Source: Cupriavidus basilensis (GTDB lineage: Bacteria > Pseudomonadota > Gammaproteobacteria > Burkholderiales > Burkholderiaceae). Taken from it: 64,000 bases of DNA. Below the pieces are notes generated by a model that had not been told where the DNA came from, made no database searches, and saw only the letters and a list, made by a program, of their open reading frames with translations. The stretch spans positions 361,365-425,364 of the forward strand of contig NZ_CP062805.1 of the NCBI RefSeq assembly GCF_008801925.2, in the 5' to 3' direction. Shown here one piece after another: positions 1 through 64,000 of the stretch. The first letter of the stretch is position 1, and each line of letters starts with the position of its first letter. The position numbers and the translations under genes were made by a program.

Positions 1-438
1 CAGCAGCGATGCGAGGTCGGTGCCGGCCGTCTTGGCCGCGCCGTCGTTCGCCGTTGCCTGCGCGCCAACACTGCCTTCCGGCTTGTCGTTGTCATCGTCC
101 TCCTCGGACGTTTCGGATGCCGTCGGCGCCGCCGCCGTGGTCAGGGCCTTCGTGGCTTTGGTCGACTGCGAGGTCTTGGCCGCCTCCAGGATGGACCTGG
201 TGGCCTCGACCTGCTCAGCCAGCGACTGACGCGCAGCGCTGACTCCTGCAATCGCGGCGGCGAAACCTTCATCAAGCTCCGCCGGTGTCGCCGACAGCGC
301 CAAGGGGGTGCTCAGCGCAGCATCCGCAGCGTCCTTGACAACGGGCACGACAACGACAGACATAGTGTCGCCTTGCGTAGTGAGCGTGACGACGACCTTT
401 TCGCTCGCGCGAACGAGCGCAGCCAATTCAGTGAACAT
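1..438 (-). CDS. PRTRC system protein E, C-terminal end outside window
   Basis: Open from an ATG at 438 to the window edge, giving 146 visible residues. The N-terminus (MFTELAALVRASEKVVVTL) and the segment around residues 40-56 (ALSTPLALSATPAELDE) match the pattern of protein E of the PRTRC (ParB-related, ThiF-related) cassette; the later part is acidic and Ala/Thr-rich. An AAGGATT ribosome site lies just upstream. It follows parB by 62 bases on the same strand, the usual cassette neighbour. A hairpin (GGAGGCG paired with CGtCCTCC) lies in the gap and may attenuate transcription from parB. The family's molecular role is unknown. The rest of the cassette (C, F, B, A, ThiF) would be expected beyond the left edge. 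Confidence 0.8.
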   Translation of the reverse strand, partial: MFTELAALVRASEKVVVTLTTQGDTMSVVVVPVVKDAADAALSTPLALSATPAELDEGFAAAIAGVSAARQSLAEQVEATRSILEAAKTSQSTKATKALTTAAAPTASETSEEDDDNDKPEGSVGAQATANDGAAKTAGTDLASLL

Positions 439-500
439 AGTGAATCCTTGGGAAATGAATGAGGCGGAGGACGCCCTGGCGCCTCCGATTGGAAAGAAGC

Positions 501-2168
501 TTAGTAGCCGAGGACCTTGGGGACCTTGCCGGTGTAGTCGAAGCCGTCGACGGACAGAAGTCCAGCAACAACTTCAGCCTTTGATTTGCCGAACAGCTTG
601 GCAAAGCCATCTCCCAGCACCTTGCGGATGCCAAGTTCGTCAGCCAGGACCTTCATCTCGGACTTGGTCAGCATCTCCAGGAAGTCCTGCGATTTCTGCA
701 GGTTCCAGTGATCGCGCAGGTCGAGCTTGTGGTACCGGCACAGTTCCCGGAGGTTGTTCACCTCCATGCCGTCGATTGCCGCCACCGTCATGCCGATCGT
801 CAGCTGCTGGCGACGGCCCGCGTCCATGGCATGGACGGCCGTGAGACAACCTTGCAGGGTCGAGGACGACTTCTGCTCGGTGAGCTTCTCGAAGAACTTG
901 CCCATCACGTCGCCGCCAATGTTGCGCGACAGACCGTTCAGGGCGACGGCCAGCAGGTAGGCATTGGCCTGTTCAGCGTTCTGCGCAACTTCCTTGCGCA
1001 GCGCCTTGCGCCAGAGCTCGGTGCGGTACTGCTTCACCCTCTCCGACTCGCTGATCACCGTGGCCGGCTTCTCGGCAGCCGCGGACGACTTGTCGCCCTT
1101 CGTTGCCGCAGCCGTCTTGCCGGCGGTCTGCTTGACAGCAGGCGCCTTGGCCGCATCACGCTCCGCCTTGATTCGGGCCGCTACCTTCTTCTGATTGCAT
1201 GCCGTGTCGAAGCACTGGCCGCTATAGACCTTGCCCATGGAATCCGGCAGACCGCTGACCGCGGCACCGAAGTTCTGGCAGGCATGGCAAGCTTTGGCCT
1301 GTTCCTCACCGACCCCGGTTGGTCCATCCACCTTCAGCTGAATGCGGGTATGGTTGTCGCCGGACCGGATGATGCGCACGATCGGATACTCTTCCTTGAG
1401 CCCGTAGACGATGCCCTCGAGCTTACGGTCGGTCTTCTCGGCGTAGCAGGCTTTGTTGGTGCAGTTGCCGGTAGCGATCGCCTCGCCAAACATCTCCGTT
1501 TGCAACGAGGAGTTGTGCGGGCACGTGGCGCAGTCGGTCTTGTCGAAGATCGCCACTTCCAGGCTGCACGCAGCCGCCTCGATCGTTTTCTTCAACTCCG
1601 ACACCGCCTTCTTCTCGCTGAGGATGACCGGCAGGAGCTTGTCCTGCTTGTCCTTGGCGAGTGTGGCGAGCAACTCGGCGTGACCGAGTTGAATCTTGCG
1701 CTCATTCAGTGCCGCCTGAACATCCGGGCTGCAATTCATGAGAGCAAGGCGCTTATCCAGCGTCGCGCGGGACCAGCCCAGGAGCCTGGCGGCTTCCTCG
1801 CGATCCCCTTTGCAATGGCCGACGATCTTCGAGGCGGCAACGGCCTCTTCAGACGGCGACATGTTCGCGCGCTGGGCGTTCTCGATGAGCGCCGCTCGGT
1901 CGGCCTCGTCGTCGGTCATTACTTTGACGAGGGCGGGAATCACCCAGTCGATGCCGTGGGCCTCCACGGCACCGCGGTAGCGACGCTCGCCTGCGATGAG
2001 CTCGAACTCGAACTCGTCGTCTTCGATGGGGCGAAGCAGGATGGGCTGGTAGACACCGGAAGTCCGGATGGACTCGGTGAGTTCAGCCATTTCGACCGGA
2101 TCGAAGTACATGCGCGGATTACGGCCAGTACGGATCTTGCGAAGGGCAACAGCAGATGGAAATTGCAT
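501..2168 (-). CDS. parB: PRTRC system ParB-family protein
   Basis: This 555-residue protein has a ParB/Spo0J N-terminal nuclease-like domain (residues about 15-110, with GERRYRG near residue 60) followed by a helix-turn-helix around 125-145 (EEAARLLGWSRATLDKR). It then carries a long C-terminal region with two cysteine clusters (CATCPHN...CTNKACY and CHACQNF...CFDTACN), which probably bind metal, and an Ala/Lys-rich linker. Length and order fit the PRTRC ParB family rather than the shorter chromosomal ParB. The start at 2168 is preceded by GGAGA, and an upstream in-frame extension lacks family character. The likely role is DNA binding in plasmid maintenance. Unlike canonical par loci, no ParA is next to it; a ParM-type ATPase lies at 17.1 kb. 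A broken copy of its 5' end lies upstream at 2880-3070. Confidence 0.9.
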   Translation of the reverse strand: MQFPSAVALRKIRTGRNPRMYFDPVEMAELTESIRTSGVYQPILLRPIEDDEFEFELIAGERRYRGAVEAHGIDWVIPALVKVMTDDEADRAALIENAQRANMSPSEEAVAASKIVGHCKGDREEAARLLGWSRATLDKRLALMNCSPDVQAALNERKIQLGHAELLATLAKDKQDKLLPVILSEKKAVSELKKTIEAAACSLEVAIFDKTDCATCPHNSSLQTEMFGEAIATGNCTNKACYAEKTDRKLEGIVYGLKEEYPIVRIIRSGDNHTRIQLKVDGPTGVGEEQAKACHACQNFGAAVSGLPDSMGKVYSGQCFDTACNQKKVAARIKAERDAAKAPAVKQTAGKTAAATKGDKSSAAAEKPATVISESERVKQYRTELWRKALRKEVAQNAEQANAYLLAVALNGLSRNIGGDVMGKFFEKLTEQKSSSTLQGCLTAVHAMDAGRRQQLTIGMTVAAIDGMEVNNLRELCRYHKLDLRDHWNLQKSQDFLEMLTKSEMKVLADELGIRKVLGDGFAKLFGKSKAEVVAGLLSVDGFDYTGKVPKVLGY

Positions 2169-2325
2169 TGTGGATTCTCCGGAGAGCAATGGGGAACCCG
2201 TTGCCGCACCGGGAACGGGTTCCCGGTGGGATGGAATGGATGGACTGGCCCGGCTAAGCGGGCGGCCACCGTACTGCAGAAGCTGGCACCTTGCGGTGCG
2301 GGGTCGATGCGTCTGGGACGCGGAA
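2169..2325 (-). promoter_or_regulatory. Structured 5' leader of parB
   Basis: The 5' flank holds several dyads: a palindrome over the ribosome site (2176-2185), a perfect 11-bp inverted repeat GGGAACCCGTT/AACGGGTTCCC (2192-2202 with 2214-2224), GCACC/GGTGC (2286-2299), the conserved GGTCGATGC (2302-2310), and GCGTC/GACGC (2309-2321). The order stem, GGTCGATGC, stem recurs in front of other minus-strand genes with different stem sequences. From 2326 to 2559 nothing further is recognisable. Confidence 0.6.
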
Positions 2326-2559
2326 AGTGATGTGAGGATAGCCAATATTGGCTTGCGTAGCAAGATCCCGCAAAATGGTTGCTGCCACGTGGCGGCGAAT
2401 AACAACCAGGCACAGACCAGGTTCGTATGGAAGGCGGCCTTGAGGAAAACGTAAAAGTTTTGGTGACAGCTGGCGGCCGCTTGCCGCGCCTACATGGCTT
2501 CTGCGCCTTACAGCACGAACATGCATTGGCACCTCAATTCTTACCATGGCGTGAAACGG

Positions 2560-2838
2560 CTACGACCACTCATACCGCGGCAAAACCTCTATCTCGTCGG
2601 CCGTGACATCGAAATGCAGCAACGTGATGCCAAGTGACATCGCGTATTGCATTACCTTCTCCAGGTCCTCTGGTATTGCATAGTGTCTAGCAGAAGGTGC
2701 GTAGACGTTGATGACCTCCACAAAATAGCTCGCAAAGTTGTTAGCCAAAACGGGCTCTTGTCCAAAGCAGCAAAAAGTCTCTTCCGATAGGTGGAAGGCG
2801 GAAAGCGTCAAGTAGTCGTTAACCGGCAATTTTTTCAT
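2560..2838 (-). CDS. DUF5983-like protein
   Basis: This 92-residue protein starts at the ATG at 2838, which has GGGAA upstream. The C-terminus (ITLLHFDVTADEIEVLPRYEW) has the family pattern of a hydrophobic strand, FD, a glycine/acid stretch and a closing LPxYEW. The N-terminal LTLSAFHLSEET also fits DUF5983, a small domain common on plasmids and integrative elements near antirestriction and partition genes. Function is unknown. The gene lies between parB and the frameshifted parB fragment, so it may have arrived with, or between the arms of, the duplication. Confidence 0.6.
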   Translation of the reverse strand: MKKLPVNDYLTLSAFHLSEETFCCFGQEPVLANNFASYFVEVINVYAPSARHYAIPEDLEKVMQYAMSLGITLLHFDVTADEIEVLPRYEWS

Positions 2839-2879
2839 TGTGATTCCCAATCGTAATTCAGCGGAGAGCGACGTCACGG

Positions 2880-3070
2880 TAGCGCTGCTCTCCAGCGACG
2901 AGCTTGAAATCGAACGCATCGTCCGTTGATAGGGCGAAGTAGGATGGGTTGGTAGACACCGGAAGCCCGGATGGACTCGGTGATTTCAGCCATTTCAACC
3001 GGACAAAGTACGTGCGCGGACTGCGAGCCGTACGGATCTTGCGAAGGGCGACAGCAGTTGGGTATAGCAT
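2880..3070 (-). pseudogene. Frameshifted duplicate of the 5' end of parB
   Basis: Reading from the ATG at 3070, the sequence repeats the start of the intact ParB (MLYPTAVALRKIRTARSPR against MQFPSAVALRKIRTGRNPR), then shifts frame near 3003 where one base is missing. The match continues in another frame (EMAEITESIRASGVYQPIL) and returns at LVAGEQRYRD before stopping. The intact parB matches at a constant offset of 902 bases from 1978 to 2168, so the two frameshifts compensate in length. Only about 64 of 555 codons remain. It cannot give a working ParB. Confidence 0.85.
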
Positions 3071-3235
3071 TGGGGTTCTCCGAAGAGGAATGGGGAACCC
3101 GTTGCCGCACCGGGAACGTGGTTCCCGGCGGGATGGAATGGATGGACTGGCCCGGCGGCCACCGTACTGCAGAAGCTGGCACCTTGCGGTGCCGGATCGA
3201 TGCGTCTGGGACGCGGAAAGTGGTAAGAGAGTATC
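2880..3235. repeat. Second copy of the parB 5' segment and leader
   Basis: This is a direct duplication of roughly 1978-2330, comprising the parB start and its leader, including the GGGAACC...GGTTCCC region, the GGCACC/GGTGCC stem, the GATCGATGC core (about 3195-3203) and the GCGTC/GACGC stem. The leader copy is missing about a dozen bases of the original around 2257-2268 but keeps the paired stems. The arms enclose the DUF5983 gene. Confidence 0.85.
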
Positions 3236-3320
3236 CGAAGTCAGCCCTCCGGATCAATAGGCCCACGCTAGCCCACCCGACCTGATGATCGTAGCAACGG
3301 ATTGGCTCCTGCGGTTGTTC

Positions 3321-3350
3321 AAAAAAAAATGCCCTCTGGAAGGGAGGGCT
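3321..3350 (-). terminator. Rho-independent terminator after the methylase/helicase operon
   Basis: On the minus strand GCCCTC pairs with GAGGGC over a short loop (3331-3349) and is followed by a run of nine T (A-run 3321-3329). It lies downstream of the 81-residue gene ending at 3522, so it probably ends the operon that begins near 9.1 kb. The 170 bases between them hold nothing else recognisable. Confidence 0.75.
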
Positions 3351-3521
3351 GGGAGCAAGTGCGAGAGGGTTTCCGTAGCGGGGGCTGCCGAAACCAGCAT
3401 GGGGCGAACAGCTTTCGCTGTCGCCCAAACGCTCGCCAATTTCTTTCGTCTTTCGCCTGATATTGACTCGGTCGAGTCAGGTACGAGCGAAAGCCCGGCC
3501 GCGCGCGACCAGGCGATTCGA

Positions 3522-3767
3522 TTAGTGGTGCACGCCATGCCGCGGGCCGATGGGCCGCGACAGCAGCGTGGTGACCGCGCCGGCAACTTGCCAGCCGTCC
3601 AGCTCCGATTCAAAAATGCCATGCACCAGCCGATCCAGGCAGATCACCTCCATCCCGTCTGCCTCGACGGTACCCAGGATCCTTGCCACGGTGGTACCGC
3701 GGGTGCCGCGGCACTTGATCGTCGCCAAGCCATCGCCAATGGCGATCCTGCAGTCGTCAGTCTTCAT
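3522..3767 (-). CDS. Small protein coupled to the methylase/helicase gene
   Basis: An 81-residue protein of unknown family (MKTDDCRIAIGDGLATIKC...). Its ATG overlaps the stop codon of the upstream gene in an ATGA (3764-3767), so the two are probably translationally coupled. It is predicted to be soluble, with alternating short strands and GTVEADGMEVICLDRLV in the middle. The coupling suggests it works with the methylase/helicase, perhaps as a small partner subunit, but no motif shows how. Confidence 0.6.
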   Translation of the reverse strand: MKTDDCRIAIGDGLATIKCRGTRGTTVARILGTVEADGMEVICLDRLVHGIFESELDGWQVAGAVTTLLSRPIGPRHGVHH

Positions 3768-6700
3768 GCCGCCTCCTTAAGCAGCTCGCGTTGATCCCGG
3801 ACCTTGCGGCCGTGCAGCTTGGCGAGATCTTCAACAAAATGGTCTAACAGCGTGTCCATGTGCAGGAACGCCTCGTCTTCGAGTTCCGGCGTCGCCCAGT
3901 CCAGACCAGCCTCCATGGCGTCCCGTTTGTGCGCCACCATCTGGTCCTGATAGCAATCGACGCTTCCCGGCAGATGGAAATACACCACCTTTAACTGCCC
4001 TTTCCGGTTCCACCGCAGCGCGCGCCGCATCGCCTGATACTCGATGCGCCACGTCCACGAACGATCATAGAAGAGGACGTAGTCAGCATTGGGCAGGTTG
4101 TAGCCAGCCCGGCCGGACGCCTTGGTACAAAGAAGCCCTGTGGCGTTGCCGCCGACGAACCGCTTGTCCTTGTCGGCCACGCGCTTCGCAATCGGAATGC
4201 CACCATGGAACGGCACGGTCTCCACCCCCTTCGCCTTCAGCTGACTGGCGATGAGGTCGATAACCCCCGGGTTCTCGGCAAACAGGATGGCCTGCTTCCC
4301 TTCGGCGGCAATTGCCACCAGCCGTTTAACCACGGCGCGTTGCTTGCTGGTGAGCTGCGCCAGCCCGCCGACACCGTCTACCCCGTGCTGCGGGTAGTTG
4401 GCGGCGAAATGCACCGCACGGATCCTGGCAAGAATGGCAATCAGATTGTTCGGCCGGCCATCCTTGCGGACGTCCCGGTACCATTCGGCAAACTCGTCCG
4501 CCGTACGCAGGTAGAGCGACAGGTGAGCAGGATCCCAGTCCGTCTCGACCACCTCCACAGCTGGTGGCTCGATCTGGATGTACCGCGACACGTCGGGCTC
4601 GCAGACCAAGCGACGCTTCACGTGCGGCGCCAGCATCTGGCGATACCGCGGGAGATTGCCAATCTTCGGCACTTCGCGCTTCGCCCCGTCCTGCAGGCTC
4701 TCCGCAAATTCCCAGGTCACCCACTCCAGCACCACAAAATCACTGCGGAAGCGGTCGATACCTCGTTCGGCATGCTGCGCCGTGGCCAGCCAGTTCGCCT
4801 CGAGGTAGCCGCGCCGGTAGCCGTACGGCTGGGCCGCAGTGCCGTCGCCACCCGTGAACGCGATCAGTCCGAAGATGTCACGCGGATAGTTGGCGATCGG
4901 GCTGCCTGTCAGGATATAGCGGCGTCTGGCCGACAGCTGCCATAGCGCGCGGCTCTGGTCACTGGTCGGGTTCGACAACCGCTCGCCCTCGTCTGCCACC
5001 AGCAGACTGATACGCCGGCGCAGCCGATGGGCATAGGTGACACGCCGCGACGCCTTCCGGCATACCGGCATGCGAAGCCGTTCGTAGGCGATCAGGTTGA
5101 TTCGTCCCAGCGTACTCAGGTCTTCCGGCGACTCGATCACGTGAACATCCGACGCCGGCAGAATTTGCCCCAGTTCCGCGCGCATCTCCGGGACCAGTCT
5201 GGCTTCCACCACGATCAGGCCATGCCGAACCCCGGACAGCAGGATCAGTGCCGCAGCGAGCCGCGACTTGCCACAGCCCTGCTCCCATGCCGCTACTGCG
5301 CCGTTGGGCTTCATCAGCAGCTCGACCAGGTCTTCCTGCTGGAATTGCCAGTCCAACCACTTGTCGATTCCCAACGCCAGCAGCCGCTTGCGCAGCTGGT
5401 TGGCCTGTTGCGGATAACGGCGTTGCAGCCCTTCATGGACGATTTCCCAGGCCTGCGCCGATTTCTCGACACTGTATCGGGTGGTGATTTCGTCCAACGA
5501 GACGACGTAGCGCTTCCCGCGCACCTCGTACTCATATCGACCATCTGCCTGCCGGGCAAACTGCACTGCCTGGCCAGCTTTGATAATCGGGCTTCCCCAG
5601 ACGGTGGTGTCGACCACATGCGTCTTGGTCGCGACCGCAACGAGCATGTTCACGGCGCCGACGCCCGTTGTCCAAACGGCATGGCGCAGAGGCAGCGCCT
5701 GCCGCGCACTGCGGCGCAGCCGCTGGTGCAAATGCTCCAGAAAGCCCGGCGCGAACTCCGGCTCGCCGCCTGCGCGCTTCACCAGCCTCACGAGCTCGCG
5801 AAGCGCAGCGATCGGATCTGCCTGCACGAGGTAGGTTTCCAGATCCAGCCGACCCGTGCCCGCATAGCAAAAGCCGCTCGGTAGCCGCTGACCTTCCTGC
5901 GATACGATTCGGCGTTCCAACACATGGTTGAGCACCATCGCCTCGGTGAATCCGCACTCGAAGCCGAGGATGATCCGGCGGCCGTCATGCGAGATGCGTA
6001 CCCGTTTCTGCGAGGTTACAGGCCGCGTGATAGCGGGACCGTGATCGTCCAGCAGCTGGTGTGCCAGCTTCGGCTCTCCATATCGCCGCTCGTCCCACTC
6101 CAGCTGGAGCTTCGGCAACGGTGTCGACAGATCCCGCACCGGCTGGCGCAGAATGCCTCCCCGCACGCGGTAGCGAGCAAACACGGCGATGGAGGTGCGC
6201 ACTTCGGCGCCTTCCTCACGAAACGCGTTCGCGGGTAGGTCGAATGCACCCACCACGCGACGCGAGGCATCGCTATATGGCTCGCCATGCGGAATCGACC
6301 CATCAGCAAACTTGTCGACAAACGTGGTCGGAAGCAAGGCGACCACGACTTGTGAGGCGTCGAGTGCCTGGGCAAGTGCGTACTCATGGCTCAGCGCGCT
6401 GGTACGCGGGCCAAACCGGCCCCATGTCGTGCAGTCGTAGGGCTGCAGGTGTGGCGACTCCAGATGAATCGAGAACGGGGGATTTATTAGCGCGATATCG
6501 AATCTGCGCGGATGAATATCCTCCATCCCAGCGTGCCGAAAGCTGCCGTCGAAGCCGGCTGCCTCGATTGCTTGTTGAATTATCTCGATCGTTGGTTTGT
6601 GCACGTCCACACCAAAGAGGCTGTACCTGACCGGATCTGCAAACTGCAGCAGACGGCCGGACCCGACAGAATTGTCCAGGATGGACACCTTCCGATCCGG

Positions 6701-6868
6701 CAACCAGTCGGCCACCACACCCCACATCAGGCGGGCGATCACATCCGGGGTGAAGAACTGCGAAAGATGGCGCTTACGCGCCGCGTGCAACTCGCCCATG
6801 TGCGCGACTTTTTCGGCTTGCGAGCCGAGGCTCACAATAGCCCGTAAGGGCTCGTACCAATTGGTCAT
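3764..6868 (-). CDS. DNA N6-adenine methylase fused to SF2/SNF2-type helicase
   Basis: This 1034-residue protein begins with a methyltransferase domain: LSQFFTP (about 35-41), the SAM-binding DNSVGSGRLL (65-74) and the catalytic NPPF (129-132). The C-terminal half is a superfamily 2 ATPase: GCGKS Walker A (531-535), VADEGE (624-629), LTGSPIANY (653-661), and a C-terminal helicase motif near QAMRRALRWNRKG. The general plan resembles phage DarB-type antirestriction proteins and methylase-helicase proteins of defence islands. The motif II acids read DEGE rather than DEAD or DEAH. The ATG at 6868 has GGGAC upstream; an alternative ATG lies at 6880. It is coupled to the 81-residue gene downstream. 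No restriction nuclease is adjacent, so protection of the incoming element is as likely as defence. Confidence 0.75.
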   Translation of the reverse strand: MTNWYEPLRAIVSLGSQAEKVAHMGELHAARKRHLSQFFTPDVIARLMWGVVADWLPDRKVSILDNSVGSGRLLQFADPVRYSLFGVDVHKPTIEIIQQAIEAAGFDGSFRHAGMEDIHPRRFDIALINPPFSIHLESPHLQPYDCTTWGRFGPRTSALSHEYALAQALDASQVVVALLPTTFVDKFADGSIPHGEPYSDASRRVVGAFDLPANAFREEGAEVRTSIAVFARYRVRGGILRQPVRDLSTPLPKLQLEWDERRYGEPKLAHQLLDDHGPAITRPVTSQKRVRISHDGRRIILGFECGFTEAMVLNHVLERRIVSQEGQRLPSGFCYAGTGRLDLETYLVQADPIAALRELVRLVKRAGGEPEFAPGFLEHLHQRLRRSARQALPLRHAVWTTGVGAVNMLVAVATKTHVVDTTVWGSPIIKAGQAVQFARQADGRYEYEVRGKRYVVSLDEITTRYSVEKSAQAWEIVHEGLQRRYPQQANQLRKRLLALGIDKWLDWQFQQEDLVELLMKPNGAVAAWEQGCGKSRLAAALILLSGVRHGLIVVEARLVPEMRAELGQILPASDVHVIESPEDLSTLGRINLIAYERLRMPVCRKASRRVTYAHRLRRRISLLVADEGERLSNPTSDQSRALWQLSARRRYILTGSPIANYPRDIFGLIAFTGGDGTAAQPYGYRRGYLEANWLATAQHAERGIDRFRSDFVVLEWVTWEFAESLQDGAKREVPKIGNLPRYRQMLAPHVKRRLVCEPDVSRYIQIEPPAVEVVETDWDPAHLSLYLRTADEFAEWYRDVRKDGRPNNLIAILARIRAVHFAANYPQHGVDGVGGLAQLTSKQRAVVKRLVAIAAEGKQAILFAENPGVIDLIASQLKAKGVETVPFHGGIPIAKRVADKDKRFVGGNATGLLCTKASGRAGYNLPNADYVLFYDRSWTWRIEYQAMRRALRWNRKGQLKVVYFHLPGSVDCYQDQMVAHKRDAMEAGLDWATPELEDEAFLHMDTLLDHFVEDLAKLHGRKVRDQRELLKEAA

Positions 6869-6938
6869 GATAGGTCCCATAAGAAAAACGCCCCATCAAA
6901 GACGAGGCATGTAGTGGATCGAATGCGAAATCCGCCAT

Positions 6939-7175
6939 TCAAACTCGGTAGGTGCCAGCCTGCTGCTGGACGAAGGCCAGCAACGTGCCCGCGATCGGAA
7001 GTGCGAAGCGCAACTCCCAGTACTCGTTTAACTGGATGTTGTTGAGGCCAGGGAGGGTCTGACGCTGCTGCGGCTGGAATGGATCGCTTGCGTGGCACCT
7101 TGCCAGGCAACTTGCCAGCGGCGCGTGGCTCATGCAGCGCGCAAACACTGCCAGCGCGAAGAAGGCGGCTATCAC
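6939..7175 (-). CDS. Possible small membrane protein
   Basis: A GTG-started frame of 78 codons. TGGAGCG lies just upstream of the GTG at 7175, a good ribosome site. The N-terminus (VIAAFFALAVFARC) and a later segment (FALPIAGTLLAFVQQQAG) are hydrophobic, so one or two membrane passes are possible. The frame stays open upstream to about 7433 without another good start. It has no recognised family. Strand and spacing fit the operon that continues into the methylase/helicase. Confidence 0.4.
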   Translation of the reverse strand: MIAAFFALAVFARCMSHAPLASCLARCHASDPFQPQQRQTLPGLNNIQLNEYWELRFALPIAGTLLAFVQQQAGTYRV

Positions 7176-7492
7176 CGCTCCAGCGAGCCGAAATGCAGTT
7201 GCCGCATCGGATGTTCGGCGCCGTCGACCTGTTCCGATATCGCCACCAAACGCATCCGCATCGCCGTGGCTGTGCGCCGGGCTGCCATACTGCTGGCTAG
7301 CCCAAGGGCCCGTGGGAGTGTCTGGGCCGTTTACTGAACGGCCATGGCGTGTCCGTTGGCCCCATAGATGCGGCGCAGACGTTTCCCGGAAGTCATCGAG
7401 ATCGGGTGCATCGCCGGCTCGAATGGCTTCTCAGATTTGGCATGGCCGGTGACGGGAATCCGCGTCTCACCATCGGTAGCTTACATCGCGTG
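7176..7492. other. Stretch without a convincing gene
   Basis: Short frames on both strands lack good starts, ribosome sites or recognisable motifs. The region separates the DUF4942-like gene from the small membrane protein and may be a decayed gene. Confidence 0.5.
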
Positions 7493-8278
7493 TCAGGCCG
7501 TCTCTTCCATGAACGCAGCGCCAAATTCGCCGATGAACAGCATCAACGCCTCGGCCACCTGGTGGGAAAACTTGAACTCCCACCCGTCTTTGAAGAAGAC
7601 GATGTCAAGCCCAGGATGGCTTTGCTTCTCGCGGTAGTTGTACTCAATGTTGTGGACATTGATACGCGAGAGGCCACTGGCCAGCGACGAGTGACCCGCT
7701 TTGGCAGCAAAAGCGGTGAGGCCCTGCAGGCAATCCGCGGCAGTCTGGCAGCTGTAGTAGCCCACCTTCCTGCACGATCGCCCGTAGCAGCCTTCCGAAG
7801 TCACTCGCATGCGCAGAATCACCGCTGACGCGGTGCGCTGAACCTCATTGCGCCGGTTGAGCCAGAAGCCTTTGATGATCCGCTGCGCAGCTTGCTGGTA
7901 GGCCAGTTCCTTGCCGCCACTCCCGCCATAGCGGTCATGAAGCGACGCCCACAGCCCGTCAATGTCGGGGATCTTCCCAGCCTTGAGCGCCTTGCCGATG
8001 TCCAGGCCCGCGTGCTCATGCTCTTTGGTATCGTCGATGTCCAGACGTGTTCCCGCAGGAGCAAACTCGCGGCGAGCGCGGTTGACCACATTGCCGGCAA
8101 GCGAAGAGCAGAAGCTTTCAAGCTCCCTGGCCGTTCCATACTCGGAGCGAATCTCCACAGTGTGGCTGTTCCCGGGGATGCCTGCCAGGCACTCGCGCTC
8201 GAAGCTCGCAGCCGAACGATAGGCTGCACATGCCGCCTCCTGGGCCCTGACGAAGCGCTCAATGATTTCGTTGTACAT
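7493..8278 (-). CDS. Unknown protein, resembles DUF4942
   Basis: A 261-residue soluble protein with a textbook GGAGG six bases before the ATG at 8278. The outline recalls DUF4942: an N-terminal helix starting with IIERFVRAQE, a central helical segment with SLHDRYG and RIIKGFWLNRRNEV, and a C-terminal FFKDGWEFKFSHQVAEAL resembling the family's FKNGN-type ending. This family assignment rests on pattern only. DUF4942 proteins are common on plasmids and integrative elements next to DNA-modification genes, as here. The upstream gene ends 13 bases before this start. Confidence 0.55.
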   Translation of the reverse strand: MYNEIIERFVRAQEAACAAYRSAASFERECLAGIPGNSHTVEIRSEYGTARELESFCSSLAGNVVNRARREFAPAGTRLDIDDTKEHEHAGLDIGKALKAGKIPDIDGLWASLHDRYGGSGGKELAYQQAAQRIIKGFWLNRRNEVQRTASAVILRMRVTSEGCYGRSCRKVGYYSCQTAADCLQGLTAFAAKAGHSSLASGLSRINVHNIEYNYREKQSHPGLDIVFFKDGWEFKFSHQVAEALMLFIGEFGAAFMEETA

Positions 8279-8290
8279 GCGGCCTCCAAA

Positions 8291-8773
8291 TTAGTGCAGG
8301 GAGATCGCCGGACCAGCGGGCAAGGGCGAGAAGCCCATCGCCCACCAGGCCGAAACCGGGTGATCAGGGAAATCCGGAATCGTGGTGCTGCAGAACACGG
8401 CCGGCACTTCCGTCATGTCGACAGCTCCGGCAACGACCTGCTCGCGCCACCGTGCTTGTAGGCGCAGCCATGTGAGCTCCGCGCGCGCTATCGCATCCCA
8501 GCCCGTCGGGACCTTGGCTTCGTCGAATAGATCCGCGCCCGCAGCCGTCATGATGGCAACCACTTCATGGTAACGGCCGAGGTCGTGCGCAAATCCGCGG
8601 CGCTCAAACGTGAGCGTGAGCGGATCCGGATTGCCAAAGACCCGCTTCAGCTGACGGATGTAGACCGCGCATTCCAGGCGAGATTTCGCCTCATAGTCGG
8701 GGTGCCCGACCTGCGCGCAGGATTCATCGGCAGGCACCGGCCCGACTTCGATGGAAAGAGAGTGGATGAACAT
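8291..8773 (-). CDS. Unknown accessory protein
   Basis: A 160-residue predicted soluble protein with no recognised motif (MFIHSLSIEVGPVPADES..., ending PLPAGPAISLH). GAGGAAA precedes the ATG. The ribosome site lies in a nearly complete stem (GCGTTTCCTC 8775-8784 with GGAGAAACGC 8794-8803), followed further upstream by the perfect inverted repeat at 8804-8829. The gene is probably co-transcribed with the DUF4942-like gene. Confidence 0.6.
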   Translation of the reverse strand: MFIHSLSIEVGPVPADESCAQVGHPDYEAKSRLECAVYIRQLKRVFGNPDPLTLTFERRGFAHDLGRYHEVVAIMTAAGADLFDEAKVPTGWDAIARAELTWLRLQARWREQVVAGAVDMTEVPAVFCSTTIPDFPDHPVSAWWAMGFSPLPAGPAISLH

Positions 8774-8774
8774 A

Positions 8775-8829
8775 GCGTTTCCTCAAGCGAGTTGGAGAAA
8801 CGCCCCACCGGGGACGTTTCCCCGGTGGG
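8775..8829 (-). promoter_or_regulatory. Hairpin leader of the 160-residue gene
   Basis: Two dyads: a stem that covers the ribosome binding site (8775-8803, six clean pairs plus partial pairing) and a perfect 11-bp inverted repeat around CCCACCGGGG (8804-8814 with 8819-8829, loop of four). This is the same two-stem logic as the parB leader but with different sequence. Confidence 0.55.
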
Positions 8830-8861
8830 TAGTGGATGGATTGGCAGGCGCCCGCGATGGG

Positions 8862-9071
8862 TCAGCCTGCAATGGAAGGCTTCTGCTCCGCAATCGACAG
8901 CTTCGCAAGAAGCCAACTGATCAGGACCAGAAACTCGATTTCGGCAACGAAGTGCACTTGCATCATCGCAAGGCGATCGTCGGCGGTGAAGATAAGAAAA
9001 TACAGGACCGCGAACAGGTTGATGACCGTCGCAAAGACAGCCAGAGCGCTGATACGGGAGGAGACAACCAT
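8862..9071 (-). CDS. Small two-pass membrane protein
   Basis: A 69-residue protein starting at the ATG at 9071, with TGGAGCC upstream. Two hydrophobic segments are clear: ALAVFATVINLFAVLYFLIF and EIEFLVLISWLLAKL. No family is recognised. It heads the minus-strand accessory operon running to the terminator at 3321. Its ribosome site lies in the 3' arm of a GGCTCC/GGAGCC stem (9077-9097), so translation is probably controlled by leader folding. Confidence 0.6.
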   Translation of the reverse strand: MVVSSRISALAVFATVINLFAVLYFLIFTADDRLAMMQVHFVAEIEFLVLISWLLAKLSIAEQKPSIAG

Positions 9072-9076
9072 GCAAG

Positions 9077-9175
9077 GCTCCAAAAAAGAATGGAGCCTTC
9101 CCCATTGGGCAAAGCCCCAATGGGTGGAAAAAAAAGATGGCCGGTACACCGGCAGGGTCGATGCGCTGAAAGCGC
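9077..9175 (-). promoter_or_regulatory. Structured leader with conserved GGTCGATGC core
   Basis: From the start codon outward: the stem GGCTCC/GGAGCC sequestering the ribosome site (9077-9097), the perfect stem CCCATTGGG/CCCAATGGG (9101-9124), GCCGGT/ACCGGC (9140-9153), the conserved GGTCGATGC (9156-9164), and GCGCT/AGCGC (9163-9175). The stem sequences differ from those before parB while the pairing is preserved, which favours RNA structure rather than a protein site. Confidence 0.6.
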
Positions 9176-9236
9176 GAAGAATCGGGCGGATATTACTGCG
9201 AATCGTCGCTCGGGGACAAGTCCCCCCAGCTGCGGC

Positions 9237-9752
9237 TCAACCTGTCGCGCGTCGCTGCCGGCTTGCCTCGCGCACGCGGTTCACCACATCCCACCGGCGC
9301 AGGTCAACCTCTTCCGGGTTCTCCAGGTTGGAGTGATCCAGCACCGGCCCATCGTCCCCGAACGGCTCATAGTCAGCGGGCAGCTTGCCCTCTGCCTTCA
9401 GCTTGGCGGTCTGCATCTTCGACAGGCCGTGACTGGTTTCGCTGATGGCGACATAGTCCCATCGTGCGGGCACTGCGGCCTCAGAAAACCACGCCTCGCC
9501 CTCCCCCGACGCGACCAGCGCCACGACGTCGTAGATGCTGCCGGTCGGCGACGGCATCGCCCGAACCTCGAAGCGCAGCACTTCCCGCCTCGGGTACCAG
9601 AACGTCCGGTCGAGATAGCGCTTGAACGTGAAGGCATCAAGCATCGCGATTTCCGCGTATTGCGGGTCGCCGGGCGGGATGAACTCGCGTTCGCTCTTGG
9701 GCCGCGCGCCGAGGGAAACCTCGCGAACGGCGGGGGTCTGGGGTGATGACAT
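9237..9752 (-). CDS. Unknown protein
   Basis: A 171-residue protein of no recognised family, with a GGGAAA ribosome site before the ATG at 9752. It is predicted soluble, rich in charged and aromatic residues (FTFKRYLDRTFWYPRREVL), with an Asp/Glu-rich middle around YEPFGDDGPVLDHSN. It lies upstream of the accessory operon's structured leader and is probably transcribed independently. Confidence 0.55.
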   Translation of the reverse strand: MSSPQTPAVREVSLGARPKSEREFIPPGDPQYAEIAMLDAFTFKRYLDRTFWYPRREVLRFEVRAMPSPTGSIYDVVALVASGEGEAWFSEAAVPARWDYVAISETSHGLSKMQTAKLKAEGKLPADYEPFGDDGPVLDHSNLENPEEVDLRRWDVVNRVREASRQRRATG

Positions 9753-9910
9753 GGGATTTCCCGAAAAGATACCCCAAATTCTATAGCTTTCGGGCGCAAC
9801 TCCCGCCACGGGCGCCTTGAGAATGTGTTTGGCGAATCTCGCCGGCCGGCGGCCTTGACTTCGCGATGGCGCCGGTATCTTGGTCATAGACCATTCGATA
9901 CCTCGTTACC

Positions 9911-10360
9911 ATGCGCTTCACCCGCTTCGGGCGCTACACCCCCATCGAGTTCAACGCCCGCCGGCAGGCCGCTTTCGCGCGCAAGCAGCAGCGCGAGCGC
10001 GACCGATACCCGCTCTTCCCCGAGCACGTCGCCGCGGAGCAGCACCAAGCCGACGAAGAGATTGATCGCCGGCAACGGCAAGCGGACAGGTTCGAAGCGA
10101 GCCAGCGTGCGTTCGAGGCCCGCGTGTGGCGCAAGGCCCGTACCCGATTCTTTTCGTTGCCGGAAGCCGGCAAGGCGCAGATCCGCGCGAAGTGGCTGTC
10201 CTGGCCCGGCCCGACTACCGCAACCAATTTCATCTACATCGTCGACGAACTGAGCGGTGACCGGGCACGCCGGGTGGCCGAGGCCGACGCCGGCCACGCC
10301 GAGATCCGACGCCGCGCGTGGGAATCCGTGAACCGCCAAGCCGCGCTGGAGGTGGTCTAA
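9911..10360 (+). CDS. Unknown, Arg-rich protein
   Basis: A 149-residue, highly charged protein (MRFTRFGRYTPIEFNARRQ...) with a predicted helical centre (EEIDRRQRQADRFEASQRAF). No motif is recognised. Its stop overlaps the ATG of the next frame (TAATG at 10358-10362). That next frame is a damaged helicase gene, so this gene may have been the first of a now broken operon. Confidence 0.5.
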   Translation: MRFTRFGRYTPIEFNARRQAAFARKQQRERDRYPLFPEHVAAEQHQADEEIDRRQRQADRFEASQRAFEARVWRKARTRFFSLPEAGKAQIRAKWLSWPGPTTATNFIYIVDELSGDRARRVAEADAGHAEIRRRAWESVNRQAALEVV

Positions 10361-10977
10361 TGGCCCCGACCGACGAGCGGGACGCCGTCGTTGACGCGGT
10401 GAAGGGCGGCGACGCCCTCAAGGTCAAGGCTTACGCCGGCGCGGGCAAGACCTCCACGCTCCGCCCGACGCTAGTGATACGGCGCCACCGAGATATTTTC
10501 CTGCTCGCCCGCTGGCGGCGCTCCCATGGCACGGCGCTCGCGGGGGCGGGTCAACCTGATCAGCGTTGTGTGGCGATCCTGCTGTTCGAACGATCCAAGT
10601 CGAACTACCTGACGATCGCGGACGCGGCCGCGATGCTCACCAACGCGCAGTTTCTGCCTTGCGACTCGGCGCACGAGGTGGCGATGGCGGACCACCTGGT
10701 GGCACAGCGGCGCGCCTTCCGCAAACCGCTCCGGCACATCGTCAACGCGCCGGTTCATCCCGATTTCGTGCTGACCGACACATCGCCGGAGGTGGTAATC
10801 GAAGTGCTGGGAATGGCTGGCAACCCGGAGTACGTCACCCGAATGGCGGCAAAGCGCCAGCACTACCGCGCCGCCAGCGTGCCGTTCGTCGAATGGAACG
10901 CTCCCGCGCAACCGCTTTCCGCGGTTCGGCTGCCGTCCCCTGTCGGGACAGCCTCGGAGGCCACCCATGCAGGCTGA
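10360..10977 (+). pseudogene. Chimera of UvrD-like 5' end and DUF1173-like 3' end
   Basis: The open frame begins like a UvrD/PcrA helicase, with the Walker A AYAGAGKTSTL near residue 30, but that similarity stops around 10470. From about 10560 onward it reads like the C-terminus of a DUF1173 protein (FLPCDSAHEVAMADHLVAQ, DFVLTDTSPEVVIEVLGMAG). The middle (about 10470-10560) matches neither. The simplest explanation is a deletion joining two unrelated genes in frame. The product would lack every helicase motif after Walker A. Confidence 0.6.
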
Positions 10978-11410
10978 ACACGCAGCGATGGATGGAGAAT
11001 TGTTCCATAGGGCAATGGAACTGGTCCACCAACACCGCGCCGCGTCGGTGGCGCTAATCCAGCGCCATCTGCGCATTGGCTGGGAGGCTGCGGAAGCACT
11101 GTTGGCCCGCATGGCCGCCGAAACGATGGCCGTTCGCAAGATGCAGAACGGCCTTTACCTCTACATCCACGGCCCTATCGGCGCGGAACTTGCGCGCCTG
11201 AACGGCTTTGCGCAGGAGGTGTTGGCCGCGCTTACCGAAGATTGCATCGACGCGGCCCACCTTCGGGCCTCTGCCATTCGCTATGGCCTGGCTGAAGAGA
11301 CAACCGTCTCGGCTCGTTGCGGCGACCAGTGCGCCTGCGCGACGCTCTTCGAGTTCCCGGTCCGATGCTTCAGGGCAAGCGGGGCGGCGCTGGACTCTGG
11401 TGAGCCTTAG
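10967..11410 (+). CDS. FtsK-gamma-like winged-helix protein
   Basis: A 147-residue protein starting at the ATG at 10967 with GGAGG upstream. Residues about 10-55 (ELFHRAMELVHQHRAASVALIQRHLRIGWEAAEALL) match the gamma winged-helix domain of FtsK, which in the chromosomal protein reads KOPS sequences. No translocase motor is attached. The remainder is unrecognised, and two cysteines lie in a CGDQCAC stretch. It overlaps the preceding chimeric frame by 11 bases and converges with the zinc-ribbon gene. A stand-alone gamma domain could be a DNA-binding regulator. Confidence 0.65.
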   Translation: MQAEHAAMDGELFHRAMELVHQHRAASVALIQRHLRIGWEAAEALLARMAAETMAVRKMQNGLYLYIHGPIGAELARLNGFAQEVLAALTEDCIDAAHLRASAIRYGLAEETTVSARCGDQCACATLFEFPVRCFRASGAALDSGEP

Positions 11411-11589
11411 GCATCCACGACTTGAGCGAGATACAGGGGATCATCGTCGCCCCTGTGCGTTGGTCCAACCCGGGCGAGCGGATTTCTATGTTCACACCCA
11501 AGGCAGGTGAAAAAGAAACCGCGTTCGTCCAGCTGTGGGTCTGCCGTGTTAAACATCACCGAGAGACGGCACTTCGTGCAAGTCCACAT
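11407..11589 (-). CDS. Small zinc-ribbon protein
   Basis: A 60-residue protein with two CxxC pairs (CTKC near residue 4 and CLGCEHRN near residue 30), the pattern of a single zinc ribbon. AAGGAGTG precedes the ATG at 11589, one of the best ribosome sites in this part of the window. It overlaps the end of the convergent FtsK-gamma-like gene by four bases. It may be a DNA- or RNA-binding accessory protein; no closer family is recognised. Confidence 0.6.
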   Translation of the reverse strand: MWTCTKCRLSVMFNTADPQLDERGFFFTCLGCEHRNPLARVGPTHRGDDDPLYLAQVVDA

Positions 11590-11706
11590 GGTTCACTCCT
11601 TGCGTGACTTCGGGTCGCGCGCGCTACGCTAGGTTCACGATAGTTCAGGCGGTCCACTAAAGCATTCACCATCCACGAAAGCCTGGTAGGCAAGGAGGAT
11701 TCACCA

Positions 11707-12189
11707 ATGCCGCTCTACAACACTGAGATCGTCTACCGCGCCGTCATTCAAGCCGATGACGCCGAGGCCGCGCTCGTCGCCACCAAACGTGAGCGCCGGG
11801 ACATCGAGGGCGACTGCGCGGAGCCGCGCTACGAGCTGGTCGGCCCCTATCGGACTCCTGCGGACTTCGAAGATGGCTGGACCGAGACCGATTACCCTTA
11901 CTGTGGTCTCGGATCGGCCTATATCGGTCAAATACTGCTCGCCGAGGACGGCCAGCCCGAACGCGACACGCCGTACCATCGACATGTTCGAGGATGTGCC
12001 AGCATGAGTGAGAACACCCGTATCGAGTGGGCAGACCACAGCTGGAAACCGTGGCAGGGGTGCCCGAAAGTGGGCCCGGGCTGCGACAACTGCTATGCCG
12101 AGTACTCTGGCTCACGAACGACCCGGCCAGCGTCCGCGCCAACAACCTGCGTGTGCTGGAGGCGCACACGGCATGTCACCAGCGCCTGA
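11707..12189 (+). pseudogene. Unknown N-terminal domain fused to a truncated DUF5131 start
   Basis: AAGGAGG-like sequence precedes the ATG at 11707. The first 95 or so residues are an unrecognised small protein (MPLYNTEIVYRAVIQADDAE...). In the same frame, from 12004, follows the conserved start of a DUF5131 (phage Gp37/Gp68) protein, MSENTRIEWADHSWKPWQGC then GPGCDNCYAE. After YAE the match ends abruptly and the frame turns to low-complexity sequence. The DUF5131 gene has therefore lost about 90 percent of its length, and the upstream protein may have lost its own stop codon. Confidence 0.55.
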
Positions 12190-12600
12190 TGGACGCCGGC
12201 GGGGAGCGCAGAACCACCGTCTATGGTGATGGCGCCTACCGAATCCGGCCCCGGTCCTTTGGCGAGCCCACACCGGGCCGACTATCGCGAAATGTGCTCG
12301 AGCGGGGCCAGCGGTGCAGTACGGCAGGAAGCCGTAGCGCTCGGGTTGCCACTTCATGGCACCATGCAGCCGACGGCAATTCCTGAGTTCTTTGTCCGCT
12401 TTCTCACCGAACCAGGCGACCGGGTCATCGAACCGTTCCGCGGCACGGTTCGAACTGGCCTCGGCGCTGGACGTATTGGCCGACGCAGGCTCGTCTCAGA
12501 ATGGATTCTTCAATATATCCGCCGTGCCGCCGAGTTGTTTCGAGAGGCCGCCGGGTTCCACCTCCACCCGGCCCTGCACTGGGCCAATCAACCAAGGTAG
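12112..12600 (+). pseudogene. Remnant of a DNA methyltransferase gene
   Basis: From about 12355 the frame ending at the TAG at 12598-12600 reads PTAIPEFFVRFLTEPGDRVI then EPFRGT. This is the C-terminal target and FxGxG/DPF-type SAM motif of an N4/N6 DNA methyltransferase, with D changed to E and no catalytic (D/S)PP(Y/W) segment left. A second stretch in another frame (about 12112-12240, LWLTNDPASVRANNLRVLEA) looks coding but is of unknown origin. Both are broken pieces. Confidence 0.5.
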
Positions 12601-12602
12601 CA

Positions 12603-12875
12603 ATGCAGCAGTTCGAAAACGACCAATCCGAATACCCGAAGCCTGAGACCGTCCTAGCCATCCGCGGCGCGATCGCAACCGGCCGCCACGGCGGTTCGAT
12701 GGGGCCTGAGGGTCACTGGCTCAACGAGTTCTGGCAGATCGGCCGGACGCTTCGCGACCACAGCGAAATGCTGCAGGGCTTCCAGGGCACGGCGCGCCGC
12801 GGCCTGCTCAGCACTTCGACGCGATACCTCGCCATCAACGAGCCGGTATTCGAACAGCCCGACGAGCGATCTTAA
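12603..12875 (+). CDS. Unknown small protein
   Basis: A 90-residue frame starting three bases after the methyltransferase remnant, with AAGG a short distance upstream. It is predicted soluble, with a plausible helical middle (WLNEFWQIGRTLRDHSEMLQ). No family is recognised. It keeps a normal amino-acid composition, unlike the decayed frames before it. Confidence 0.45.
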   Translation: MQQFENDQSEYPKPETVLAIRGAIATGRHGGSMGPEGHWLNEFWQIGRTLRDHSEMLQGFQGTARRGLLSTSTRYLAINEPVFEQPDERS

Positions 12876-12929
12876 CGGGCAGCCGGCCGGTGCAAGGCAT
12901 AATTCCGGCTTCTCCACCCGGACCTTGCC

Positions 12930-13520
12930 ATGCCAACCGGCCTGCTCAACTGCGCCCACTGCGATGGCGCCCCCCTCTTCATCGCCGGCCGTCTGCAGGC
13001 TGTCGTCGTCTGTGAGGAATGCGGTATCTCAACGTCGCCAGTCCGCCTGGAATCCACCGACACGGACACCGCTTCTGCGCAGTTGCGCGCGATCTGGAAC
13101 TCCCGGGTGGAACACCGGCCGGCAGACCAGCAGACGATTTCCATGCTCGCCCGGCGTGAGCTGACCTCGTCCGACATCCCCTATTTCCTGAACCTGCTCG
13201 CATCGACTACCACCGATTGGGCAACGAACGGGCCGAAATTCGCAGCCATGGCCGCAGCGTTGGCGCAGCCGGGTTTTCAGTTCAAGCACGTCTCGCCGCC
13301 GGAGACCGTCATCGAGGATGCCGGCCGCTATCGTAAGGTTGTTCGGCGATCCAAGGTTATCTATATCGATGGTGCCCCAATGGTCCGGTTCGAACACGTA
13401 CCCGCCCTGACTGCGATCATCGCTGAAGAGGCGAAGGAGAACGACGAATGGCCGTTCCCAATTCTAGAAGAGTTCGTCGCCCGAGCCGTGGACAGCCTTC
13501 CGGATAGCACCGAACCTTGA
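12930..13520 (+). CDS. Protein with Lar-like zinc ribbon
   Basis: A 196-residue protein. Residues 8-60 carry CAHC...CEEC followed by TDTASAQLRAIWNSR, the pattern of the Lar family (restriction alleviation) zinc ribbon, including the conserved closing W-N. The C-terminal 130 residues are a separate unrecognised domain with no motif. Lar-type proteins relieve host type I restriction in phages and plasmids, which would suit a conjugative element in a region full of methylase debris, but the fused C-terminal part makes the exact role uncertain. Confidence 0.65.
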   Translation: MPTGLLNCAHCDGAPLFIAGRLQAVVVCEECGISTSPVRLESTDTDTASAQLRAIWNSRVEHRPADQQTISMLARRELTSSDIPYFLNLLASTTTDWATNGPKFAAMAAALAQPGFQFKHVSPPETVIEDAGRYRKVVRRSKVIYIDGAPMVRFEHVPALTAIIAEEAKENDEWPFPILEEFVARAVDSLPDSTEP

Positions 13521-14853
13521 CTTCGCCCGGCCTGCGGCAAGCTGGAAGCGCTACTTTGATCTGGAAATCCAAATGCTGCGGCCGCCCGCCCTCTCGATCC
13601 TCTTCTTCCTCGCACCGACCAAGGTCGGCGCCAAGGACTTACCGGCACCAGCCTGTGCTTACGTATTCGCTCATGGCCAGCAGCCGGTCATCACCAAGGC
13701 CAGCCACACCCGAATTCTGTGCTAATGCGCATATGCGGTCATGCACTCCGCCCAGACGCGAACGGCGCTCTGGTCTGCGAACACCTCACTCGGGGGGCGG
13801 CTGATGCCGCTCGCGCGCTGCCGCGGGACAGCGACTTCTACGAGGAAGAGCGGTTGCCTGCCGGTGAGCGAGGCAGCTTGCGCGACTATGGACGTGGCGC
13901 TGGGCTCGACCGTGGCACCTGGCATCCAGCGCCGACTTTGGCGACAAGGCGTCGCAGGCCGAGAGCTTTAGGCTGGCAGGCCTTCCGGACGAAATCAGGG
14001 AAGCGGATTCGCCCCCGCAGCGCGCCAGCGTCGCGGATGAATGCCGACTTTTGCGCACCAGCCGCAGCCTACATCGCGCGCAATGATGCGGCACCTGCAT
14101 ACAGTGTAGTGAGCATCGCAGAACTGGTTCACTTTGCCGGCGTGGATCCCTTCCCATCGCTGCCAAAGTCGATGCGAATGTCCCCGATGGACTTGCCACC
14201 GCCCATGCCGGCATCCGGGCGAGCGGCCAGCGCGGGCGCGTTTCATTCGCCTGGCTGGCCAGCGCCGACTCGGCAAAGGCGGTGCCGGCTCCAGACGCTG
14301 TACAGGAGCTTGTCCGCGCGGCCGGCTCCTTGGTCGCGCTGGCGGCAGCCTACGCACGATCGTCCCCAACTCGCGTTCCACAGCGCACCGACCTTCACGG
14401 TTGTTGGATGAGCTCTTGCGGCCGTACGCTGGCTTTGCACGCAGTCGATTGTCGCGGTTCGATAAGGCAAAGCGATACCGGACGAAACGACCCAAGTGCA
14501 GGCCATGGCGCTACCAGTTCCTGCAAAAGGGATCGCAAGGACCGCCGTGAGTACGAGTATGGAAAGAACCAGCCAGCCCCAGTCCAGATAGCTTTGCTAG
14601 CTCAAAGACCCCCCAGTTGCCGCAACAGAAATGGCAACGTGCCGCTCGCGGCAGCGCTGGATCGAGCCCTCGCTAGATTTTGCTCGATGGAGCGACGCGG
14701 CTTTTCGGTAAAAGCGACCCTTCTCCTGCGAGCATTCTGGGAAAACAGTATGAGCATGCTCATACCTTCGCGATCGAGCGTTTGCCGATACTGGCCGGAA
14801 GGCCGGCCGACCAGCGTCGGATAAGAGCCCGCTTCCGAAGAGCAGTCCCGGCC
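13521..14853. other. Region of decayed or non-coding DNA
   Basis: Several overlapping frames of 60-230 codons exist on both strands, but none has family motifs, good ribosome sites and normal composition together. A minus-strand stretch just above 14504 encodes a hydrophobic signal-like segment (WLVLSILVLTAVLAIPFAG) without an ATG or a believable downstream domain. This is probably a graveyard of former accessory genes. It contains one copy of the shared palindrome at 14748-14765. Confidence 0.5.
14748..14765. promoter_or_regulatory. Shared palindrome, copy 1
   Basis: A perfect 18-bp palindrome, GTATGAGCATGCTCATAC, preceded by GGGAAAACA. The 12-bp core and the GAAAA flank recur at 29690-29705 and 50100-50111. 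This copy lies about 90 bases beyond the stop of the integrase gene. Confidence 0.65.
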
Positions 14854-16005
14854 TCAGCCCTCCTTCGCGAGAATTCGATAAAGCTTGGTCCTTGAAATCC
14901 CAAGCTGCCGCGCAGCCACTGCTTTGTTGCCATCGGCGGCCAAGATAGCGGCCTTGACCTCATTCAGAGTGGGTTCCTTCTTACCCAAGCTCAACTGGGT
15001 GGAATAGGTAGAAAGATAGGCATTCGCTTTGGTCGCCCGGCTGTGGCCAGCGGCCTCCACCACCTTGCGCATCGCTTCGCGGTGTGCCTCCACATCAACA
15101 ACTGGCCCGCTCCCCTTCACAGCCGCCGGCTGGCCGCTCTCCCGCTTATACATCTGCTGCAGGTATTGGTGACGCAGCCCGTGCGCCGTCACACCGTCGC
15201 CGTCTTTGGTGATTCCGTGCTTCTCCAGAACGGTATAGAAGCGTCGGCGCCACCGAGTCTGGGAGAAGGAAGCAGGCATCAGCGTGCCTCGCTCCGGATT
15301 CGTGACGTATGCAAGTGTTGCCGCTTGCCCGAGCAACTCGTACTGCCAGCCGAACTCTATCGGGACCCGGCGGGCGCGCCCGCCTTTTGTGCCGTCATGC
15401 ACGAGCAGCATTCCCGATGGCAGGACGTCCAAAGCAGGCCGCAATCGCCAGCTTTCCTTTGCTCGCAGGCCAAAGCCAGCTTCCAGCTTGAGCTGCAGTG
15501 CGACGTGGGCGTCCGTGACCGCGATCTCGGCGATCTTCGCCGCCGCATCAATGCCCTTGCCATCCCACGAACGGTCTTCGCGCGCAACATAGCTGCGCTC
15601 GTATCCGGCCGGTCGCTGCACATAGTCTTCGATTCGGCCGACCACGTTGGTCTTCCCCATCCATGACATCAGCGCACGCAGGTGGGTGAGGCGTAGCTCC
15701 ACCGTTCCCACGTTCAGCTTGCGCTCCTCCACCCAATACTGGACCAGCCAGCGGATGTGCTTCTGCCGAATGCTGTAGGGCGAGGTTACGGCCATGCCAC
15801 CAATGCTGCGCAGCTCCACGAACATGGCGAGAAGTGCCTGCACGCGCTGTCGCTGTGACATCTGCGACAGCGATCTGCCGCTAACTCGCGTCCCGCTATG
15901 CGGCAGGTGCAAGTGTTCCGCAGCCAGTACTGCGAACTCAGCCTTGAATCTCTCCGGCAGGTTGTATTGGTTAATGATGGGGCGCAGGTTGATAGTCTTA
16001 GTCAT
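14854..16005 (-). CDS. Tyrosine recombinase with C-terminal Fis-type helix-turn-helix
   Basis: A 383-residue site-specific integrase starting at the ATG at 16005. Catalytic residues are visible: Arg in LEAGFGLRAKE, His-x-x-Arg in AHGLRHQY, the GHS box (AAGHSRATKANAYLS) and Tyr in YST. After the catalytic domain the last 40 residues (LNEVKAAILAADGNKAVAARQLGIS) form a Fis/NtrC-type helix-turn-helix, an unusual addition that could couple recombination to DNA recognition or self-regulation. It could resolve multimers or integrate the element; no attachment site is recognisable here. The stop lies about 90 bases from the first shared palindrome. Confidence 0.8.
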   Translation of the reverse strand: MTKTINLRPIINQYNLPERFKAEFAVLAAEHLHLPHSGTRVSGRSLSQMSQRQRVQALLAMFVELRSIGGMAVTSPYSIRQKHIRWLVQYWVEERKLNVGTVELRLTHLRALMSWMGKTNVVGRIEDYVQRPAGYERSYVAREDRSWDGKGIDAAAKIAEIAVTDAHVALQLKLEAGFGLRAKESWRLRPALDVLPSGMLLVHDGTKGGRARRVPIEFGWQYELLGQAATLAYVTNPERGTLMPASFSQTRWRRRFYTVLEKHGITKDGDGVTAHGLRHQYLQQMYKRESGQPAAVKGSGPVVDVEAHREAMRKVVEAAGHSRATKANAYLSTYSTQLSLGKKEPTLNEVKAAILAADGNKAVAARQLGISRTKLYRILAKEG

Positions 16006-16196
16006 ACGGCGTTCTCGAACTTTTGCGCTTCGCGCGTGCGGCCACGGGCGAGTGTCCGCCATGGGACCTCGCAGCTCGCTGCTGGACAGCGCCGACCCCC
16101 GATCCGGCTTTGTCCCCTCGGTGCTCCGGGGTACCACCCCCAGCTTTCCAGCCCACCCAGCCGGTCTTGCCACTACCTTCCTGTCCTTTAGCGATG

Positions 16197-16538
16197 CCAA
16201 ACCGATCAGCCCTGAGCATGGAAGCAATGCGTCGTGACTGTCCGCAGTGCGGGCGCAGGCCTTCGCCTTGCACGCCGCTGCGCGGCCACCCTATCCGGTG
16301 CATCAATGGATGCCAGCCTGACGGCGCCAGGGATTTCGTCCTGGTGCAGCCGGCCGATGCCGTGATGAGTGATTACTTGTTGCGCCGTTCTGGTACCGGT
16401 AGCGCCCCCCGGGTCGATATTGCTCAGAAGCCTGCGTCCACCGCTCGTTCGGTACGCAAACAGCTCCCCGCCCCAAAGCCGGATCATCCCTGCTGCGGTG
16501 TGTCGGGCTTCGTGATCCGCGCCCAGCCAAGCGGCTGA
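16197..16538 (+). CDS. Possible small Cys-rich protein
   Basis: A 113-codon frame (MPNRSALSMEAMRRDCPQCG...) with CPQCG, CTPLRGHPIRC and a later CCG, suggesting a zinc ribbon. The ribosome site is weak, and part of the C-terminal half is low complexity. It may be a real small zinc protein or a remnant; overlapping minus-strand frames look worse. Confidence 0.3.
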   Translation, partial: PNRSALSMEAMRRDCPQCGRRPSPCTPLRGHPIRCINGCQPDGARDFVLVQPADAVMSDYLLRRSGTGSAPRVDIAQKPASTARSVRKQLPAPKPDHPCCGVSGFVIRAQPSG

Positions 16539-17117
16539 AAGGGCGTCGGGCATTCGTGGAAATTCCACAGAGCACCTGTCCGGTGTCCGGCTTCGGAATT
16601 GTCCACACTGCGGTCTATTTTCACGAACAGACCGCCAATCGGCTTGGTATCGCGGTGTCCGGTGTCCTCACTATCCGACACGGTCCATTTGATTTAATTG
16701 AAAAAAATGCCGTTTCAATTTCCGGCGTGAACAACTGGCGATCGCAAGGCCCGAATGTCGGGGTTTTGCGTGCTGGATTTGCCGCGCAACTGGCGGCGAG
16801 GTCGATGCGTCGGGGACGCGGTAAGTGCTCGAAGCATATACCAGGCATGGGCCAAACGGCAACGTTTGCCACTGCAAAATCGCGAGCTTTCGGCGACTTG
16901 ACTTCGATTTTCCGACGGTAGAGTGGGCTATGTCGATGTGCCATCTAATCCGACGCTCTCAAAGCAAGACCGACAAAGTCCGACCAAGTCCCAGATGCTC
17001 CCACCGACCTGAGGCGAGTGAATGGGGCTCGGAGGTACAAAGTCCCACTTGCTCGGAACACGAAGGACATTCGACACATCGGAGCCATCCACTTCAATGA
17101 ATCGCCAAGGAGCACAA
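16539..17117. promoter_or_regulatory. Upstream region of the parM operon
   Basis: This region has no convincing gene. It contains an orphan leader module (GCCGC/GCGGC at 16781-16797, GGTCGATGC at 16800-16808, GCGTC/GACGC at 16807-16819) pointing to the minus strand. An AT-rich patch lies around 16690-16730. A cluster of AAGTCC repeats occurs at 16976-17047, including AAGTCCCA at 16986 and 17040. Repeats in front of an actin-type segregation operon are where a ParR-binding centromere is expected. Confidence 0.45.
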
Positions 17118-18119
17118 ATGAGAATCTCGACCGTCGCAATCGATGTTGGCTACGGCAACACCAAGTCCGCCTTTCCGCTTGGCTCGGACATCGCAACCAA
17201 CATGTTCCCCTCGCTGGCACCCATTGCCGCAACGTCCTCTCTCACCGCGCATACCGGCGGCATCTTCCGGGCTCGAAACGTAGTGAATGTGGAGGTCGAT
17301 GGTGCGCGATACGAGGTCGGACCCGATGTTTCGCTGAGCGCCGCTCATGTCCATACCGGTCGCTCCCTGTCTGAGGATTATGTAACGACACCCAACTACG
17401 CTGCCCTGCTCGCCGGCTCGCTGCACTATGCCAATGCCATGGAAGTTGATCGGCTCGTCCTGGGCCTGCCGGTGCACAATACGCTGAAGTACGCTGCCTA
17501 CCTCAAGGACCGTTTCACCGGCACCCATAACTTTGGGTGGGGCGACGTTCACATCAACAGCGTGCTCCCGCTGCCGCAGCCGCTGGGCACGCTGATTACG
17601 TACATCCAGCAAAACGGCAAGAAGTACGACCCTGAGAACGCATACCTGGTGATCGATGTCGGCTACTTCACAACCGATTGGGTGGTGGCGCGTGGCTACA
17701 CCATGGACGACACGCGAAGCGGCGGGGTGCCTGGAGGCGTCGCGCGCATCTACCAACAGGTGGCAAGCCTCATCTCGGCTGACCGTGGGCATCCCACCGA
17801 CAGCATCGAACGCATCGACAAGGCCATCCGCGACGCCAAGCCAATGGTGTTTTTCGGTCAGGATCTGGACGTTTCGCCCTACCTGGCAGAGGCCATGGCC
17901 GTCACCCATCAGCCGGTCAAGGAAATCCAGGCACGCGTCGGCCGCACCGACGATATCCGGGCAATCATCCTGACTGGTGGCGGGGCCCAGCTCTACGCCC
18001 CGACAATTCGTGCTGCCTTCCCGCACAACGTGATCCACATCATGGACGCGCCCTGCTTCGCCAACGTTCGCGGCTTCTATACCATCGGTTCCGCACGGCA
18101 AGTCGCCAAGGCCGCCTGA
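17118..18119 (+). CDS. ParM/StbA-family plasmid segregation ATPase (PRTRC protein D type)
   Basis: A 333-residue actin-like ATPase starting at the ATG at 17118 with AAGGAG upstream. Visible motifs are the phosphate-1 loop IAIDVGYGNTK (about 6-16), the phosphate-2 segment VIDVGYFTTDWV near 180, and the adenosine motif ILTGGGAQLY near 300. ParM-type proteins polymerise and push plasmid copies apart together with a ParR adaptor bound to a centromere. PRTRC cassettes include a member of this family, called protein D. The gene just downstream is a candidate ParR. Confidence 0.85.
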   Translation: MRISTVAIDVGYGNTKSAFPLGSDIATNMFPSLAPIAATSSLTAHTGGIFRARNVVNVEVDGARYEVGPDVSLSAAHVHTGRSLSEDYVTTPNYAALLAGSLHYANAMEVDRLVLGLPVHNTLKYAAYLKDRFTGTHNFGWGDVHINSVLPLPQPLGTLITYIQQNGKKYDPENAYLVIDVGYFTTDWVVARGYTMDDTRSGGVPGGVARIYQQVASLISADRGHPTDSIERIDKAIRDAKPMVFFGQDLDVSPYLAEAMAVTHQPVKEIQARVGRTDDIRAIILTGGGAQLYAPTIRAAFPHNVIHIMDAPCFANVRGFYTIGSARQVAKAA

Positions 18120-18130
18120 GGACGCCCGCC

Positions 18131-18613
18131 ATGGACAAGCTCCAGATGACCGTGACGCTGTCCGCCGACTCGGCTCCTGATCTGCTCGCGTATCTGCGGC
18201 AGTTCCCGGGAGCTCGGGAGCGGGCGTTCATGCTTAAACTGCTCGCGCAACGGGGGCTGCAGCTTGTGCTCAGCGCTGGTCCCGACACGCTGCTGCGTCC
18301 TCCCACTGCTGCAACGACGCCGACCGTTGCAGCACCGGTACCGCCTCCACCGCTGCTGGCTCACCCCGAACCCTCAGGAGCGAGGGAGCGGGAGACCGCC
18401 GCACCATACGCTACAGTAGCCGCGATCCTGCCATTGTCGCCGGCTGCGGCAGGCCGGCTTGCTGCGGATCGACCGCAGGTTGCCTCAGCCCATGCACAGG
18501 AGCGGCCACGGGCTACACCGGCGCCCGCATCTGAGCCTGCCGCGGACGGTCCTGATCCGCTTGCGGGACTGGATCTCGGTGCGCTCAATGACGCAATGGC
18601 GCGATTCGGCTAA
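18131..18613 (+). CDS. Probable ParR/StbB-like partner protein
   Basis: A 160-residue protein, 11 bases after parM. The N-terminal 45 residues (LQMTVTLSADSAPDLLAYLRQF then REFPGARERAF-like helices) fit a small DNA-binding adaptor domain such as ribbon-helix-helix. The middle is Pro/Ala-rich and disordered, and the C-terminus has a short hydrophobic/acidic tail (DPLAGLDLGALNDAMARFG) that could contact the filament. The assignment as ParR is from position and architecture; sequence similarity is too low to be sure. Confidence 0.55.
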   Translation: MDKLQMTVTLSADSAPDLLAYLRQFPGARERAFMLKLLAQRGLQLVLSAGPDTLLRPPTAATTPTVAAPVPPPPLLAHPEPSGARERETAAPYATVAAILPLSPAAAGRLAADRPQVASAHAQERPRATPAPASEPAADGPDPLAGLDLGALNDAMARFG

Positions 18614-18703
18614 GCGAGAATCTGCGGCGCACGGCGGCGCTTGACTCCGCCTCTTCATGTGGCAACCTAATAGCATTCAGAGAAAACAGGAGGATACCGA
18701 GCC

Positions 18704-18829
18704 ATGTTTGAATACCTGTCCACGACTCAAGGCATTAACCGCTTCGTCTTCACTGTCCTGATTGGGTGGTGTCTTCTGGAGGCCGTCCTGGTCGTCTACA
18801 ACGGCGTCAAAAACCGAAAGCGCGGCTGA
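18704..18829 (+). CDS. 41-residue single-pass membrane peptide
   Basis: AGGAGG lies about ten bases before the ATG. The product (MFEYLSTTQGINRFVFTVLI...) has one clear transmembrane stretch from FVFTVLIG to LEAVLVVY and a basic tail ending KNRKRG. No family is recognised. It lies directly behind the partition genes, and the group II intron 3' end abuts it. Confidence 0.55.
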   Translation: MFEYLSTTQGINRFVFTVLIGWCLLEAVLVVYNGVKNRKRG

Positions 18830-18912
18830 TCTTCGATCGGGATAGGGGCAGGCCTCGCGGCCTGCCTCCTCCCACACCACCGTGCATACGGGTCCGTACA
18901 CGGCGGTTCGGA

Positions 18913-19932
18913 TCAGTTGATCGGCGATGGTCCCAGCGACGGAAGGCCCAACGAGCGGAAGTAACGATTCGACAGCGCCTTGTTCAGTGCCGGGCTGTGG
19001 CTTAGGCGCCAGACACCGTGGGGCGAACCCGCCGTTTGTGCGGCAAGGTTGCGGTCCACGCCTCGCGCAACTAGCTCCCGGAATCGGGTCCGGCCACGCT
19101 TCCACTGCGTCCAGAAGAAGCAGCGTAGGCGGCGTCGGGTCCATTCATCCAGTTGCTTGAGCACGCTGGGCGTTTCACAGAAACCAAAGTAGCCACGCCA
19201 GCCCGTCAGATATCGTTTCAGCGTGCCGATCAACTGGTCGACGCTGATCCCGCGCGAGCGTTGCGTCAGTTCCCGGACCCGATCCTTGAAGCGAGCCAGG
19301 GCCTTGGGCGCGATGCGCCTTCTGACCTGCTCCCGCCCCAAGAAGGTGAAGCCCAGAAACTTCCGAGTGTGTGGCCGGGCGACCGCGCTCTTCGCCTCGT
19401 TGACCTTCAACTTCAGCTTGCTGGTGAGGAAGGCTTTCAGCCCACCCATCACCCGTTGGCCCGCGCGTTCGCTGCGCACGTAGACGTTACAGTCGTCTGC
19501 GTACCTCACGAAGCGCAGTCCGCGTCGCTCAAGCTCGCGGTCTAGATCGTCGAGCAACAGATTGGATAACAACGGTGACAGCGGACCGCCCTGGGGCGTG
19601 CCCTCGTCCGTTGCACCAACCAGCCCGTTCTCCAGCACACCTGCCGTCAGGAAGGAGCGGATCAGCTTCAGGACGCGCCTGTCGCTGACCCGCTTCGCCA
19701 CCCGGCTCATCAGGATATCGTGGTTCACGCGATCGAAAAATTTCTCGAGGTCGAGGTCTACAACCCAGCGATGCCCTGCCTGGATGTAGCCCTGTGCGCG
19801 CTCCACGGCCTGATGCGCCGAGCGTCCCGGACGGAAGCCGTAACTGGAGTCCGAGAACGTCGGGTCCCACTGCCTTTGCAGCACCTGCAACACTGCCTGC
19901 TGGACGAACCTGTCGAGCGCAGAGGGGACGGT
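18913..19932 (-). pseudogene. Group II intron reverse transcriptase, 3' part
   Basis: The remaining 340 residues contain the finger-palm region from PSALDRFVQQAVLQVLQRQ, SYGFRPGRSAHQAV, the catalytic FVRYADDCNVYV, and the maturase (X) domain with LTGWRGYF near the end. The N-terminal 110 residues lie 2.9 kb away at 22866-23190, beyond the serine-recombinase element. Restoring LGIPTVPSALDRF across the insertion rebuilds an ordinary reverse transcriptase of about 450 residues. Confidence 0.85.
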
Positions 19933-19964
19933 CAGCGCGAACTGCACAAGCGCTCAACGAGCAT

Positions 19965-20252
19965 TTGGGATGGGCTGAGATCCGCCATCCGTTTCATCCG
20001 CTCCGGGGCCAGCGTTTTCCGGTCCTGAAGACGCGCCGGGTGACAGGCGTCGACACATTGCTACTGGGTCATGTCGAGCGCGGCAGCTTCAGCATTGCCC
20101 GCGAATGGACCGACTGGGGCGCGCCTGCCGTCGAAGACGATTGCGAGATCCCTGTGTCTCGCTTCGATCTGGGCATGCTGCTGGAGCTGATCGCGTTGAT
20201 CGACCAGCTTGCCGCTTCGTCCTCCAAGAAGTCATCAACCAAAGGAGCTTGA
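19965..20252 (+). CDS. DUF5372-like protein
   Basis: A 95-residue protein read from a TTG at 19965. The N-terminal RHPFHPLRGQRFPVL and the later REWTDWGAP match the DUF5372 pattern, a small family repeatedly found in front of large serine recombinases in Proteobacteria. Its function is unknown. The in-frame extension upstream of 19933 belongs to the disrupted intron, so the start must lie inside the element. Confidence 0.65.
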   Translation: MGWAEIRHPFHPLRGQRFPVLKTRRVTGVDTLLLGHVERGSFSIAREWTDWGAPAVEDDCEIPVSRFDLGMLLELIALIDQLAASSSKKSSTKGA

Positions 20253-20304
20253 TCAATGCATTTCATTGCCCTACTATCAGACCAGTTTTTAACGTGGTCC
20301 GCCA

Positions 20305-20637
20305 ATGGAAGATATTCCGTCGTCAACATTACGCAGGCGTCGCGCGCAATTGCTCAAGCAAATGCCGGCGTTGGACACGCTCTTGCGGGGCTCGCTCATC
20401 GAACGCTACAAGCGCTGCGGCAAGCCCGGCTGCAAGTGCGCCGATGGCCCAGGTCATGGCCCCAAGTACTACTTGTCGGTGAGTTTTCCCGGGCGCCGAC
20501 CACAAATGGACTACGTGCCACAGGCCGATTACGCCGACGTCACCGAACACCTGGCGAACTATCACCGGGTCCGCGAGATCATCGAGGAGATCTGCGAGAT
20601 CAATCGCGAACTATTACGCCGCCGCGAGGCGCTATAA
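20305..20637 (+). CDS. DUF6788-like protein
   Basis: A 110-residue protein with a central RYKRCGKPGCKCADG, two closely spaced cysteines then KYYLSVSF, typical of DUF6788. This family accompanies ISL3-like and serine-recombinase elements. The N-terminus is basic and helical, and the C-terminus (EICEINRELLRRREAL) is a charged helix. It may be a DNA-binding accessory factor of the recombinase. The gap to the recombinase (20638-20773) may contain a short GTG-started peptide, but support is weak. Confidence 0.65.
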   Translation: MEDIPSSTLRRRRAQLLKQMPALDTLLRGSLIERYKRCGKPGCKCADGPGHGPKYYLSVSFPGRRPQMDYVPQADYADVTEHLANYHRVREIIEEICEINRELLRRREAL

Positions 20638-20773
20638 GGGGCGTCGGTGAGCCAGTCGCCGCTGTCGCTCACCAACTCCATCGACCTGCAATCGGCCGGC
20701 GTACTCATCGCCAACATGCTCGAAGCCTGGCTCATCGCAGAGCCCGCGCTGGAGTTGACCGAGGAGGCCGTCG

Positions 20774-22846
20774 ATGAACACCAAGATCACCCCCCAACAT
20801 CAGAGCAAGCCGGCGTACATCTATATCCGCCAATCGACGCTGGCCCAGGTGCGACACCATCAGGAGAGCACGGAGCGCCAGTATGCGTTGCGCGACAAAG
20901 CGCTGGCATTGGGCTGGCCACAAACGTCGATCCGGATCCTGGATCGGGACCTCGGTCAGTCAGGCGCGCAGATGACGGGCCGCGAGGACTTCAAGACGCT
21001 GGTGGCAGATGTCTCGATGGGGCACGTGGGCGCCGTGTTTGCGCTGGAGGTCTCGCGCCTGGCGCGCTCGAATCTGGACTGGCATCGCCTGCTCGAGTTG
21101 TGCGCCCTCACCCATACCCTGGTAATCGACGCCGATGGCTGTTACGACCCAGGCGACTTCAACGACGGCCTGCTGCTCGGTCTCAAAGGCACAATGGCAC
21201 AGGCGGAACTGCACTTTTTGCGCGGGCGCCTCCAAGGCGGCAAGCTCAACAAGGCGCAGAAGGGTGAGCTGCGCTTTCCGCTCCCGGTTGGGTTGTGCTA
21301 TGACGACGAAGGCCACATCGTCCTGGATCCCGATGACGAGGTGCGCGGCGCCGTGCAGTTGGTGTTTCGTCTCTTTCGAGAGACCGGCAGCGCATACGCG
21401 GTCGTCAAGCGCTTTGCCGAAGATGGCCTGCGCTTTCCGAAGCGCGCCTATGGCGGCGCCTGGGCGGGCCGGCTCATCTGGGGGCGCCTGAGCCATGAGC
21501 GCGTGATCGGCCTGATCAAGAATCCTTCGTATGCGGGCATTTATGTCTTTGGACGGTACCAGTACCGCCAGCGCATCACGCCACAGGGGGAGGTGCATAA
21601 GCGCGTGCAGCCGGTACCCAAGGCAGACTGGCGCGTCCATCTACCCGACCATCACGAGGGATACATCAGCCCGGAGGAGTTTGAGCGGAACCAGGCACGC
21701 CTGGCGGGCAACCGGACCAACGGTGAAGGCACCGTGCTCAGCGGTCCGGCGCGTGAAGGATTGGCGCTGCTTCAGGGGATGCTGATCTGTGGCTGCTGTG
21801 GTCGGGCGCTGACCGTGCGCTACCAGGGTAACGGTGGCATCTACCCAATGTACTTGTGCAATGCGCAGCGCCGCCAGGGTTTAGCGACCAGAGATTGCAT
21901 GAGCGTGCGCAGCGACCTGCTCGACAACGCGATCGGCGAAGCGATGCTCGCGGCCCTGCGGCCAGCCGAACTCGAACTCGCCGTGACCGCCCTGAACGAA
22001 CTCGAGCAGCGGGATCAGGCCATCATGCGTCAGTGGCATATGCGCATCGAACGCGCCGAGTATGAAGTCGCTCTTGCCGAGCGTCGCTATCAGGAATGCG
22101 ATCCCGCCAACCGTCTGGTCACGGGCACCCTCGAGCGGCGCTGGAATGACGCGATGCTTCGCCTCGCAGCGATCAAGACGGAAGCCGCCCAGTTCCAGAG
22201 CCAGAAGGCGCGCGTTGCCACACCCGAACAGAAGGCCCAGATCCTCGCACTGGCGCGCAATCTGCCGCGCCTCTGGCGTGCTCCGGCGACCCCGGCGAAG
22301 GATCGCAAGCGCATGCTGCGACTGCTCATCCGGGACATTACGGTCGAGAAACTTCCCGCAACCAGACAGGTGGTCCTACACGTGCGTTGGCAGGGCGGCA
22401 CCTGTACCGACACCACCGTGACTTTGCCCAAGCCGGTCGCCGACGCGATGCGCTATCCCACTGCAACCGTCGAGCACGTGCGCAAACTGTCGCAACATTT
22501 GTCCGACCCGCAAATCGCTGCGCACCTCAATCAGGAAGGCCTGCGCAGTTCAACTGGCAAATCGTTCACGCTCTCCATGGTCAAATGGATCCGCTTCCGG
22601 TACGGGATTGCGGCGACCAACTTCATGCGGCCTGACGAACTCACGGTTCAGCAACTCGCTCACCGACTGGGCATCAGTCCACACGTCGTGTATTACTGGA
22701 TTGAGCGCCAAGTCGTCCACGCTCGTAAGCTCGACGGGCGGGGCCCATGGTGGATCACGCTGGATCCCGTCAAGGAACAGCAACTGCGGGACTGGGTGCG
22801 CACTTCAGGGCATCTTCGGGGGCAACATTCCCACACTCAACTGTGA
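20774..22846 (+). CDS. Large serine recombinase
   Basis: A 690-residue recombinase. The N-terminal resolvase domain has the catalytic Ser in YIYIRQSTLAQV (Ser21) and SRLARSNLDWHRLL near 97. A Recombinase domain follows (FRLFRETGSAYAVVKRF), then the zinc-ribbon segment with CGCCGRALTVRY near 340 and CNAQRR...CMSV, a coiled-coil region, and a C-terminal helix-turn-helix-like stretch (LTVQQLAHRLGISPHVVYYW). It excises or integrates its element using a two-base core. The reading frame is complete, so the element may still be mobile. Confidence 0.85.
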   Translation: MNTKITPQHQSKPAYIYIRQSTLAQVRHHQESTERQYALRDKALALGWPQTSIRILDRDLGQSGAQMTGREDFKTLVADVSMGHVGAVFALEVSRLARSNLDWHRLLELCALTHTLVIDADGCYDPGDFNDGLLLGLKGTMAQAELHFLRGRLQGGKLNKAQKGELRFPLPVGLCYDDEGHIVLDPDDEVRGAVQLVFRLFRETGSAYAVVKRFAEDGLRFPKRAYGGAWAGRLIWGRLSHERVIGLIKNPSYAGIYVFGRYQYRQRITPQGEVHKRVQPVPKADWRVHLPDHHEGYISPEEFERNQARLAGNRTNGEGTVLSGPAREGLALLQGMLICGCCGRALTVRYQGNGGIYPMYLCNAQRRQGLATRDCMSVRSDLLDNAIGEAMLAALRPAELELAVTALNELEQRDQAIMRQWHMRIERAEYEVALAERRYQECDPANRLVTGTLERRWNDAMLRLAAIKTEAAQFQSQKARVATPEQKAQILALARNLPRLWRAPATPAKDRKRMLRLLIRDITVEKLPATRQVVLHVRWQGGTCTDTTVTLPKPVADAMRYPTATVEHVRKLSQHLSDPQIAAHLNQEGLRSSTGKSFTLSMVKWIRFRYGIAATNFMRPDELTVQQLAHRLGISPHVVYYWIERQVVHARKLDGRGPWWITLDPVKEQQLRDWVRTSGHLRGQHSHTQL

Positions 22847-22865
22847 GAGGTGCATTATGAGATCA

Positions 22866-23190
22866 CCGTCGGTATGCCGAGATTGCGGAACTCCCCCGGT
22901 TTGCCGACTTTCGGGATCGAGACCTGCCGGACCGGTTGCGGCTGATAGGTCCGCGCACGCAGTTCTGCCTGCAGACGGTCCAGATGCTGGTCCGCCTGTT
23001 CGGCAAAGTCTGCCACGCTGATTCCATCGACACCGCCACTGCCCCGGTTGGCCCGGACTCGCTCCCAGGCGACTTCCAGATTCTTCCGTTGAAAAACCTT
23101 GTCAATTAATGAGTGGACCTTCCTTGCTTCCATCGGGTTGATCCAGTCAGACAGTCTCCTCGGGCGCGGATGTACGGGTATTTCACTCAT
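22866..23190 (-). pseudogene. Group II intron reverse transcriptase, 5' part
   Basis: GGAGGATCAGTTCC precedes the ATG at 23190. The fragment carries reverse-transcriptase motif RT0/RT1: VFQRKNLEVAWERVRANRGS, GGVDGISVADF, and RTYQPQPVRQVSIPK-x-GKPGEFRNLGIPTV. It then runs into the recombinase element and stops within a few codons. Its continuation is the 3' part ending at 18913. Confidence 0.85.
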
Positions 23191-23828
23191 GGAACTGATC
23201 CTCCTCCGTGTCCTTACTCACTGTCGTCCGGGCTCTTCCCAATCATCTTCGCCGGCTGCCTTCCCCGACCCACTTCTGTCGCCGATCGCTCGGTCACGTG
23301 GTTTTGGCCACGCTTCAGGTACTACTCAGCCGTCCGACTACTGGCACAGCACCGCTCGCCACTTCGCTCCTCGCTTATAGGCTCACTTCCCGCGGTGCCA
23401 CCCGCAGACTGTGCCAGTCCTCCTGAGGTCACACGCTGTTCTTCCGTACCGTGCCGTCCGCAAACACCTTGGTGCGGTGGGTGAATGAGAACGCCTTCGC
23501 CCCCATACTGCGGGCTCGACCTTGCCCCACCTTTGGCCGACCGGTTCGTCATCGGGGCAGCCCCCATCGACTACGGCCCGGTACTTCTCCTCATGCCCTT
23601 CGGATTCCACCTCGCGGTGGACACCCTGCCCTCCGGAGACCTACGGGAAGGTGGCTCCAGGTCTGCCTTGGCTGTCTCCGGCTTTCGCCTTCGTGCCCGG
23701 TTAGGCATCTCCATACCTGCCTTCTCTCTCCGGCCAGCGAGGCATTACCCCCGCTTTTGGATATGACGCCCCTCATCTGAGCGTCAGAGGGACTTGAACC
23801 CTCCCGAACAACGCGCTGCTCAGCGCAC

Positions 23829-24173
<345 letters not shown>

Positions 24174-24184
24174 CAAAAAAAAAA

Positions 24185-25517
24185 GGTTCTTCACCGATTT
24201 CCGGGGAAGGCCGCCCGGATCTTCAGGAAGAAGTAATGGTCATCGCGGAAGCCATAGGCCATCCGTTTGATGACCTTGATCCGGTTATTGATGCCTTCCA
24301 CCAGATTGGTTCCCAACGGCCAGCGGCTGTGAGCCAGGATGCCGGGTAAATATGGCTTGAGGCGTTTGGCGAACAGGCACAGAGGTGCGATGCCGCTGGC
24401 CATTGCGCGCTCGTACCACCCTTGCCAGAAGCGCCGGGCGTAGCCGGGATGCCGATATGTCCAGAGCGTCTTGAGATCGTCCTTGAGCACGTAGACGGTC
24501 ATCAGCGCTTGGTTGGCAGCCAGTATTTCATCAAGCCGGATCTGATCGGCCTCACGCGTGACGTTCTCCCGATTGCGCAGCAGTAACCAACGAGAAGACT
24601 TCACCACCTGACGAGCGGTCTTGTCGCCGCGCAGCCGATTAGCCTCATCCACCCTGACGCGGTCGATGACCTCACGACCGTACTTGGCCACCACGTGGAA
24701 CAGGTCATAGACAACCTCCGCTTGCGGGCAGTGCATCCGCACTTCCAGGTCGTAGGCGGTATTCATGTCCATCACCGCGGCGCGAAGCCGGGCACAGCCT
24801 TCAGGGCCAAGCAGCTTGAAGAAGGGCCGGATTTCCTCTCGGGAGCGACCGCGCCCGACCCAGAGTACCCGCTTGCTCGACGGCTCGACGATGACTGTGG
24901 CATAGCGATGGCCCTTCTGGATCGCAAACTCGTCCATCGCGATCACCGTGACCCCGCTCAGATCGACCGGTCCCAATTCCCGCTCAAGATGGCGCAGATC
25001 GATGCGCTTGACCGTGGTCCAGGCCAACCGGTAGAAGGCCGCGACATGGCGCAACGACATGACCTTGCACAGTTGCGCTACGCTGGCCGCAAGCCGCGTC
25101 GTAACCCGCGCATAGGGCGCGAGCCAGTCCAGGCGCTCCAGCTTCGGGCCACATCGCCGGCAAGCCAGACGAAGTCGCGGCACGATCAGCTCCACCGGAA
25201 TCTCGAACACAGGCAGATCCCGCACGCGCCGCTCTACCCGATCATGGATACTGCTAACGCCCCGACCACAGCCATCGCAGCACCGCCTACGGCGCCCCTT
25301 AGGTTCCAGCCGGATGATGCAAATACGCTGCCCATTGCGGGTCTCTTCCCAACTATCGCGCATGCGATAGCCTTCCCAGCAGCCGAGCTGGGCCATACAA
25401 TCGCGTGGGGCCAACCTCCACCTTCCTGATTCTTGTTGTGTCGCAACTCCAAGATAACAGTGGTGGGCGTGTTGGCCCTTTTTGTTTCTAAACGGTCACG
25501 CAGATCGGCGAAGAACC
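24185..25517 (-). mobile_element. ISL3-family insertion sequence
   Basis: The ends GGTTCTTCACCGATTT (24185) and, inverted, AGATCGGCGAAGAACC (to 25517) form imperfect terminal repeats. It is flanked by runs of A, and eight A at 25518-25525 match eight of the ten A before 24185, consistent with the 8-bp target duplication of this family. It has landed in the A-tract next to the terminator at 25526-25550. Total length is 1333 bp. Confidence 0.8.
24191..25414 (-). CDS. ISL3-family transposase
   Basis: A 407-residue transposase of usual family length. The N-terminal zinc finger (CDGCGRGV then CRRCG) is followed by a helix-turn-helix region and a DDE catalytic core: [20 protein letters not shown] (first Asp), [13 protein letters not shown] (second Asp) and [20 protein letters not shown] (Glu). 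It is uninterrupted, so the element may be active. A later in-frame ATG six codons in (MAQLGCWEG) is an alternative start. Confidence 0.85.
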
Positions 25518-25550
25518 AAAAAAAAGCCCAGCAGTTTGCTGGGCTTTTTT
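25518..25550. terminator. Bidirectional rho-independent terminator, target of intron and IS
   Basis: GCCCAGCA/TGCTGGGC (25526-25544) is an 8-bp stem with A-run before and T-run after, so it can stop transcripts from either side. On the minus strand its T-run is where the group II intron 5' end lies once the ISL3 element is removed; insertion just after terminator T-runs is known for class C group II introns. Confidence 0.8.
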
Positions 25551-25567
25551 GTGAATGGGATGGCCTC

Positions 25568-25777
25568 TCAGTGAAGAGTCGGCGCCAAACAGTAGTCGAG
25601 GGCGGAATCGAACGAGAACTTCCGGTCTAGGAACGTGAAGCCACCGGACGGCTCTCGGCGGTACACATCGAAGAATTGCGCTTCCGATTGTCCGGCCTGA
25701 ACTTCCGTAGCGGCGGTCGCACGCATAGCTTGGATATGCAGTTTATTGATGATTGCTGTGAAACCCTTTTGCGGCAT
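25568..25777 (-). CDS. Unknown small protein
   Basis: A 69-residue protein starting at MPQKGFTAIINKL (ATG at 25777) with GGAG eight bases upstream. It is soluble, with a possible strand-rich C-terminal half (EAQFFDVYRREPSGGFTFLD). No family is recognised. It is the last gene before the terminator at 25526. Upstream the leader has the perfect stem CCCTGTGGG/CCCACAGGG (25818-25840), again the hairpin-leader pattern. Confidence 0.55.
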   Translation of the reverse strand: MPQKGFTAIINKLHIQAMRATAATEVQAGQSEAQFFDVYRREPSGGFTFLDRKFSFDSALDYCLAPTLH

Positions 25778-25880
25778 TGCTTTTCTCCTCGGAGAGCCTG
25801 CCAAGGGGGGACTCCTTCCCTGTGGGAAGGACCCACAGGGCAGAGGTTAGGTAAGGCGCCACCGGCTGGTGGCGAACTGA

Positions 25881-26957
25881 TCAGGCGGTAACAGCCTGTT
25901 GAGACATCAGGCGCAACTGGTACTCGGTGCGCCATTGATCGCAGAAGTCGGTTCCACGAACCTTTGGTCGATGCATGACGGTGTGCAGCCCTTCGGCGCG
26001 CAACCGCTTTTCCAACGCGAGCGCGTCGGCCATGCCTGGGGACTTTCGGGTCTTCGGGTCGATCCTGTCAAAATCCGCGAAGATGTGGACCGTGCGGATG
26101 CCCAGGTCCGGCGGCACCACAAACTGACTCAGCAGTACCCGGTTGAGGCAATTCCATGCCGGCACGCCGAAGAGCATGTACGCCGCATAGGCGCTCTCCA
26201 GCCCTTCCGCGACACCAACTTCACCATCGCGCGGTTGCATCAGACGCACTGCACCACCGGTCAGCGGCAACGCAGACACACCATTGCGCTTGGCCGGGAG
26301 GATCTCCCCATCCGCAGTGATTATCGTCGCCTTGGCGGGCTGTCGCGGGTCGAGCGACGTGCGATGCACCGTGGCCATGCGCCCATCTGGCCGTGTGAAT
26401 TGCGCAACGATGGTCGGGTAGCGGCCAACAAGCTGGCCTTCATACCAATAGTCCTGCACCGCCAGGCGCAAGGCCGTTGGCCGCGGCGCGCGCAGGCCAG
26501 GAACCCGGGCAGCAAGATAGCGCATGGCGTGATCGCCAGGCACCAGCCCGGCAGCAGCTTCCCACTGCTTCGCAATACGCCGCATCTTGGTGGCGGGATC
26601 TACTGCTTTCCCCCGGCGAGCTGAATTTGGCCTCGTAAAGGGGGGGTCGATCGGCACAGCCCGCTCGCCATTCAAGTCCCGCCACAGTTCCGAGTAGGTC
26701 ATGCCGGTGTAGCAACGCACGAGCTCGAGGCCGTCGCCGGCTTTCGGATTCCCTGCATTGCACTTCCGGCAGACCCAATCGCCGCGGCCGCGTTTGTTGT
26801 CATAGGTAAAGCGGTCATGGCCACCACAGAGGGGGCACGGACCTGGGCGTCCTCGCCAGAAGTTGTCCGTCAGGACTTCCGCTGGCACGTACTGCCTCAC
26901 CAGAGCGTCCCATTGAGCGGGCGTCCAGCTTTTTACGATATCACTCAGTTCTTTCAT
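25881..26957 (-). CDS. Zinc-ribbon/Toprim primase
   Basis: A 358-residue protein. The N-terminal zinc ribbon of the P4-type primase kind (CPLCGGHDRFTYDN...WVCRKC) lies at residues 41-67. A central linker domain follows, then a Toprim-like catalytic domain with GVAEGLESAYAA near 260 and TVHIFADFDRIDPKTRKSPG near 305. It synthesises RNA primers, probably for plasmid replication or for strand replacement in recipients; the helicase half of P4 alpha is absent. The ATG at 26957 follows a GGAG held in a small CTCC/GGAG stem. Upstream is the leader with the conserved core. Confidence 0.8.
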   Translation of the reverse strand: MKELSDIVKSWTPAQWDALVRQYVPAEVLTDNFWRGRPGPCPLCGGHDRFTYDNKRGRGDWVCRKCNAGNPKAGDGLELVRCYTGMTYSELWRDLNGERAVPIDPPFTRPNSARRGKAVDPATKMRRIAKQWEAAAGLVPGDHAMRYLAARVPGLRAPRPTALRLAVQDYWYEGQLVGRYPTIVAQFTRPDGRMATVHRTSLDPRQPAKATIITADGEILPAKRNGVSALPLTGGAVRLMQPRDGEVGVAEGLESAYAAYMLFGVPAWNCLNRVLLSQFVVPPDLGIRTVHIFADFDRIDPKTRKSPGMADALALEKRLRAEGLHTVMHRPKVRGTDFCDQWRTEYQLRLMSQQAVTA

Positions 26958-26961
26958 GGGA

Positions 26962-27000
26962 TGGCTCCAGGTGGAGGGTTGGTCGATGCCTGAGACAGGC
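26962..27000 (-). promoter_or_regulatory. Compact structured leader of the primase gene
   Basis: CTCC/GGAG (26965-26976, covering the ribosome site), the conserved GGTCGATGC (26981-26989) and GCCTG/CAGGC (26988-27000) follow one another directly. This is the shortest version of the leader module and shows the minimal layout: stem, core, stem. Confidence 0.6.
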
Positions 27001-27111
27001 GAAGGAACGCTTGCTCAAAAGACATCCCGGCCGAGGCCAGAAGGTCTTTTCAGCATTGCGTTTAGCTGAGGGGAATATGGGGATTTGGCCGAGCGGCCGA
27101 GAAAGGCACCG

Positions 27112-27136
27112 CTGCTACCGGGCAAGCCGGTAGCAG
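27112..27136 (-). terminator. Possible attenuator after ssb
   Basis: A perfect 10-bp inverted repeat CTGCTACCGG/CCGGTAGCAG with a five-base loop, 34 bases downstream of the ssb stop. It lacks a T-run, so it may pause transcription or protect the 3' end rather than terminate fully. Confidence 0.45.
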
Positions 27137-27169
27137 TTAGTTCAAAGAGGCACTTCTTGGAGGAGCGCG

Positions 27170-27739
27170 TCAGTACATCGGCGCGCCATCGTTGCGGAAG
27201 GGAATGCCATCGAGCACTGCAGGTCGCGCGAAGGGAATCTCATTGTCGTCGAATCCGCCGAATCCACCCGACGGCGGTTGCGCAGGCTGCTGACGCGCCG
27301 CGCCCGAGCGTTGCGTTGGCGGAGCCGAGCGCTGCTCGCTCCCACGACGCTGCTGCGAATCCGCTCGCTCTGCGCCGGCATCGCCGTCGTCATCGTTGAC
27401 ACCCGCGCGACCACTGAGCATCTGCATTTGATCGGCGACGATCTCGGTACTGTACTTGTCCTGGCCGGACTGATCCTGCCACTTGCGCGTACGAATGCGG
27501 CCTTCGATGTAGACCGGCGAACCCTTGCGCAGGTACTGACCAGCAATTTCTGCCAGCTTGCCGAAGAACGAAATGCGATGCCATTCGGTGGCTTCCTTCA
27601 TTTCGCCGGACTGCTTGTCCTTGTAGCGATCGGTGGTCGCAATACGGATGTTTGTCACCGCGTCGCCACTGGGCATGTAACGAGTTTCAGGATCTGCCCC
27701 GAGGTTGCCCAGGAGGATGACTTTGTTGACGGATGCCAT
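27170..27739 (-). CDS. ssb: Single-stranded DNA-binding protein
   Basis: A 189-residue SSB. The OB fold is clear ([20 protein letters not shown], then [20 protein letters not shown] and [16 protein letters not shown]). A Gln/Gly/Pro-rich linker follows. The acidic tip that normally ends the protein (DDDIPF) appears as DNEIPF but is followed by about 20 extra residues ending RNDGAPMY, so partner binding through the tip may be altered. The plasmid SSB is likely to coat DNA during transfer and dampen SOS in recipients. It lies in an operon with the primase and the KfrB-like gene. Confidence 0.92.
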
Positions 27740-27751
27740 GGTGCTTCCTAT

Positions 27752-28552
27752 TCAATGAACGAGATTGATGTTCCAGACCCACCTGTCCCAGAGCTTCTGC
27801 TCTCCGGTCCTTGGGTCCTTAATGGGATCGCCAGTCTTCTTATCGAAGGCTGGCACCTTTTCCTTGCGCAGGCGTTTGACCGCAACACGGTCACCCAGCT
27901 TGCAACCGGCTTCTGCGAGAGCGTCCTTCAGACCTTCGCCCTGCAGGGTCTTCTCGCCGGCACTCGTGTACAGCTTGACGGCAAACGAAGTGTAGGTACG
28001 AGGCCCGCCAGACTTACGGTTGGGGAACTCCATTTCGCCCCACTCGATGAGCTTGCCCACGGTGTAGGCGGAAGAGGAACCCTTTTCAGAGGAGGCGCTT
28101 CCGCCCCCTTCCCGCTCGCCGTCTTCGCGTTTGCTGCGCGATGGCTGGGCGCCATCCAAGCTACGCGTTGGCTGAAAGCGGCGCCCTCCTGCTGGCGCGT
28201 CACTACTTGTCGGCACGTCCGGCGTGAGTTCGCGCTCGGCTTGAAAAATGACGTCAGCCGCGACCTTCTCCAGCGCTTCGCCTGGATGCACGCTGACCTG
28301 TTTCCAACGAGGGATCACCTCCGGCAGCAGCTTGTCGCCATACGGCGTGCTTTGCAGCCGATGATGAAAGCCCCCAACGAAGTGGATCACGCGATCACCT
28401 TCGTCCCGAAGCAGATGGGGGACGCCGTGAACATAGAACTGCCGCTCGTTGGCGGCGCCCGTGCCGACCGGGATCGTGCTGGGAGAGGATGACCCTCTGT
28501 GTTCCGCGCTCAGAACACCGGCCACACGCTTGATGAGATTGAGCCAAGTCAT
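27752..28552 (-). CDS. Unknown protein with KfrB-like C-terminal domain
   Basis: A 266-residue protein. The last 90 residues (TYTSFAVKLYTSAGEKTLQG then ALAEAGCKLGDRVAVKRLRK) resemble the KfrB-type domain found in plasmid relaxases and accessory proteins. The N-terminal 110 residues (VHGVPHLLRDEGDRVIHFVG) form a separate globular part, joined by a charged disordered linker. It lies 13 bases before ssb and four bases after the next gene upstream, so it is part of the same operon. Function is unknown. Confidence 0.55.
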   Translation of the reverse strand: MTWLNLIKRVAGVLSAEHRGSSSPSTIPVGTGAANERQFYVHGVPHLLRDEGDRVIHFVGGFHHRLQSTPYGDKLLPEVIPRWKQVSVHPGEALEKVAADVIFQAERELTPDVPTSSDAPAGGRRFQPTRSLDGAQPSRSKREDGEREGGGSASSEKGSSSAYTVGKLIEWGEMEFPNRKSGGPRTYTSFAVKLYTSAGEKTLQGEGLKDALAEAGCKLGDRVAVKRLRKEKVPAFDKKTGDPIKDPRTGEQKLWDRWVWNINLVH

Positions 28553-28555
28553 GGT

Positions 28556-28984
28556 CTAAAGAAGGGAGCCACAGCACAAACGTCGGACCACATCGAGGTC
28601 GCAACGCAGCCTGGCATGATTGAGAATCACGTCTTGCAGGGTCTCAGGGTCGACCCCGGATACTGCGCAGACGTAGCTATATGGCAACGCGCCATTCCAG
28701 TAGCCAAAGATCCAGCCGAGCGTCATCGAGTATTCCTCCAGATCGAGAGGCCGATTGCGCATGCGGGCACGCAGCATCTCGGCACAGTCGATGAGGGACT
28801 CCGGCATGTTGTCGCCGCGCCGGCTATCGCAGGCGAGGCTGATGAGAGCGTCGACCATTTTCTCGCGCACCGCCTTGCTCCAGAGAGAAGGGTCGGGCAA
28901 CGGGTCGAGCTTGGGAGGGGGCACTACGATGGCGGCCGCCTCACCGAAGAAGTCGAGCTGCCATCCCGCTGTTGTCGTTTCCAT
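28556..28984 (-). CDS. Unknown protein
   Basis: A 142-residue protein with a helical core (LWSKAVREKMVDALISLACD, LDCAEMLRARMRNRPL-like) and no recognised motif. The ribosome site GGAG before the ATG at 28984 is buried in a perfect 9-bp stem, GGTCTCCGG/CCGGAGACC (28988-29013). It probably heads the ssb operon. Confidence 0.55.
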   Translation of the reverse strand: METTTAGWQLDFFGEAAAIVVPPPKLDPLPDPSLWSKAVREKMVDALISLACDSRRGDNMPESLIDCAEMLRARMRNRPLDLEEYSMTLGWIFGYWNGALPYSYVCAVSGVDPETLQDVILNHARLRCDLDVVRRLCCGSLL

Positions 28985-28987
28985 GAT

Positions 28988-29080
28988 GGTCTCCGGACAG
29001 GCACCCGGAGACCCGCCAGCCGGCGGATAACGGGTACCCGCGACAGGTGGAAAGCGCCGCCTCAGAGAGGCGGCAACGGA
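28988..29080 (-). promoter_or_regulatory. Hairpin leader before the 142-residue gene
   Basis: Stems in order: GGTCTCCGG/CCGGAGACC (28988-29013, covers the ribosome site), CCGCC/GGCGG around 29014-29026, CGGGTACCCG around 29031, and GCCGCCT/AGGCGGC around 29055-29073. The layout resembles the other leaders, but the GGTCGATGC core is replaced by GGATCA at the upstream gene's stop codon. Confidence 0.5.
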
Positions 29081-29389
29081 TCAGGAACGGTCGTGCGTTC
29101 CCGCTCGACGAAGCGGCGTCACCACAGCCGAGCGTTCATACGGTTGCTCGAGCGGATCTCCCACTTGATGCGATTCGTGCTTCGATTTGGATTGGGTATC
29201 CGGCATCGAAACCTTCGGCGCTGCGGGCACGGCCTTGTTCCAGACCATGGCCCGGTGATACAGGAATGACAGTCCAACGACGGTCACAAAGGCACCGACG
29301 ATGAACGACTGCGACGCCATGTACAACACCATGCAGAGCATGAAGAATTTGAATGGACGCTTGATGAGATTCGTGACAAAGGATTCCAT
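29081..29389 (-). CDS. Small membrane protein
   Basis: A 102-residue protein starting at MESFVTNLIKRPFK (ATG at 29389) with GGAGAG upstream. One long or two short membrane helices span FFMLCMVLYMASQ to FVTVVGLSFLYH; the C-terminal half is polar, basic and probably cytoplasmic. No family is recognised. Its leader ends with the conserved core at 29587-29595. Confidence 0.6.
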   Translation of the reverse strand: MESFVTNLIKRPFKFFMLCMVLYMASQSFIVGAFVTVVGLSFLYHRAMVWNKAVPAAPKVSMPDTQSKSKHESHQVGDPLEQPYERSAVVTPLRRAGTHDRS

Positions 29390-29393
29390 AGTT

Positions 29394-29605
29394 TCTCTCC
29401 AGAAACGTTGCAAGGGATTTCCTGGCAGATGCCAGGCGATGGTTCGATGCTCCGAGGGAGCAAGGAATCTCTGGAGGAACAGCTGCGCTTCAACGCGCTT
29501 GCGGCATGCAGTAGCGCATGGCGAAAGCACGCTGGCGTGGGCGGGGGACTATGAGATTGAGCGCTGCCGCCATTCGGCGCGCACTAGGTCGATGCGTCTG
29601 AACGC
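29394..29605 (-). promoter_or_regulatory. Structured leader of the small membrane protein
   Basis: CTCCAGA (29397-29403, overlapping the ribosome site) can pair with TCTGGAG (29469-29475). Further out are a GCCG/CGGC stem (29566-29578), the conserved GGTCGATGC (29587-29595) and GCGT/ACGC (29594-29605). Confidence 0.5.
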
Positions 29606-29689
29606 AGGTTTGTCACGATCCTAACGACAGAGGATCAAGGAAGGTAGGCAGAAAGCTAACCAAAACACGGTGGCTTTCCGGGAAAAACG

Positions 29690-29705
29690 CATGAGCATGC
29701 TCATG
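29690..29705. promoter_or_regulatory. Shared palindrome, copy 2
   Basis: CATGAGCATGCTCATG, a perfect 16-bp palindrome, is preceded by CTTTCCGGGAAAAACG. It lies in the divergent region between the small membrane protein operon (minus) and the coiled-coil/FlhC-like pair (plus). The same core and GAAAA flank occur at 14748 and 50100. Confidence 0.7.
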
Positions 29706-29767
29706 GTTTGAGGTCGCGTCCGCAAATTAAGGTTTGTTTATTTCTGTTTTTCGAATGTCTAATATCG

Positions 29768-29872
29768 ACCCCTAACGTTAGGGGTAAACCCCTAAATTCC
29801 CGGGCAAACGGTACCGATAAGCGAAGCATAAGCAACCAGCTTTGCACCTGTCCCGGCAAATGACACCCCTAA
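29768..29872. repeat. ACCCCTAA repeat cluster
   Basis: An 18-bp perfect palindrome, ACCCCTAACGTTAGGGGT (29768-29785), is followed by the same half-site as direct repeats at 29788-29795 and 29865-29872. It lies 115-220 bases before the coiled-coil gene in AT-richer DNA. It may be operator half-sites for autoregulation or iterons of an origin; no replication initiator is nearby. Confidence 0.65.
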
Positions 29873-29986
29873 ATGAAGAGCTTTTGCTGACCAAAAGGCG
29901 TCGCACGTTCCGTACTCTCCATGAGGACTTGACAACGCTTCTGGGCCGTAACGCTGGTTGTCAGGTTCCTTCCAAGTGAGCGAAAA

Positions 29987-31195
29987 ATGCCGCAGAAAAA
30001 AATCAAAACTGAAGACGTTCCTGCCGTGCGGGCAGACATCGTGAATTTCCCTGTGCAACCTGAGGTCTCCCGAGCGGAGATAGCCTTACGCAATGCGCTC
30101 GGGACTGTCCCAGTCAACGAGGACGCATTCAGCCGTCTTCTTCAATGTGTCCGAAACATTCAGCGCACGAAGGACAAGATCTCTCGTCTGCTCCAGGACC
30201 TTGGGGCGGACCTTCAGCTCATGCATGAATCAACGACGGAAATCGTCGCTGCTGAGTATGGCGACACCCGAGCGGCACGGTCACGCGCGCGGGAGATGTT
30301 CTTCACCATCGCTGAGGACGCACTCGACCTCACTCGTAGCCAGGCACAGCTATACCTGAGTCTCTACCATCGCTTTCTTCAGCACAACGGCGCGCTTTCG
30401 AAGCTCAATATTGGTGAACTTATGGTTCTACGCCGGCGTGACTACTCCGCGGAGGAAATTGACGCGGTCATCGAATTCAAGGAGAACGACCCGGCCTACC
30501 ATCGCAAGGACATTCGCAAGTTCGTCGAGCGGCTTCGTAAGCAGGAGGAGGAGGTTATCGACGTCCAAACCAAGTTGGACATCGCGACAGCGGAACTTGC
30601 AAGTACGGTTTCCGAGAATGCCGACAAGGATTTTGAGATTAGGCGCCTCAACACTGAGCTCGGACGATTGGCGTCAGAACGCGACGCGGATCGGGAAGCG
30701 CTGAGTCACGTACGGGAGGAGATGACCCGGCAAAACTTGAGCTACAGCGCTATCCGGATGCAGATCGATGATCTGGAGCGCGAGAAGCGAGAGCTGCAGG
30801 ACCGCATGGCGTTCTCGAAGGCCAATACCCGCCCGGAAACCGTTGAAGTGCAAGTGGTTCCGCTAGGCTACGCCTCCCTGGAAGACGCCCTGGCCGCCAA
30901 GAATGACGAACTCTCCGCGGCAAAGGCAGAGCTGGCCGATATCCAGTCGCGGCGCCAGCAGATTGAGGACGAAATCGCAGAACGCTCGTCCGTCCTGGAT
31001 AAGCGTGCGCGCGCCCGTGATGAACTCGCCAAACTGGTGACGGAATTCGAGCAAGTCGTTTCGACATTCGCGTCGGTGCAGCTCGCCGTACAGATGGCCG
31101 GAGACGTTTCCGAATTCCGCCCGGCCTTGACGGTGCTCGACAGCATCGTCTCACGTCTCCACGCCGACATTCGCTCGGCCCTGAATGCCCGATGA
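29987..31195 (+). CDS. Coiled-coil protein, probable regulator
   Basis: A 402-residue protein. Residues about 30-175 are helical and globular, with a segment (LDLTRSQAQLYLSLYHRFLQ then LSKLNIGELMVLRRRDYSAEE) that resembles DNA-binding proteins such as DUF3102. Residues about 180-390 are a long coiled coil (ELASTVSENADKDFEIRRLN and onward, heptads of Leu/Ile). The outline recalls KfrA-type plasmid proteins, though no sequence match is certain. It lies 12 bases before the FlhC-like gene and downstream of the two operator-like repeats, so it is likely an autoregulated partner of that activator. Confidence 0.55.
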   Translation: MPQKKIKTEDVPAVRADIVNFPVQPEVSRAEIALRNALGTVPVNEDAFSRLLQCVRNIQRTKDKISRLLQDLGADLQLMHESTTEIVAAEYGDTRAARSRAREMFFTIAEDALDLTRSQAQLYLSLYHRFLQHNGALSKLNIGELMVLRRRDYSAEEIDAVIEFKENDPAYHRKDIRKFVERLRKQEEEVIDVQTKLDIATAELASTVSENADKDFEIRRLNTELGRLASERDADREALSHVREEMTRQNLSYSAIRMQIDDLEREKRELQDRMAFSKANTRPETVEVQVVPLGYASLEDALAAKNDELSAAKAELADIQSRRQQIEDEIAERSSVLDKRARARDELAKLVTEFEQVVSTFASVQLAVQMAGDVSEFRPALTVLDSIVSRLHADIRSALNAR

Positions 31196-31207
31196 GAGCA
31201 AAGAGCT

Positions 31208-32383
31208 ATGCTACAGCACTCCCCCACCGCCGAGTTTGAGCGTTTGCGACTCACCAGGATGACATGCGATCGGATTCGGTCGGCAAACTATCACCTCACC
31301 GATCACCTTGCGGAACTGCTCGGCGCGCACCCTGAGCTTGAGCAGATGCTGCATATTGGCAAAGGTGGCGTCGACAAGGTCCGCAAGGCGGAGGCCACGC
31401 AACGCGATTTGATGGGCACCCCGTTCCTCGTTGTCGTGCCGACGCTCTCCGAGGTACAGGACTGGCGTTGCTTGAGTGAAAACACAACGACCACACTGGC
31501 CGTCGACACACTGCGTTCTCAGTTACCTGGCTGGACCAACGACGACAAGCTTCGCTTGTTCTACAACAATCGCCATTACATTTGGCTGATGGTCGAGTTG
31601 CTCCACGTCAGCATTCTGGCCGCGCCGCTTCTCGGGATCACCAAGGAGCTAGCAGAGTATCTGCGTTCGCTCCCGCAGCACGTCCTTGACACGGCCATTG
31701 CGCGGGTGGACTTCCCGATTTTCCGTTGGCGCCTGCATAGCAAGACTTTCTGGATCGACTTTGATTCCAGTCGGCTGGGGACCGATTCGAAAGGGCATCA
31801 CTTCCTGACCTCCACCCCGCTGCGCGCCGATCGCTTGGCGACGAAGAACAGCTGGACGAACCTCCGGTTGGAGCCATTCCAGAAGAAGGTCTACAGCGAA
31901 ATGATGGTCCGAAGCTACTGCCGCGCCTCGACTATCACATCGCTGCTGGGCATAACCTCGACACGTACCCGCAAGCTGTTCCACCTGATCCACGGAAAAT
32001 CCTCTCCCTCCGGTCAGCTACCGACGTCGACCGCCTGGTACTTCGAACATCCTACCCATCGCCTTCAGGCGACGACCATCGTCACGCTGTATCGCATTGC
32101 ATTGGCGTTCGGCGCCAATGTTCCGGAGGCATTCATCGCAGCCTACGATCTTTTTGAAAAATTCTTCGGAACTTCGTCCAAGATCTCTGCCGATCGGGCA
32201 TGTCACATTTGCCGAACCATGTCCACCGATGCGCAATTGGAATTGGCACCTTGCAGGGTATGTCGGACCCCCTATCTCATTGCAAACGCGGCGCCCCGTA
32301 TTGAACTCAGCCACGCATTCTCCTGCCCCGGCTGCAGTGGGCTACTTGGCGGTCCAAATGGCGCGGCGCGCCGGCACAAATAG
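31208..32383 (+). CDS. FlhC-like transcriptional activator with large N-terminal extension
   Basis: A 391-residue protein. The C-terminal 170 residues follow the FlhC plan: ITSLLGITSTRTRKLFHLIH then GKSSPSGQLPTSTAWYFEHP, helices with TLYRIALAFGANVPEAFIAA, and the zinc site CRVCRTPYLIANA...FSCPGC. FlhC with FlhD activates flagellar operons in enteric and beta-proteobacteria. Here about 210 residues of unknown fold precede it (normal FlhC is near 190 residues in all), and no FlhD-like gene is seen; the coiled-coil gene upstream takes that position. Inference: a plasmid-borne master activator of pilus or transfer genes. Confidence 0.7.
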   Translation: MLQHSPTAEFERLRLTRMTCDRIRSANYHLTDHLAELLGAHPELEQMLHIGKGGVDKVRKAEATQRDLMGTPFLVVVPTLSEVQDWRCLSENTTTTLAVDTLRSQLPGWTNDDKLRLFYNNRHYIWLMVELLHVSILAAPLLGITKELAEYLRSLPQHVLDTAIARVDFPIFRWRLHSKTFWIDFDSSRLGTDSKGHHFLTSTPLRADRLATKNSWTNLRLEPFQKKVYSEMMVRSYCRASTITSLLGITSTRTRKLFHLIHGKSSPSGQLPTSTAWYFEHPTHRLQATTIVTLYRIALAFGANVPEAFIAAYDLFEKFFGTSSKISADRACHICRTMSTDAQLELAPCRVCRTPYLIANAAPRIELSHAFSCPGCSGLLGGPNGAARRHK

Positions 32384-32401
32384 ATCAAAGAGGACTGAAG
32401 G

Positions 32402-32776
32402 ATGATGAGTACCGCTATTCTATTCGTTCTCGTCTTTGTAGTGCCCCCGGTCCTGGCATACATGCTCGCGCGGCAATGGGGATGAAGCGGCTGGAAGTGG
32501 GCGTTGATCTGCTTCTGCACGCATTACATCGGCCTCTTCCTGCTGTATCTGCTGCCGTCAAGGGAGACCCCAAAGCTTCAGCAGTACTGCGAGAAGCATC
32601 CCGAATGCGCAACGAATATTGGCATGGCCTGCTATTGCGGATCGCGCAGCATCCGCCTGTGGCGCGAACAACGGTTCCTCTCCATGCGGCAGCACCATAT
32701 TTGCAACCACTGCGGCCGGACCCCTTACACCACTGATGCTGAAGCCCCACCTTCAGGGGGTCAAAGTTGGCTTTAG
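32402..32776 (+). pseudogene. Small membrane/zinc protein interrupted by an in-frame TGA
   Basis: The ATG at 32402 begins a hydrophobic peptide (MMSTAILFVLVFVVPPVLAY) that stops at a TGA at 32483 after 27 codons. The same frame then continues without break for 96 codons: a second membrane segment (ALICFCTHYIGLFLLYLLP) and a cysteine-rich tail with CYCGS and CNHCGRTPYT. The two halves make sense as one 124-residue two-pass protein with a zinc ribbon, so the TGA is probably a nonsense mutation, perhaps from TGG. A TTG at 32504 could restart the second half. Alternatively the 27-residue peptide is functional by itself. Confidence 0.55.
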
Positions 32777-32913
32777 TTTGTCGTCTAGATGGTGTTCCCC
32801 TTCGTGTATGCTCACGCCGGCCGAAGGCTGGGCGCGGACTTGACTTTGCGCCCCGGACGTTAAGCTAAAAATAACGGACCGATCCCCGGCCGATTCAAAA
32901 TCAGAGAAGAAAA

Positions 32914-33927
32914 ATGCAAAACTCCAAATTCGCTTTCTCGGTCCTGGCCACGGCCACGGCGCTCACTTTGGCCGCATGTGGCGGTGGTGGTGGCGACGAC
33001 GGTGGCTCCAAGCAGGAGCCGAGTACACCAACCACGCCAACGGTTCCGCAGGCTCCGACGTCGGTGCCGCCGGCGACAACGGTCTCCGCCCCTTCGTACC
33101 CCAGTGGCGACCTGCGTCTGGCAGCGTTCAATGCCCTGAGCGACTATCGGATCAAGATGGGCGTCGGTGCCCTGAAGCAAGATACAGCCCTCGATGTTGC
33201 CGCGGACAACCACGTCGCGTACCTGAAAGCAAATTCTGCGGTTGGCCACGACGAAACTGCCGGCAAGCCCGGCTTTACCGGTGCAACTCCTTACGAACAG
33301 GGCGTAGCCGCGGGTGCCTCGAAGGACCAGTGGATCAGCCAAGCGGCAGATGGTTCCATCGGCTGCCTGGCGGACTTTAGGAACTCGGTGTATCACCTGC
33401 AGGGCATCACCAGCAACCAGGAGACGATCGGCCTTTCCATTCGTGACGGTTATTGCGTTATGAATTTTGGCGTAAAGACCGGTGCAAACGGCAGCGGATA
33501 TGGCCTCCCGCAGTGGGGTGGACAGCAAATGGCGACGAACGCCTTTGCTTATTCTCCAATCGACGCCGAAAGCGTCCCAGGAACATTCACCGCCACCGCC
33601 GAGTCGCCAAGCCCGGCACCAGATCTGCCGAGCGCAGGCCACCCTGTCATGTTCAGGGTTCCAGCTCCCAATGCAAGTGACGTGCTGACGGTCTCAAACT
33701 TTATCCTCACGGGCCCAGCGGGTAACGCAGTTCCCGCCAGAGTTCTGGTTGCCAGCGCCGCGAAGCCGAGCTCAGTCGCTTCGGCTATCTCGGATCCCTA
33801 CGTCTACAGTGGAGTGGCCTTCCTTCTCCCTACCCAACCGCTCTCGGCTGGCACTTACACCGCAACTTTCGCGGGCGCTCGCAACGGCGTAGCCATCAGC
33901 AAGTCTTGGAGCTTCACGGTATACTGA
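32914..33927 (+). CDS. CAP (SCP/PR1)-domain lipoprotein
   Basis: A 337-residue protein. The signal ends in a lipobox (LTLAAC, Cys at about residue 22), followed by a Gly/Asp and Pro/Thr linker. Residues about 65-200 form a CAP-like domain (AAFNALSDYRIKMGVGALKQ, then DNHVAYLKANSAVGHDETAG with the His that usually binds metal). A C-terminal beta-rich domain (PVMFRVPAPNASDVLTVSNF...) follows. The likely location is the outer membrane or cell surface. Similar proteins occur in beta-proteobacteria, but their role is unclear; adhesion, partner interaction or protease-like activity have been suggested for the fold. It is a single gene closed by the terminator at 33953. Confidence 0.75.
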   Translation: MQNSKFAFSVLATATALTLAACGGGGGDDGGSKQEPSTPTTPTVPQAPTSVPPATTVSAPSYPSGDLRLAAFNALSDYRIKMGVGALKQDTALDVAADNHVAYLKANSAVGHDETAGKPGFTGATPYEQGVAAGASKDQWISQAADGSIGCLADFRNSVYHLQGITSNQETIGLSIRDGYCVMNFGVKTGANGSGYGLPQWGGQQMATNAFAYSPIDAESVPGTFTATAESPSPAPDLPSAGHPVMFRVPAPNASDVLTVSNFILTGPAGNAVPARVLVASAAKPSSVASAISDPYVYSGVAFLLPTQPLSAGTYTATFAGARNGVAISKSWSFTVY

Positions 33928-33952
33928 CGTAGCGCCAAGCTGCAAAATTGGA

Positions 33953-33982
33953 AATGGCCCGCATCGATGCGGGCCATTTTCT
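33953..33982. terminator. Bidirectional terminator between CAP lipoprotein and pilus operon
   Basis: A perfect 26-bp palindrome (33953-33978, arms AATGGCCCGCATC/GATGCGGGCCATT) followed by TTTTC on the plus strand. It separates the convergent CAP gene and the 16-kb pilus/transfer operon. Confidence 0.8.
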
Positions 33983-34001
33983 CTTCTTCCGCGGGCTAGT
34001 C

Positions 34002-34613
34002 TCACTGCACTGTAGCGCCGTTATTACAAACACTGGCCGGCGCCAGGTATGTCCAAGTGAAGCACGTCCCTGGGCCGTTGCTGCCGCCGCCGGTCAAGGC
34101 CGAGTCGAACCCAGGCCCAGTAACGGCTTGAAACTGCATTGACGGTGTGCCATGAGTGATGACCCACCCGTTCACGACCGTCGACGCCCCCGGATTTCTC
34201 ACGGTGACCAGCGCAGACGTCAATGCTGCGTATCCGCCAGAAGCTTTCAACTGATCGTAGGGGACACTGCCGAACAGCACATACTCTACATTACTGCCCC
34301 CGAAACCTTGCCGGGATGTGTACGAGTATGCGTACGGGGTAGCCGCTGGAACCGGCACGCCGCCACCCGCCGCAAAGCCGCCAGCAACAAGCACAAACGT
34401 CACCGTGTTTGGCGGTGGTGGAGGCGGTGGTGGAGGTGGTGGCGGCGGGGGCGGTGCCGGAGCGCCGCAAGTGGCCAGACCATTCTGGACGAGCCAGATC
34501 TTCCCGGCAGGACAGTCTGCCACTGTCATTGGTGACGCCGGAAACGTGTACAACTGTGCGGCCGCTGTTGAGAATTCGGCAGCGAGAACGCTCGCCAAAA
34601 GAATGCGCTTCAT
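34002..34613 (-). CDS. Exported polyproline protein at the end of the pilus operon
   Basis: A 203-residue protein with an N-terminal signal peptide (MKRILLASVLAAEFSTAAA). It continues with CPAGKIWLVQNGLATCG, a run of about 17 consecutive prolines apart from one Ala, then a Gly/Thr/Tyr-rich C-terminal domain resembling pilus-tip or adhesin modules (VVNGWVITHGTPSMQFQAVT). The proline tract is built from repeated CCN triplets, so it could change length by slippage without losing frame. It follows pilV by 15 bases and may be an alternative or accessory tip protein. Confidence 0.65.
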   Translation of the reverse strand: MKRILLASVLAAEFSTAAAQLYTFPASPMTVADCPAGKIWLVQNGLATCGAPAPPPPPPPPPPPPPPPNTVTFVLVAGGFAAGGGVPVPAATPYAYSYTSRQGFGGSNVEYVLFGSVPYDQLKASGGYAALTSALVTVRNPGASTVVNGWVITHGTPSMQFQAVTGPGFDSALTGGGSNGPGTCFTWTYLAPASVCNNGATVQ

Positions 34614-34628
34614 AGATCGATCTTGCTT

Positions 34629-35876
34629 CTAGTACATGCAGCCTGTCGTGACGGTGCCCAGCAGTTGCCCTCCAAGAGCCCCGGTATCGTTGCCGCTATA
34701 CCAAGCCGCTGGCGACATGGCGCTTGCCTGCGCGTACCAGTAGGTGCCATAGTCGTTCACTGAGAAGTACGTTCCTTGAATGGGCGGCATTACGGTTCCA
34801 GTGATATTCACCATTTCCTGCCTTGGTGTGTACATCGCCCAAGCGGTGCCGCCAGGGCAGTTGTCCTTAGAGAACGTCATTCCATCCGATACGTTCTCGA
34901 ATTTCCGCGTGATCGACAAGTTCCCCAACCCGTTGGTCAACGCGACATACCGGTTCCCTTTGCAGATGTAGCCGACGTTTGTACCGCTCGTGGCAAGCTG
35001 GCCATTGTTTCCGCACCACGTACCGTCGGTCACATTCGTGACGGCCGTGCCGATCGGCTGCCAAATGCCGCCGAAGCAAATCACGAGCCCCGTTCCCGTT
35101 GTGCTCGTCCGGATCGATTTGTCGACACCGCATGCGCTGCCTGGGCTTCCGGTGCTGGTCAGGTATGTCTCACCGTTGCTTGTGAGGGATGTGTTTGCCG
35201 ACACCCGCCTTGCGTTGTTGACGTCATTGCCGCCCAGGTCGAGCGATGTCTGCATCTGGTTCAGCTCGGGATGCCCCGGTACCTGGACCCGGTACAGATA
35301 CCCGTTATTGGCCTGCGCTCCGGTGAAGGCCAACAACGAAGCCAGCCGGCCACTCCCCGGGTTGGTGTAGTTCGCCAGCGGCACCTGCCACGCGCCGTAC
35401 GCCCCATAGGCCCTGGTTGGCACCATCGTCGGGTCTCCGTTCTGCCCTGCGTATGGTACGAAGCCGCCCTGCGCACCGGCTTGCGCAGCGATCTGCACCA
35501 GCTGGCGCGTGTCTGTGATGGCACGGCCGCCCTGCGATGTGACAAGCGCCTGCAGGTTGTTTGGCGTTGGCTGCATGACCTGGAGCAACCACGTCTGCCC
35601 GAACACGTTCGTCACTGAGAAACCAGCGGGCAGATAGCCACCATTGACTAGCATCGCCGGCGTGACCGACACCGGCACACTCGCCGTGGCCTGGGCGACC
35701 AGCGTTGCGGCTTCGTCCTGCACGAACTGCAGGGCGGCCTTATCGAAAACCAGCATCTGGCTCGCCGCGGCTGCGGTCTGCACGTTCGTGACGCCGGCTT
35801 TCGCCCACGTCGCGAAGCCGGCAAGGCTCAGCATCGAGAGCATCAGCGCGATGAGATATCCGAGTATCGCTTCCAT
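34629..35876 (-). CDS. pilV: PilV-type minor pilin/tip adhesin
   Basis: A 415-residue protein. The N-terminus has a prepilin-like hydrophobic helix (LGYLIALMLSMLSLAGFATW), a PilV-type pilin body with DNDVNNAR-like LGGNDVNNARRVSANTSLTS, and a Cys-containing C-terminal region (CFGGIWQPIG, TWCGNNGQLA, ending TTGCMY) typical of shufflon-type PilV adhesins that select recipients by lipopolysaccharide binding. No Rci-type shufflon recombinase or inverted C-terminal cassettes are seen nearby, so the tip appears fixed. Confidence 0.8.
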   Translation of the reverse strand: MEAILGYLIALMLSMLSLAGFATWAKAGVTNVQTAAAASQMLVFDKAALQFVQDEAATLVAQATASVPVSVTPAMLVNGGYLPAGFSVTNVFGQTWLLQVMQPTPNNLQALVTSQGGRAITDTRQLVQIAAQAGAQGGFVPYAGQNGDPTMVPTRAYGAYGAWQVPLANYTNPGSGRLASLLAFTGAQANNGYLYRVQVPGHPELNQMQTSLDLGGNDVNNARRVSANTSLTSNGETYLTSTGSPGSACGVDKSIRTSTTGTGLVICFGGIWQPIGTAVTNVTDGTWCGNNGQLATSGTNVGYICKGNRYVALTNGLGNLSITRKFENVSDGMTFSKDNCPGGTAWAMYTPRQEMVNITGTVMPPIQGTYFSVNDYGTYWYAQASAMSPAAWYSGNDTGALGGQLLGTVTTGCMY

Positions 35877-35883
35877 GCGTTTC

Positions 35884-36363
35884 TCAGGTGTTCAGCTGGA
35901 CCCAGTGGACCAGCGCCCCAACGGGAATGTTCGCCGGCACGCTGTACGCCATGCCGGTTGCAAGATTGACGCCCGTGCCCTGACTTCGGACGCGGAACCA
36001 CGCCAGGCTGCCTTGGGTGGTGCCGAGCAGCGACGCGCCCGCCCCTGAGGACACGCGCACATAGCCGTACACGTCCCGCCCCCCAGCTGGGTTGGCCACG
36101 GCCATGCAGCCCGCGCCGGCAGGAGTCACCATGCCCGCCGGCAGCACCGGCGTGACACTTGCTCCGACCAGGCCGGGCGTCGCGCCGGCCGTAGCTACGC
36201 AGGCTGCGCCGTAGGCCTGCGCCTGCTGTGCGGTGATGGTTGCCACCGATTCCATGCGACCGGGCACACCGGCACCGGGCGCCGCTTGCGACAACTGCGC
36301 GAGCTGCGCCACGAATCCAAGACAAAACAGGACCGTGGCGATGGGCATGATCAGGTAACCCAT
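35884..36363 (-). CDS. pilM: PilM-like pilus protein
   Basis: A 159-residue protein with an N-terminal membrane segment (MGYLIMPIATVLFCLGFVAQ) and an Ala/Gly/Val-rich periplasmic domain. It fits the small inner-membrane PilM of R64-type thin pili by size, topology and position next to pilV. AGGAG precedes the ATG. Sequence similarity is modest. Confidence 0.55.
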   Translation of the reverse strand: MGYLIMPIATVLFCLGFVAQLAQLSQAAPGAGVPGRMESVATITAQQAQAYGAACVATAGATPGLVGASVTPVLPAGMVTPAGAGCMAVANPAGGRDVYGYVRVSSGAGASLLGTTQGSLAWFRVRSQGTGVNLATGMAYSVPANIPVGALVHWVQLNT

Positions 36364-36400
36364 GACATTTCTCCTGAGGAACCAGCACGGGCCCTCGACC

Positions 36401-36815
36401 TCACTGGAAGGTGAGCGTAAAGGCGGCAGTCCTTGAGAAGCAGGGCCGCGCTCACGCCCTGCTTTGCGGTCCGACCGCCGCCTTCACCAAACTGAATTAC
36501 CCCTTGCGAGCCACCGTTGGCAGAAGACAGCGTCATGGCATGCCCCAGGAATCGAGCAGCGTGGTGCTGCGAACCATGTCCGTCGGGAACACCCGCCGGT
36601 AATCATCGACGGAACGATCGCCGTCGTGAAGTTCGGTGGAGCCGTCGTAGCCCTGCGAGAACCCTGCGCGGGCAATCGTGCTCAGCTGTGCAATGTTGGT
36701 TGCCACTGCCCCGGCCTTGTGGCTCTGGATGCGGTTGTACCCCGCGTAGGAAACTACCAATGAGTGCCAACTGGCCCAGAACAATCGCGATGATCCGACC
36801 AAGAATCCCATCCAC
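36401..36815 (-). pseudogene. Degenerate second copy of pilS
   Basis: From a GTG at 36815 the sequence reads VDGILGRIIAIVLGQLALIG, as in pilS, then loses frame at least twice. YAGYNRIQSHKAGAVATNIA, FPTDMVRSTTLLDSWG and TLSSANGGSQGVIQFGEGG are found in other frames and correspond in order to the intact PilS. The pilin cannot be made from this copy, but it could donate sequence by recombination. Confidence 0.85.
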
Positions 36816-36912
36816 GTCATACCCCTAAAGTGCCATGCTCGATTACGTTGCCTTCCATCGTGGATGTGATACCGATGCAGAAGCGGTCGCTGTAGCCGCA
36901 CGCTCGCCTTAC

Positions 36913-37413
36913 TCACTGGAATGTCAGAGCGAAGGTCGCCGTGGCGCTACAGGCCGCGCCGGCGGTCGCCTGGTCGGGAAGGTTGGCCTGGTTGAACGTC
37001 GTCGAGCCGACTGTCAGCGTCACATAGTCCTTGAGACCCACGGCTGCGCTTACGCATTGCTTTGCGGTCTGTGCGTTGCCGCCGCCGAAGGTGATCACGC
37101 CCTGCGAGCCATTGTTGGCGGACGAAAGCGTCACTGCATTGCCCCACGGATCGACCAGCGTCGTACCGCGCACCATGTCCGTCGGAAACATGCCGCCAGT
37201 AACCATGGCCGCGATGTTCGCCGTCGTGAAGTTGGTATACCCGTTGTTCCCTTGCGAGAATCCGGCACGAGCGTTCGTAATCAGCTGCGTGAGGTTGGTC
37301 GCGACTACACCGGCTTTATGGGTCTGAAAGCCGTTGTAACCCGCGTAGGCAATGCCAACCAGTGCGAGCAGGCCCAAGACAATGGCGACGATGCGCCCGA
37401 GAATTCCATCCAT
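36913..37413 (-). CDS. pilS: Major type IVb pilin
   Basis: A 166-residue prepilin-like protein. The hydrophobic N-terminal helix (RIVAIVLGLLALVGIAYAGY) follows a very short leader (MDGILG), then QTHKAGVVATNLTQLITNAR, a PilS body with FPTDMVRGTTLVDPWGNAVT, and two cysteines (AKQCVSAAVG, AACSATATF) that can form the C-terminal disulphide loop. It assembles the thin pilus used in liquid mating. GGGG lies before the ATG at 37413. Confidence 0.88.
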   Translation of the reverse strand: MDGILGRIVAIVLGLLALVGIAYAGYNGFQTHKAGVVATNLTQLITNARAGFSQGNNGYTNFTTANIAAMVTGGMFPTDMVRGTTLVDPWGNAVTLSSANNGSQGVITFGGGNAQTAKQCVSAAVGLKDYVTLTVGSTTFNQANLPDQATAGAACSATATFALTFQ

Positions 37414-37449
37414 TCGATACCCCTTTTTGAGTTTGAAATAAGCCGTTTG

Positions 37450-38490
37450 TTAGAACTGTCCCATCGAGGACGTGAGGATCGATGAGAGAGAGTTGGAGCC
37501 GAGCTGCAGCACCACGAAGGCCAGGAACATCAACCCGGTGAAGATCGCGGACATGACCATCCCTTTGGCGAGCAACTGCCGCTCGATGACCTCAGCGTTT
37601 TGGCGCACGGCCACCGTGATCTTTTCGGTGAAGTCATCGAAGCCCGCATATGCGCCGATTTCGTCGATTAGATCCAAGGACGGGAATCCATTGCCGGCCT
37701 GACGCATGGCCTCCGCCAGGTCCAGACCATCAGCAAGCCCAAGACGGATCGGCCGCAGCCGTGACGCCAGCCAGGGCGACGCCGAGCTGATCTGTCCCTC
37801 CAGCGCAACGGTGTCAGGTACGTTCGCCCGCAACAGTGCGACGAAGGACATCAGCCAGGTGAAGCCAGTAATCTCTCGGTACGCCGTGAACGGGAACACG
37901 TGCCGGTCACAGACTCGCCTGCCCGGCCCCGTCCATCGAGACAGCGCCCACCAACTCCAGCCGGCATATGCACCGATCCCGCCGAAAATCACTGGCGCTG
38001 GCCACCCCACCGCCAACTGCCCCATCCAGTACATCGCATAGGCCCAGTCCGTCCATCTTTGGAGCGGCAGTACATCGAGGAACTGCGGGACGATGTATCC
38101 CCCGATCAGCAGCAAGACCACGTAGAGCGTCACGAGATACACCGTTGGCGCGAAGAAGCTCGCCTGTAGCTTCTGACGAAGGCGTGTCGTCAGGTCCCGA
38201 ACGTCCAGCACGAGCCGCATCGCTTCCGGCAATTGCCCCGCCCTCTCACCCGCGTCCAGCACGCTGCGCTCGAGATCGCTAAGGCTTGCGCCCATTGCCG
38301 CCATCAGTGTCTTGCCGTCGCGTACCTGGCGACCCACCTCGTTCGCCGCCTCGGCCGCGCGCTTTCTGCCGCGCCGAGCTTGCCGTTCGCGGAAATCCTC
38401 CAGAACCTGCGCGAGAGTCAGCCCATTCTCCAACTGGCTGGATGCCTGCTGATACAGGCGCCGCCGCATTCCCCAGGACAATCCGTTCAC
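37450..38490 (-). CDS. pilR: Pilus inner-membrane platform protein
   Basis: A 346-residue protein of the type II secretion F (GspF/PilC) family, with three membrane segments (TVYLVTLYVVLLLIGGYIV; VIFGGIGAYAGWSW; C-terminal MVMSAIFTGLMFLAFVVLQL) and the two repeated cytoplasmic helical domains. It starts at a GTG that overlaps the pilQ stop (GTGA at 38487-38490), so translation is coupled. It anchors the PilQ ATPase and moves pilin subunits. Confidence 0.88.
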   Translation of the reverse strand: MNGLSWGMRRRLYQQASSQLENGLTLAQVLEDFRERQARRGRKRAAEAANEVGRQVRDGKTLMAAMGASLSDLERSVLDAGERAGQLPEAMRLVLDVRDLTTRLRQKLQASFFAPTVYLVTLYVVLLLIGGYIVPQFLDVLPLQRWTDWAYAMYWMGQLAVGWPAPVIFGGIGAYAGWSWWALSRWTGPGRRVCDRHVFPFTAYREITGFTWLMSFVALLRANVPDTVALEGQISSASPWLASRLRPIRLGLADGLDLAEAMRQAGNGFPSLDLIDEIGAYAGFDDFTEKITVAVRQNAEVIERQLLAKGMVMSAIFTGLMFLAFVVLQLGSNSLSSILTSSMGQF

Positions 38491-40289
38491 ACTTGCTCCC
38501 GCATCGGAATGGCATCGACATTTCGCTCGGCGTCAACCGGATCGAGCCGGCCGGCCAGGACCAGGTCCATGGCGTGAGCGATCATCGGCTTGTCGGAGCC
38601 GGGCCGCGCCCTGTGGTTGCGCCTCGCCGCCAACACCCCGTCGTTGATGCAGTCTTGCATCAGCGCCTCGTTGGTCACTACGACCTCTGCCACTGCCTGC
38701 TGACCGACAATGCCTTCGCCATGGCAGTGTTCGCACCCTGCGCCGCGAACGCGCACGCCAAACAGATCCCCCCAAGAGCGCATCGCACGCATCATGTAGT
38801 CCGGCAGCGGTTCTGCCGCGCTTTCAATTGGCACGCAGCATTCCGAGCAAAGCAACGGGACGATCCGTTGCGCAATCAGACCGATGACCTGGTTGTGATT
38901 GCAGATCACGTCCATCGCCAGACGCACGTGGTCGAGCATGACGAGCCGCAAGAAGGTTTCGAACGGATCGGTCACGTGCAGGGTGGTCAGTACCAGGTGA
39001 CCAGTGGCCGCGGCCTGCAGCGTTGCGATCGCCTCTTCAACACCACGGATTTCGCCCAGCAGTACGGCATCCGGGTCCATCCGCAGTGTCATGCGCAGCA
39101 TCTCCGGAAAGCGTTCGCTTTCCGTGACAAGCTGGATCGCCCAGTCCATCGGGTACTCGGTCGGGTTCTCGATCGTGACCAGCCGCTTCTGGGGGAATAG
39201 ACGGGCCTGGTGGCGGGTGCACTCGAAGAGCGTCGTCGTCTTGCCGCTGCCGGTTGGGCCCGTCACGACGATCACCCCCATGGGCCGACGAAGTAACTGC
39301 GAGATCAGTTCCACCTGTAAGGGCGTGTATCCCATCTCGCCGAGCTTGAAATCGCCCATCGGACTCTCTGGCATCCGAAGGTCCAATCGCTTCGCCGCCT
39401 CGAGCGCTTCGGACTTCTTGGCTCCCTGGTGATGTTCCCGGTATTGCAGGCGCGCCACGAGAAAGCCACCGCCGCTCTCCACCGGATAGGCCGGCCCGCG
39501 GACGATCCGCACACTGGAAAGGCCCGTGCCGGGCAGCGCGTCGCCGGCAATCTGCGCATCCTGGACGTCCAGCGGATTGTAGGTAGCGGCCTTCACGGTG
39601 GCCAAGCCCGTGTACATTGCCCGGATCAGTCGCTCCCCCTCTTCCCTGCGCATGGACAGGGCGGCGACCGTGCGCAGGTCCCCTTTGACCCGCACCTGGA
39701 TCTCGGTATGGTGCTCACGGACCAGGATGTGGATATCCGAGGCGACCAGCACGGCGCAATCGGCAATCAGCCGGCGCGCCAGGCTCAACGTATGCAGGTC
39801 TGCATCCTGCAACAGGCCTGTACCGCGCTGCTGCCGCAATACCGAGAGTTCCTGCGCGGACACCTTGCGCACTTGTGGCGCCGCACCGCTGCGCCGCAGC
39901 TTCGCTTCCCAGGTAAGGAAGCGAGGCGTACCAAAGTGCCGCGCGTCCACGTAGATTTCGCAACCGTGCACCGCCAGCACCTGCTGCACTTCATCATTGG
40001 TGAGGCCGAACTCCTCGACGAGATTCTCGACATAGAGTCCGCTCTCGGACGCGCGCTGACGCAGAGCCGCCGCTTGCTCAGCCGTCAGGCGGTTCATGTT
40101 GCAGGCAACGCGGTCGAAGGTTGCCGGAATGGTCTTCGGATAGAGGATATGGGGCGCCAACACATCCGGTGGCGGCGGCAAGGTCAGCACGTCGGATTTC
40201 ACCGACGGCTCGGCCCGCAAGGCAATTGCCGTGAAACGGGCAGGATCTCGGCTCGGATTGCGCCACAGGCGCGAAATGGTCCCGATCAT
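38487..40289 (-). CDS. pilQ: Pilus assembly ATPase
   Basis: A 600-residue GspE/PilB/VirB11-type ATPase. The Walker A GPTGSGKTTTLF is followed by the Asp box (VTIENPTEYPMDWAIQ), Walker B (LRMDPDAVLLGEIRGVEEAI) and the His box (TGHLVLTTLHVTDPFETFL). A tetracysteine-like zinc element lies near the C-terminus (CSECC and CEHCHG). The ATG at 40289 overlaps the pilO stop (ATGA), and the gene is coupled to pilR. It powers pilus extension. Confidence 0.92.
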   Translation of the reverse strand: MIGTISRLWRNPSRDPARFTAIALRAEPSVKSDVLTLPPPPDVLAPHILYPKTIPATFDRVACNMNRLTAEQAAALRQRASESGLYVENLVEEFGLTNDEVQQVLAVHGCEIYVDARHFGTPRFLTWEAKLRRSGAAPQVRKVSAQELSVLRQQRGTGLLQDADLHTLSLARRLIADCAVLVASDIHILVREHHTEIQVRVKGDLRTVAALSMRREEGERLIRAMYTGLATVKAATYNPLDVQDAQIAGDALPGTGLSSVRIVRGPAYPVESGGGFLVARLQYREHHQGAKKSEALEAAKRLDLRMPESPMGDFKLGEMGYTPLQVELISQLLRRPMGVIVVTGPTGSGKTTTLFECTRHQARLFPQKRLVTIENPTEYPMDWAIQLVTESERFPEMLRMTLRMDPDAVLLGEIRGVEEAIATLQAAATGHLVLTTLHVTDPFETFLRLVMLDHVRLAMDVICNHNQVIGLIAQRIVPLLCSECCVPIESAAEPLPDYMMRAMRSWGDLFGVRVRGAGCEHCHGEGIVGQQAVAEVVVTNEALMQDCINDGVLAARRNHRARPGSDKPMIAHAMDLVLAGRLDPVDAERNVDAIPMREQV

Positions 40290-41548
40290 CGTGGTTTTCC
40301 GACGTTGTGATTGGCCGCTACCGGCGGCGATGCACCGTCCCGCAGTGCGTATAGCTTCCCGGTTCCCTTCCATGCCTGAGTGGCTGCGTCGTAGCTGACT
40401 TCCGTGAGCCGCAAGCCAGGCACGGCATCAAGACCTCCGCCCGTGCCGAGCCAAGGCGGTGCGCCGAACGAGATATCTGCTGTCATGGAAAGCCAGGGAT
40501 CAACCGGTGGATTGCCATTTGACGGAGGCAGCGCGGGCGGCATGGTCAACTGCAAGCCCACGCCACTGCCGTGCGCGTAGGTCCACATTGACCGCTGTGC
40601 ATCCGCAACGGAATGAACAGCCGACGCCGAAGGCAGAAAGGCAGCCGGGACATTTGACGAGGCATTCGCCTGATTGCCGTCCGACGTGAGCACACCCGGC
40701 GCATTGGCGGCGATCCCGCCATCCCGCTTCCAGTTCGTTTCGATCGTCATGGTCGTCGAGGTGGCTCGCTTGCAGTGCCATCCGGCGAGCGTCCACCCAG
40801 CCTCAGCGAGCGCCTGGTTGTCCCACGCACGGCGGCATGCCTGAAGGAAGGCCGCCGGCGCGGCCTCTTCCACCCAAGGCAACACCCGTTGCTGCGCGGC
40901 CTCATTGGCACGCTGCGCGGCGGCGATTGCGCGTTGACGCATCAGCTGGGCTTCGCGCTCCGCCTTTTGCTGTTGGTCATACCAATACCACCCGCCCCCG
41001 GCGAGCGCGGCTGTCCCCGCGATCGCCGCCGCGACGTAAGCGGTCGACTTCCATGGCCCCGTCAGGACGTCCCGCATGGCCGACACGCCCTTCGACGCAC
41101 GCGCCATCGCCGCCAGGTCGCGCAGCGTCCCCTCAACCTCCGTCCATTCGCCAAGCGCCCGATGCTGCGCGCGGACTGCAGTCAACTCTTCCAGAGTGCC
41201 GACTTGATCTCCACCGGTAATGACGGCATGGCCTTGTCTGACCGCCACATACCAGCAGCGGCTGCCTTGCAGGTGAAAGAGGCCCATCCATGGCTGACGA
41301 TGCTGGCTCGCCACGATGGCGGCGAGCGGCTTTAGCCCAGCAGGCTTCGCGCCGGCCATGGGTTCGCAGAAGCCACTTTGGACCGCACCTTCGGCGCTTT
41401 CATGGACCACGCCCCAACGAACATTGCGGCCAAGCTCCAGAGCGCTTGCACGCAAGGCGCTATTGGTAGGCTGTGCCTCCTCGTGCAGCCAGGACAACCC
41501 AATAGCAAAGCCGCCCTTCAGCCCGGGGAATGACAGGATCTCGGCCAT
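40286..41548 (-). CDS. pilO: Type IVb pilus protein PilO
   Basis: A 420-residue protein with a cytoplasmic N-terminal domain (WGVVHESAEGAVQSGFCEPM, HRQPWMGLFHLQGSRCWYVA), one membrane segment near residue 170 (AYVAAAIAGTAALAGGGWYW) and a periplasmic domain with two Cys (QACRRAW, GWHCKRA). This topology is that of PilO of R64-type pili, which links the secretin to the inner-membrane machine. It is coupled to pilQ by ATGA and lies three bases after pilP. Confidence 0.85.
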   Translation of the reverse strand: MAEILSFPGLKGGFAIGLSWLHEEAQPTNSALRASALELGRNVRWGVVHESAEGAVQSGFCEPMAGAKPAGLKPLAAIVASQHRQPWMGLFHLQGSRCWYVAVRQGHAVITGGDQVGTLEELTAVRAQHRALGEWTEVEGTLRDLAAMARASKGVSAMRDVLTGPWKSTAYVAAAIAGTAALAGGGWYWYDQQQKAEREAQLMRQRAIAAAQRANEAAQQRVLPWVEEAAPAAFLQACRRAWDNQALAEAGWTLAGWHCKRATSTTMTIETNWKRDGGIAANAPGVLTSDGNQANASSNVPAAFLPSASAVHSVADAQRSMWTYAHGSGVGLQLTMPPALPPSNGNPPVDPWLSMTADISFGAPPWLGTGGGLDAVPGLRLTEVSYDAATQAWKGTGKLYALRDGASPPVAANHNVGKPR

Positions 41549-41551
41549 GGC

Positions 41552-42220
41552 TCAGGGCCTCAGCGTGCGCACGCGCTTGCCGTTGGCAAGCCTCACGCCG
41601 GCGTCATCGATGCTCACCACCTTCCAGCCGCCATCCAGCGTGTCACCGGCTTGAACCGGCACGGTACGCCCGTCGACATCGAGAATGGCGTTGTAGTGGC
41701 CGTCGAAGGCGCGTAGCGACACGAGGCGTGTCCCATCTGACAGCCTTGGGCTGGCCCCACCCGTCGGCATCGGACCGGTCAGCGAAATTGAAGGTGCCCC
41801 GCCTGGCTGCGGCGCCCCCGCAGGTGCGGCCGTGATCGAGTCCTCCGCGCGCTTCACTTCCGCCTTGTACTTGGCGATCTCCGCACGGGCCTTCCACAGC
41901 GCGAGCTGCGACTGCAGGGTGGCCAGCTCCGGCGCATCCGTGTTCCGAGACGGCTGGGTGGCTTCGACCGGAGCGCCTGCAGTGGTGCCTGCAGTCGCAC
42001 TCGCTGCAGCGATCGCTGCGGTAGGATCCGTGACCGATTTCGCCGTCGGACTGGAAGCCGGGGGCGAGGTCACGTGGGCAGCCCCAACTGAGGCAACTGC
42101 GGCAGCAGCCGGATTGGGCGACGCGAGAGCCGCAGTGGTCGTGGCGGTCGCCGACAGACAAGCAACGGCGATGGTCAAGGCAGCCGCAGCCCAACGAAGA
42201 TTCAATGCGCGTTTCTGCAT
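41552..42220 (-). CDS. pilP: Type IVb pilus protein PilP
   Basis: A 222-residue protein with a signal peptide (MQKRALNLRWAAAALTIAVA), an Ala/Thr-rich linker, a coiled segment (LATLQSQLALWKARAEIAKY) and a C-terminal beta domain (VQAGDTLDGGWKVVSIDDAG, VRLANGKRVRTL) typical of PilP pilot-like periplasmic proteins that bridge to the PilN secretin. It lies between pilN and pilO in the standard order. Confidence 0.85.
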   Translation of the reverse strand: MQKRALNLRWAAAALTIAVACLSATATTTAALASPNPAAAAVASVGAAHVTSPPASSPTAKSVTDPTAAIAAASATAGTTAGAPVEATQPSRNTDAPELATLQSQLALWKARAEIAKYKAEVKRAEDSITAAPAGAPQPGGAPSISLTGPMPTGGASPRLSDGTRLVSLRAFDGHYNAILDVDGRTVPVQAGDTLDGGWKVVSIDDAGVRLANGKRVRTLRP

Positions 42221-42235
42221 AGTGTTGTCTCTGTG

Positions 42236-43897
42236 TTACAGGAGGCGAGCCGAGATCACGATTGCGATGACCGTGTCTCCCCTGGTGGCGCCGACACCGC
42301 CACCAAGAGCAGCCATCCATGGCTCACCGACGCCGTTGTTGGTCGTCGCTGCCTTCTGATTGCGCAGGCCTGTCAGCACCAGGGATTCGCCCGGCTTGAG
42401 GCTTACCGACTGCGCGAAGCGATTGGTCGGCATGGTGCGCAGCTGCACGCTGGTCTGATTCGCGTCGCCGCCTGCGTTGAACCGCTGCAGCGGAAGCAGG
42501 TCCGACAACGTCATATCGAAGTTCATCAGGATCCGGCCATCGACGACCTTGGGCAGGAACGCGCTGGTAAAGCCATAGGTCACGGTGCCTGTCTGGATGG
42601 AACTGGTCGAGCCGACATTCGCTGCCAACGTCGTCTGCGACTGCGGCACGTAGTCCTGCAGGGTTGCCGTCTGCAGGGCGAGCACCTTGCCGTTCTGGGT
42701 GACGCCTGAGCGCGACACCACCTGCGACACGTTGCCGAGGCTGGAGAGCGCCTGGACCACGGCCTTGCTTCCTGCCAGGGGGCCGCTCATGATCGTTGCG
42801 CCCAGGTTCATGGGCGAGGCGCTGCCGGAGATAGTCGGCGTGCTGGGCGAGCTGAAGGAGACGCCGGTGTGGCCGCTCGAGCTTTGGTAAGCGAGCGACA
42901 GGTTCAGGCCGTAGTTGTCCTCGCGCGTTACGCGGACTTCATAGACCTGCACATCGATGGCAACCTGCTTGCCATACATGGCAGCCAGGCTCTTCACGAA
43001 CTGCTCGACGCGATCGCACTGTACGGGGTCGCCAGTGACCGTCAAAGTGCCCAAGTTCTTGTCAACAACGACCTCAGCACTGGCGCCGGCAACCGCCTTT
43101 GCCGTGTGCTGGAGTGTTTCCCAGGGCTTCATCTCGACCGACATGTTCGTCGACTGACCGCTCCTACCCGCGCCGGTCCCGCCAGCACCGCTGCCATTGC
43201 TGCTGGCACCGGACATGCCGCCGGAACTGCTGTCCGAGGTGGTGATCGATCCGGCCATGGATGAGGAGTCCGCAAGGCTCGGAAGCATGTAGGTACGCGT
43301 CTCGGTCCTGAAGAACGTCACGGTGCCGTCGTTATAGCGAGACCACGCGACAAAATGCGCCTCAAGCACCTCCAGAAATCCTTTGAAATTGCCTTCATAG
43401 CGCAGGGTCAACGGCAATGCCGGCGCCATGCTTGCGCCATTCGCCGATACCGAGGCTCCGCCGGCCAGCGGAGCACCCAGGTCCACCACACGCGGAGCCC
43501 CACCCATCGGGATAGGCCCACTTGGTCGTGGCCCGGATGCCGGTTGTACTTGAGCCGGGATGACTGGCAGCGCCGACGCGTCCACGGTGGCGCGCACACC
43601 GACGCTTTGCGCGATCCAGTTGGCGGCCTCGGTCAGCGAGCCGATGCTGCCTTTGAACACCACATGCTTGCTGTAAATGTCCGGTTGTGGCTTGCTTGCG
43701 CGAACCTTCTCTCCCATCAGCCATGCGCCCTCATGCACACGGAACACCGGCCGGCTGCGCGGCGCATCGGCATAGTGCGCGTTGGCCTCACTGCCGATCG
43801 CAGTTTGTACATTGCGTGTTTCGATCACGCCGCAGCCGGACATCAACGTGGCGGCCGCCACGGCAGCCGCCGTAAAGCGTTTCCTTCGCATACTCAT
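42236..43897 (-). CDS. pilN: Outer-membrane secretin lipoprotein
   Basis: A 553-residue secretin. The lipobox ends at Cys22 (AATLMSGCGVIE). N-domains follow (EVVVDKNLGTLTVTGDPVQC then VEQFVKSLAAMYGKQVAIDV), then the secretin pore domain with RSGVTQNGKVLALQTATLQD and the C-terminal FAQSVSLKPGESLVLTGLRN. It forms the channel for the thin pilus. It is coupled to pilL by ATGA (43894-43897). Confidence 0.9.
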   Translation of the reverse strand: MSMRRKRFTAAAVAAATLMSGCGVIETRNVQTAIGSEANAHYADAPRSRPVFRVHEGAWLMGEKVRASKPQPDIYSKHVVFKGSIGSLTEAANWIAQSVGVRATVDASALPVIPAQVQPASGPRPSGPIPMGGAPRVVDLGAPLAGGASVSANGASMAPALPLTLRYEGNFKGFLEVLEAHFVAWSRYNDGTVTFFRTETRTYMLPSLADSSSMAGSITTSDSSSGGMSGASSNGSGAGGTGAGRSGQSTNMSVEMKPWETLQHTAKAVAGASAEVVVDKNLGTLTVTGDPVQCDRVEQFVKSLAAMYGKQVAIDVQVYEVRVTREDNYGLNLSLAYQSSSGHTGVSFSSPSTPTISGSASPMNLGATIMSGPLAGSKAVVQALSSLGNVSQVVSRSGVTQNGKVLALQTATLQDYVPQSQTTLAANVGSTSSIQTGTVTYGFTSAFLPKVVDGRILMNFDMTLSDLLPLQRFNAGGDANQTSVQLRTMPTNRFAQSVSLKPGESLVLTGLRNQKAATTNNGVGEPWMAALGGGVGATRGDTVIAIVISARLL

Positions 43898-44436
43898 TGC
43901 ACTATTCCGTTTTGGCTGATGATCACCGTGCGGTTGCCGCGCCAGCTATCGCCGACCACGTCCGCACCATTGCTCGCGAGCTCTTCGACGACACGCTTGA
44001 CGGCCGTTTCGAAGTCACTGCCGTAAGCTTTGTCGCCGGGGACGATCCAACCGTCCGGGACGTTCCATGCCACTGTCCAGCCAGCCCGGGTAGCCCAGCC
44101 TTGAAGCTGTTGTTGGAGGGGCTCCCCTTTGAGGAGTCTGAACTCATGAGCCACCGGCGCGACGGCCGCCGCAGCGGGCGAGGTGTCACCGGAGCCCAAC
44201 ACGGCGCTGCCTGTTACAGTGGTCCTCATGGGCGACACAGCGGCCAGCAGTGCCTCCCCGCCGGCGGCCTTGCTGGTGCGCTCGGGCTGCAACGACTGCC
44301 ACCCATCGCTCGACAGTTGTTGTGCTGGATGCGCGCTGGGTGCCTTGGAAGCGTTGGCGGCCGGCGTGACGCACAGACTGGTGACCAGCGAGGCAATAGC
44401 CCCGGCGATGCGGATGGTTCGGTTGGATTGGCGCAT
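43894..44436 (-). CDS. pilL: TcpQ-domain pilus protein, PilL-like
   Basis: A 180-residue protein from the ATG at 44436, with a signal peptide (IRIAGAIASLVTSLCVTPAA). The C-terminal 90 residues (FRLLKGEPLQQQLQGWATRA, GWTVAWNVPDGWIVPGDKAY) form a TcpQ/PilL domain that binds the secretin. It is shorter than R64 PilL (about 355 residues), keeping only the secretin-binding end. Confidence 0.75.
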   Translation of the reverse strand: MRQSNRTIRIAGAIASLVTSLCVTPAANASKAPSAHPAQQLSSDGWQSLQPERTSKAAGGEALLAAVSPMRTTVTGSAVLGSGDTSPAAAAVAPVAHEFRLLKGEPLQQQLQGWATRAGWTVAWNVPDGWIVPGDKAYGSDFETAVKRVVEELASNGADVVGDSWRGNRTVIISQNGIVQ

Positions 44437-44464
44437 AGCTATGCTTTCGAATGAACGGAATGGA

Positions 44465-44902
44465 CTACCGCAATGCGGCACGTTGCAGCGCCTGCCACCG
44501 GGCATGGATCTGGTTGGCGTACCGCAACTGCTTGTCGGGCGACGCGGCGTTGTATGCGCCAACCGCCTTCCATGTCGGGCCGAAGCGCTGGATGTTCTCG
44601 CGCAGAATCCAGGCGCCGACGTAGGCATTCACGCAGCCATCGAAGAGGTGGGCCCGCGTAATGCCGTACTTGCTCAGCCGCGGCAAGTGAATCGAGTTGA
44701 TTTGCAAGAGCCCAATATCCTCTGAGCCGTTCGTATTTCGGTTAGTCACCCACGGCCTCATGCCGGACTCTTGGATGGCGATGCTCCGCAGCAGCGGCGG
44801 GCTGACACCGTGGAATACGGCGGCATCGTCCAGGCAGTCGGCATAGGCAGTCCCAGCCAGCAGTGAGGTGACGATCAGCGCTCCGATCCTGCGAATCATC
44901 AC
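44465..44902 (-). CDS. pilT: Lytic transglycosylase of the pilus operon
   Basis: A 145-residue SLT-family enzyme with a signal peptide (IGALIVTSLLAGTAYA). The catalytic Glu lies in IAIQESGMRPW, followed by EDIGLLQINSIHLPRL and GAYNAASPDKQLRYANQIHA. It opens peptidoglycan for the pilus. This is the PilT of IncI-type pili and is unrelated to the retraction ATPase of the same name. Its ATG overlaps the upstream stop (ATGA). Confidence 0.85.
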   Translation of the reverse strand: MMIRRIGALIVTSLLAGTAYADCLDDAAVFHGVSPPLLRSIAIQESGMRPWVTNRNTNGSEDIGLLQINSIHLPRLSKYGITRAHLFDGCVNAYVGAWILRENIQRFGPTWKAVGAYNAASPDKQLRYANQIHARWQALQRAALR

Positions 44903-46164
44903 AGCGCCACCTTCCCGGGTTGCTCTTTGAACCGCACTTGCGGCACGCGATCCACGTAGACCACGTTTCCGTCGGCGATCACCGTCAATCGCGCCGCAAT
45001 GCCGTTGAATTTGTAGTAGCGGTCCTTTTGCTCACCGTTGCGCTGGTGGTCATCGCCGAAGACCGACACGCTGACCATCGATTTGGCGAAGCTCAGGTAG
45101 GTCGTGCCGTCCTTTTCGAAAGCCATTTCCAACCCGGCGCCGTTCTCTCGCGGGAAGACGTAGTCAATCTCCGGCACGCGCTGCACACTCACGGACTTTC
45201 CGTCCGCTATCGCCGTAAACCGGTCGACGGTGGCAAAGGACAGCACGCGCTGGGCCTCATCCCACTTCGTCCAGATCTTGCTATCGGTCTCGTCGCGCAA
45301 CACCAGGTCCCTGGGCTCCTGCTCGAGCCGAATCTCGATGCGACCCTGCTTGTTGTCGCGGATTGCGACGGCACCGAAGGCCGATGCCAGGGTCGGGCCC
45401 TCCGGCAAAGGCGTTCCGGCCACCGGCACCGACGCTGCGGCTTCTGTTGGGCCGCCCGGCTCCATATGGGCTGCTGTCGCAGAAGCTTGCACCAGCCCAC
45501 CCGTCCCCGCGGCCGACGCTTCACCCATCACCGAGAAGCTCTTCGGAGGCGCAACGCGCAGTGCGATGTTGCGGCGAGTGAAATCCACTTCGGCGTAAAG
45601 ATCGCGGCGATCGAGGACCCGCGCGAGCGCCTGGAGCCAGTTCTCGCCACCCTGCAGCTCAATCGAGACGTCATCCGTCAGCGGAATGTCCTTCTGCGCC
45701 GTGCCGGTCCAACCGGCAGGCGCAATAGACTTGACCATTTGCGCCAATGGCAGGGACGACCGTCCCGCGCGCACCAGTGGCAAGCCCGTATAGCTGCCGA
45801 TCAAAGCCAGCCTGCCCGAGATCGCCGCGCGCGGCAGATCGCCCAGCGGATTGGCCGGCTCGGACGTAAAGCCGTTGGCTCGCTTCCAACGCGCCACGAC
45901 CGCCTGGCCGTTGGCCGAATAGCGCACCACATCGGGAACACCATCGACCACCCAGTACGGGCCGTTCTGCGCGGCACCGTCAGCCTGCACCACTTGGCCC
46001 GGCCGCGGTTGGATATACGTCGAGAGCCCGTCATTGAAGATCAGGGCAGGCCGATCCGCAGCCCGCGCAACGACCTGGTAATCGAAGTCCAGCGGCTCGG
46101 TGTCGGTCGCTGCGTGAGCGCTCGCCATCAACACCAGCGCGGAGAGAAGAAGCGACCTGATCAT
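44899..46164 (-). CDS. Hybrid VirB9/TcpQ-like periplasmic protein
   Basis: A 421-residue protein with a signal peptide (MIRSLLLSALVLMASAHAAT). Residues about 20-95 look like a VirB9/CagX C-terminal domain (DRPALIFNDGLSTYIQPRPG, WVVDGVPDVVRYSANG). Residues about 110-210 are TcpQ/secretin N-domain-like (LPLAQMVKSIAPAGWTGTAQ, GGENWLQALARVLDRRDLYA). Residues about 290-410 again look VirB9-like (AFEKDGTTYLSFAKSM). No single known family covers it. It lies between the VirB1-like gene and pilT, where transfer genes change into pilus genes, and may connect the two complexes. Confidence 0.6.
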   Translation of the reverse strand: MIRSLLLSALVLMASAHAATDTEPLDFDYQVVARAADRPALIFNDGLSTYIQPRPGQVVQADGAAQNGPYWVVDGVPDVVRYSANGQAVVARWKRANGFTSEPANPLGDLPRAAISGRLALIGSYTGLPLVRAGRSSLPLAQMVKSIAPAGWTGTAQKDIPLTDDVSIELQGGENWLQALARVLDRRDLYAEVDFTRRNIALRVAPPKSFSVMGEASAAGTGGLVQASATAAHMEPGGPTEAAASVPVAGTPLPEGPTLASAFGAVAIRDNKQGRIEIRLEQEPRDLVLRDETDSKIWTKWDEAQRVLSFATVDRFTAIADGKSVSVQRVPEIDYVFPRENGAGLEMAFEKDGTTYLSFAKSMVSVSVFGDDHQRNGEQKDRYYKFNGIAARLTVIADGNVVYVDRVPQVRFKEQPGKVAL

Positions 46165-46955
46165 CGGAATTGGGCGACGTGGTTCATGAAACGAGCGAAG
46201 TACGGCCCGCCGCGCTCCGGATTGGCGCTGTGGTACCAGGCCACGGCCTTCATCGGGGAGCCGCTGCGCCGCAGGTTTTCGGCCAGGATGTCCTCCGCTA
46301 CGCGGATATTGGTCGCCGGTGCGAGCGCTTCCCAAGGCGACGAGAAGCGCTTGCCGTGATAGCACCAGTTCACCTGCATAAGACCGACATCAAAATCGCA
46401 GCGCTGGCTGGCCAGCAGGCGGTTGACCGCCGCGTACGCTTCCTCGCGCGTGGCGAAGAACATGCCGCGCCCCGCGACGTTCAAGGTCCACGGCCAAGGG
46501 CGGCCGCGGTATGCCGATTCATTCATCGCGATGCCAGCCGTAATCTTGGGATCGACTCGTTGGCCCATCTGAGAAAACGGCTCGGTCTTCGGCGCGCAAC
46601 CCCACCCGCCACGGCGCTCCGCGAGCGCTTCTTGGGCTGCTTCGGTGAGGATGGGCGGCCGCAGCCAGCCTTCGCGTGCGAGGAGGACAGCGATCGGCAC
46701 GGCCTTCCCGCCGAGTTGGACGACTGGACCTTCCTCGGCCCCGGGCTCGATCAATGCGCCAACCAGCCTGGCCGACCAGCCTAGAAACGCGTCGAGGCCG
46801 CAATACAGGACCGGTTTTCCGGCGATGGTGTGCAGCCGGTCTTTTCCATCGGCATGCACTACCAAGGCGTTCGGGCTGATCACAGCCTGAATCATTGCGG
46901 CCTGTGCCGCGCCGGCGAGTACCAGCGTGGTCAGGGCGAGCATGGTCTTAGTCAC
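46161..46955 (-). CDS. VirB1-like lytic transglycosylase
   Basis: A 264-residue protein from a GTG at 46955. A signal peptide (MLALTTLVLAGAAQA) is followed by an N-terminal domain of unknown type (GKPVLYCGLDAFLGWSARLV) and an SLT domain: catalytic Glu in GIAMNESAYRG, then CDFDVGLMQVNWCYHGKRFS and AVAWYHSANPERG. It creates gaps in peptidoglycan for the secretion channel. It overlaps virB10 by eight bases. It is the second transglycosylase of the operon and more like VirB1 than PilT by position. Confidence 0.8.
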   Translation of the reverse strand: MTKTMLALTTLVLAGAAQAAMIQAVISPNALVVHADGKDRLHTIAGKPVLYCGLDAFLGWSARLVGALIEPGAEEGPVVQLGGKAVPIAVLLAREGWLRPPILTEAAQEALAERRGGWGCAPKTEPFSQMGQRVDPKITAGIAMNESAYRGRPWPWTLNVAGRGMFFATREEAYAAVNRLLASQRCDFDVGLMQVNWCYHGKRFSSPWEALAPATNIRVAEDILAENLRRSGSPMKAVAWYHSANPERGGPYFARFMNHVAQFR

Positions 46956-48177
46956 GATATGCCTCCAGCACCATGTCGTGCTTGACTTGCACCATCATCT
47001 TCTGGCCCGGCTCGGTCGTGATCGTCGGACGGATGCTCTGGTTGCGGTTCAGGATGGTGGATGCGGTTTGCGCTGCAATCTGGCCGGCAGCATTGCCGTA
47101 CGTCGTCAGGCCAGACGGTCCCACGGTTGTGGCTGTGTTGCTGTCATTAAAGCGTTGCTGAAGGACACCGATAACCAGGGCGCCACTGAAGATCTTCCAG
47201 AAATGGTTGTTGACGTCTCCACTGATGCCGGAGTGCCCGTTTGGGTCCGCCCCTTGCATACCCATGAGGGGCACCGTCTTCCCATTGGGCAACTGCATAC
47301 GGACGAACGCGGCGAGGATGCGCTCCTGGCCGATCGTGACCTCGGCGCTGTAGGCACCTACCAGGGTGCTGCCGGCTGGGATCACCTTGCACCGCCCATT
47401 CACCGTGTCGTAGACGTCCTGCGAGACGGTCGCGCGGAATTCGCCCGGCTTGTCCGAATTGAGGCCGCCCGCGAACGTTGCCGGGATGACGAAGCCTCGG
47501 CTCAGCGTGCACTTCGGGAGCTTGCCGTCGAAGCCGGTGCGCAAGGTCGTCATGGCACCTGCTTCGCGGAGAAACTGCTTGTCCGGCGAGACGGCCAGTT
47601 CCGGCGCTTCCGGCGCCCCGTTGGCAGTGCTGGCACGGGCCACGGCGGCTTGCTGCAGCGCCCGCATCTGCGCGGGATCGGTCAGATCAGCAAGCCCGGC
47701 CGGCACCTTGGCCTGCCCGAGTTGGGACTTGCGCATGCCCTTCTTGAAGATCGAGGCCGTGAAGATATCGTCTTCTTCGTTCTTCTTCGCATCGGATGCT
47801 GCAGCTTTGGCCGGGGCGGCAAGATCCTTCGCCGTCATCACTGGCGCGCTGCCTGTGTCCGGCTTCACTGCCAGTGCGCGTTGGCGCTCCGCTTCAGCAC
47901 GCGCCTTGGCCGCCTGATCACGAATCGTGGCCTCGAGCGTCTGCCCGTTGTCGCCGCTGCTGGCCCGTTGGCGCAGCTGCTCCGCCCGATCCTGCTCGGC
48001 CTTGGCATCGGACTGCTCTTCGCTGACCGACTGGAAGTAGTAGCCGAGCCCGCCCACCAGCAAGGCGGCGATCACGCCCAGCGCCATGACGATGTTGCGC
48101 GGCAGCTTTCCCTTGACGGTGCGCTCCTGCGCATCCGTCACATCGGAGACACCGGTGGACGATGTGCGATCGCGCAT
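46948..48177 (-). CDS. virB10: T4SS core protein VirB10/TrbI
   Basis: A 409-residue protein with a cytoplasmic N-terminus, one membrane helix (NIVMALGVIAALLVGGLGYY), a coiled and Ala/Lys-rich linker, and a C-terminal barrel domain with CTLSRGFVIPATFAGGLNS, IPAGSTLVGAYSAEVTIGQE and the antenna-like region. The ATG overlaps the virB9 stop by one base (TGATG). It spans both membranes and senses ATP energy from VirD4/VirB11. Confidence 0.9.
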   Translation of the reverse strand: MRDRTSSTGVSDVTDAQERTVKGKLPRNIVMALGVIAALLVGGLGYYFQSVSEEQSDAKAEQDRAEQLRQRASSGDNGQTLEATIRDQAAKARAEAERQRALAVKPDTGSAPVMTAKDLAAPAKAAASDAKKNEEDDIFTASIFKKGMRKSQLGQAKVPAGLADLTDPAQMRALQQAAVARASTANGAPEAPELAVSPDKQFLREAGAMTTLRTGFDGKLPKCTLSRGFVIPATFAGGLNSDKPGEFRATVSQDVYDTVNGRCKVIPAGSTLVGAYSAEVTIGQERILAAFVRMQLPNGKTVPLMGMQGADPNGHSGISGDVNNHFWKIFSGALVIGVLQQRFNDSNTATTVGPSGLTTYGNAAGQIAAQTASTILNRNQSIRPTITTEPGQKMMVQVKHDMVLEAYRD

Positions 48178-49076
48178 CAGAACAGCCCCAGGATGCGCCG
48201 GCGACCGCGCTCGACCTTGACCTCCTCGCTCCCGGAGCGCAGGGCGATGGCTTCCGCCAGCCGCTGTACGACCAGAAAGTCGCCACGGCGTATGAAGTTC
48301 ACGACCACATAGTCGCTGCCGTCCTTGGCCAGCGGCACCGGCCAGTCCGCGCCCTTCGGTATCCGCAGCCACACCGCCTTGCCATCATCAAAGGCTGCCT
48401 CCGGCTTGAAGCTGGCGCTGCCCGAGATGGAATACTCGAAATTGAGCTGCTCAGGCCCTACGGCAAGGGCATCCGGATTGCGAACGCCCTCCAGATCAGC
48501 TCTCCCCTCGCCCCGCTCGCCTCTCGCATCACTACGCGCCTTGGCCTTGGCCGCAAACGTCGTGGGGATACGAAAGCGCACTTTCTGGTAGAAGATGCCG
48601 CCCAACGGCGACGATACGAGCGTGAACTCGTAGCTGCGCTTGTTGGTGTTCACTGAAAGGGTATTCACCAGACCCGCCGCTTGGGGCTTCACGTACAGAT
48701 GGTTCAGGCCATCGGTTTCGTAGTCCCAACGAACGCTCTCACCCCACGCCGGCTCGCCAACGATCTGCTCGTCCTCGGGGAACTCGATCGTGGTCATCTT
48801 CAGCGGCGCGCTCAGCACACGAAAGATCTGGTCGCGGTTGTAGGTAAAGACGACGAGGCGGGAGTCACCCGGCAGCGCGATCGGCTCTACGCCGCCGTTA
48901 AAGGGGTTGGCCGGGTTCATGGCGTCGCTAATGTCGCCGATGCCGAGGCCCGCGACACTGGCGCCGACCCGGCGCACCGGCTTATCGGCGGCGTGCGCGT
49001 CCGGTATGGCAAGAGTCAGCGCCATCACAGCGGCGGCAACCAGGGAACTCAGCGGGGATGACTTGCGGATATCCAT
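48177..49076 (-). CDS. virB9: T4SS core protein VirB9/TrbG
   Basis: A 299-residue protein with a signal peptide (LVAAAVMALTLAIPDAHA), an N-terminal domain with VFTYNRDQIFRVLSAPLKMT, GEPAWGESVRWDYETDG and HLYVKPQAAGLVNTLSVNTN, and a C-terminal CagX domain (NFEYSISGSASFKPEAAFDD, GKAVWLRIPKGADWPVP). It builds the outer-membrane core complex with VirB10 and VirB7; no VirB7 lipoprotein gene is recognised. Confidence 0.9.
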   Translation of the reverse strand: MDIRKSSPLSSLVAAAVMALTLAIPDAHAADKPVRRVGASVAGLGIGDISDAMNPANPFNGGVEPIALPGDSRLVVFTYNRDQIFRVLSAPLKMTTIEFPEDEQIVGEPAWGESVRWDYETDGLNHLYVKPQAAGLVNTLSVNTNKRSYEFTLVSSPLGGIFYQKVRFRIPTTFAAKAKARSDARGERGEGRADLEGVRNPDALAVGPEQLNFEYSISGSASFKPEAAFDDGKAVWLRIPKGADWPVPLAKDGSDYVVVNFIRRGDFLVVQRLAEAIALRSGSEEVKVERGRRRILGLF

Positions 49077-49092
49077 GAGCGTAGACCCGGCT

Positions 49093-49800
49093 TCATGCCG
49101 GCGATTTCTGGAGGCTGAAGAAAACGGGATGGACACCGAATGGATTCGTGCCAAGCACGGCGTCGCTCGTCGGCGGTTTTACCTGGTAGCGGAACGTCAT
49201 CGCGTACCGCATCTTGCGCGGCTTGTAGCCGTCCTCCGTCGTGGTGGTAATGAATTCCACCGCGACGGTACTGTCGGGCAGGACGGCCACATTGGTTACC
49301 TTGACTTCGCGGACAAGGGTTGCCGACGCACCGACTTGCCGAAACGGTTCATCCTCTGCCACCCAATCCTCGAACTGCTTGCGAGAGGATCCGATCATCT
49401 GTTCGCGGACAGAACGCAGGTTGCGCGCCATCCGTGAGTCCTCGACCTGGGTTGTCAGGATCGGTTCGATGGTGAACCAGCGCGTCACGAGATCCTTGAG
49501 GGCCCATTGCAACTGAATGCCTTCCGGCTGGAACGCCTCAAGCTCTCGCACGATCGGCTTGCCGCTCGCATCCGCCGACACGCCTACAGCCTTCACGACC
49601 GAAGGCGGCGGTTCACGCGTCATGATCGCCGCCAACGCAATGCAGCCCAGGCCGAGGGTTGCGACCTTCCAATGGTTGCGCTCCACGGAGATTCTTGTGG
49701 TGCGATCGAAGATCAGCTGCTCGGGGCTTTCATTGCCATACATCCCTGGCGCAACGGCGAGGGGCTTGGCATTGTCGGAATCTTTGCGGAAGAAGCGCAT
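49093..49800 (-). CDS. virB8: T4SS assembly factor VirB8
   Basis: A 235-residue bitopic membrane protein. The membrane helix near residue 47 (VATLGLGCIALAAIM) is followed by a periplasmic NTF2-like domain (ALKDLVTRWFTIEPILTTQV, SSRKQFEDWVAEDEPF, AVEFITTTTEDGYKPRKMRY). It nucleates the inner-membrane complex. It is the first gene of the 16-kb minus-strand transfer/pilus operon. Confidence 0.88.
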   Translation of the reverse strand: MRFFRKDSDNAKPLAVAPGMYGNESPEQLIFDRTTRISVERNHWKVATLGLGCIALAAIMTREPPPSVVKAVGVSADASGKPIVRELEAFQPEGIQLQWALKDLVTRWFTIEPILTTQVEDSRMARNLRSVREQMIGSSRKQFEDWVAEDEPFRQVGASATLVREVKVTNVAVLPDSTVAVEFITTTTEDGYKPRKMRYAMTFRYQVKPPTSDAVLGTNPFGVHPVFFSLQKSPA

Positions 49801-50242
49801 GCTGCGGCAGTCCTTTGGGATGCCGCCAATTTAAGCAGTGAAGTCACCCCTTCAGGTCGCAGAAAGCCATGCGATTTTGCGCGGCTTTCCGAGAATCTCC
49901 GCGATCTCGCCAGATCACGCAGGACACTTGAGAGACCTCCGGACGCTGTAGCGACGCCTGGATCCTGCGACGGGCTTTGGGAGCCGGCTAGAGGCGTCGT
50001 TTGATGCTGCCTCTCCCGTCGCACCCTATATCCAACTGCCCCGAAGGAGGATTACCCGGAAAGCCGATGGTTTTGGTATCCCTTTCCGCGAAAACAGCAT
50101 GAGCATGCTCAGACTTTCCTCTTCGCACCACACCAAGGCGTTGGCTCAGATCAGAGCCGTGCCGAAGAACCGTAGAAAGCTGGCAAAAGTCGTATATCTT
50201 TCAACGCGCCACACGATACATCGCCCGCCAACAATAGCGGGC
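49801..50242. promoter_or_regulatory. Divergent control region between the two transfer operons
   Basis: This region has no gene. It contains the inverted pair GAAAGCC/GGCTTTC near 49860-49895, CGGAAAG/CTTTCCG (50057-50063 with 50082-50088), shared palindrome copy 3 (50100-50111) and a GCCCGC/GCGGGC dyad touching the virB11 start. Promoters for both operons must lie here. With a MobH-type relaxase nearby it is also the best candidate for an origin of transfer, though no nick-site consensus is recognised. Confidence 0.6.
50100..50111. promoter_or_regulatory. Shared palindrome, copy 3
   Basis: TGAGCATGCTCA preceded by CTTTCCGCGAAAACAGCA, almost the same flank as copy 2. It lies 132-143 bases before the virB11 ATG at 50243. 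Its presence argues against the in-frame ATG at 50099 being used. Confidence 0.7.
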
Positions 50243-51295
50243 ATGGAATCCTCAGTCTCCAACCACCCCATATTGCAACTCAGCCAGCTCGAAGAAAGCG
50301 CGGTCGCGATGTTCTTTGAATCGCTCGCGCCAATACGCGCCTACATCGATGCGTCCGATGTGGCCGAGGTCATGGTCAACAGGCACGACAGCATCTGGGT
50401 GGAGCGGCGCGGCGAGATGACGCGATTGGACGTGAGGATCGAGCCCGCAAAGTTGGAAGGTGCTGTTCGCTCCCTGGCTTCCTCGGTGCAGAAGTCTGCG
50501 GTGCGGGGCACCGCACAAGGCATCATCAATGCGGGCCACAAAGGGCTTCGGATCGCCGCCGTCATGCAGCCCACAGCCATTGACGGCCATGCGCTGAGCA
50601 TCCGCCGGCACCGCGAGACCAATCTCTCTCTTAGCGACTATGTGAAGGCGGGGGCCTTCTCGTCCCGGCACGCCTGCAGCAAACACACCGATCAGCCCAT
50701 ATTCACGGGCTCTGTCGAAGATGAAGCGCTCAAGGATGCCCTCATTGAGCTTGTCCTGCAGCGGAAGAACATCCTAGTCGCCGGCGGCACATCTTCCGGC
50801 AAGACCACATTCTTGAACGCACTGGTCGAGAACATTCCCGACGGCGAGCGTGTCCTGACCATCGAGGACACGATGGAACTCAAAACGCGGGTACCCAATA
50901 CGGTCCGCCTGCTCTCCAACACCGACAAGAACGTGACCACCCAACAGCTGGTCGCGCTCGCCCTGCGATTCCGCCCCGACCGCATCCTCGTTGGCGAAGT
51001 CCGCGGCGGGGAGGCGTTCGACCTGCTGCAAGCGCTGAACACGGGTCACGACGGCGGCATGGCGTCGCTACACGCGAACAACGCCCGCTCGGCCCTCTCC
51101 CGCATGGAAAGCCTGGCGATGCTTGGCATCCCGCCAGGCTCTCGTTGGGAACTGGATGACATGCGCAAGCTCATCGCTGAGTGCTTTAACTACGTGGTGC
51201 ATATGCGCCGCACCGGCGAAATGCGGCACGTCTCGGAAATCATCGAGATCAAGGGCTTCCGCAACAACGACTACGACATCGAACGCGTTTTCTAA
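50243..51295 (+). CDS. virB11: T4SS ATPase VirB11
   Basis: A 350-residue traffic ATPase: Walker A VAGGTSSGKTTFLN, Asp box VLTIEDTMELKTRVPN, Walker B FRPDRILVGEVRGGEAFDLL and His box TGHDGGMASLHANNARSALS. The frame is open back to 50099, but the MESSVSN start leaves the operator-like palindrome outside the gene and gives the usual family length. It is the first gene of the plus-strand transfer operon and provides energy for pilus assembly and substrate transport. Confidence 0.9.
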   Translation: MESSVSNHPILQLSQLEESAVAMFFESLAPIRAYIDASDVAEVMVNRHDSIWVERRGEMTRLDVRIEPAKLEGAVRSLASSVQKSAVRGTAQGIINAGHKGLRIAAVMQPTAIDGHALSIRRHRETNLSLSDYVKAGAFSSRHACSKHTDQPIFTGSVEDEALKDALIELVLQRKNILVAGGTSSGKTTFLNALVENIPDGERVLTIEDTMELKTRVPNTVRLLSNTDKNVTTQQLVALALRFRPDRILVGEVRGGEAFDLLQALNTGHDGGMASLHANNARSALSRMESLAMLGIPPGSRWELDDMRKLIAECFNYVVHMRRTGEMRHVSEIIEIKGFRNNDYDIERVF

Positions 51296-51312
51296 ACCAA
51301 GGAGTCTCTCCA

Positions 51313-51660
51313 ATGTCTTCCCCGTTTGTTCAATGTGCCGCCAAGACGGCGCGCAAGTACGCCCCGTCGATGCTGGTCCTGGTCGGCATGCTGAGCGTGG
51401 CCACATCCGCCGTCGCGGCCGACTACGGGTTCCTCGGCAACCTCGGCGAATTCATCTGCGGCATCGCCACGTTCATCAACACGAAGTACCTCTTTGTCGC
51501 CGGTCTGATCCTGATCGTCCTGGGCGCTATCGGTATCGCCAACTCCGAGTCGACCATCATGAAGTTCGTCTCGGTGATCTGTATCGGTATCGGTCTTGCC
51601 GCTGCAGCCCCGGCGATCATGAAGACGCTCGGCGTTGCTGCCCAGTGCTCCGGATTCTGA
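51313..51660 (+). CDS. virB2: Conjugative pilin VirB2
   Basis: A 115-residue prepilin with a long signal peptide (SMLVLVGMLSVATSAVAA) and two hydrophobic helices (KYLFVAGLILIVLGAIGIAN and KFVSVICIGIGLAAAAPAIM) joined by a short polar loop. A good AAGGAG lies before the ATG. It polymerises into the transfer pilus. Confidence 0.85.
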   Translation: MSSPFVQCAAKTARKYAPSMLVLVGMLSVATSAVAADYGFLGNLGEFICGIATFINTKYLFVAGLILIVLGAIGIANSESTIMKFVSVICIGIGLAAAAPAIMKTLGVAAQCSGF

Positions 51661-51661
51661 T

Positions 51662-51991
51662 ATGCGCGAACACCACGTCAGCATTGGGCTATCCCGCCCT
51701 CGCCAAATCGGCGGGGCCGTGCGCGGACTGGCCATCGCCAACGGCACGGTGGTCGCTCTGCTGGTGTACGTGACGTTCCGCAGCGGCTGGAAGATCCCCG
51801 TCGCGGTGGTGCTGATGGGCATGGCGTTTCATGCGCTCTTGCGCTGGCTCACGACCCGGGATCCATGGTGGAACCAAATTCTGAACGTCTATAACCATTA
51901 CGGCGATCTGTACGAGTCCACCCCGTGGCACGGCAAGCTGCATACCCTCTTTCGCCGTCCCTACGGCTTTGACAGCGACCTGCCATGCTGA
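51662..51991 (+). CDS. virB3: T4SS membrane protein VirB3
   Basis: A 109-residue protein beginning two bases after virB2, with membrane helices in GLAIANGTVVALLVYVTF and VAVVLMGMAFHALLRWL, and the family's basic N-terminus. Its stop overlaps virB4 by seven bases. VirB3 and VirB4 act together and are fused in some systems. Confidence 0.82.
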   Translation: MREHHVSIGLSRPRQIGGAVRGLAIANGTVVALLVYVTFRSGWKIPVAVVLMGMAFHALLRWLTTRDPWWNQILNVYNHYGDLYESTPWHGKLHTLFRRPYGFDSDLPC

Positions 51992-54438
51992 AGTTAAAGC
52001 GCCGTCCCCTCTATGAGTTGGTGCCGTGGCTGACATCGATTACGCCGGAACTCGTCCTCAACAAGGATGGGTCGCTACTCGCTTCCTACGCGTTTCAGGG
52101 TGTGGACGCCGACAGCCCCGACAGCAATGACATCACGTCTGCGCGCAATCAGCTGGACCAGGCATGCCGTACGTTCGACAACCGGATTACCGCGTGGTGG
52201 AAGATCAGCCATCGGCGCGCTCGCGACTACGTTGAAGGAGAGTTCGCCTCGCAGGCCGACGAGCGTCTGGACGCCCTTAACCGGGCGCACATGACGACCG
52301 GCAAGTACTTCCACAATGCCCACTCGCTGGCACTCGCTTACACGCCGGAGAGCGGCATCGCGAAGTTCTTCGACAAGGCCGGTTTCCACATGACGGTCGG
52401 TGGCAAGTCCATCTACGCGGCGATCTTCGAGGCGACGAAGGACACGCTCTTCGCGCGCAGCGCCTTTGCCTTTGATCTGGAGAAGATCTCGACCGATGCG
52501 CGTCGCTTCGAGTCGATGCTCGACGCCTTCACCGGCGGCGTGCCGCGTCTGCGCACGCGCCGCCTTGTCATGCAGGAAAGCTACGCCGCCCTGCACCAGG
52601 CTGCCAATCCGAGCGTTCCGCCGAGGCGCATTCGCTACCCGGTGACGCTGCTCGACACCCACCTGACCGAATCCGAAGTGACCGTCGGCGCCGAGCGCCT
52701 GTTGTTCGAGTCCGCCCATGGCAAGCGGTACGCGGCAATCGTCGCCGTTAAGGAATGGATGAGCTTTCAGGAAGCGGCACTGGACAGCCTGATGCAGCTC
52801 GACGCCGAGCTCGATGTCTGCATCATGTATCGATTCCTCGACACGGCTCGCGCTGCGGCCTACATCGAAAAGGTGAGGCGCTTCTACAAGATGGCAGCGC
52901 TCAACATCCGCTCCATCCTGAAGCAGTACTTCGCCAAGGAAGAGGCCGAGAACGACGAGGGCCGCGAGGAACTGGCCAAGGAAGCTGGCAAAGCGCTCCA
53001 GCGGCTAACGGCCAAGAACACGCAGCACGGCTTTGCCAACATCTCCATCATCGTCTACGGTGATTCCGAGGCGGCCGTCGAGGACTCGGTCAGCGAGGTG
53101 GTTGGGGCGCTCACCAACGCTGGCTTCGGGGCAATCCGCGAGAAAGCCAATCTGATGGCCGCCTGGAACTCTACCCTGCCCGGCCGCTGGGACAAGCAGC
53201 GCCGACTGCAGTTCGTCGAGACGCCCGCGGTTTCCGACCTCGCCCCGGTCCGATCGGTCATGCCCGGCCCCTCGCGCAACGACTGGCTCTCGGACAAGGC
53301 AGGCAAGGAAGTGCCACCGCTGACCTGCCTGCCCACCCGCCATCGCACCGCGCAGCGTGTCGACCTGCACCAGCCCGGTGGAAATGCCCACCTGATCGTC
53401 ATTGGCCCAATCGGTGCGGGTAAGTCCGTGTTCCTGAACTTCCTGGTTTCCCAGGCTGGCAGGCACGAAGCTCGCCGCATCCGATTCGACAAGGACAGAT
53501 CCACTCGCATCACGGCGCTCCTGAGTGGCGGGAAGTTCATCGACATCACCGGCAAGTTCGAAGCGGCGACTCGGGTCAATCCGCTGTCGTTGTTGGCCGA
53601 TCCTATGAACTTCACCTACGTCTCCGAGTGGGTGACGCTGGCCATTGAGGACGACTCCTTCACGCTTTCACCCCAGCAACGCCAGGATATCTTCGAGGCA
53701 GTGAAAATCCTTGCCGGATATGGGCGAGAGAGCTGGACCCTGGGCCGGCTCGCAACGCTGCTGCACGACAGCTTGCGGGAACGTCTGCAAATCTGGCTGC
53801 AAGGCGGACAGTACGGGCATTTCTTCGACCATGCCGAAGACGCGTTCGAGATCAGCGACAACCTGTCCATCGAGATGGGGGATCTGTTCCTGAACTATCC
53901 GCGGGCGGGCGCGCTGTTCATGGACTATGCGTTTTATCGCATCAGCCAGAGCCTCGGCACGCGATACACGATCATCGAGGTGGAAGAGCTGGGCTTCTTC
54001 TTCACCAACAAACGGTTCTACGAGCGGTTCGAAATGTGGATCGTGACCATCCGCAAGCTCAATGCGGCGCTCTGGGGTGCGACGCAATCGCTCAAACAAC
54101 TGGCCCGGGTTGCCGACTTCGAGATCCTGAAAGAGAACGTCGGCAACTTCATCTACCTACCGAACAGCCAGGCGAACACCAGCAAGGACCTTTACAAGGA
54201 GAAGTTCGGCCTGACCGATGACCAGATCCAGATGGTCAACGATGCAGTACCGAATCGCGACTATCTGTGGATCACGCGCTCCCAGACCCGGATGCTGCAA
54301 AGCCCGTTCTCCGACGAGATGGTGGCGATGTTGCGCTCGGATGGTGTCGCGCAATCGATTCTTGATCGTCATTACGCGTCGGGTGCACCCGACTGGCAGC
54401 AAAGCTACGTGCGCGAAATGCTCGCGCGATCCGTCTAA
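51985..54438 (+). CDS. virB4: T4SS ATPase VirB4
   Basis: An 817-residue protein of the CagE/TrbE/VirB4 family. The N-terminal domain extends to about residue 420. The ATPase domain has Walker A VIGPIGAGKSVFLNF near 472, Walker B-like YTIIEVEELGFFFTNKRFYE near 660, and TQSLKQLARVADFEILKENV near 700. It is the largest motor of the channel and is required for pilus assembly. Confidence 0.92.
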   Translation: MLKLKRRPLYELVPWLTSITPELVLNKDGSLLASYAFQGVDADSPDSNDITSARNQLDQACRTFDNRITAWWKISHRRARDYVEGEFASQADERLDALNRAHMTTGKYFHNAHSLALAYTPESGIAKFFDKAGFHMTVGGKSIYAAIFEATKDTLFARSAFAFDLEKISTDARRFESMLDAFTGGVPRLRTRRLVMQESYAALHQAANPSVPPRRIRYPVTLLDTHLTESEVTVGAERLLFESAHGKRYAAIVAVKEWMSFQEAALDSLMQLDAELDVCIMYRFLDTARAAAYIEKVRRFYKMAALNIRSILKQYFAKEEAENDEGREELAKEAGKALQRLTAKNTQHGFANISIIVYGDSEAAVEDSVSEVVGALTNAGFGAIREKANLMAAWNSTLPGRWDKQRRLQFVETPAVSDLAPVRSVMPGPSRNDWLSDKAGKEVPPLTCLPTRHRTAQRVDLHQPGGNAHLIVIGPIGAGKSVFLNFLVSQAGRHEARRIRFDKDRSTRITALLSGGKFIDITGKFEAATRVNPLSLLADPMNFTYVSEWVTLAIEDDSFTLSPQQRQDIFEAVKILAGYGRESWTLGRLATLLHDSLRERLQIWLQGGQYGHFFDHAEDAFEISDNLSIEMGDLFLNYPRAGALFMDYAFYRISQSLGTRYTIIEVEELGFFFTNKRFYERFEMWIVTIRKLNAALWGATQSLKQLARVADFEILKENVGNFIYLPNSQANTSKDLYKEKFGLTDDQIQMVNDAVPNRDYLWITRSQTRMLQSPFSDEMVAMLRSDGVAQSILDRHYASGAPDWQQSYVREMLARSV

Positions 54439-54449
54439 GGAAAGTTCCA

Positions 54450-55187
54450 GTGAACAAGTGGTTCATCAAGGCCGCGGTCGCGGCATCCCTTCTTGTTTCG
54501 TCGGTGGCCCACGCCAGCGGGCTTCCCGTTATCGATGTGGCCAATCTGGTCCAGACGACGCGGACCGCCCTGCAATCGCTGAAAACGGAGATCTACGAGA
54601 ACACAAACATTGCCTATCAATACCGGATGATGGCCAACCAGCTGCTGCAGGCCACCGGCATGGACCCCGTGCACCTGGCTGAACAGCTGGACGCCATCAA
54701 GGACGACATCGGCAAATACGACGTCTACGGCGTGACGCTGAAGGATCTCTATGGCACGGTTTCCGAGAATGCCGACTACCTGAGCAAGGTTCAGAGCATG
54801 GTGGCCGCATCCGGCAAATCCAGCGGTCAGTGGCTTGAAGATCAGCGCACGCTTCTCACCAACGGCGACAAGACCGCGAAGAACCTGTTCAACCTGGGCA
54901 ACAGCGTCGTCAAGAACGTGCAGACCCAGGCGAAGCGACGCCAGAAGATCCAGAAGGAAATGAAGCTGACTGGAACGGCACAAGCTGCTGCCGAAGCGAC
55001 GAATGAGATGCTGGATGTCCTCGCAAACCAGAACTCCGATCTGCTGCAGATCATGAGCGCCAAGACGCAGTCAGACGCCGACAAGGATCAAAAGGCACTG
55101 GCCGTCGAGGCCGAGTCGGTAGACGTCGCGCGCCGGCTGCAGGCAGAACGCGAACAGCAACGTCAGCGCATCCTGAACCTGAAATGA
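54450..55187 (+). CDS. virB5: T4SS minor pilin VirB5
   Basis: A 245-residue protein from a GTG at 54450 with AAGGAAA upstream. A signal peptide (FIKAAVAASLLVSSVAHAS) is followed by an all-helical body (QTTRTALQSLKTEIYENTNI, QLLQATGMDPVHLAEQLDAI) as in VirB5/TrbJ. It sits at the pilus tip and aids host contact. Confidence 0.82.
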   Translation: MNKWFIKAAVAASLLVSSVAHASGLPVIDVANLVQTTRTALQSLKTEIYENTNIAYQYRMMANQLLQATGMDPVHLAEQLDAIKDDIGKYDVYGVTLKDLYGTVSENADYLSKVQSMVAASGKSSGQWLEDQRTLLTNGDKTAKNLFNLGNSVVKNVQTQAKRRQKIQKEMKLTGTAQAAAEATNEMLDVLANQNSDLLQIMSAKTQSDADKDQKALAVEAESVDVARRLQAEREQQRQRILNLK

Positions 55188-56233
55188 GCCACGCCTCGCT
55201 GATCCGACACAGCCTCTGTGCGATGCTCACCGCGCTCGTCTTCAGCTTCCTCACCCTCTTTTCCTGCGTTGCCGTCGCGCAGGAAGCGATCAGCAGTGGG
55301 GATAGCGCCACGGCTGCAAGTGCTGGCGCACCTGGTGAGGTCGGTCAAGGCATCAAGAAGGCGCTGGACAAGATGAACGGCCTGCGAAGCGGGCTCATCC
55401 AGGCTGCAGTTTGGCTCAGCGAGCGGACGCGACCTGACGCCAACAAGATCGCATTCGGACTCGGGGTAATCACCCTCGTCTTCGCCGGCCTACGATTCGC
55501 GGCAACGAGCGACGCAGTATCCGCGTGGACGGATCTCTTTGAGACCTTTCTGGTAGTTGGCATCTTCGCGTCTCTCTACGCCAGCTACACCAGCTTTGCG
55601 CCCGGGCTGTTTGTTTGGTTCAACGATCTCGCCCAAGCTATCAACGGGGGGGTAGACATCTACAACGTCCCAATCTCGTTGGCAAGGACCGGAGGTAGCT
55701 TCTACGACTCCGTGCTGAGGACACTACTCGCGGGGTTCGCCAACCCACTCAAACTGATTGATGCCGTCGTCTCAGCGATTCTGTTCGGCTTGGCATTCAT
55801 TGCGGTGCTGATTGCGGCCTTGATCTACTCGTGGTTCATTCTGGTGGGTCACCTGCAGGTAGCCGTAGGCATCGTGGTGGGCCCACTAGCCGTCGCATTT
55901 GGCATGGCGGACGTCTCCCGAAAATACTTCACAGCGTGGCTGGACTACATGGTTACAGGATCGATGTATATGGTGGTCGCCGCCATCATCTCTCAGCTGG
56001 TGAGCGCCACACTGCTCAGCATCGTCTCAGACGTTGGCAACATCGGCACGGACACGCTTCTTGCTGCAAGCTACGCACTCAGTATTGCCATCCTATTGGG
56101 CTTTGTCGCGCTGGAGATTCCGAAGATCGCCGGATCTCTCTTCGGAACTGGTGGCGGGGTGAGTGGCACCGGTGGCATGAAGATGTTTGGGCGCGGAGCC
56201 TGGAACCTCGGCAGGAAGTTGGCAGGGAAATGA
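55184..56233 (+). CDS. virB6: T4SS polytopic channel protein VirB6
   Basis: A 349-residue protein with a signal-like first segment and at least five membrane helices (IAFGLGVITLVFAGLRF, FLVVGIFASLYASYTSF, AVVSAILFGLAFIAVLIAAL, MYMVVAAIISQLVSATLLSI, SYALSIAILLGFVALEI). It fits the VirB6/TrbL family. Its ATG overlaps virB5 (ATGA), and its stop overlaps the relaxase start. Confidence 0.85.
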   Translation: MSHASLIRHSLCAMLTALVFSFLTLFSCVAVAQEAISSGDSATAASAGAPGEVGQGIKKALDKMNGLRSGLIQAAVWLSERTRPDANKIAFGLGVITLVFAGLRFAATSDAVSAWTDLFETFLVVGIFASLYASYTSFAPGLFVWFNDLAQAINGGVDIYNVPISLARTGGSFYDSVLRTLLAGFANPLKLIDAVVSAILFGLAFIAVLIAALIYSWFILVGHLQVAVGIVVGPLAVAFGMADVSRKYFTAWLDYMVTGSMYMVVAAIISQLVSATLLSIVSDVGNIGTDTLLAASYALSIAILLGFVALEIPKIAGSLFGTGGGVSGTGGMKMFGRGAWNLGRKLAGK

Positions 56234-57492
56234 TGACCCCTCACATTCACCTTTCCGCTTCCGATCTCCTTTCCTCCCAGGCAGACCGCGTCGCGCTCAT
56301 CCGACAGTACGCCAACGAAGCGGATGGCGCGGACTTCAACAGCAAGTGGCTTGATGTGCTGGAGCGTTGTGCGACGTGGTTCTCCAGCATGCCGCTGCGC
56401 CACAACGAGCACGCCGAGGCCGGTGGTGCGTTCCGGGCAACGGTTGAGGCGGCCTACTTCGCCATGCGCCTGTCTGGCGCACAAAAGTTCGCGGCCAATC
56501 AGACGTCCGAACGGCGCAGGCAGTTGGAACCGCAATACCTGTATGCGCTGTTTCTCGCCGCCTGCTGCTCCCGCCTTGATGAGTCATGCCGACACTTCAA
56601 ATTCTTTCGGGATAGGGATGGGGCGGAGTGGATCCCCGCCGTGCATGGAGCTTTCGGTCCGTGGCTAAGCGATGACACGTATCGCGTCACCCGTCGCGAT
56701 GCGGTGCTCCCACTGGAGCGCATGCGCACCGCGTTGCTGGCGCGCGAGATTCTTGGTGCGGACCGGCTCGCACAGTTCGACGGCCAGGTCCTCGCTGATC
56801 TTTTTGGCGCCATCAACCCCGAGCCTCGACCGACCGGACTCGAGACCTTGCTTCAAAAGGTTGTCCGGCAGGCCATCGACACAGTGACACAGTTCGAGAT
56901 CAAAGCCCGCCGCGCCGCCTTTGCGCCCGACAGGACGCCTGCACCGAGTGTCGAAGCGCTAGCCGCCGCGGTAGATTCGACCCAGATCAAGGCACCCGCC
57001 CCACCAGCACCGGCGCAAGCCGATTCGACACCCGGCCCGGAGAACGCGAGCACCGTGGTGGTGTCGCAGATGGAGAAGGAAGCAGGCCCTGGAACTGGCG
57101 AAGCCCAGTCTCAAGCCGAGACAGCCGAAGGCACGCAACGCGAGGTAGCGCGAAGCATCGTACAACTCGACGGCACCAAGTCGCTGCGCCCCGATCAGGC
57201 TGCCGACCCCTTCAAGGAAGCCTTGGAGGGTGCGTCCAACCTGATGCGCGAGTTCTTCAGGGCGCTAGCACAGGACGTGTCAGCGGGAAAGGTGAAAGTA
57301 TCGTGGGTCGATAACAAGCTGGCAATTAGCAAGCGCATGCTCGGCAATTACGGCATCGCGTCCGAGACGCTCATCGACAACCTTCGCAAGTTCCAGCTGC
57401 TCTACAAGATCGTCGGCCAAGACATCCTTCTGGTTGACAAGGTGGCGAACCTCATTGCGTCCCCTCCGCAATCCCCAGAGAGCAGCGAGTGA
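56230..57492 (+). CDS. MobH-family (TraI_2-like) relaxase with degenerate HD motif
   Basis: A 420-residue protein. Residues about 40-190 follow the TraI_2 domain of MobH relaxases (WFSSMPLRHNEHAEAGGAFR, AKFAANQ...LYALFLAACCSRLDESC, WIPAVHGAFGPWLSDDTYRV). Residues about 330-415 match the helical/winged TraI_2_C domain (LMREFFRALAQDVSAGKVKV, LLYKIVGQDILLVDKVANLI). The HHARPGG and HDIGK-type metal-binding signatures are replaced by HAEAGG and SRLDES, so the usual metal site looks incomplete. A Pro/Ala-rich linker joins the domains. It overlaps virB6 and virD4, consistent with a transfer role. Confidence 0.65.
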   Translation: MMTPHIHLSASDLLSSQADRVALIRQYANEADGADFNSKWLDVLERCATWFSSMPLRHNEHAEAGGAFRATVEAAYFAMRLSGAQKFAANQTSERRRQLEPQYLYALFLAACCSRLDESCRHFKFFRDRDGAEWIPAVHGAFGPWLSDDTYRVTRRDAVLPLERMRTALLAREILGADRLAQFDGQVLADLFGAINPEPRPTGLETLLQKVVRQAIDTVTQFEIKARRAAFAPDRTPAPSVEALAAAVDSTQIKAPAPPAPAQADSTPGPENASTVVVSQMEKEAGPGTGEAQSQAETAEGTQREVARSIVQLDGTKSLRPDQAADPFKEALEGASNLMREFFRALAQDVSAGKVKVSWVDNKLAISKRMLGNYGIASETLIDNLRKFQLLYKIVGQDILLVDKVANLIASPPQSPESSE

Positions 57493-59348
57493 TGCACCAC
57501 TACATCAATCACTTTCGGCCCATTTATGAATTCCGGGCCGCGATCGGGTGGCTTCTTGCCGCAGCTTTGATGTTGCTAAGCGATATGCCGAGCGCCGGGT
57601 ATTTTTCCCTGTTCTGCGTTGGCATGCTGCTGTTCCGGTCTACACAGGTTTGGCGCGCGCTGAAGTTTCGGCTGGCCATCTCCACCAAGTGGCTTGCGGT
57701 CCTTCCGATCGAGGCGCTCCTCGCGCTGAGCGCTCGCATACGAAAGACCGACGATGCCATGTATCTTGGCACTGGCTTTGAGTGGACACAGAAGCATTGC
57801 CAGATCGCGCACGACATCCTTCGCATGCCGTCAAGCGATATTCCCGGCTTGCCGCGGTGGCTGCCGCAGCCTATAGTGGAGCGCGTCGAGAAACTGCTCG
57901 CGCCTGCGGGCAGCATTGCCGACCATTCGCCCCAGGGCAAATCATGGATACACGGCATGGAGCCGAAGAAGATCCAGGTGCCCTTTCACTACAAGGCGAT
58001 GCCCGGCCATACATCGGTAAGCGGGACGACCGGCTCAGGCAAGACCCGGACCTACGAGGTCATTTCGACCCAGGTCATCCACAATCCCAACGACGTTTTA
58101 ATCGTCATCGACCCGAAAAATGACGGCGAGTGGGTCGCACGTGTCAAGCGCGAGTGTGAGCGCACTGGGCGCAAATTTCTCTACTGGAAGCAGGCCGCTC
58201 CCTCGCAGTCCATCCGCCTGAACCCGTTAGAAAATTGGTCTCAACCCTCGGAAATCCCAACTCGCATCGCCCAGCTGATGGAGGAAGGACCCTTCCGCCA
58301 GTTCGCATTCTTGTTCATCGACCGCGCGGTAAAGGGCGAACTCTACGTCGGCGACAAGCCGAACCTGCGGTCAATCCTTCAATACGCCCAGAACGGCATT
58401 AACAATCTTCTGGATCGGGCCCTGCAGCGCTTCTTCCCTGAAGCCGGCAAGCCGGATTGGGAAGAGGAGGTGATGGGCTACATGCAACAGGCCGGCCAGC
58501 GCCCAGGCGGCACGCGCTTGGACGGGATGGCCCGGCTCTACATCGAGCGCTTCTCCGACAAGGGGAATGGCCACGAGGCTATCGATGGCCTCATCGCCAC
58601 GTTCCAGCACGATCGGGACCACTACGGCCGCATCATCGCCTCTGCCCTGCCGTTGCTCCAGATGCTGGCCACCGGCGAGACGGGCCTCATGCTGGCGCCA
58701 AAGGCAGACGACTTCGACGATGACCGTGAGATCTGGGACATCGATAAGGTCATCAAGCAGAAGGCGGTGCTCTATGTCGGTGCGGATTCGCTCTCCAACT
58801 CTATGGTGGCCCAGGCTGTCATGTCGATGCTGCTAGCCGACATCGCTTCCGTCGCCGGTTCCATTTACAACTTCTACAAGAAGCCTCCAGAGATCGTCCT
58901 GATCGTCGACGAGGCAGCCGAGGCGATCAACGAGCAGATGCTGCAGATCCTGAACAAGGGCCGTGGCGCAGGCTTCAAGGCATTCGTCGCCTACCAGACA
59001 CGCTCGGACTTCACCGCCAAACTGGGAAACGTGGCGAAGATGCAGCAGGTTTTAGGCAATCTGAACAACCAGCTCGTCTTACGATTGGAAGATATCGACA
59101 CGGCCGAGTGGTTCTGCGAGAAGGCTGGCACCACGGCCATCCGGAATGTCGTGGTGTCGAGCAGCACAAGCACTGGCACCGAGGCGCATGTCGGGGAGTT
59201 CAGCGGTTCCGTGTCACGTTCGACCCAGCTTGAGAAAGCGCCATTGATTCCGCATGAGTTGATCATGCAGTTGCCCAACCTGCAGTACTTCCTGCGTATC
59301 TCCGGTGGCTCCGTCTACCAGGGTCGAATTCCAATTATCCAAGGTTAA
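57489..59348 (+). CDS. Coupling protein VirD4/TraD
   Basis: A 619-residue protein. Two membrane helices lie near the N-terminus (AIGWLLAAALMLLSDM and YFSLFCVGMLLFRS), then Walker A SVSGTTGSGKTRTYEVISTQ near 178, IVIDPKNDGEWV, Walker B PPEIVLIVDEAAEAINEQM near 470, and a C-terminal KLGNVAKMQQVLGNLNNQLV. It is of TraD/TraG type with a distribution typical of MobH elements. It brings the relaxase-DNA complex to the channel. It overlaps the relaxase stop by four bases. Confidence 0.9.
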   Translation: MMHHYINHFRPIYEFRAAIGWLLAAALMLLSDMPSAGYFSLFCVGMLLFRSTQVWRALKFRLAISTKWLAVLPIEALLALSARIRKTDDAMYLGTGFEWTQKHCQIAHDILRMPSSDIPGLPRWLPQPIVERVEKLLAPAGSIADHSPQGKSWIHGMEPKKIQVPFHYKAMPGHTSVSGTTGSGKTRTYEVISTQVIHNPNDVLIVIDPKNDGEWVARVKRECERTGRKFLYWKQAAPSQSIRLNPLENWSQPSEIPTRIAQLMEEGPFRQFAFLFIDRAVKGELYVGDKPNLRSILQYAQNGINNLLDRALQRFFPEAGKPDWEEEVMGYMQQAGQRPGGTRLDGMARLYIERFSDKGNGHEAIDGLIATFQHDRDHYGRIIASALPLLQMLATGETGLMLAPKADDFDDDREIWDIDKVIKQKAVLYVGADSLSNSMVAQAVMSMLLADIASVAGSIYNFYKKPPEIVLIVDEAAEAINEQMLQILNKGRGAGFKAFVAYQTRSDFTAKLGNVAKMQQVLGNLNNQLVLRLEDIDTAEWFCEKAGTTAIRNVVVSSSTSTGTEAHVGEFSGSVSRSTQLEKAPLIPHELIMQLPNLQYFLRISGGSVYQGRIPIIQG

Positions 59349-59355
59349 AAGGTCA

Positions 59356-59862
59356 ATGCGCACCAGCCTGTTCCGACAAATCGCCAAGGAATACAAACTC
59401 TCCGCGAAGCTCTCGCCCGTTTTCATCGTCTCGCCAGACCTGGACGACGTATGCACGCGGGTAGTCGAATACATCGGCGTGAACTTCCGCGTGCGTGAAG
59501 ACCCGTTGGTCAAGGAGATGCTAACAGACGCTATCGCCGCCTGGCGCGCCGCTCGAAAGCATGGTGACGCCAACGCGGCCTTCATGAAAGGTCTGTTCGG
59601 CCGTGCCCACGATCTCTACGCCAAGCGCTACGCCGCATTCAAGGGCGAGAAGTACAACGTTTGGTATCCCTATCACGAGTCGATCCCCTCTTTCGAGCAA
59701 CGCCAGCCCATCGGCTACGTCTGCCAGGTGGTAGACGAACCAGTTCCCGGGAATGTGACGCAGCGATGCGCAGCATTCCAGTTGGCCGCACGCGTGCTGA
59801 CCGGGTACAGCTTTACCCGCTACTTCGAGAACTACGATGTCGCTCGAGACTTTGCATACTAA
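59356..59862 (+). CDS. Transfer-operon protein of unknown function
   Basis: A 168-residue predicted soluble protein starting seven bases after the coupling gene (MRTSLFRQIAKEYKLSAKLS). It is helical in the middle (DAIAAWRAARKHGDANAAFM) and has no recognised motif. In related elements a small gene follows traD at this place. It overlaps the next gene by 26 bases. Confidence 0.6.
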   Translation: MRTSLFRQIAKEYKLSAKLSPVFIVSPDLDDVCTRVVEYIGVNFRVREDPLVKEMLTDAIAAWRAARKHGDANAAFMKGLFGRAHDLYAKRYAAFKGEKYNVWYPYHESIPSFEQRQPIGYVCQVVDEPVPGNVTQRCAAFQLAARVLTGYSFTRYFENYDVARDFAY

Positions 59863-60130
59863 GGCGAGGCAATCGCTCGCTTCGCTGCGCAAGACCCAGC
59901 CGCGGATCGCCGCACGGCTCTTTCGCGTCGACGAGGCACTCGCGTTCGAAATGCAGGCGTGGATTTCCGCAGGGAATGCGGATACCCCGATACCAAGCGC
60001 ATTCCTGCTCGGCAACGCGGCCCCGTGCTTCGCGCTGATTGGCATTGCGGCGCGTAAGCCGGCATTGTTCTGGGGCGCGCTCGCTGCGATCCCTGCGCTG
60101 CCTGTTCTGCTCGCTCTGCACTGGATCTGA
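59837..60130 (+). CDS. Small membrane protein of the transfer operon
   Basis: A 97-residue protein (MSLETLHTKARQSLASLRKT) with a cytoplasmic helical start and two hydrophobic segments (NAAPCFALIGIAARKPALFW, GALAAIPALPVLLALHWI). No family is recognised. It is translationally overlapped with the preceding gene and followed three bases later by the DUF4400 gene. Confidence 0.6.
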   Translation: MSLETLHTKARQSLASLRKTQPRIAARLFRVDEALAFEMQAWISAGNADTPIPSAFLLGNAAPCFALIGIAARKPALFWGALAAIPALPVLLALHWI

Positions 60131-60133
60131 GCC

Positions 60134-60751
60134 ATGGCCAACAGTCGATTCGTCTCCCATGTTCGGATGTGGATGCTAGCCGCGCCGCTGATGATATGTG
60201 CCATCGCTCCGTTCATACAGGACGATGCCGTATTCGAAGTGAGTGAAGCGGAACAGGGTTCGGTTGAACATGTGCTCGGACAGCCCAAGGCGGACAAGGC
60301 AACGATGTTGGCTAACGACCGCTTTGATCGATGGTTTGTCCGGTCTGGTGCGTTGCGCGCATCGTTCTCCGGCTCGGATGCGAACACGGCGCTACCCGAT
60401 GCCGGCGCATCCGAATTTGGGCGTGGTTGGATGCGGCACTTCTGGTTGACCATCTATCGAGCGGTCTATCGGTCGGCGGTTGCGCATTACTGGCTGTTTG
60501 GCGGCATGGTGCTGCTTGCTGCGCTGCTCAACGACGGCGCCGTGTCGAGAAGGATCCGAGCCGCCGGCGCTGGGTTCGCGAACCCGGTGACGTTCCATGT
60601 CGCCGCACATGGCTTGCTGCTGTGCTTCGGCTTCGGTGCATCCGCCCTGCTGCTTCCGATTTCCCTGCTGGCCTACTGGTGGACCTTAGGCGTCTGCCTG
60701 GTCGGCTTGCTCAGCTGGCGCCTTGCGGCGTCATTTCATGTCGGCAAGTAG
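60134..60751 (+). CDS. DUF4400 conjugation-associated membrane protein
   Basis: A 205-residue protein with an N-terminal helix (VRMWMLAAPLMICAIAPFI), a periplasmic loop, and three C-terminal helices (WLFGGMVLLAALLNDGAVSR, FHVAAHGLLLCFGFGASALL, LLAYWWTLGVCLVGLLSWRL). The signature DGAVSRRIRAAGAGFANPVTF matches DUF4400, which accompanies TraD in MobH-type plasmids and integrative elements. It probably assists coupling-protein function in the inner membrane. Confidence 0.8.
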   Translation: MANSRFVSHVRMWMLAAPLMICAIAPFIQDDAVFEVSEAEQGSVEHVLGQPKADKATMLANDRFDRWFVRSGALRASFSGSDANTALPDAGASEFGRGWMRHFWLTIYRAVYRSAVAHYWLFGGMVLLAALLNDGAVSRRIRAAGAGFANPVTFHVAAHGLLLCFGFGASALLLPISLLAYWWTLGVCLVGLLSWRLAASFHVGK

Positions 60752-60808
60752 TCGACACCATCTTTCTGAATGCCAAAGGCCAAGTGGCTGGCCATCCAAG
60801 GAGAAATT

Positions 60809-61654
60809 ATGACCACTACCGATCTAATCCCTGCCGAGCTGCCCGCTACGGTCAGCGAACTGCTTGATCAGCCACTGGCCGCTGTTGCGGTCGACGTTGC
60901 CGGCACCGCGGATCGGCCCGATGACGTCGAGTCGGAGCTGCTTGAGATGGAGGCGTCTGCCGACGCCCTGCGGAAGGAAGGCATCATTTCAACGGCTGAC
61001 CTGGAGAAGAAGAAGGCAGAGGTCGAGCGCACCCGCAAGCTGTTCCGCGAACTCTCGCCGGCAGACCGCCAAGCCATCGTTCGCCGGCGTCGCGAACTGG
61101 GTCGTCAAATTCTCGAGCGCGAGCTCGCTGGCGCGGCTGTCGTGGCCGTCGGACTGAAGTTGAATCACACCCGACTGCGGCCGCTGTTCGAGCAATGGTG
61201 GCCGTACATGAACCGCATGTCGCTCAACCTGCAGCGCTTCGGTCAGTCGACCTTCTCGCGCAGCGAATTATCGACCATCGAAACGTTCCTGGAGCGTGAG
61301 TTGGCAAAGCTCGAGGACTATGTCGACGAGCAGCTGCGCGTCGCAACCGCCTACCGCCAGCAACGCGAGCAGGAGATGCGGGCCAAGGACGACATCGTTT
61401 TCGAACCGACGATTACGCGGCCGTCCGTCGAGCTGGAGGTCCAGGCCTACTCTCGCTTTGCCGTCCGAGCGCTTCAGGTCCTCATCAAGTTCGACCAAAC
61501 CATGGACCAGTTCGATTTCATGGTCTGGAACGGGATCCGCGACATGACGGACGTCAATGACGAGGTCACGAGGTTCCTGCGAAAGTTCCAGCCGCTCGGC
61601 CTCCGCTGCTATACGACACACCTGAAGCTGATGACCACCGTTCGCGGCGTCTGA
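60809..61654 (+). CDS. Unknown protein, possibly DUF1845-like
   Basis: A 281-residue soluble, mainly helical protein with AAGGAGAAATT before the ATG at 60809. It has an acidic N-terminal part with a coiled-coil segment (AEVERTRKLFRELSPADRQA), a central helical region and a C-terminal FAVRALQVLIKFDQTMDQFD that recalls DUF1845 proteins of conjugative elements (a family that includes the IncC regulator AcaB). That resemblance is weak. It ends the transfer gene run. Confidence 0.5.
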   Translation: MTTTDLIPAELPATVSELLDQPLAAVAVDVAGTADRPDDVESELLEMEASADALRKEGIISTADLEKKKAEVERTRKLFRELSPADRQAIVRRRRELGRQILERELAGAAVVAVGLKLNHTRLRPLFEQWWPYMNRMSLNLQRFGQSTFSRSELSTIETFLERELAKLEDYVDEQLRVATAYRQQREQEMRAKDDIVFEPTITRPSVELEVQAYSRFAVRALQVLIKFDQTMDQFDFMVWNGIRDMTDVNDEVTRFLRKFQPLGLRCYTTHLKLMTTVRGV

Positions 61655-61909
61655 CTGTCCGCCTGCACGGTCCCGCTCAGTCACACCAAGTCCCACCAAG
61701 CCCTAGTTTCTACCCTCCGTTTAGAAGTAAGAGGATTGGCACTCTGTGGGACGCAGTGCCACTTGGTGATGGCTAGTGGGACCACGTGAGACATGATCTC
61801 ACTTTCGAACGTATCAACAGACGTCGACATCTGCCCCGAGGTACCACTTCGGGGTACTTGCTGTTTTGAACCGGCACCAAGTGCCACTTACTGCCACACT
61901 GCGATCGCC
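61655..61909. promoter_or_regulatory. Repeat-rich promoter region of the helicase gene
   Basis: The motif AAGTCCCA (61688) and related AAGTGGCA in inverted form (TGCCACTT at 61757 and 61882), GTGGGAC twice (61746, 61777), and CACCAAG twice (61684-61700) crowd 200 bases. The AAGTCCCA form also occurs twice before parM. They are probably operator half-sites. Confidence 0.5.
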
Positions 61910-63637
61910 ATGTCGCTCGAAAAGGTATTGGAAGGACTGAACCCCGCCCAGCGCGAGGTGGTCGACCTGCGTCAGCACTGCGTCGCCGTGGCCGTGCCAG
62001 GCGCCGGAAAGACGGCGACGATTGCGGCGAAGGCAGCCGTGCTGCTCGCCAACCCAGACGTGACGGTGGGCGCGGTAACGTTCAGCAAGGACGCTGCGGT
62101 CGAATTGCGTGACCGTATCCTGGCGCTAGCCGGGGCCGATGCCAAGAAGCGACTGCTCGCGGGCACCTTCCATTCGCTGGCCTATAAGCAACTCGGGAAG
62201 GGAACCGGCAAGCTCACCGATATCGTCCACGACGGCGTTCGATTCGCTATCGTCGGGCAGATCCTGCAGGAAGGGGGATTTGATGGGAAGGTCGAGGATG
62301 CGATCGCTGCGATTGAGCGCGCCAAGATGCAACTGGCCGACCCGCCTTCAGGAACTGTGGAGGCTCAATTGTATGAGGCCTATCAGAGCGCCCTGGCCCG
62401 GAACGGCAAGATCGACTTTCAGGACATGCTGCGGTTGGCTGTAGCTGGGATGCAAAGCGGAACCATTGCGCCCTACCGTATGACGTACCTGCTGGTCGAT
62501 GAGTACCAGGATTGCGACAGCTTGCAATCACGCTGGACGGCGCTGCACGCGGAGGCCGGTTCGATAGTGACGGTGGTCGGGGACGATGATCAATCGATCT
62601 ACGGATTTCGAAGTGCGCTCGGATTTCGGGGCATGGAGGTATTCATCAAAGAGTTCGACGCACGGTCCGTCATCCTCGGGAAGAACTACCGCTCACACAC
62701 TGAGATCCTGGACATCGCGGATCGTGTCATTCGAAACAACAAGGACCGTATCCTGAAGGAGCTGGTAGCCCATCGCGGGCCTGGCGGCGCTATCGAGTTC
62801 AAGCGATTTGAGGACGAGTACAAGGAAGCCGTTTCAGCCGTTGAGGCGCTGACACCGGTTTTGCGGGCTGGCAAAACGGCGGCCGTGCTGGCGCGGACGA
62901 ACCGCATTCTCGATCCATTGGAGGCCGTCTGCCGCTCGCACGGTATCAAGTACTACCGGGCAACCGGCCGCTCTATCCTCGATCGCCCGGAGGCAGCGTT
63001 GATGGGGGACCTGCTGGAACTGATTCAGAAGTCCAAGAGCTCTGGCATCGATGCCCTGCTAGGTTTCGCCGGAATCAGCTCGCATGAGCTGCAGCTGCTA
63101 CACACGCAGACTACGGCGAAGCCGGAGGGATCGATTCCGCGAAAAAAGGACCTGGTGCAGGCCGGGATCGCAGAACCAACAGTCGACAAGTATCGCGATT
63201 TCCTGAAGAAGCTGGCGGAATGGCAAGCGCTCTGTGAACGCGAGTTCCTTTCCCTCGTTCTCGATGGCGTGCGCGAATGGATGCTCAAGTTTGTGGCGGA
63301 CGAGCCGGGCAAGCGCGCTATCAATACCGCATATGACGTCCTGACGCGGCTGAACGGTCCATTCTCGGAACGCGTGCTGTTTCTGCGCCAAAAGAATAAC
63401 GAGCCGGCCGACGACGCCTTGGTGCTGACGACCATGCATGCCTCCAAGGGGCGCGAATGGTCGGCTGTTGTTGTGATCCGGGCCGAGGAAACCATCGTTC
63501 CGGACGAAGCCAGTCCGGAGAGTGAGGAGCGGCGACTTTTCTACGTTGCCCTCACGCGCGCCCGCGACTGGCTGCAGATTTCTACGGCAAAGAAGAACCC
63601 CACGTCCCGGTTCGTTGTTGAAGCCGGGCTAACTTGA
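61910..63637 (+). CDS. UvrD/Rep-family superfamily 1 helicase
   Basis: A 575-residue helicase with motifs in order: Q-like LNPAQREVV, Walker A AVPGAGKTATI, TFSKDAAVELRDRI, TFHSLAYKQL, motif II LLVDEYQDCDSLQ, motif III VVGDDDQSIYGFRSA, motif IV LGKNYRSHTEILDIA, motif V TTMHASKGREWSAVVV and motif VI RRLFYVALTRARDWLQI. It is smaller than chromosomal UvrD (about 720 residues). The start at 61910 is chosen because the in-frame extension upstream falls in the repeat region. It could unwind DNA during transfer, replication or repair. Confidence 0.88.
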   Translation: MSLEKVLEGLNPAQREVVDLRQHCVAVAVPGAGKTATIAAKAAVLLANPDVTVGAVTFSKDAAVELRDRILALAGADAKKRLLAGTFHSLAYKQLGKGTGKLTDIVHDGVRFAIVGQILQEGGFDGKVEDAIAAIERAKMQLADPPSGTVEAQLYEAYQSALARNGKIDFQDMLRLAVAGMQSGTIAPYRMTYLLVDEYQDCDSLQSRWTALHAEAGSIVTVVGDDDQSIYGFRSALGFRGMEVFIKEFDARSVILGKNYRSHTEILDIADRVIRNNKDRILKELVAHRGPGGAIEFKRFEDEYKEAVSAVEALTPVLRAGKTAAVLARTNRILDPLEAVCRSHGIKYYRATGRSILDRPEAALMGDLLELIQKSKSSGIDALLGFAGISSHELQLLHTQTTAKPEGSIPRKKDLVQAGIAEPTVDKYRDFLKKLAEWQALCEREFLSLVLDGVREWMLKFVADEPGKRAINTAYDVLTRLNGPFSERVLFLRQKNNEPADDALVLTTMHASKGREWSAVVVIRAEETIVPDEASPESEERRLFYVALTRARDWLQISTAKKNPTSRFVVEAGLT

Positions 63638-63789
63638 TTTATTAAGCAACCGATCGTTCGTGGCGTCTGATGGTTGCGAGCTCCCTGCCATCGCGCGTGC
63701 CATAGCCGTCCGGCACTTCATTTTTGTGCGTAGCGGTGGCACTCGGATTTCAAGGAGGGGTTGTTGAGCCCGTAGGCATCCTCATAAGC

Positions 63790-63826
63790 GAAAAAAGCCT
63801 GGAGTCCGCATGCTCCAGGCTTTTAA
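63790..63826. terminator. Bidirectional terminator after the helicase gene
   Basis: AAAGCCTGGAG (63794-63804) pairs with CTCCAGGCTTT (63813-63823), with A-run before and T-run after. The 150 bases between the helicase stop and this hairpin hold no recognisable feature. Confidence 0.82.
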
Positions 63827-63896
63827 TCGGCATTGACAAAAGGCGTAGCGGGCTTCAAAACCCTCTTGACTCGTCCAACAACAAGACAGTCTGAGT

Positions 63897-64000
63897 TTAT
63901 GAAGCCCACCCTTCGTTGTCAATGCTCCCCACAAGTTTGCGCATTGATCGAAGAAGATGAGATATCGCTTCGACGGGCTTCCTATTGCCCGAAGAAGAAG
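63897..64000 (-). CDS. Possible 3' end of a minus-strand gene
   Basis: A frame open from the window edge to a TAA at 63897-63899 encodes 34 residues with normal composition (RKPVEAISHLLRSMRKLVGS). A convergent gene here would share the bidirectional terminator at 63790. There is too little to identify it. Confidence 0.25.
   Translation of the reverse strand, partial: SSSGNRKPVEAISHLLRSMRKLVGSIDNEGWAS

What the first reader, a model, noticed from the sequence alone, without database searches (positions are those of the whole stretch)
2169..29605. Family of structured 5' leaders with a conserved GGTCGATGC core before minus-strand maintenance genes
Six places (2286-2321, about 3178-3215, 9140-9175, 16781-16819, 26965-27000, 29566-29605) show the same order on the plus strand: a stem, the nearly invariant GGTCGATGC, then a stem that begins inside that core. 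Stem sequences differ completely (for example GCGTC/GACGC, GCGCT/AGCGC, GCCTG/CAGGC) while pairing is kept, which is covariation and points to RNA structure. They precede parB, its broken copy, a small membrane protein, the primase and another membrane protein; one is an orphan. In several leaders a further stem buries the ribosome binding site (9077-9097, 26965-26976, 28988-29013, partly 8775-8803). This looks like a shared RNA element coordinating maintenance genes. Rfam's radC RNA motif, described before DNA-binding and mobile-element genes, should be compared first.
Basis: partly seen in the sequence, partly recalled or inferred. Interest (0 to 1): 0.85.

Follow-up and report, generated by a model that had tools for sequence, protein, structure and literature searches.

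The report
Shared RNA switch on PRTRC plasmids
Many genes that large soil-bacterium plasmids seem to need for their own upkeep start their messages with the same small folded RNA tag, often followed by folds that can hide or free the ribosome's landing site, which looks like an undescribed plasmid-wide system for switching protein production.

Summary
Six minus-strand copies lie in the window and five more just upstream on the same Cupriavidus plasmid; five weaker hits elsewhere in the 8.9-Mb genome look like chance. The unit is about 7 nt, hairpin P1 (mostly GCGUC/GACGC), AUCGACC, then usually a variable hairpin P2. It sits just downstream of a -10 box, so P1 falls at about +8. Multi-copy hits occur in 50 of 299 Burkholderiaceae genomes, 44 of them with PRTRC ParB. 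No Rfam family matches it, radC included.

mRNA leaders often add P3 and P4. P4 buries the Shine-Dalgarno sequence, and P3's 5' arm can capture P4's anti-Shine-Dalgarno arm. This alternative pairing is gene-specific (z -5.8) and suggests a two-state translation switch.

Non-coding RNAs carry the same 5' unit: the window 'orphan', about 127 nt, and a roughly 0.5-kb RNA whose 3' part is Rfam's sbcD RNA. An element lies upstream of 47 of 49 sbcD places; one lacks it, one is at a contig end.

The trans-acting regulator is inferred, not found. P1 alone could be a DNA dyad. No transcript data were readable here.

The parts
2282..2328 (-). 5' element of the PRTRC parB leader: predicted +1 at 2328, P1 2309-2321, AUCGACC 2302-2308, then P2; -10 TATCCT at 2335-2340
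2172..2228 (-). P3 (about 2207-2228) and P4 (about 2172-2199) before parB; P3 GGGAACCC can pair with the P4 5' arm GGGUUCCC; P4 is imperfect in this copy and the minimum-energy fold of the whole leader differs
   Evidence: limits counted by hand on the fold
504..2168 (-). PRTRC system ParB (TIGR03734, 754 bits), first gene of the PRTRC operon
3175..3221 (-). 5' element before the broken parB copy (core GCATCGATC), predicted +1 at 3221; leader P3 3105-3132 and P4 3073-3100
2861..3070 (-). remnant of a second parB (70 aa), leader still intact
9136..9182 (-). 5' element before a small membrane protein; P1 GCGCU/AGCGC 9163-9175, P2 9140-9153
9074..9124 (-). P3 9101-9124 and P4 9074-9099 (SD GGAG inside P4); P3 GGGGCUUU pairs alternatively with AAGGCUCC of P4
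8862..9071 (-). small membrane protein (69 aa) served by this leader; the start is read from the sequence by eye
8774..8829 (-). inner P3/P4 module without a 5' element, before the gene at 8291-8773
   Evidence: as L099 28184; limits counted by hand
16700..16826 (-). short non-coding RNA ('orphan'): predicted +1 at 16826, P1 16807-16819, core 16800-16806, P2 about 16781-16797, terminator-like hairpin 16709-16726 followed by a U-run at 16701-16707; conserved in the nine loci aligned
   Evidence: the simple terminator scan did not list it
26961..27007 (-). short primase leader: P1 GCCUG/CAGGC 26988-27000, core 26981-26987, then hairpin 26965-26976 that itself buries the SD (GGAG); no clear -10 at the usual place
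25884..26957 (-). primase-helicase zinc-binding domain protein
28988..29050 (-). inner P3/P4 module without a 5' element, before the gene at 28556-28984
   Evidence: as L099 7973; outer limit approximate
29567..29613 (-). weakest copy: four-pair P1 GCGU/ACGC with a four-base loop; long leader before a 102-aa membrane protein at 29084-29389

Best explanation
This is a family of structured RNA 5' ends restricted, in these searches, to Burkholderiaceae and strongly associated there with PRTRC-type plasmids. Transcription starts about 7 nt before a small hairpin (P1) that is followed by an exposed AUCGACC and usually a second hairpin (P2): a common 5' tag. In mRNAs the tag is often followed by P3 and P4. 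P4 pairs the Shine-Dalgarno sequence with an anti-SD arm (OFF). The 5' arm of P3 imitates the SD arm and can take the anti-SD arm away (ON), so P3+P4 and P3'-P4' exclude each other. I infer that a common factor, probably plasmid-encoded, binds the tag and shifts this balance for partition (parB and the PRTRC operon), primase, AAA ATPase, DNA methylase and other backbone genes together, while the two non-coding RNAs with the same tag (the short orphan RNA and the sbcD RNA) compete for or deliver that factor. Shown by computation: the tag, its promoter position, its distribution, stem-2 covariation, the P3/P4 alternative pairing, the link to sbcD RNA. Inferred: transcription start, ON/OFF behaviour, the trans factor, the sponge role.
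For: Distribution: 11 copies on one 48-kb stretch of the plasmid, and none at E <= 0.01 in the rest of 8.9 Mb. 71 of 299 family genomes have a hit at E <= 0.01; 50 have at least two copies with best E < 1e-3. PRTRC ParB is over cut-off in 45 of 299, and 44 of these are in the 50 (Fisher p 6e-45, genomes related). sbcD RNA is in 45 of 299, all inside the 50. Position: 89 of 129 distinct sites have a hexamer matching TATAAT in at least 4 of 6 at -33..-31 from the core, against 0 to 7 of 129 at eight control offsets. Exact tag in public genomes and viral contigs (80 of 118 genome stretches and 10 viral ones examined): 48 of 61 places in Burkholderiaceae have that -10, against 1 of 37 others (26 other genomes, 10 viral contigs, and the one Ralstonia place, which I counted there). 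Pairing: on 121 distinct rows stem 1 is 98.8% and stem 2 71.2% paired, covariation score 0.386 against 0.135 shuffled and at most 0.093 slid. Switch: P3 5' arm with P4 5' arm -10.9 kcal/mol in the matched leader against -7.9 when families are permuted, no value as low in 20000 permutations; of 45 segment pairs only this one stands out besides the two hairpins themselves (z -5.8; next -2.4). P3/P4 with strong alternative pairing precedes 12 of 22 element-led CDS and 18 of 184 others. Strand: 29 of 29 contigs with at least two hits have all hits (138) on one strand.
Against: No transcript, structure-probing or expression data were available. No trans factor was identified. Stem 1 is GCGTC/GACGC in 100 of 129 sites, so its covariation is thin and a DNA dyad is possible. 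P2 is not universal: one leader family (CobT-like 170-aa gene, including L011 1287) folds without it, and having at least 4 pairs after the core is nearly as common in shuffled sequence (124 of 129 against 116 of 129), though the real folds are more stable (mean -9.0 against -4.7 kcal/mol). In one search one measure, pairs with a change on both sides, was reached by 61 of 500 shuffles, and that alignment was fitted to the model. The core's full conservation is partly by selection, since the model was trained on it. In the P3/P4 test a leader's own P3 is the best partner of its P4 in only 5 of 11 families, and one family (29) ranks 10th. The OFF fold is the predicted minimum in most leaders, so ON needs help that is not shown. 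SD burial exceeds controls only modestly (median unpaired probability 0.20 in 85 leaders against 0.27 in 250 control CDS, p 4e-8; three large families lie near 0.25 and one at 0.40). The primase copy has no clear -10 and its predicted +1 is T. P3/P4 modules also occur without the tag, so tag and switch may be independent. Six multi-copy genomes lack PRTRC ParB over cut-off, and one PRTRC genome (G121) lacks the element. One sbcD place with 330 nt upstream (G037) has no element.
Confidence: 0.55

Rival explanations
1. The conserved P1+AUCGACC part is a DNA operator: a plasmid-encoded repressor binds the dyad GCGTCNNNGACGC plus ATCGACC just downstream of +1 and coordinates the promoters; the leader folds are a separate matter.
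For: Fixed spacing from the -10 box; stem 1 is a near-invariant dyad in 100 of 129 sites; the element also heads two non-coding RNAs, which a transcriptional regulator would explain simply; P2 is missing in one leader family.
Against: The conserved block is asymmetric (it extends only downstream) and is usually followed within a few nt by a hairpin whose sequence varies while pairing is kept. Stem 1 has changes on both sides in three of five pairs and U-G pairs in five cells; the wobble argument is weak, since in the ungapped register U-G letters number 7 and C-A letters 4.
Confidence: 0.2
2. The 5' tag acts on RNA polymerase itself, as a processive antitermination RNA comparable to the HK022 put sites (two hairpins at the 5' end of nascent RNA), so that polymerase reads through terminators in long plasmid operons.
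For: Usually two hairpins around a conserved single strand at the extreme 5' end; present on mRNAs and on non-coding RNAs; long operons downstream. The comparison with put is from recalled knowledge.
Against: The tag also heads RNAs that end in terminator-like hairpins after about 127 nt and about 0.5 kb, which would be pointless if it were a constitutive antiterminator. No sequence comparison with put was made here.
Confidence: 0.12
3. The tag is only a 5' stabiliser or a selfish promoter-plus-leader cassette that spread by recombination among plasmid operons, without coordinated regulation.
For: Same-strand placement and many copies per plasmid; the broken parB copy keeps an intact leader.
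Against: P2, P3 and P4 differ strongly between gene families while their pairings are kept, so leaders look old and selected rather than recently copied. Seven unpaired nt before P1 is unlike a typical protective 5' hairpin (recalled).
Confidence: 0.13

Closest known systems
sbcD RNA (Rfam RF01757; listed for Burkholderiales in PMC2864571, Table 1, seen as passages)
   Same: Same plasmids; all 45 genomes with sbcD RNA are in the multi-copy set of 50. An element lies on the same strand 231-245 nt upstream in 31 of 49 sbcD places and 220-236 nt upstream (by subtraction) in 16 further places: 47 of 49.
   Different: The Rfam model covers only a 155-nt 3' domain and not the shared 5' element. Most copies of the element have no sbcD domain. 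One sbcD place (G037) has no element in its 330 nt upstream and one starts at a contig end.
radC RNA motif (Rfam RF01754)
   Different: No match in any of the Rfam scans made here, including E <= 10 on 11 short loci holding all 11 plasmid copies.
Translational riboswitches and attenuators with anti-SD / anti-anti-SD arms (recalled)
   Same: Two mutually exclusive folds, one burying the SD.
   Different: No ligand-sized conserved aptamer; the conserved part is a short hairpin-AUCGACC-hairpin tag shared by many genes and by non-coding RNAs.
HK022 put antitermination RNA and lambda nut sites (recalled)
   Same: Hairpin(s) plus a conserved single strand at the start of nascent RNA.
   Different: Sequence not compared here; the downstream SD switch and terminated non-coding members do not fit simply.
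Burkholderiales-1 motif (PMC2864571, Table 1; no Rfam number there)
   Same: Same order; could in principle overlap.
   Different: Its alignment was not readable here, so identity is undecided.

Membership tests
radC RNA (RF01754) | score above chance against the Rfam covariance model | tested here: not met
   no radC match, also at E <= 10 for 11 short loci
any of 4227 Rfam families | gathering score, or E <= 10, over the element | tested here: not met
   zero matches over the 11 copies; in the window only group II intron matches and chance-level matches elsewhere
sbcD RNA (RF01757) | match to the 155-nt model | tested here: not met
   not over the element copies themselves; met only 233 nt downstream of one copy, L011 4513-4666 at 139.8 bits
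structured cis-regulatory 5' leader | position between promoter and start codon, same strand | tested here: met
   -10 at a fixed distance in 89 of 129; median distance from core to start codon 88-138 nt in the heuristic families 0-5 and 9, 29-32 nt for primase
structured cis-regulatory 5' leader | covariation in homologous leaders | tested here: met
   weak for stem 1, strong for stem 2, P4 and the alternative P3/P4 pairing
structured cis-regulatory 5' leader | regulation of the downstream gene | not testable with these tools
   needs reporters or RNA-seq
Burkholderiales-1 motif | agreement with its published alignment | not testable with these tools
   only its name and table row were seen; supplements not readable
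put / nut antitermination sites | read-through of terminators | not tested
   considered by architecture only, from recall

The most novel reading that the evidence does not exclude
A plasmid-wide post-transcriptional regulon: PRTRC plasmids mark many of their backbone mRNAs and two non-coding RNAs with one 5' RNA tag read by one trans factor, with the sbcD RNA as its sponge or effector, and use SD-mimicking P3 hairpins as gene-specific translation switches. This would be an RNA-tag regulon covering the maintenance, replication and DNA-modification genes of a conjugative plasmid family, of which I found no description, and would give the sbcD RNA a role.
Probability: 0.35. Interest if true: 0.88.

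Novelty: new variant of a known kind. Interest (0 to 1): 0.74.

Why it matters
PRTRC plasmids include pMOL28 of C. metallidurans CH34, where the element was found, and the megaplasmid of C. necator H16, which has PRTRC ParB (the element was not tested there). How their backbone genes are controlled is, to my knowledge, not described. A common RNA tag plus a gene-specific SD switch would explain coordinated control without a shared promoter operator, gives the orphan sbcD RNA a 5' end and a regulatory context, and is directly testable with existing TSS data and simple reporters. The P3/P4 design (a hairpin arm imitating the SD to capture the anti-SD) is also a clear model of a modular bistable leader.

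Tried and rejected
Rejected or led nowhere: radC and other Rfam families. Single pattern hits in other contigs of the same genome (those whose surroundings I scanned) lack the full unit. Hits outside the family at about 19-31 bits (class search: 69 of 369 genomes including the window's own at E <= 0.001; order search: 7 of 300 at E <= 1e-5 including the own and one same-genus genome): one to four per genome, unclustered, treated as chance. Only two were looked at: L102 has no -10-like hexamer at the usual place (1 of 6) and L101 a poor one (3 of 6), although L101 does have P1 and ATCGAC. PRTRC plasmids of Undibacterium, Methylomonas, Pseudomonas pQBR103 and Sphingobium (4 stretches of 24 kb): best score 12.1 bits and no Rfam match at gathering, so the element is not general to PRTRC. 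A tRNA or tmRNA: none in the four sources scanned. Papers seen as passages: PMC2864571, PMC9045368; passages plus one named section (3.2.2): PMC7563307. Supplements were not readable. PMC7563307 section 3.2.2 says that the TAnAAT motif was found on pMOL30 but not on pMOL28; whether this element caused that is unknown, and taken at face value it does not support -10 boxes on pMOL28.

Limits of method: gene assignment was a heuristic and mis-assigned some leaders (it missed the 69-aa gene at 9071 and gave false genes to non-coding copies); 5 of 150 sites had no gene. One search used only gene families and start distances (60-160 nt) that I chose; of 75 such leaders, 71 were parsed and 4 dropped for no P4. 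One search used 67 of those in 11 families, at most five each. The control offsets and the P3/P4 threshold are my choices; one search has no shuffle control. Models R1 and R2 were trained on window and related copies; E-values are rough. One search counts multi-copy as at least two hits and best E < 1e-3; 21 weaker or single-hit genomes were set aside (none has PRTRC ParB over cut-off). Several contigs are near-identical plasmids (for example G276:C2 and pMOL28; G000:C3, G208:C32 and NZ_AP025173), so counts are not independent.

Full report
What is there. The window is the end of a 425-kb plasmid contig, G000:C3:361365-425364, identical over the two stretches compared (9,700 and 7,901 bases) to plasmid pMTS2 of Cupriavidus sp. 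P-10, a PRTRC-type plasmid typed as conjugative. 5' to 3' it reads: about 7 unpaired, pyrimidine-rich nt; hairpin P1 (five pairs, three-base loop, usually GCGUC/GACGC); AUCGACC; 2-4 nt; usually a hairpin P2 of variable sequence. Five more copies lie just upstream of the window (L011 15391, 14245, 10836, 4927, 1287, minus). The first covariance model, searched against the whole genome, finds these 11 at E <= 0.0043 and five weaker places at E 0.046-0.86 elsewhere.

Distribution. The same model finds a place at E <= 0.01 in 71 of 299 genomes of the family; 50 have at least two copies with best E < 1e-3, up to 20 per genome. Of 45 genomes with PRTRC ParB over its curated cut-off, 44 are among these 50. 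In the class (369 genomes) and order (300 genomes) searches the hits outside the family are unclustered and score about 31 bits or less. In four PRTRC plasmid stretches from other lineages the best score is 12.1 bits. In the 80 of 118 stretches examined plus ten viral ones, 48 of 61 Burkholderiaceae places have a -10 at the expected spot, against 1 of 37 others; I counted the one Ralstonia place, which lacks it, among the others.

Position. Aligning 129 distinct sites on the core shows a -10 box (TANNAT) at -32..-27 and a preferred A at -20 (79 of 129). Hence +1 is predicted 20 nt before the A of AUCGACC and P1 starts at about +8. This is a prediction; no start was seen in data.

RNA structure. 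On 121 distinct rows, 85.3% of cells pair and the covariation score is 0.386, against 0.135 in shuffles and at most 0.093 when partners are slid; the number of pairs with changes on both sides (8) is not unusual in shuffles (61 of 500), and the alignment was fitted to the model. Stem 2 carries most of the signal; stem 1 has changes on both sides in three of five pairs but is GCGTC/GACGC in 100 of 129 sites. One leader family folds without P2. The 35 nt after the core fold to -9.0 kcal/mol on average against -4.7 for shuffled letters. RNAalifold on one set of seven orthologous leaders returns four hairpins P1-P4 unprompted, with one pair changed on both sides.

The switch. Many mRNA leaders continue with P3 and P4, and P4 includes the Shine-Dalgarno sequence (in four annotated plasmid stretches 15 of 22 element-led CDS). 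The 5' arm of P3 resembles the SD arm and is complementary to the 5' arm of P4. Tested across 11 families, the pairing is stronger within a leader (-10.9 kcal/mol) than between families (-7.9; no permutation of 20000 as low). It is not perfect: a leader's own P3 is the best partner of its P4 in 5 of 11 families, and family 29 does poorly. Among all 45 pairs of ten leader segments, only the two hairpins themselves and this pair stand out (z -8.1, -7.2, -5.8; next -2.4). SD accessibility is lower than for 250 control CDS, but the difference of medians is modest (0.20 against 0.27). The module with strong alternative pairing precedes 12 of 22 element-led CDS and 18 of 184 others; some of the 18 may be chance. 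So the tag and the switch often go together but are separable. The primase leader is the short form: its P2 itself buries the SD.

Genes and non-coding members. Tagged transcripts include parB with the PRTRC operon, a glycine-zipper protein, an AAA ATPase, primase, an N-6 DNA methylase, small membrane proteins and unknown proteins; a DUF932 gene follows at 275-289 nt. Two groups have no protein. First, the window 'orphan' (about 16826-16700) ends in a terminator-like hairpin with a U-run, conserved in the nine loci aligned, with GCCGG/CCGGC and GCCGC/GCGGC versions; in the window copy this stem has only four good pairs, and the simple terminator scan did not list it. Second, L011 4945 onward is a conserved RNA of about 0.5 kb whose 3' part is the Rfam sbcD RNA (139.8 bits) and which ends at a terminator-like hairpin. 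sbcD RNA occurs in 45 of 299 genomes, all within the 50. An element lies on the same strand 231-245 nt upstream in 31 of 49 sbcD places and 220-236 nt upstream in 16 further places fetched for the purpose. Of the remaining two, one (G037) has no element in its 330 nt upstream even with filters off and one starts at a contig end. sbcD RNAs with the tag upstream also occur in P. dioscoreae and B. vietnamiensis.

Strand. In 29 of 29 contigs with at least two hits, all hits (138) lie on one strand, while 384 of 647 long ORFs in the same stretches do (two contigs are second records of the same plasmids, and the ORF calling is crude).

Mechanism. Best supported: a 5' RNA tag recognised by a common factor, plus a gene-specific two-state translation switch. 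The alternative pairing is evidenced; direction, trigger and factor are inferred. No other leader segment shows marked gene-specific complementarity to the core (z no lower than -2.0), so the tag probably acts through a protein, RNA polymerase or another trans partner rather than by pairing within the leader. Rivals are a DNA operator, a put-like antitermination RNA, or a passive stabiliser; see the rival list.

Known or new. No Rfam 15 family matches the element, and the literature listings seen pointed to no description. One caution: the 2010 'Burkholderiales-1' motif has no Rfam number in the table seen, and its alignment could not be read. TSS maps of CH34 exist (PMC9045368, PMC7563307; passages and one section seen) but their tables were not readable, so the most direct check is left open.

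Noticed in passing
L011 4945 to about 4400 (minus), outside the window: The Rfam sbcD RNA looks like the 3' domain of a longer (about 0.5 kb) transcript that starts with the shared 5' element; the Rfam entry appears truncated.
   Followed up: yes
window about 16500-16700 (minus): Directly after the orphan RNA lies a conserved block with GGACACCGGACACC-like repeats next to PRTRC protein D, perhaps an origin or partition site.
   Followed up: no
29 contigs: All element copies found on a contig lie on one strand; this might relate to the orientation of conjugative entry or replication.
   Followed up: partly
window 18836-18908 and 23798-24089: Group II intron matches (one just under gathering) flank a stretch with a recombinase frame.
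   Followed up: no
window 2861-3221: A broken second parB keeps an intact promoter and leader in tandem with the working copy.
   Followed up: no
G121 and G144:C4: A divergent PRTRC ParB (593 bits); G121 has it without the element.
   Followed up: no
L262 3620-3760 (unnamed viral contig): A contig with the exact tag, a -10-like hexamer and a following hairpin, then more apparent hairpins; probably chance, but odd.
   Followed up: partly
   Followed up: partly
L130 11092-11148: P. dioscoreae pIII carries a match to the betaproteobacterial toxic small RNA family RF02278.
   Followed up: no
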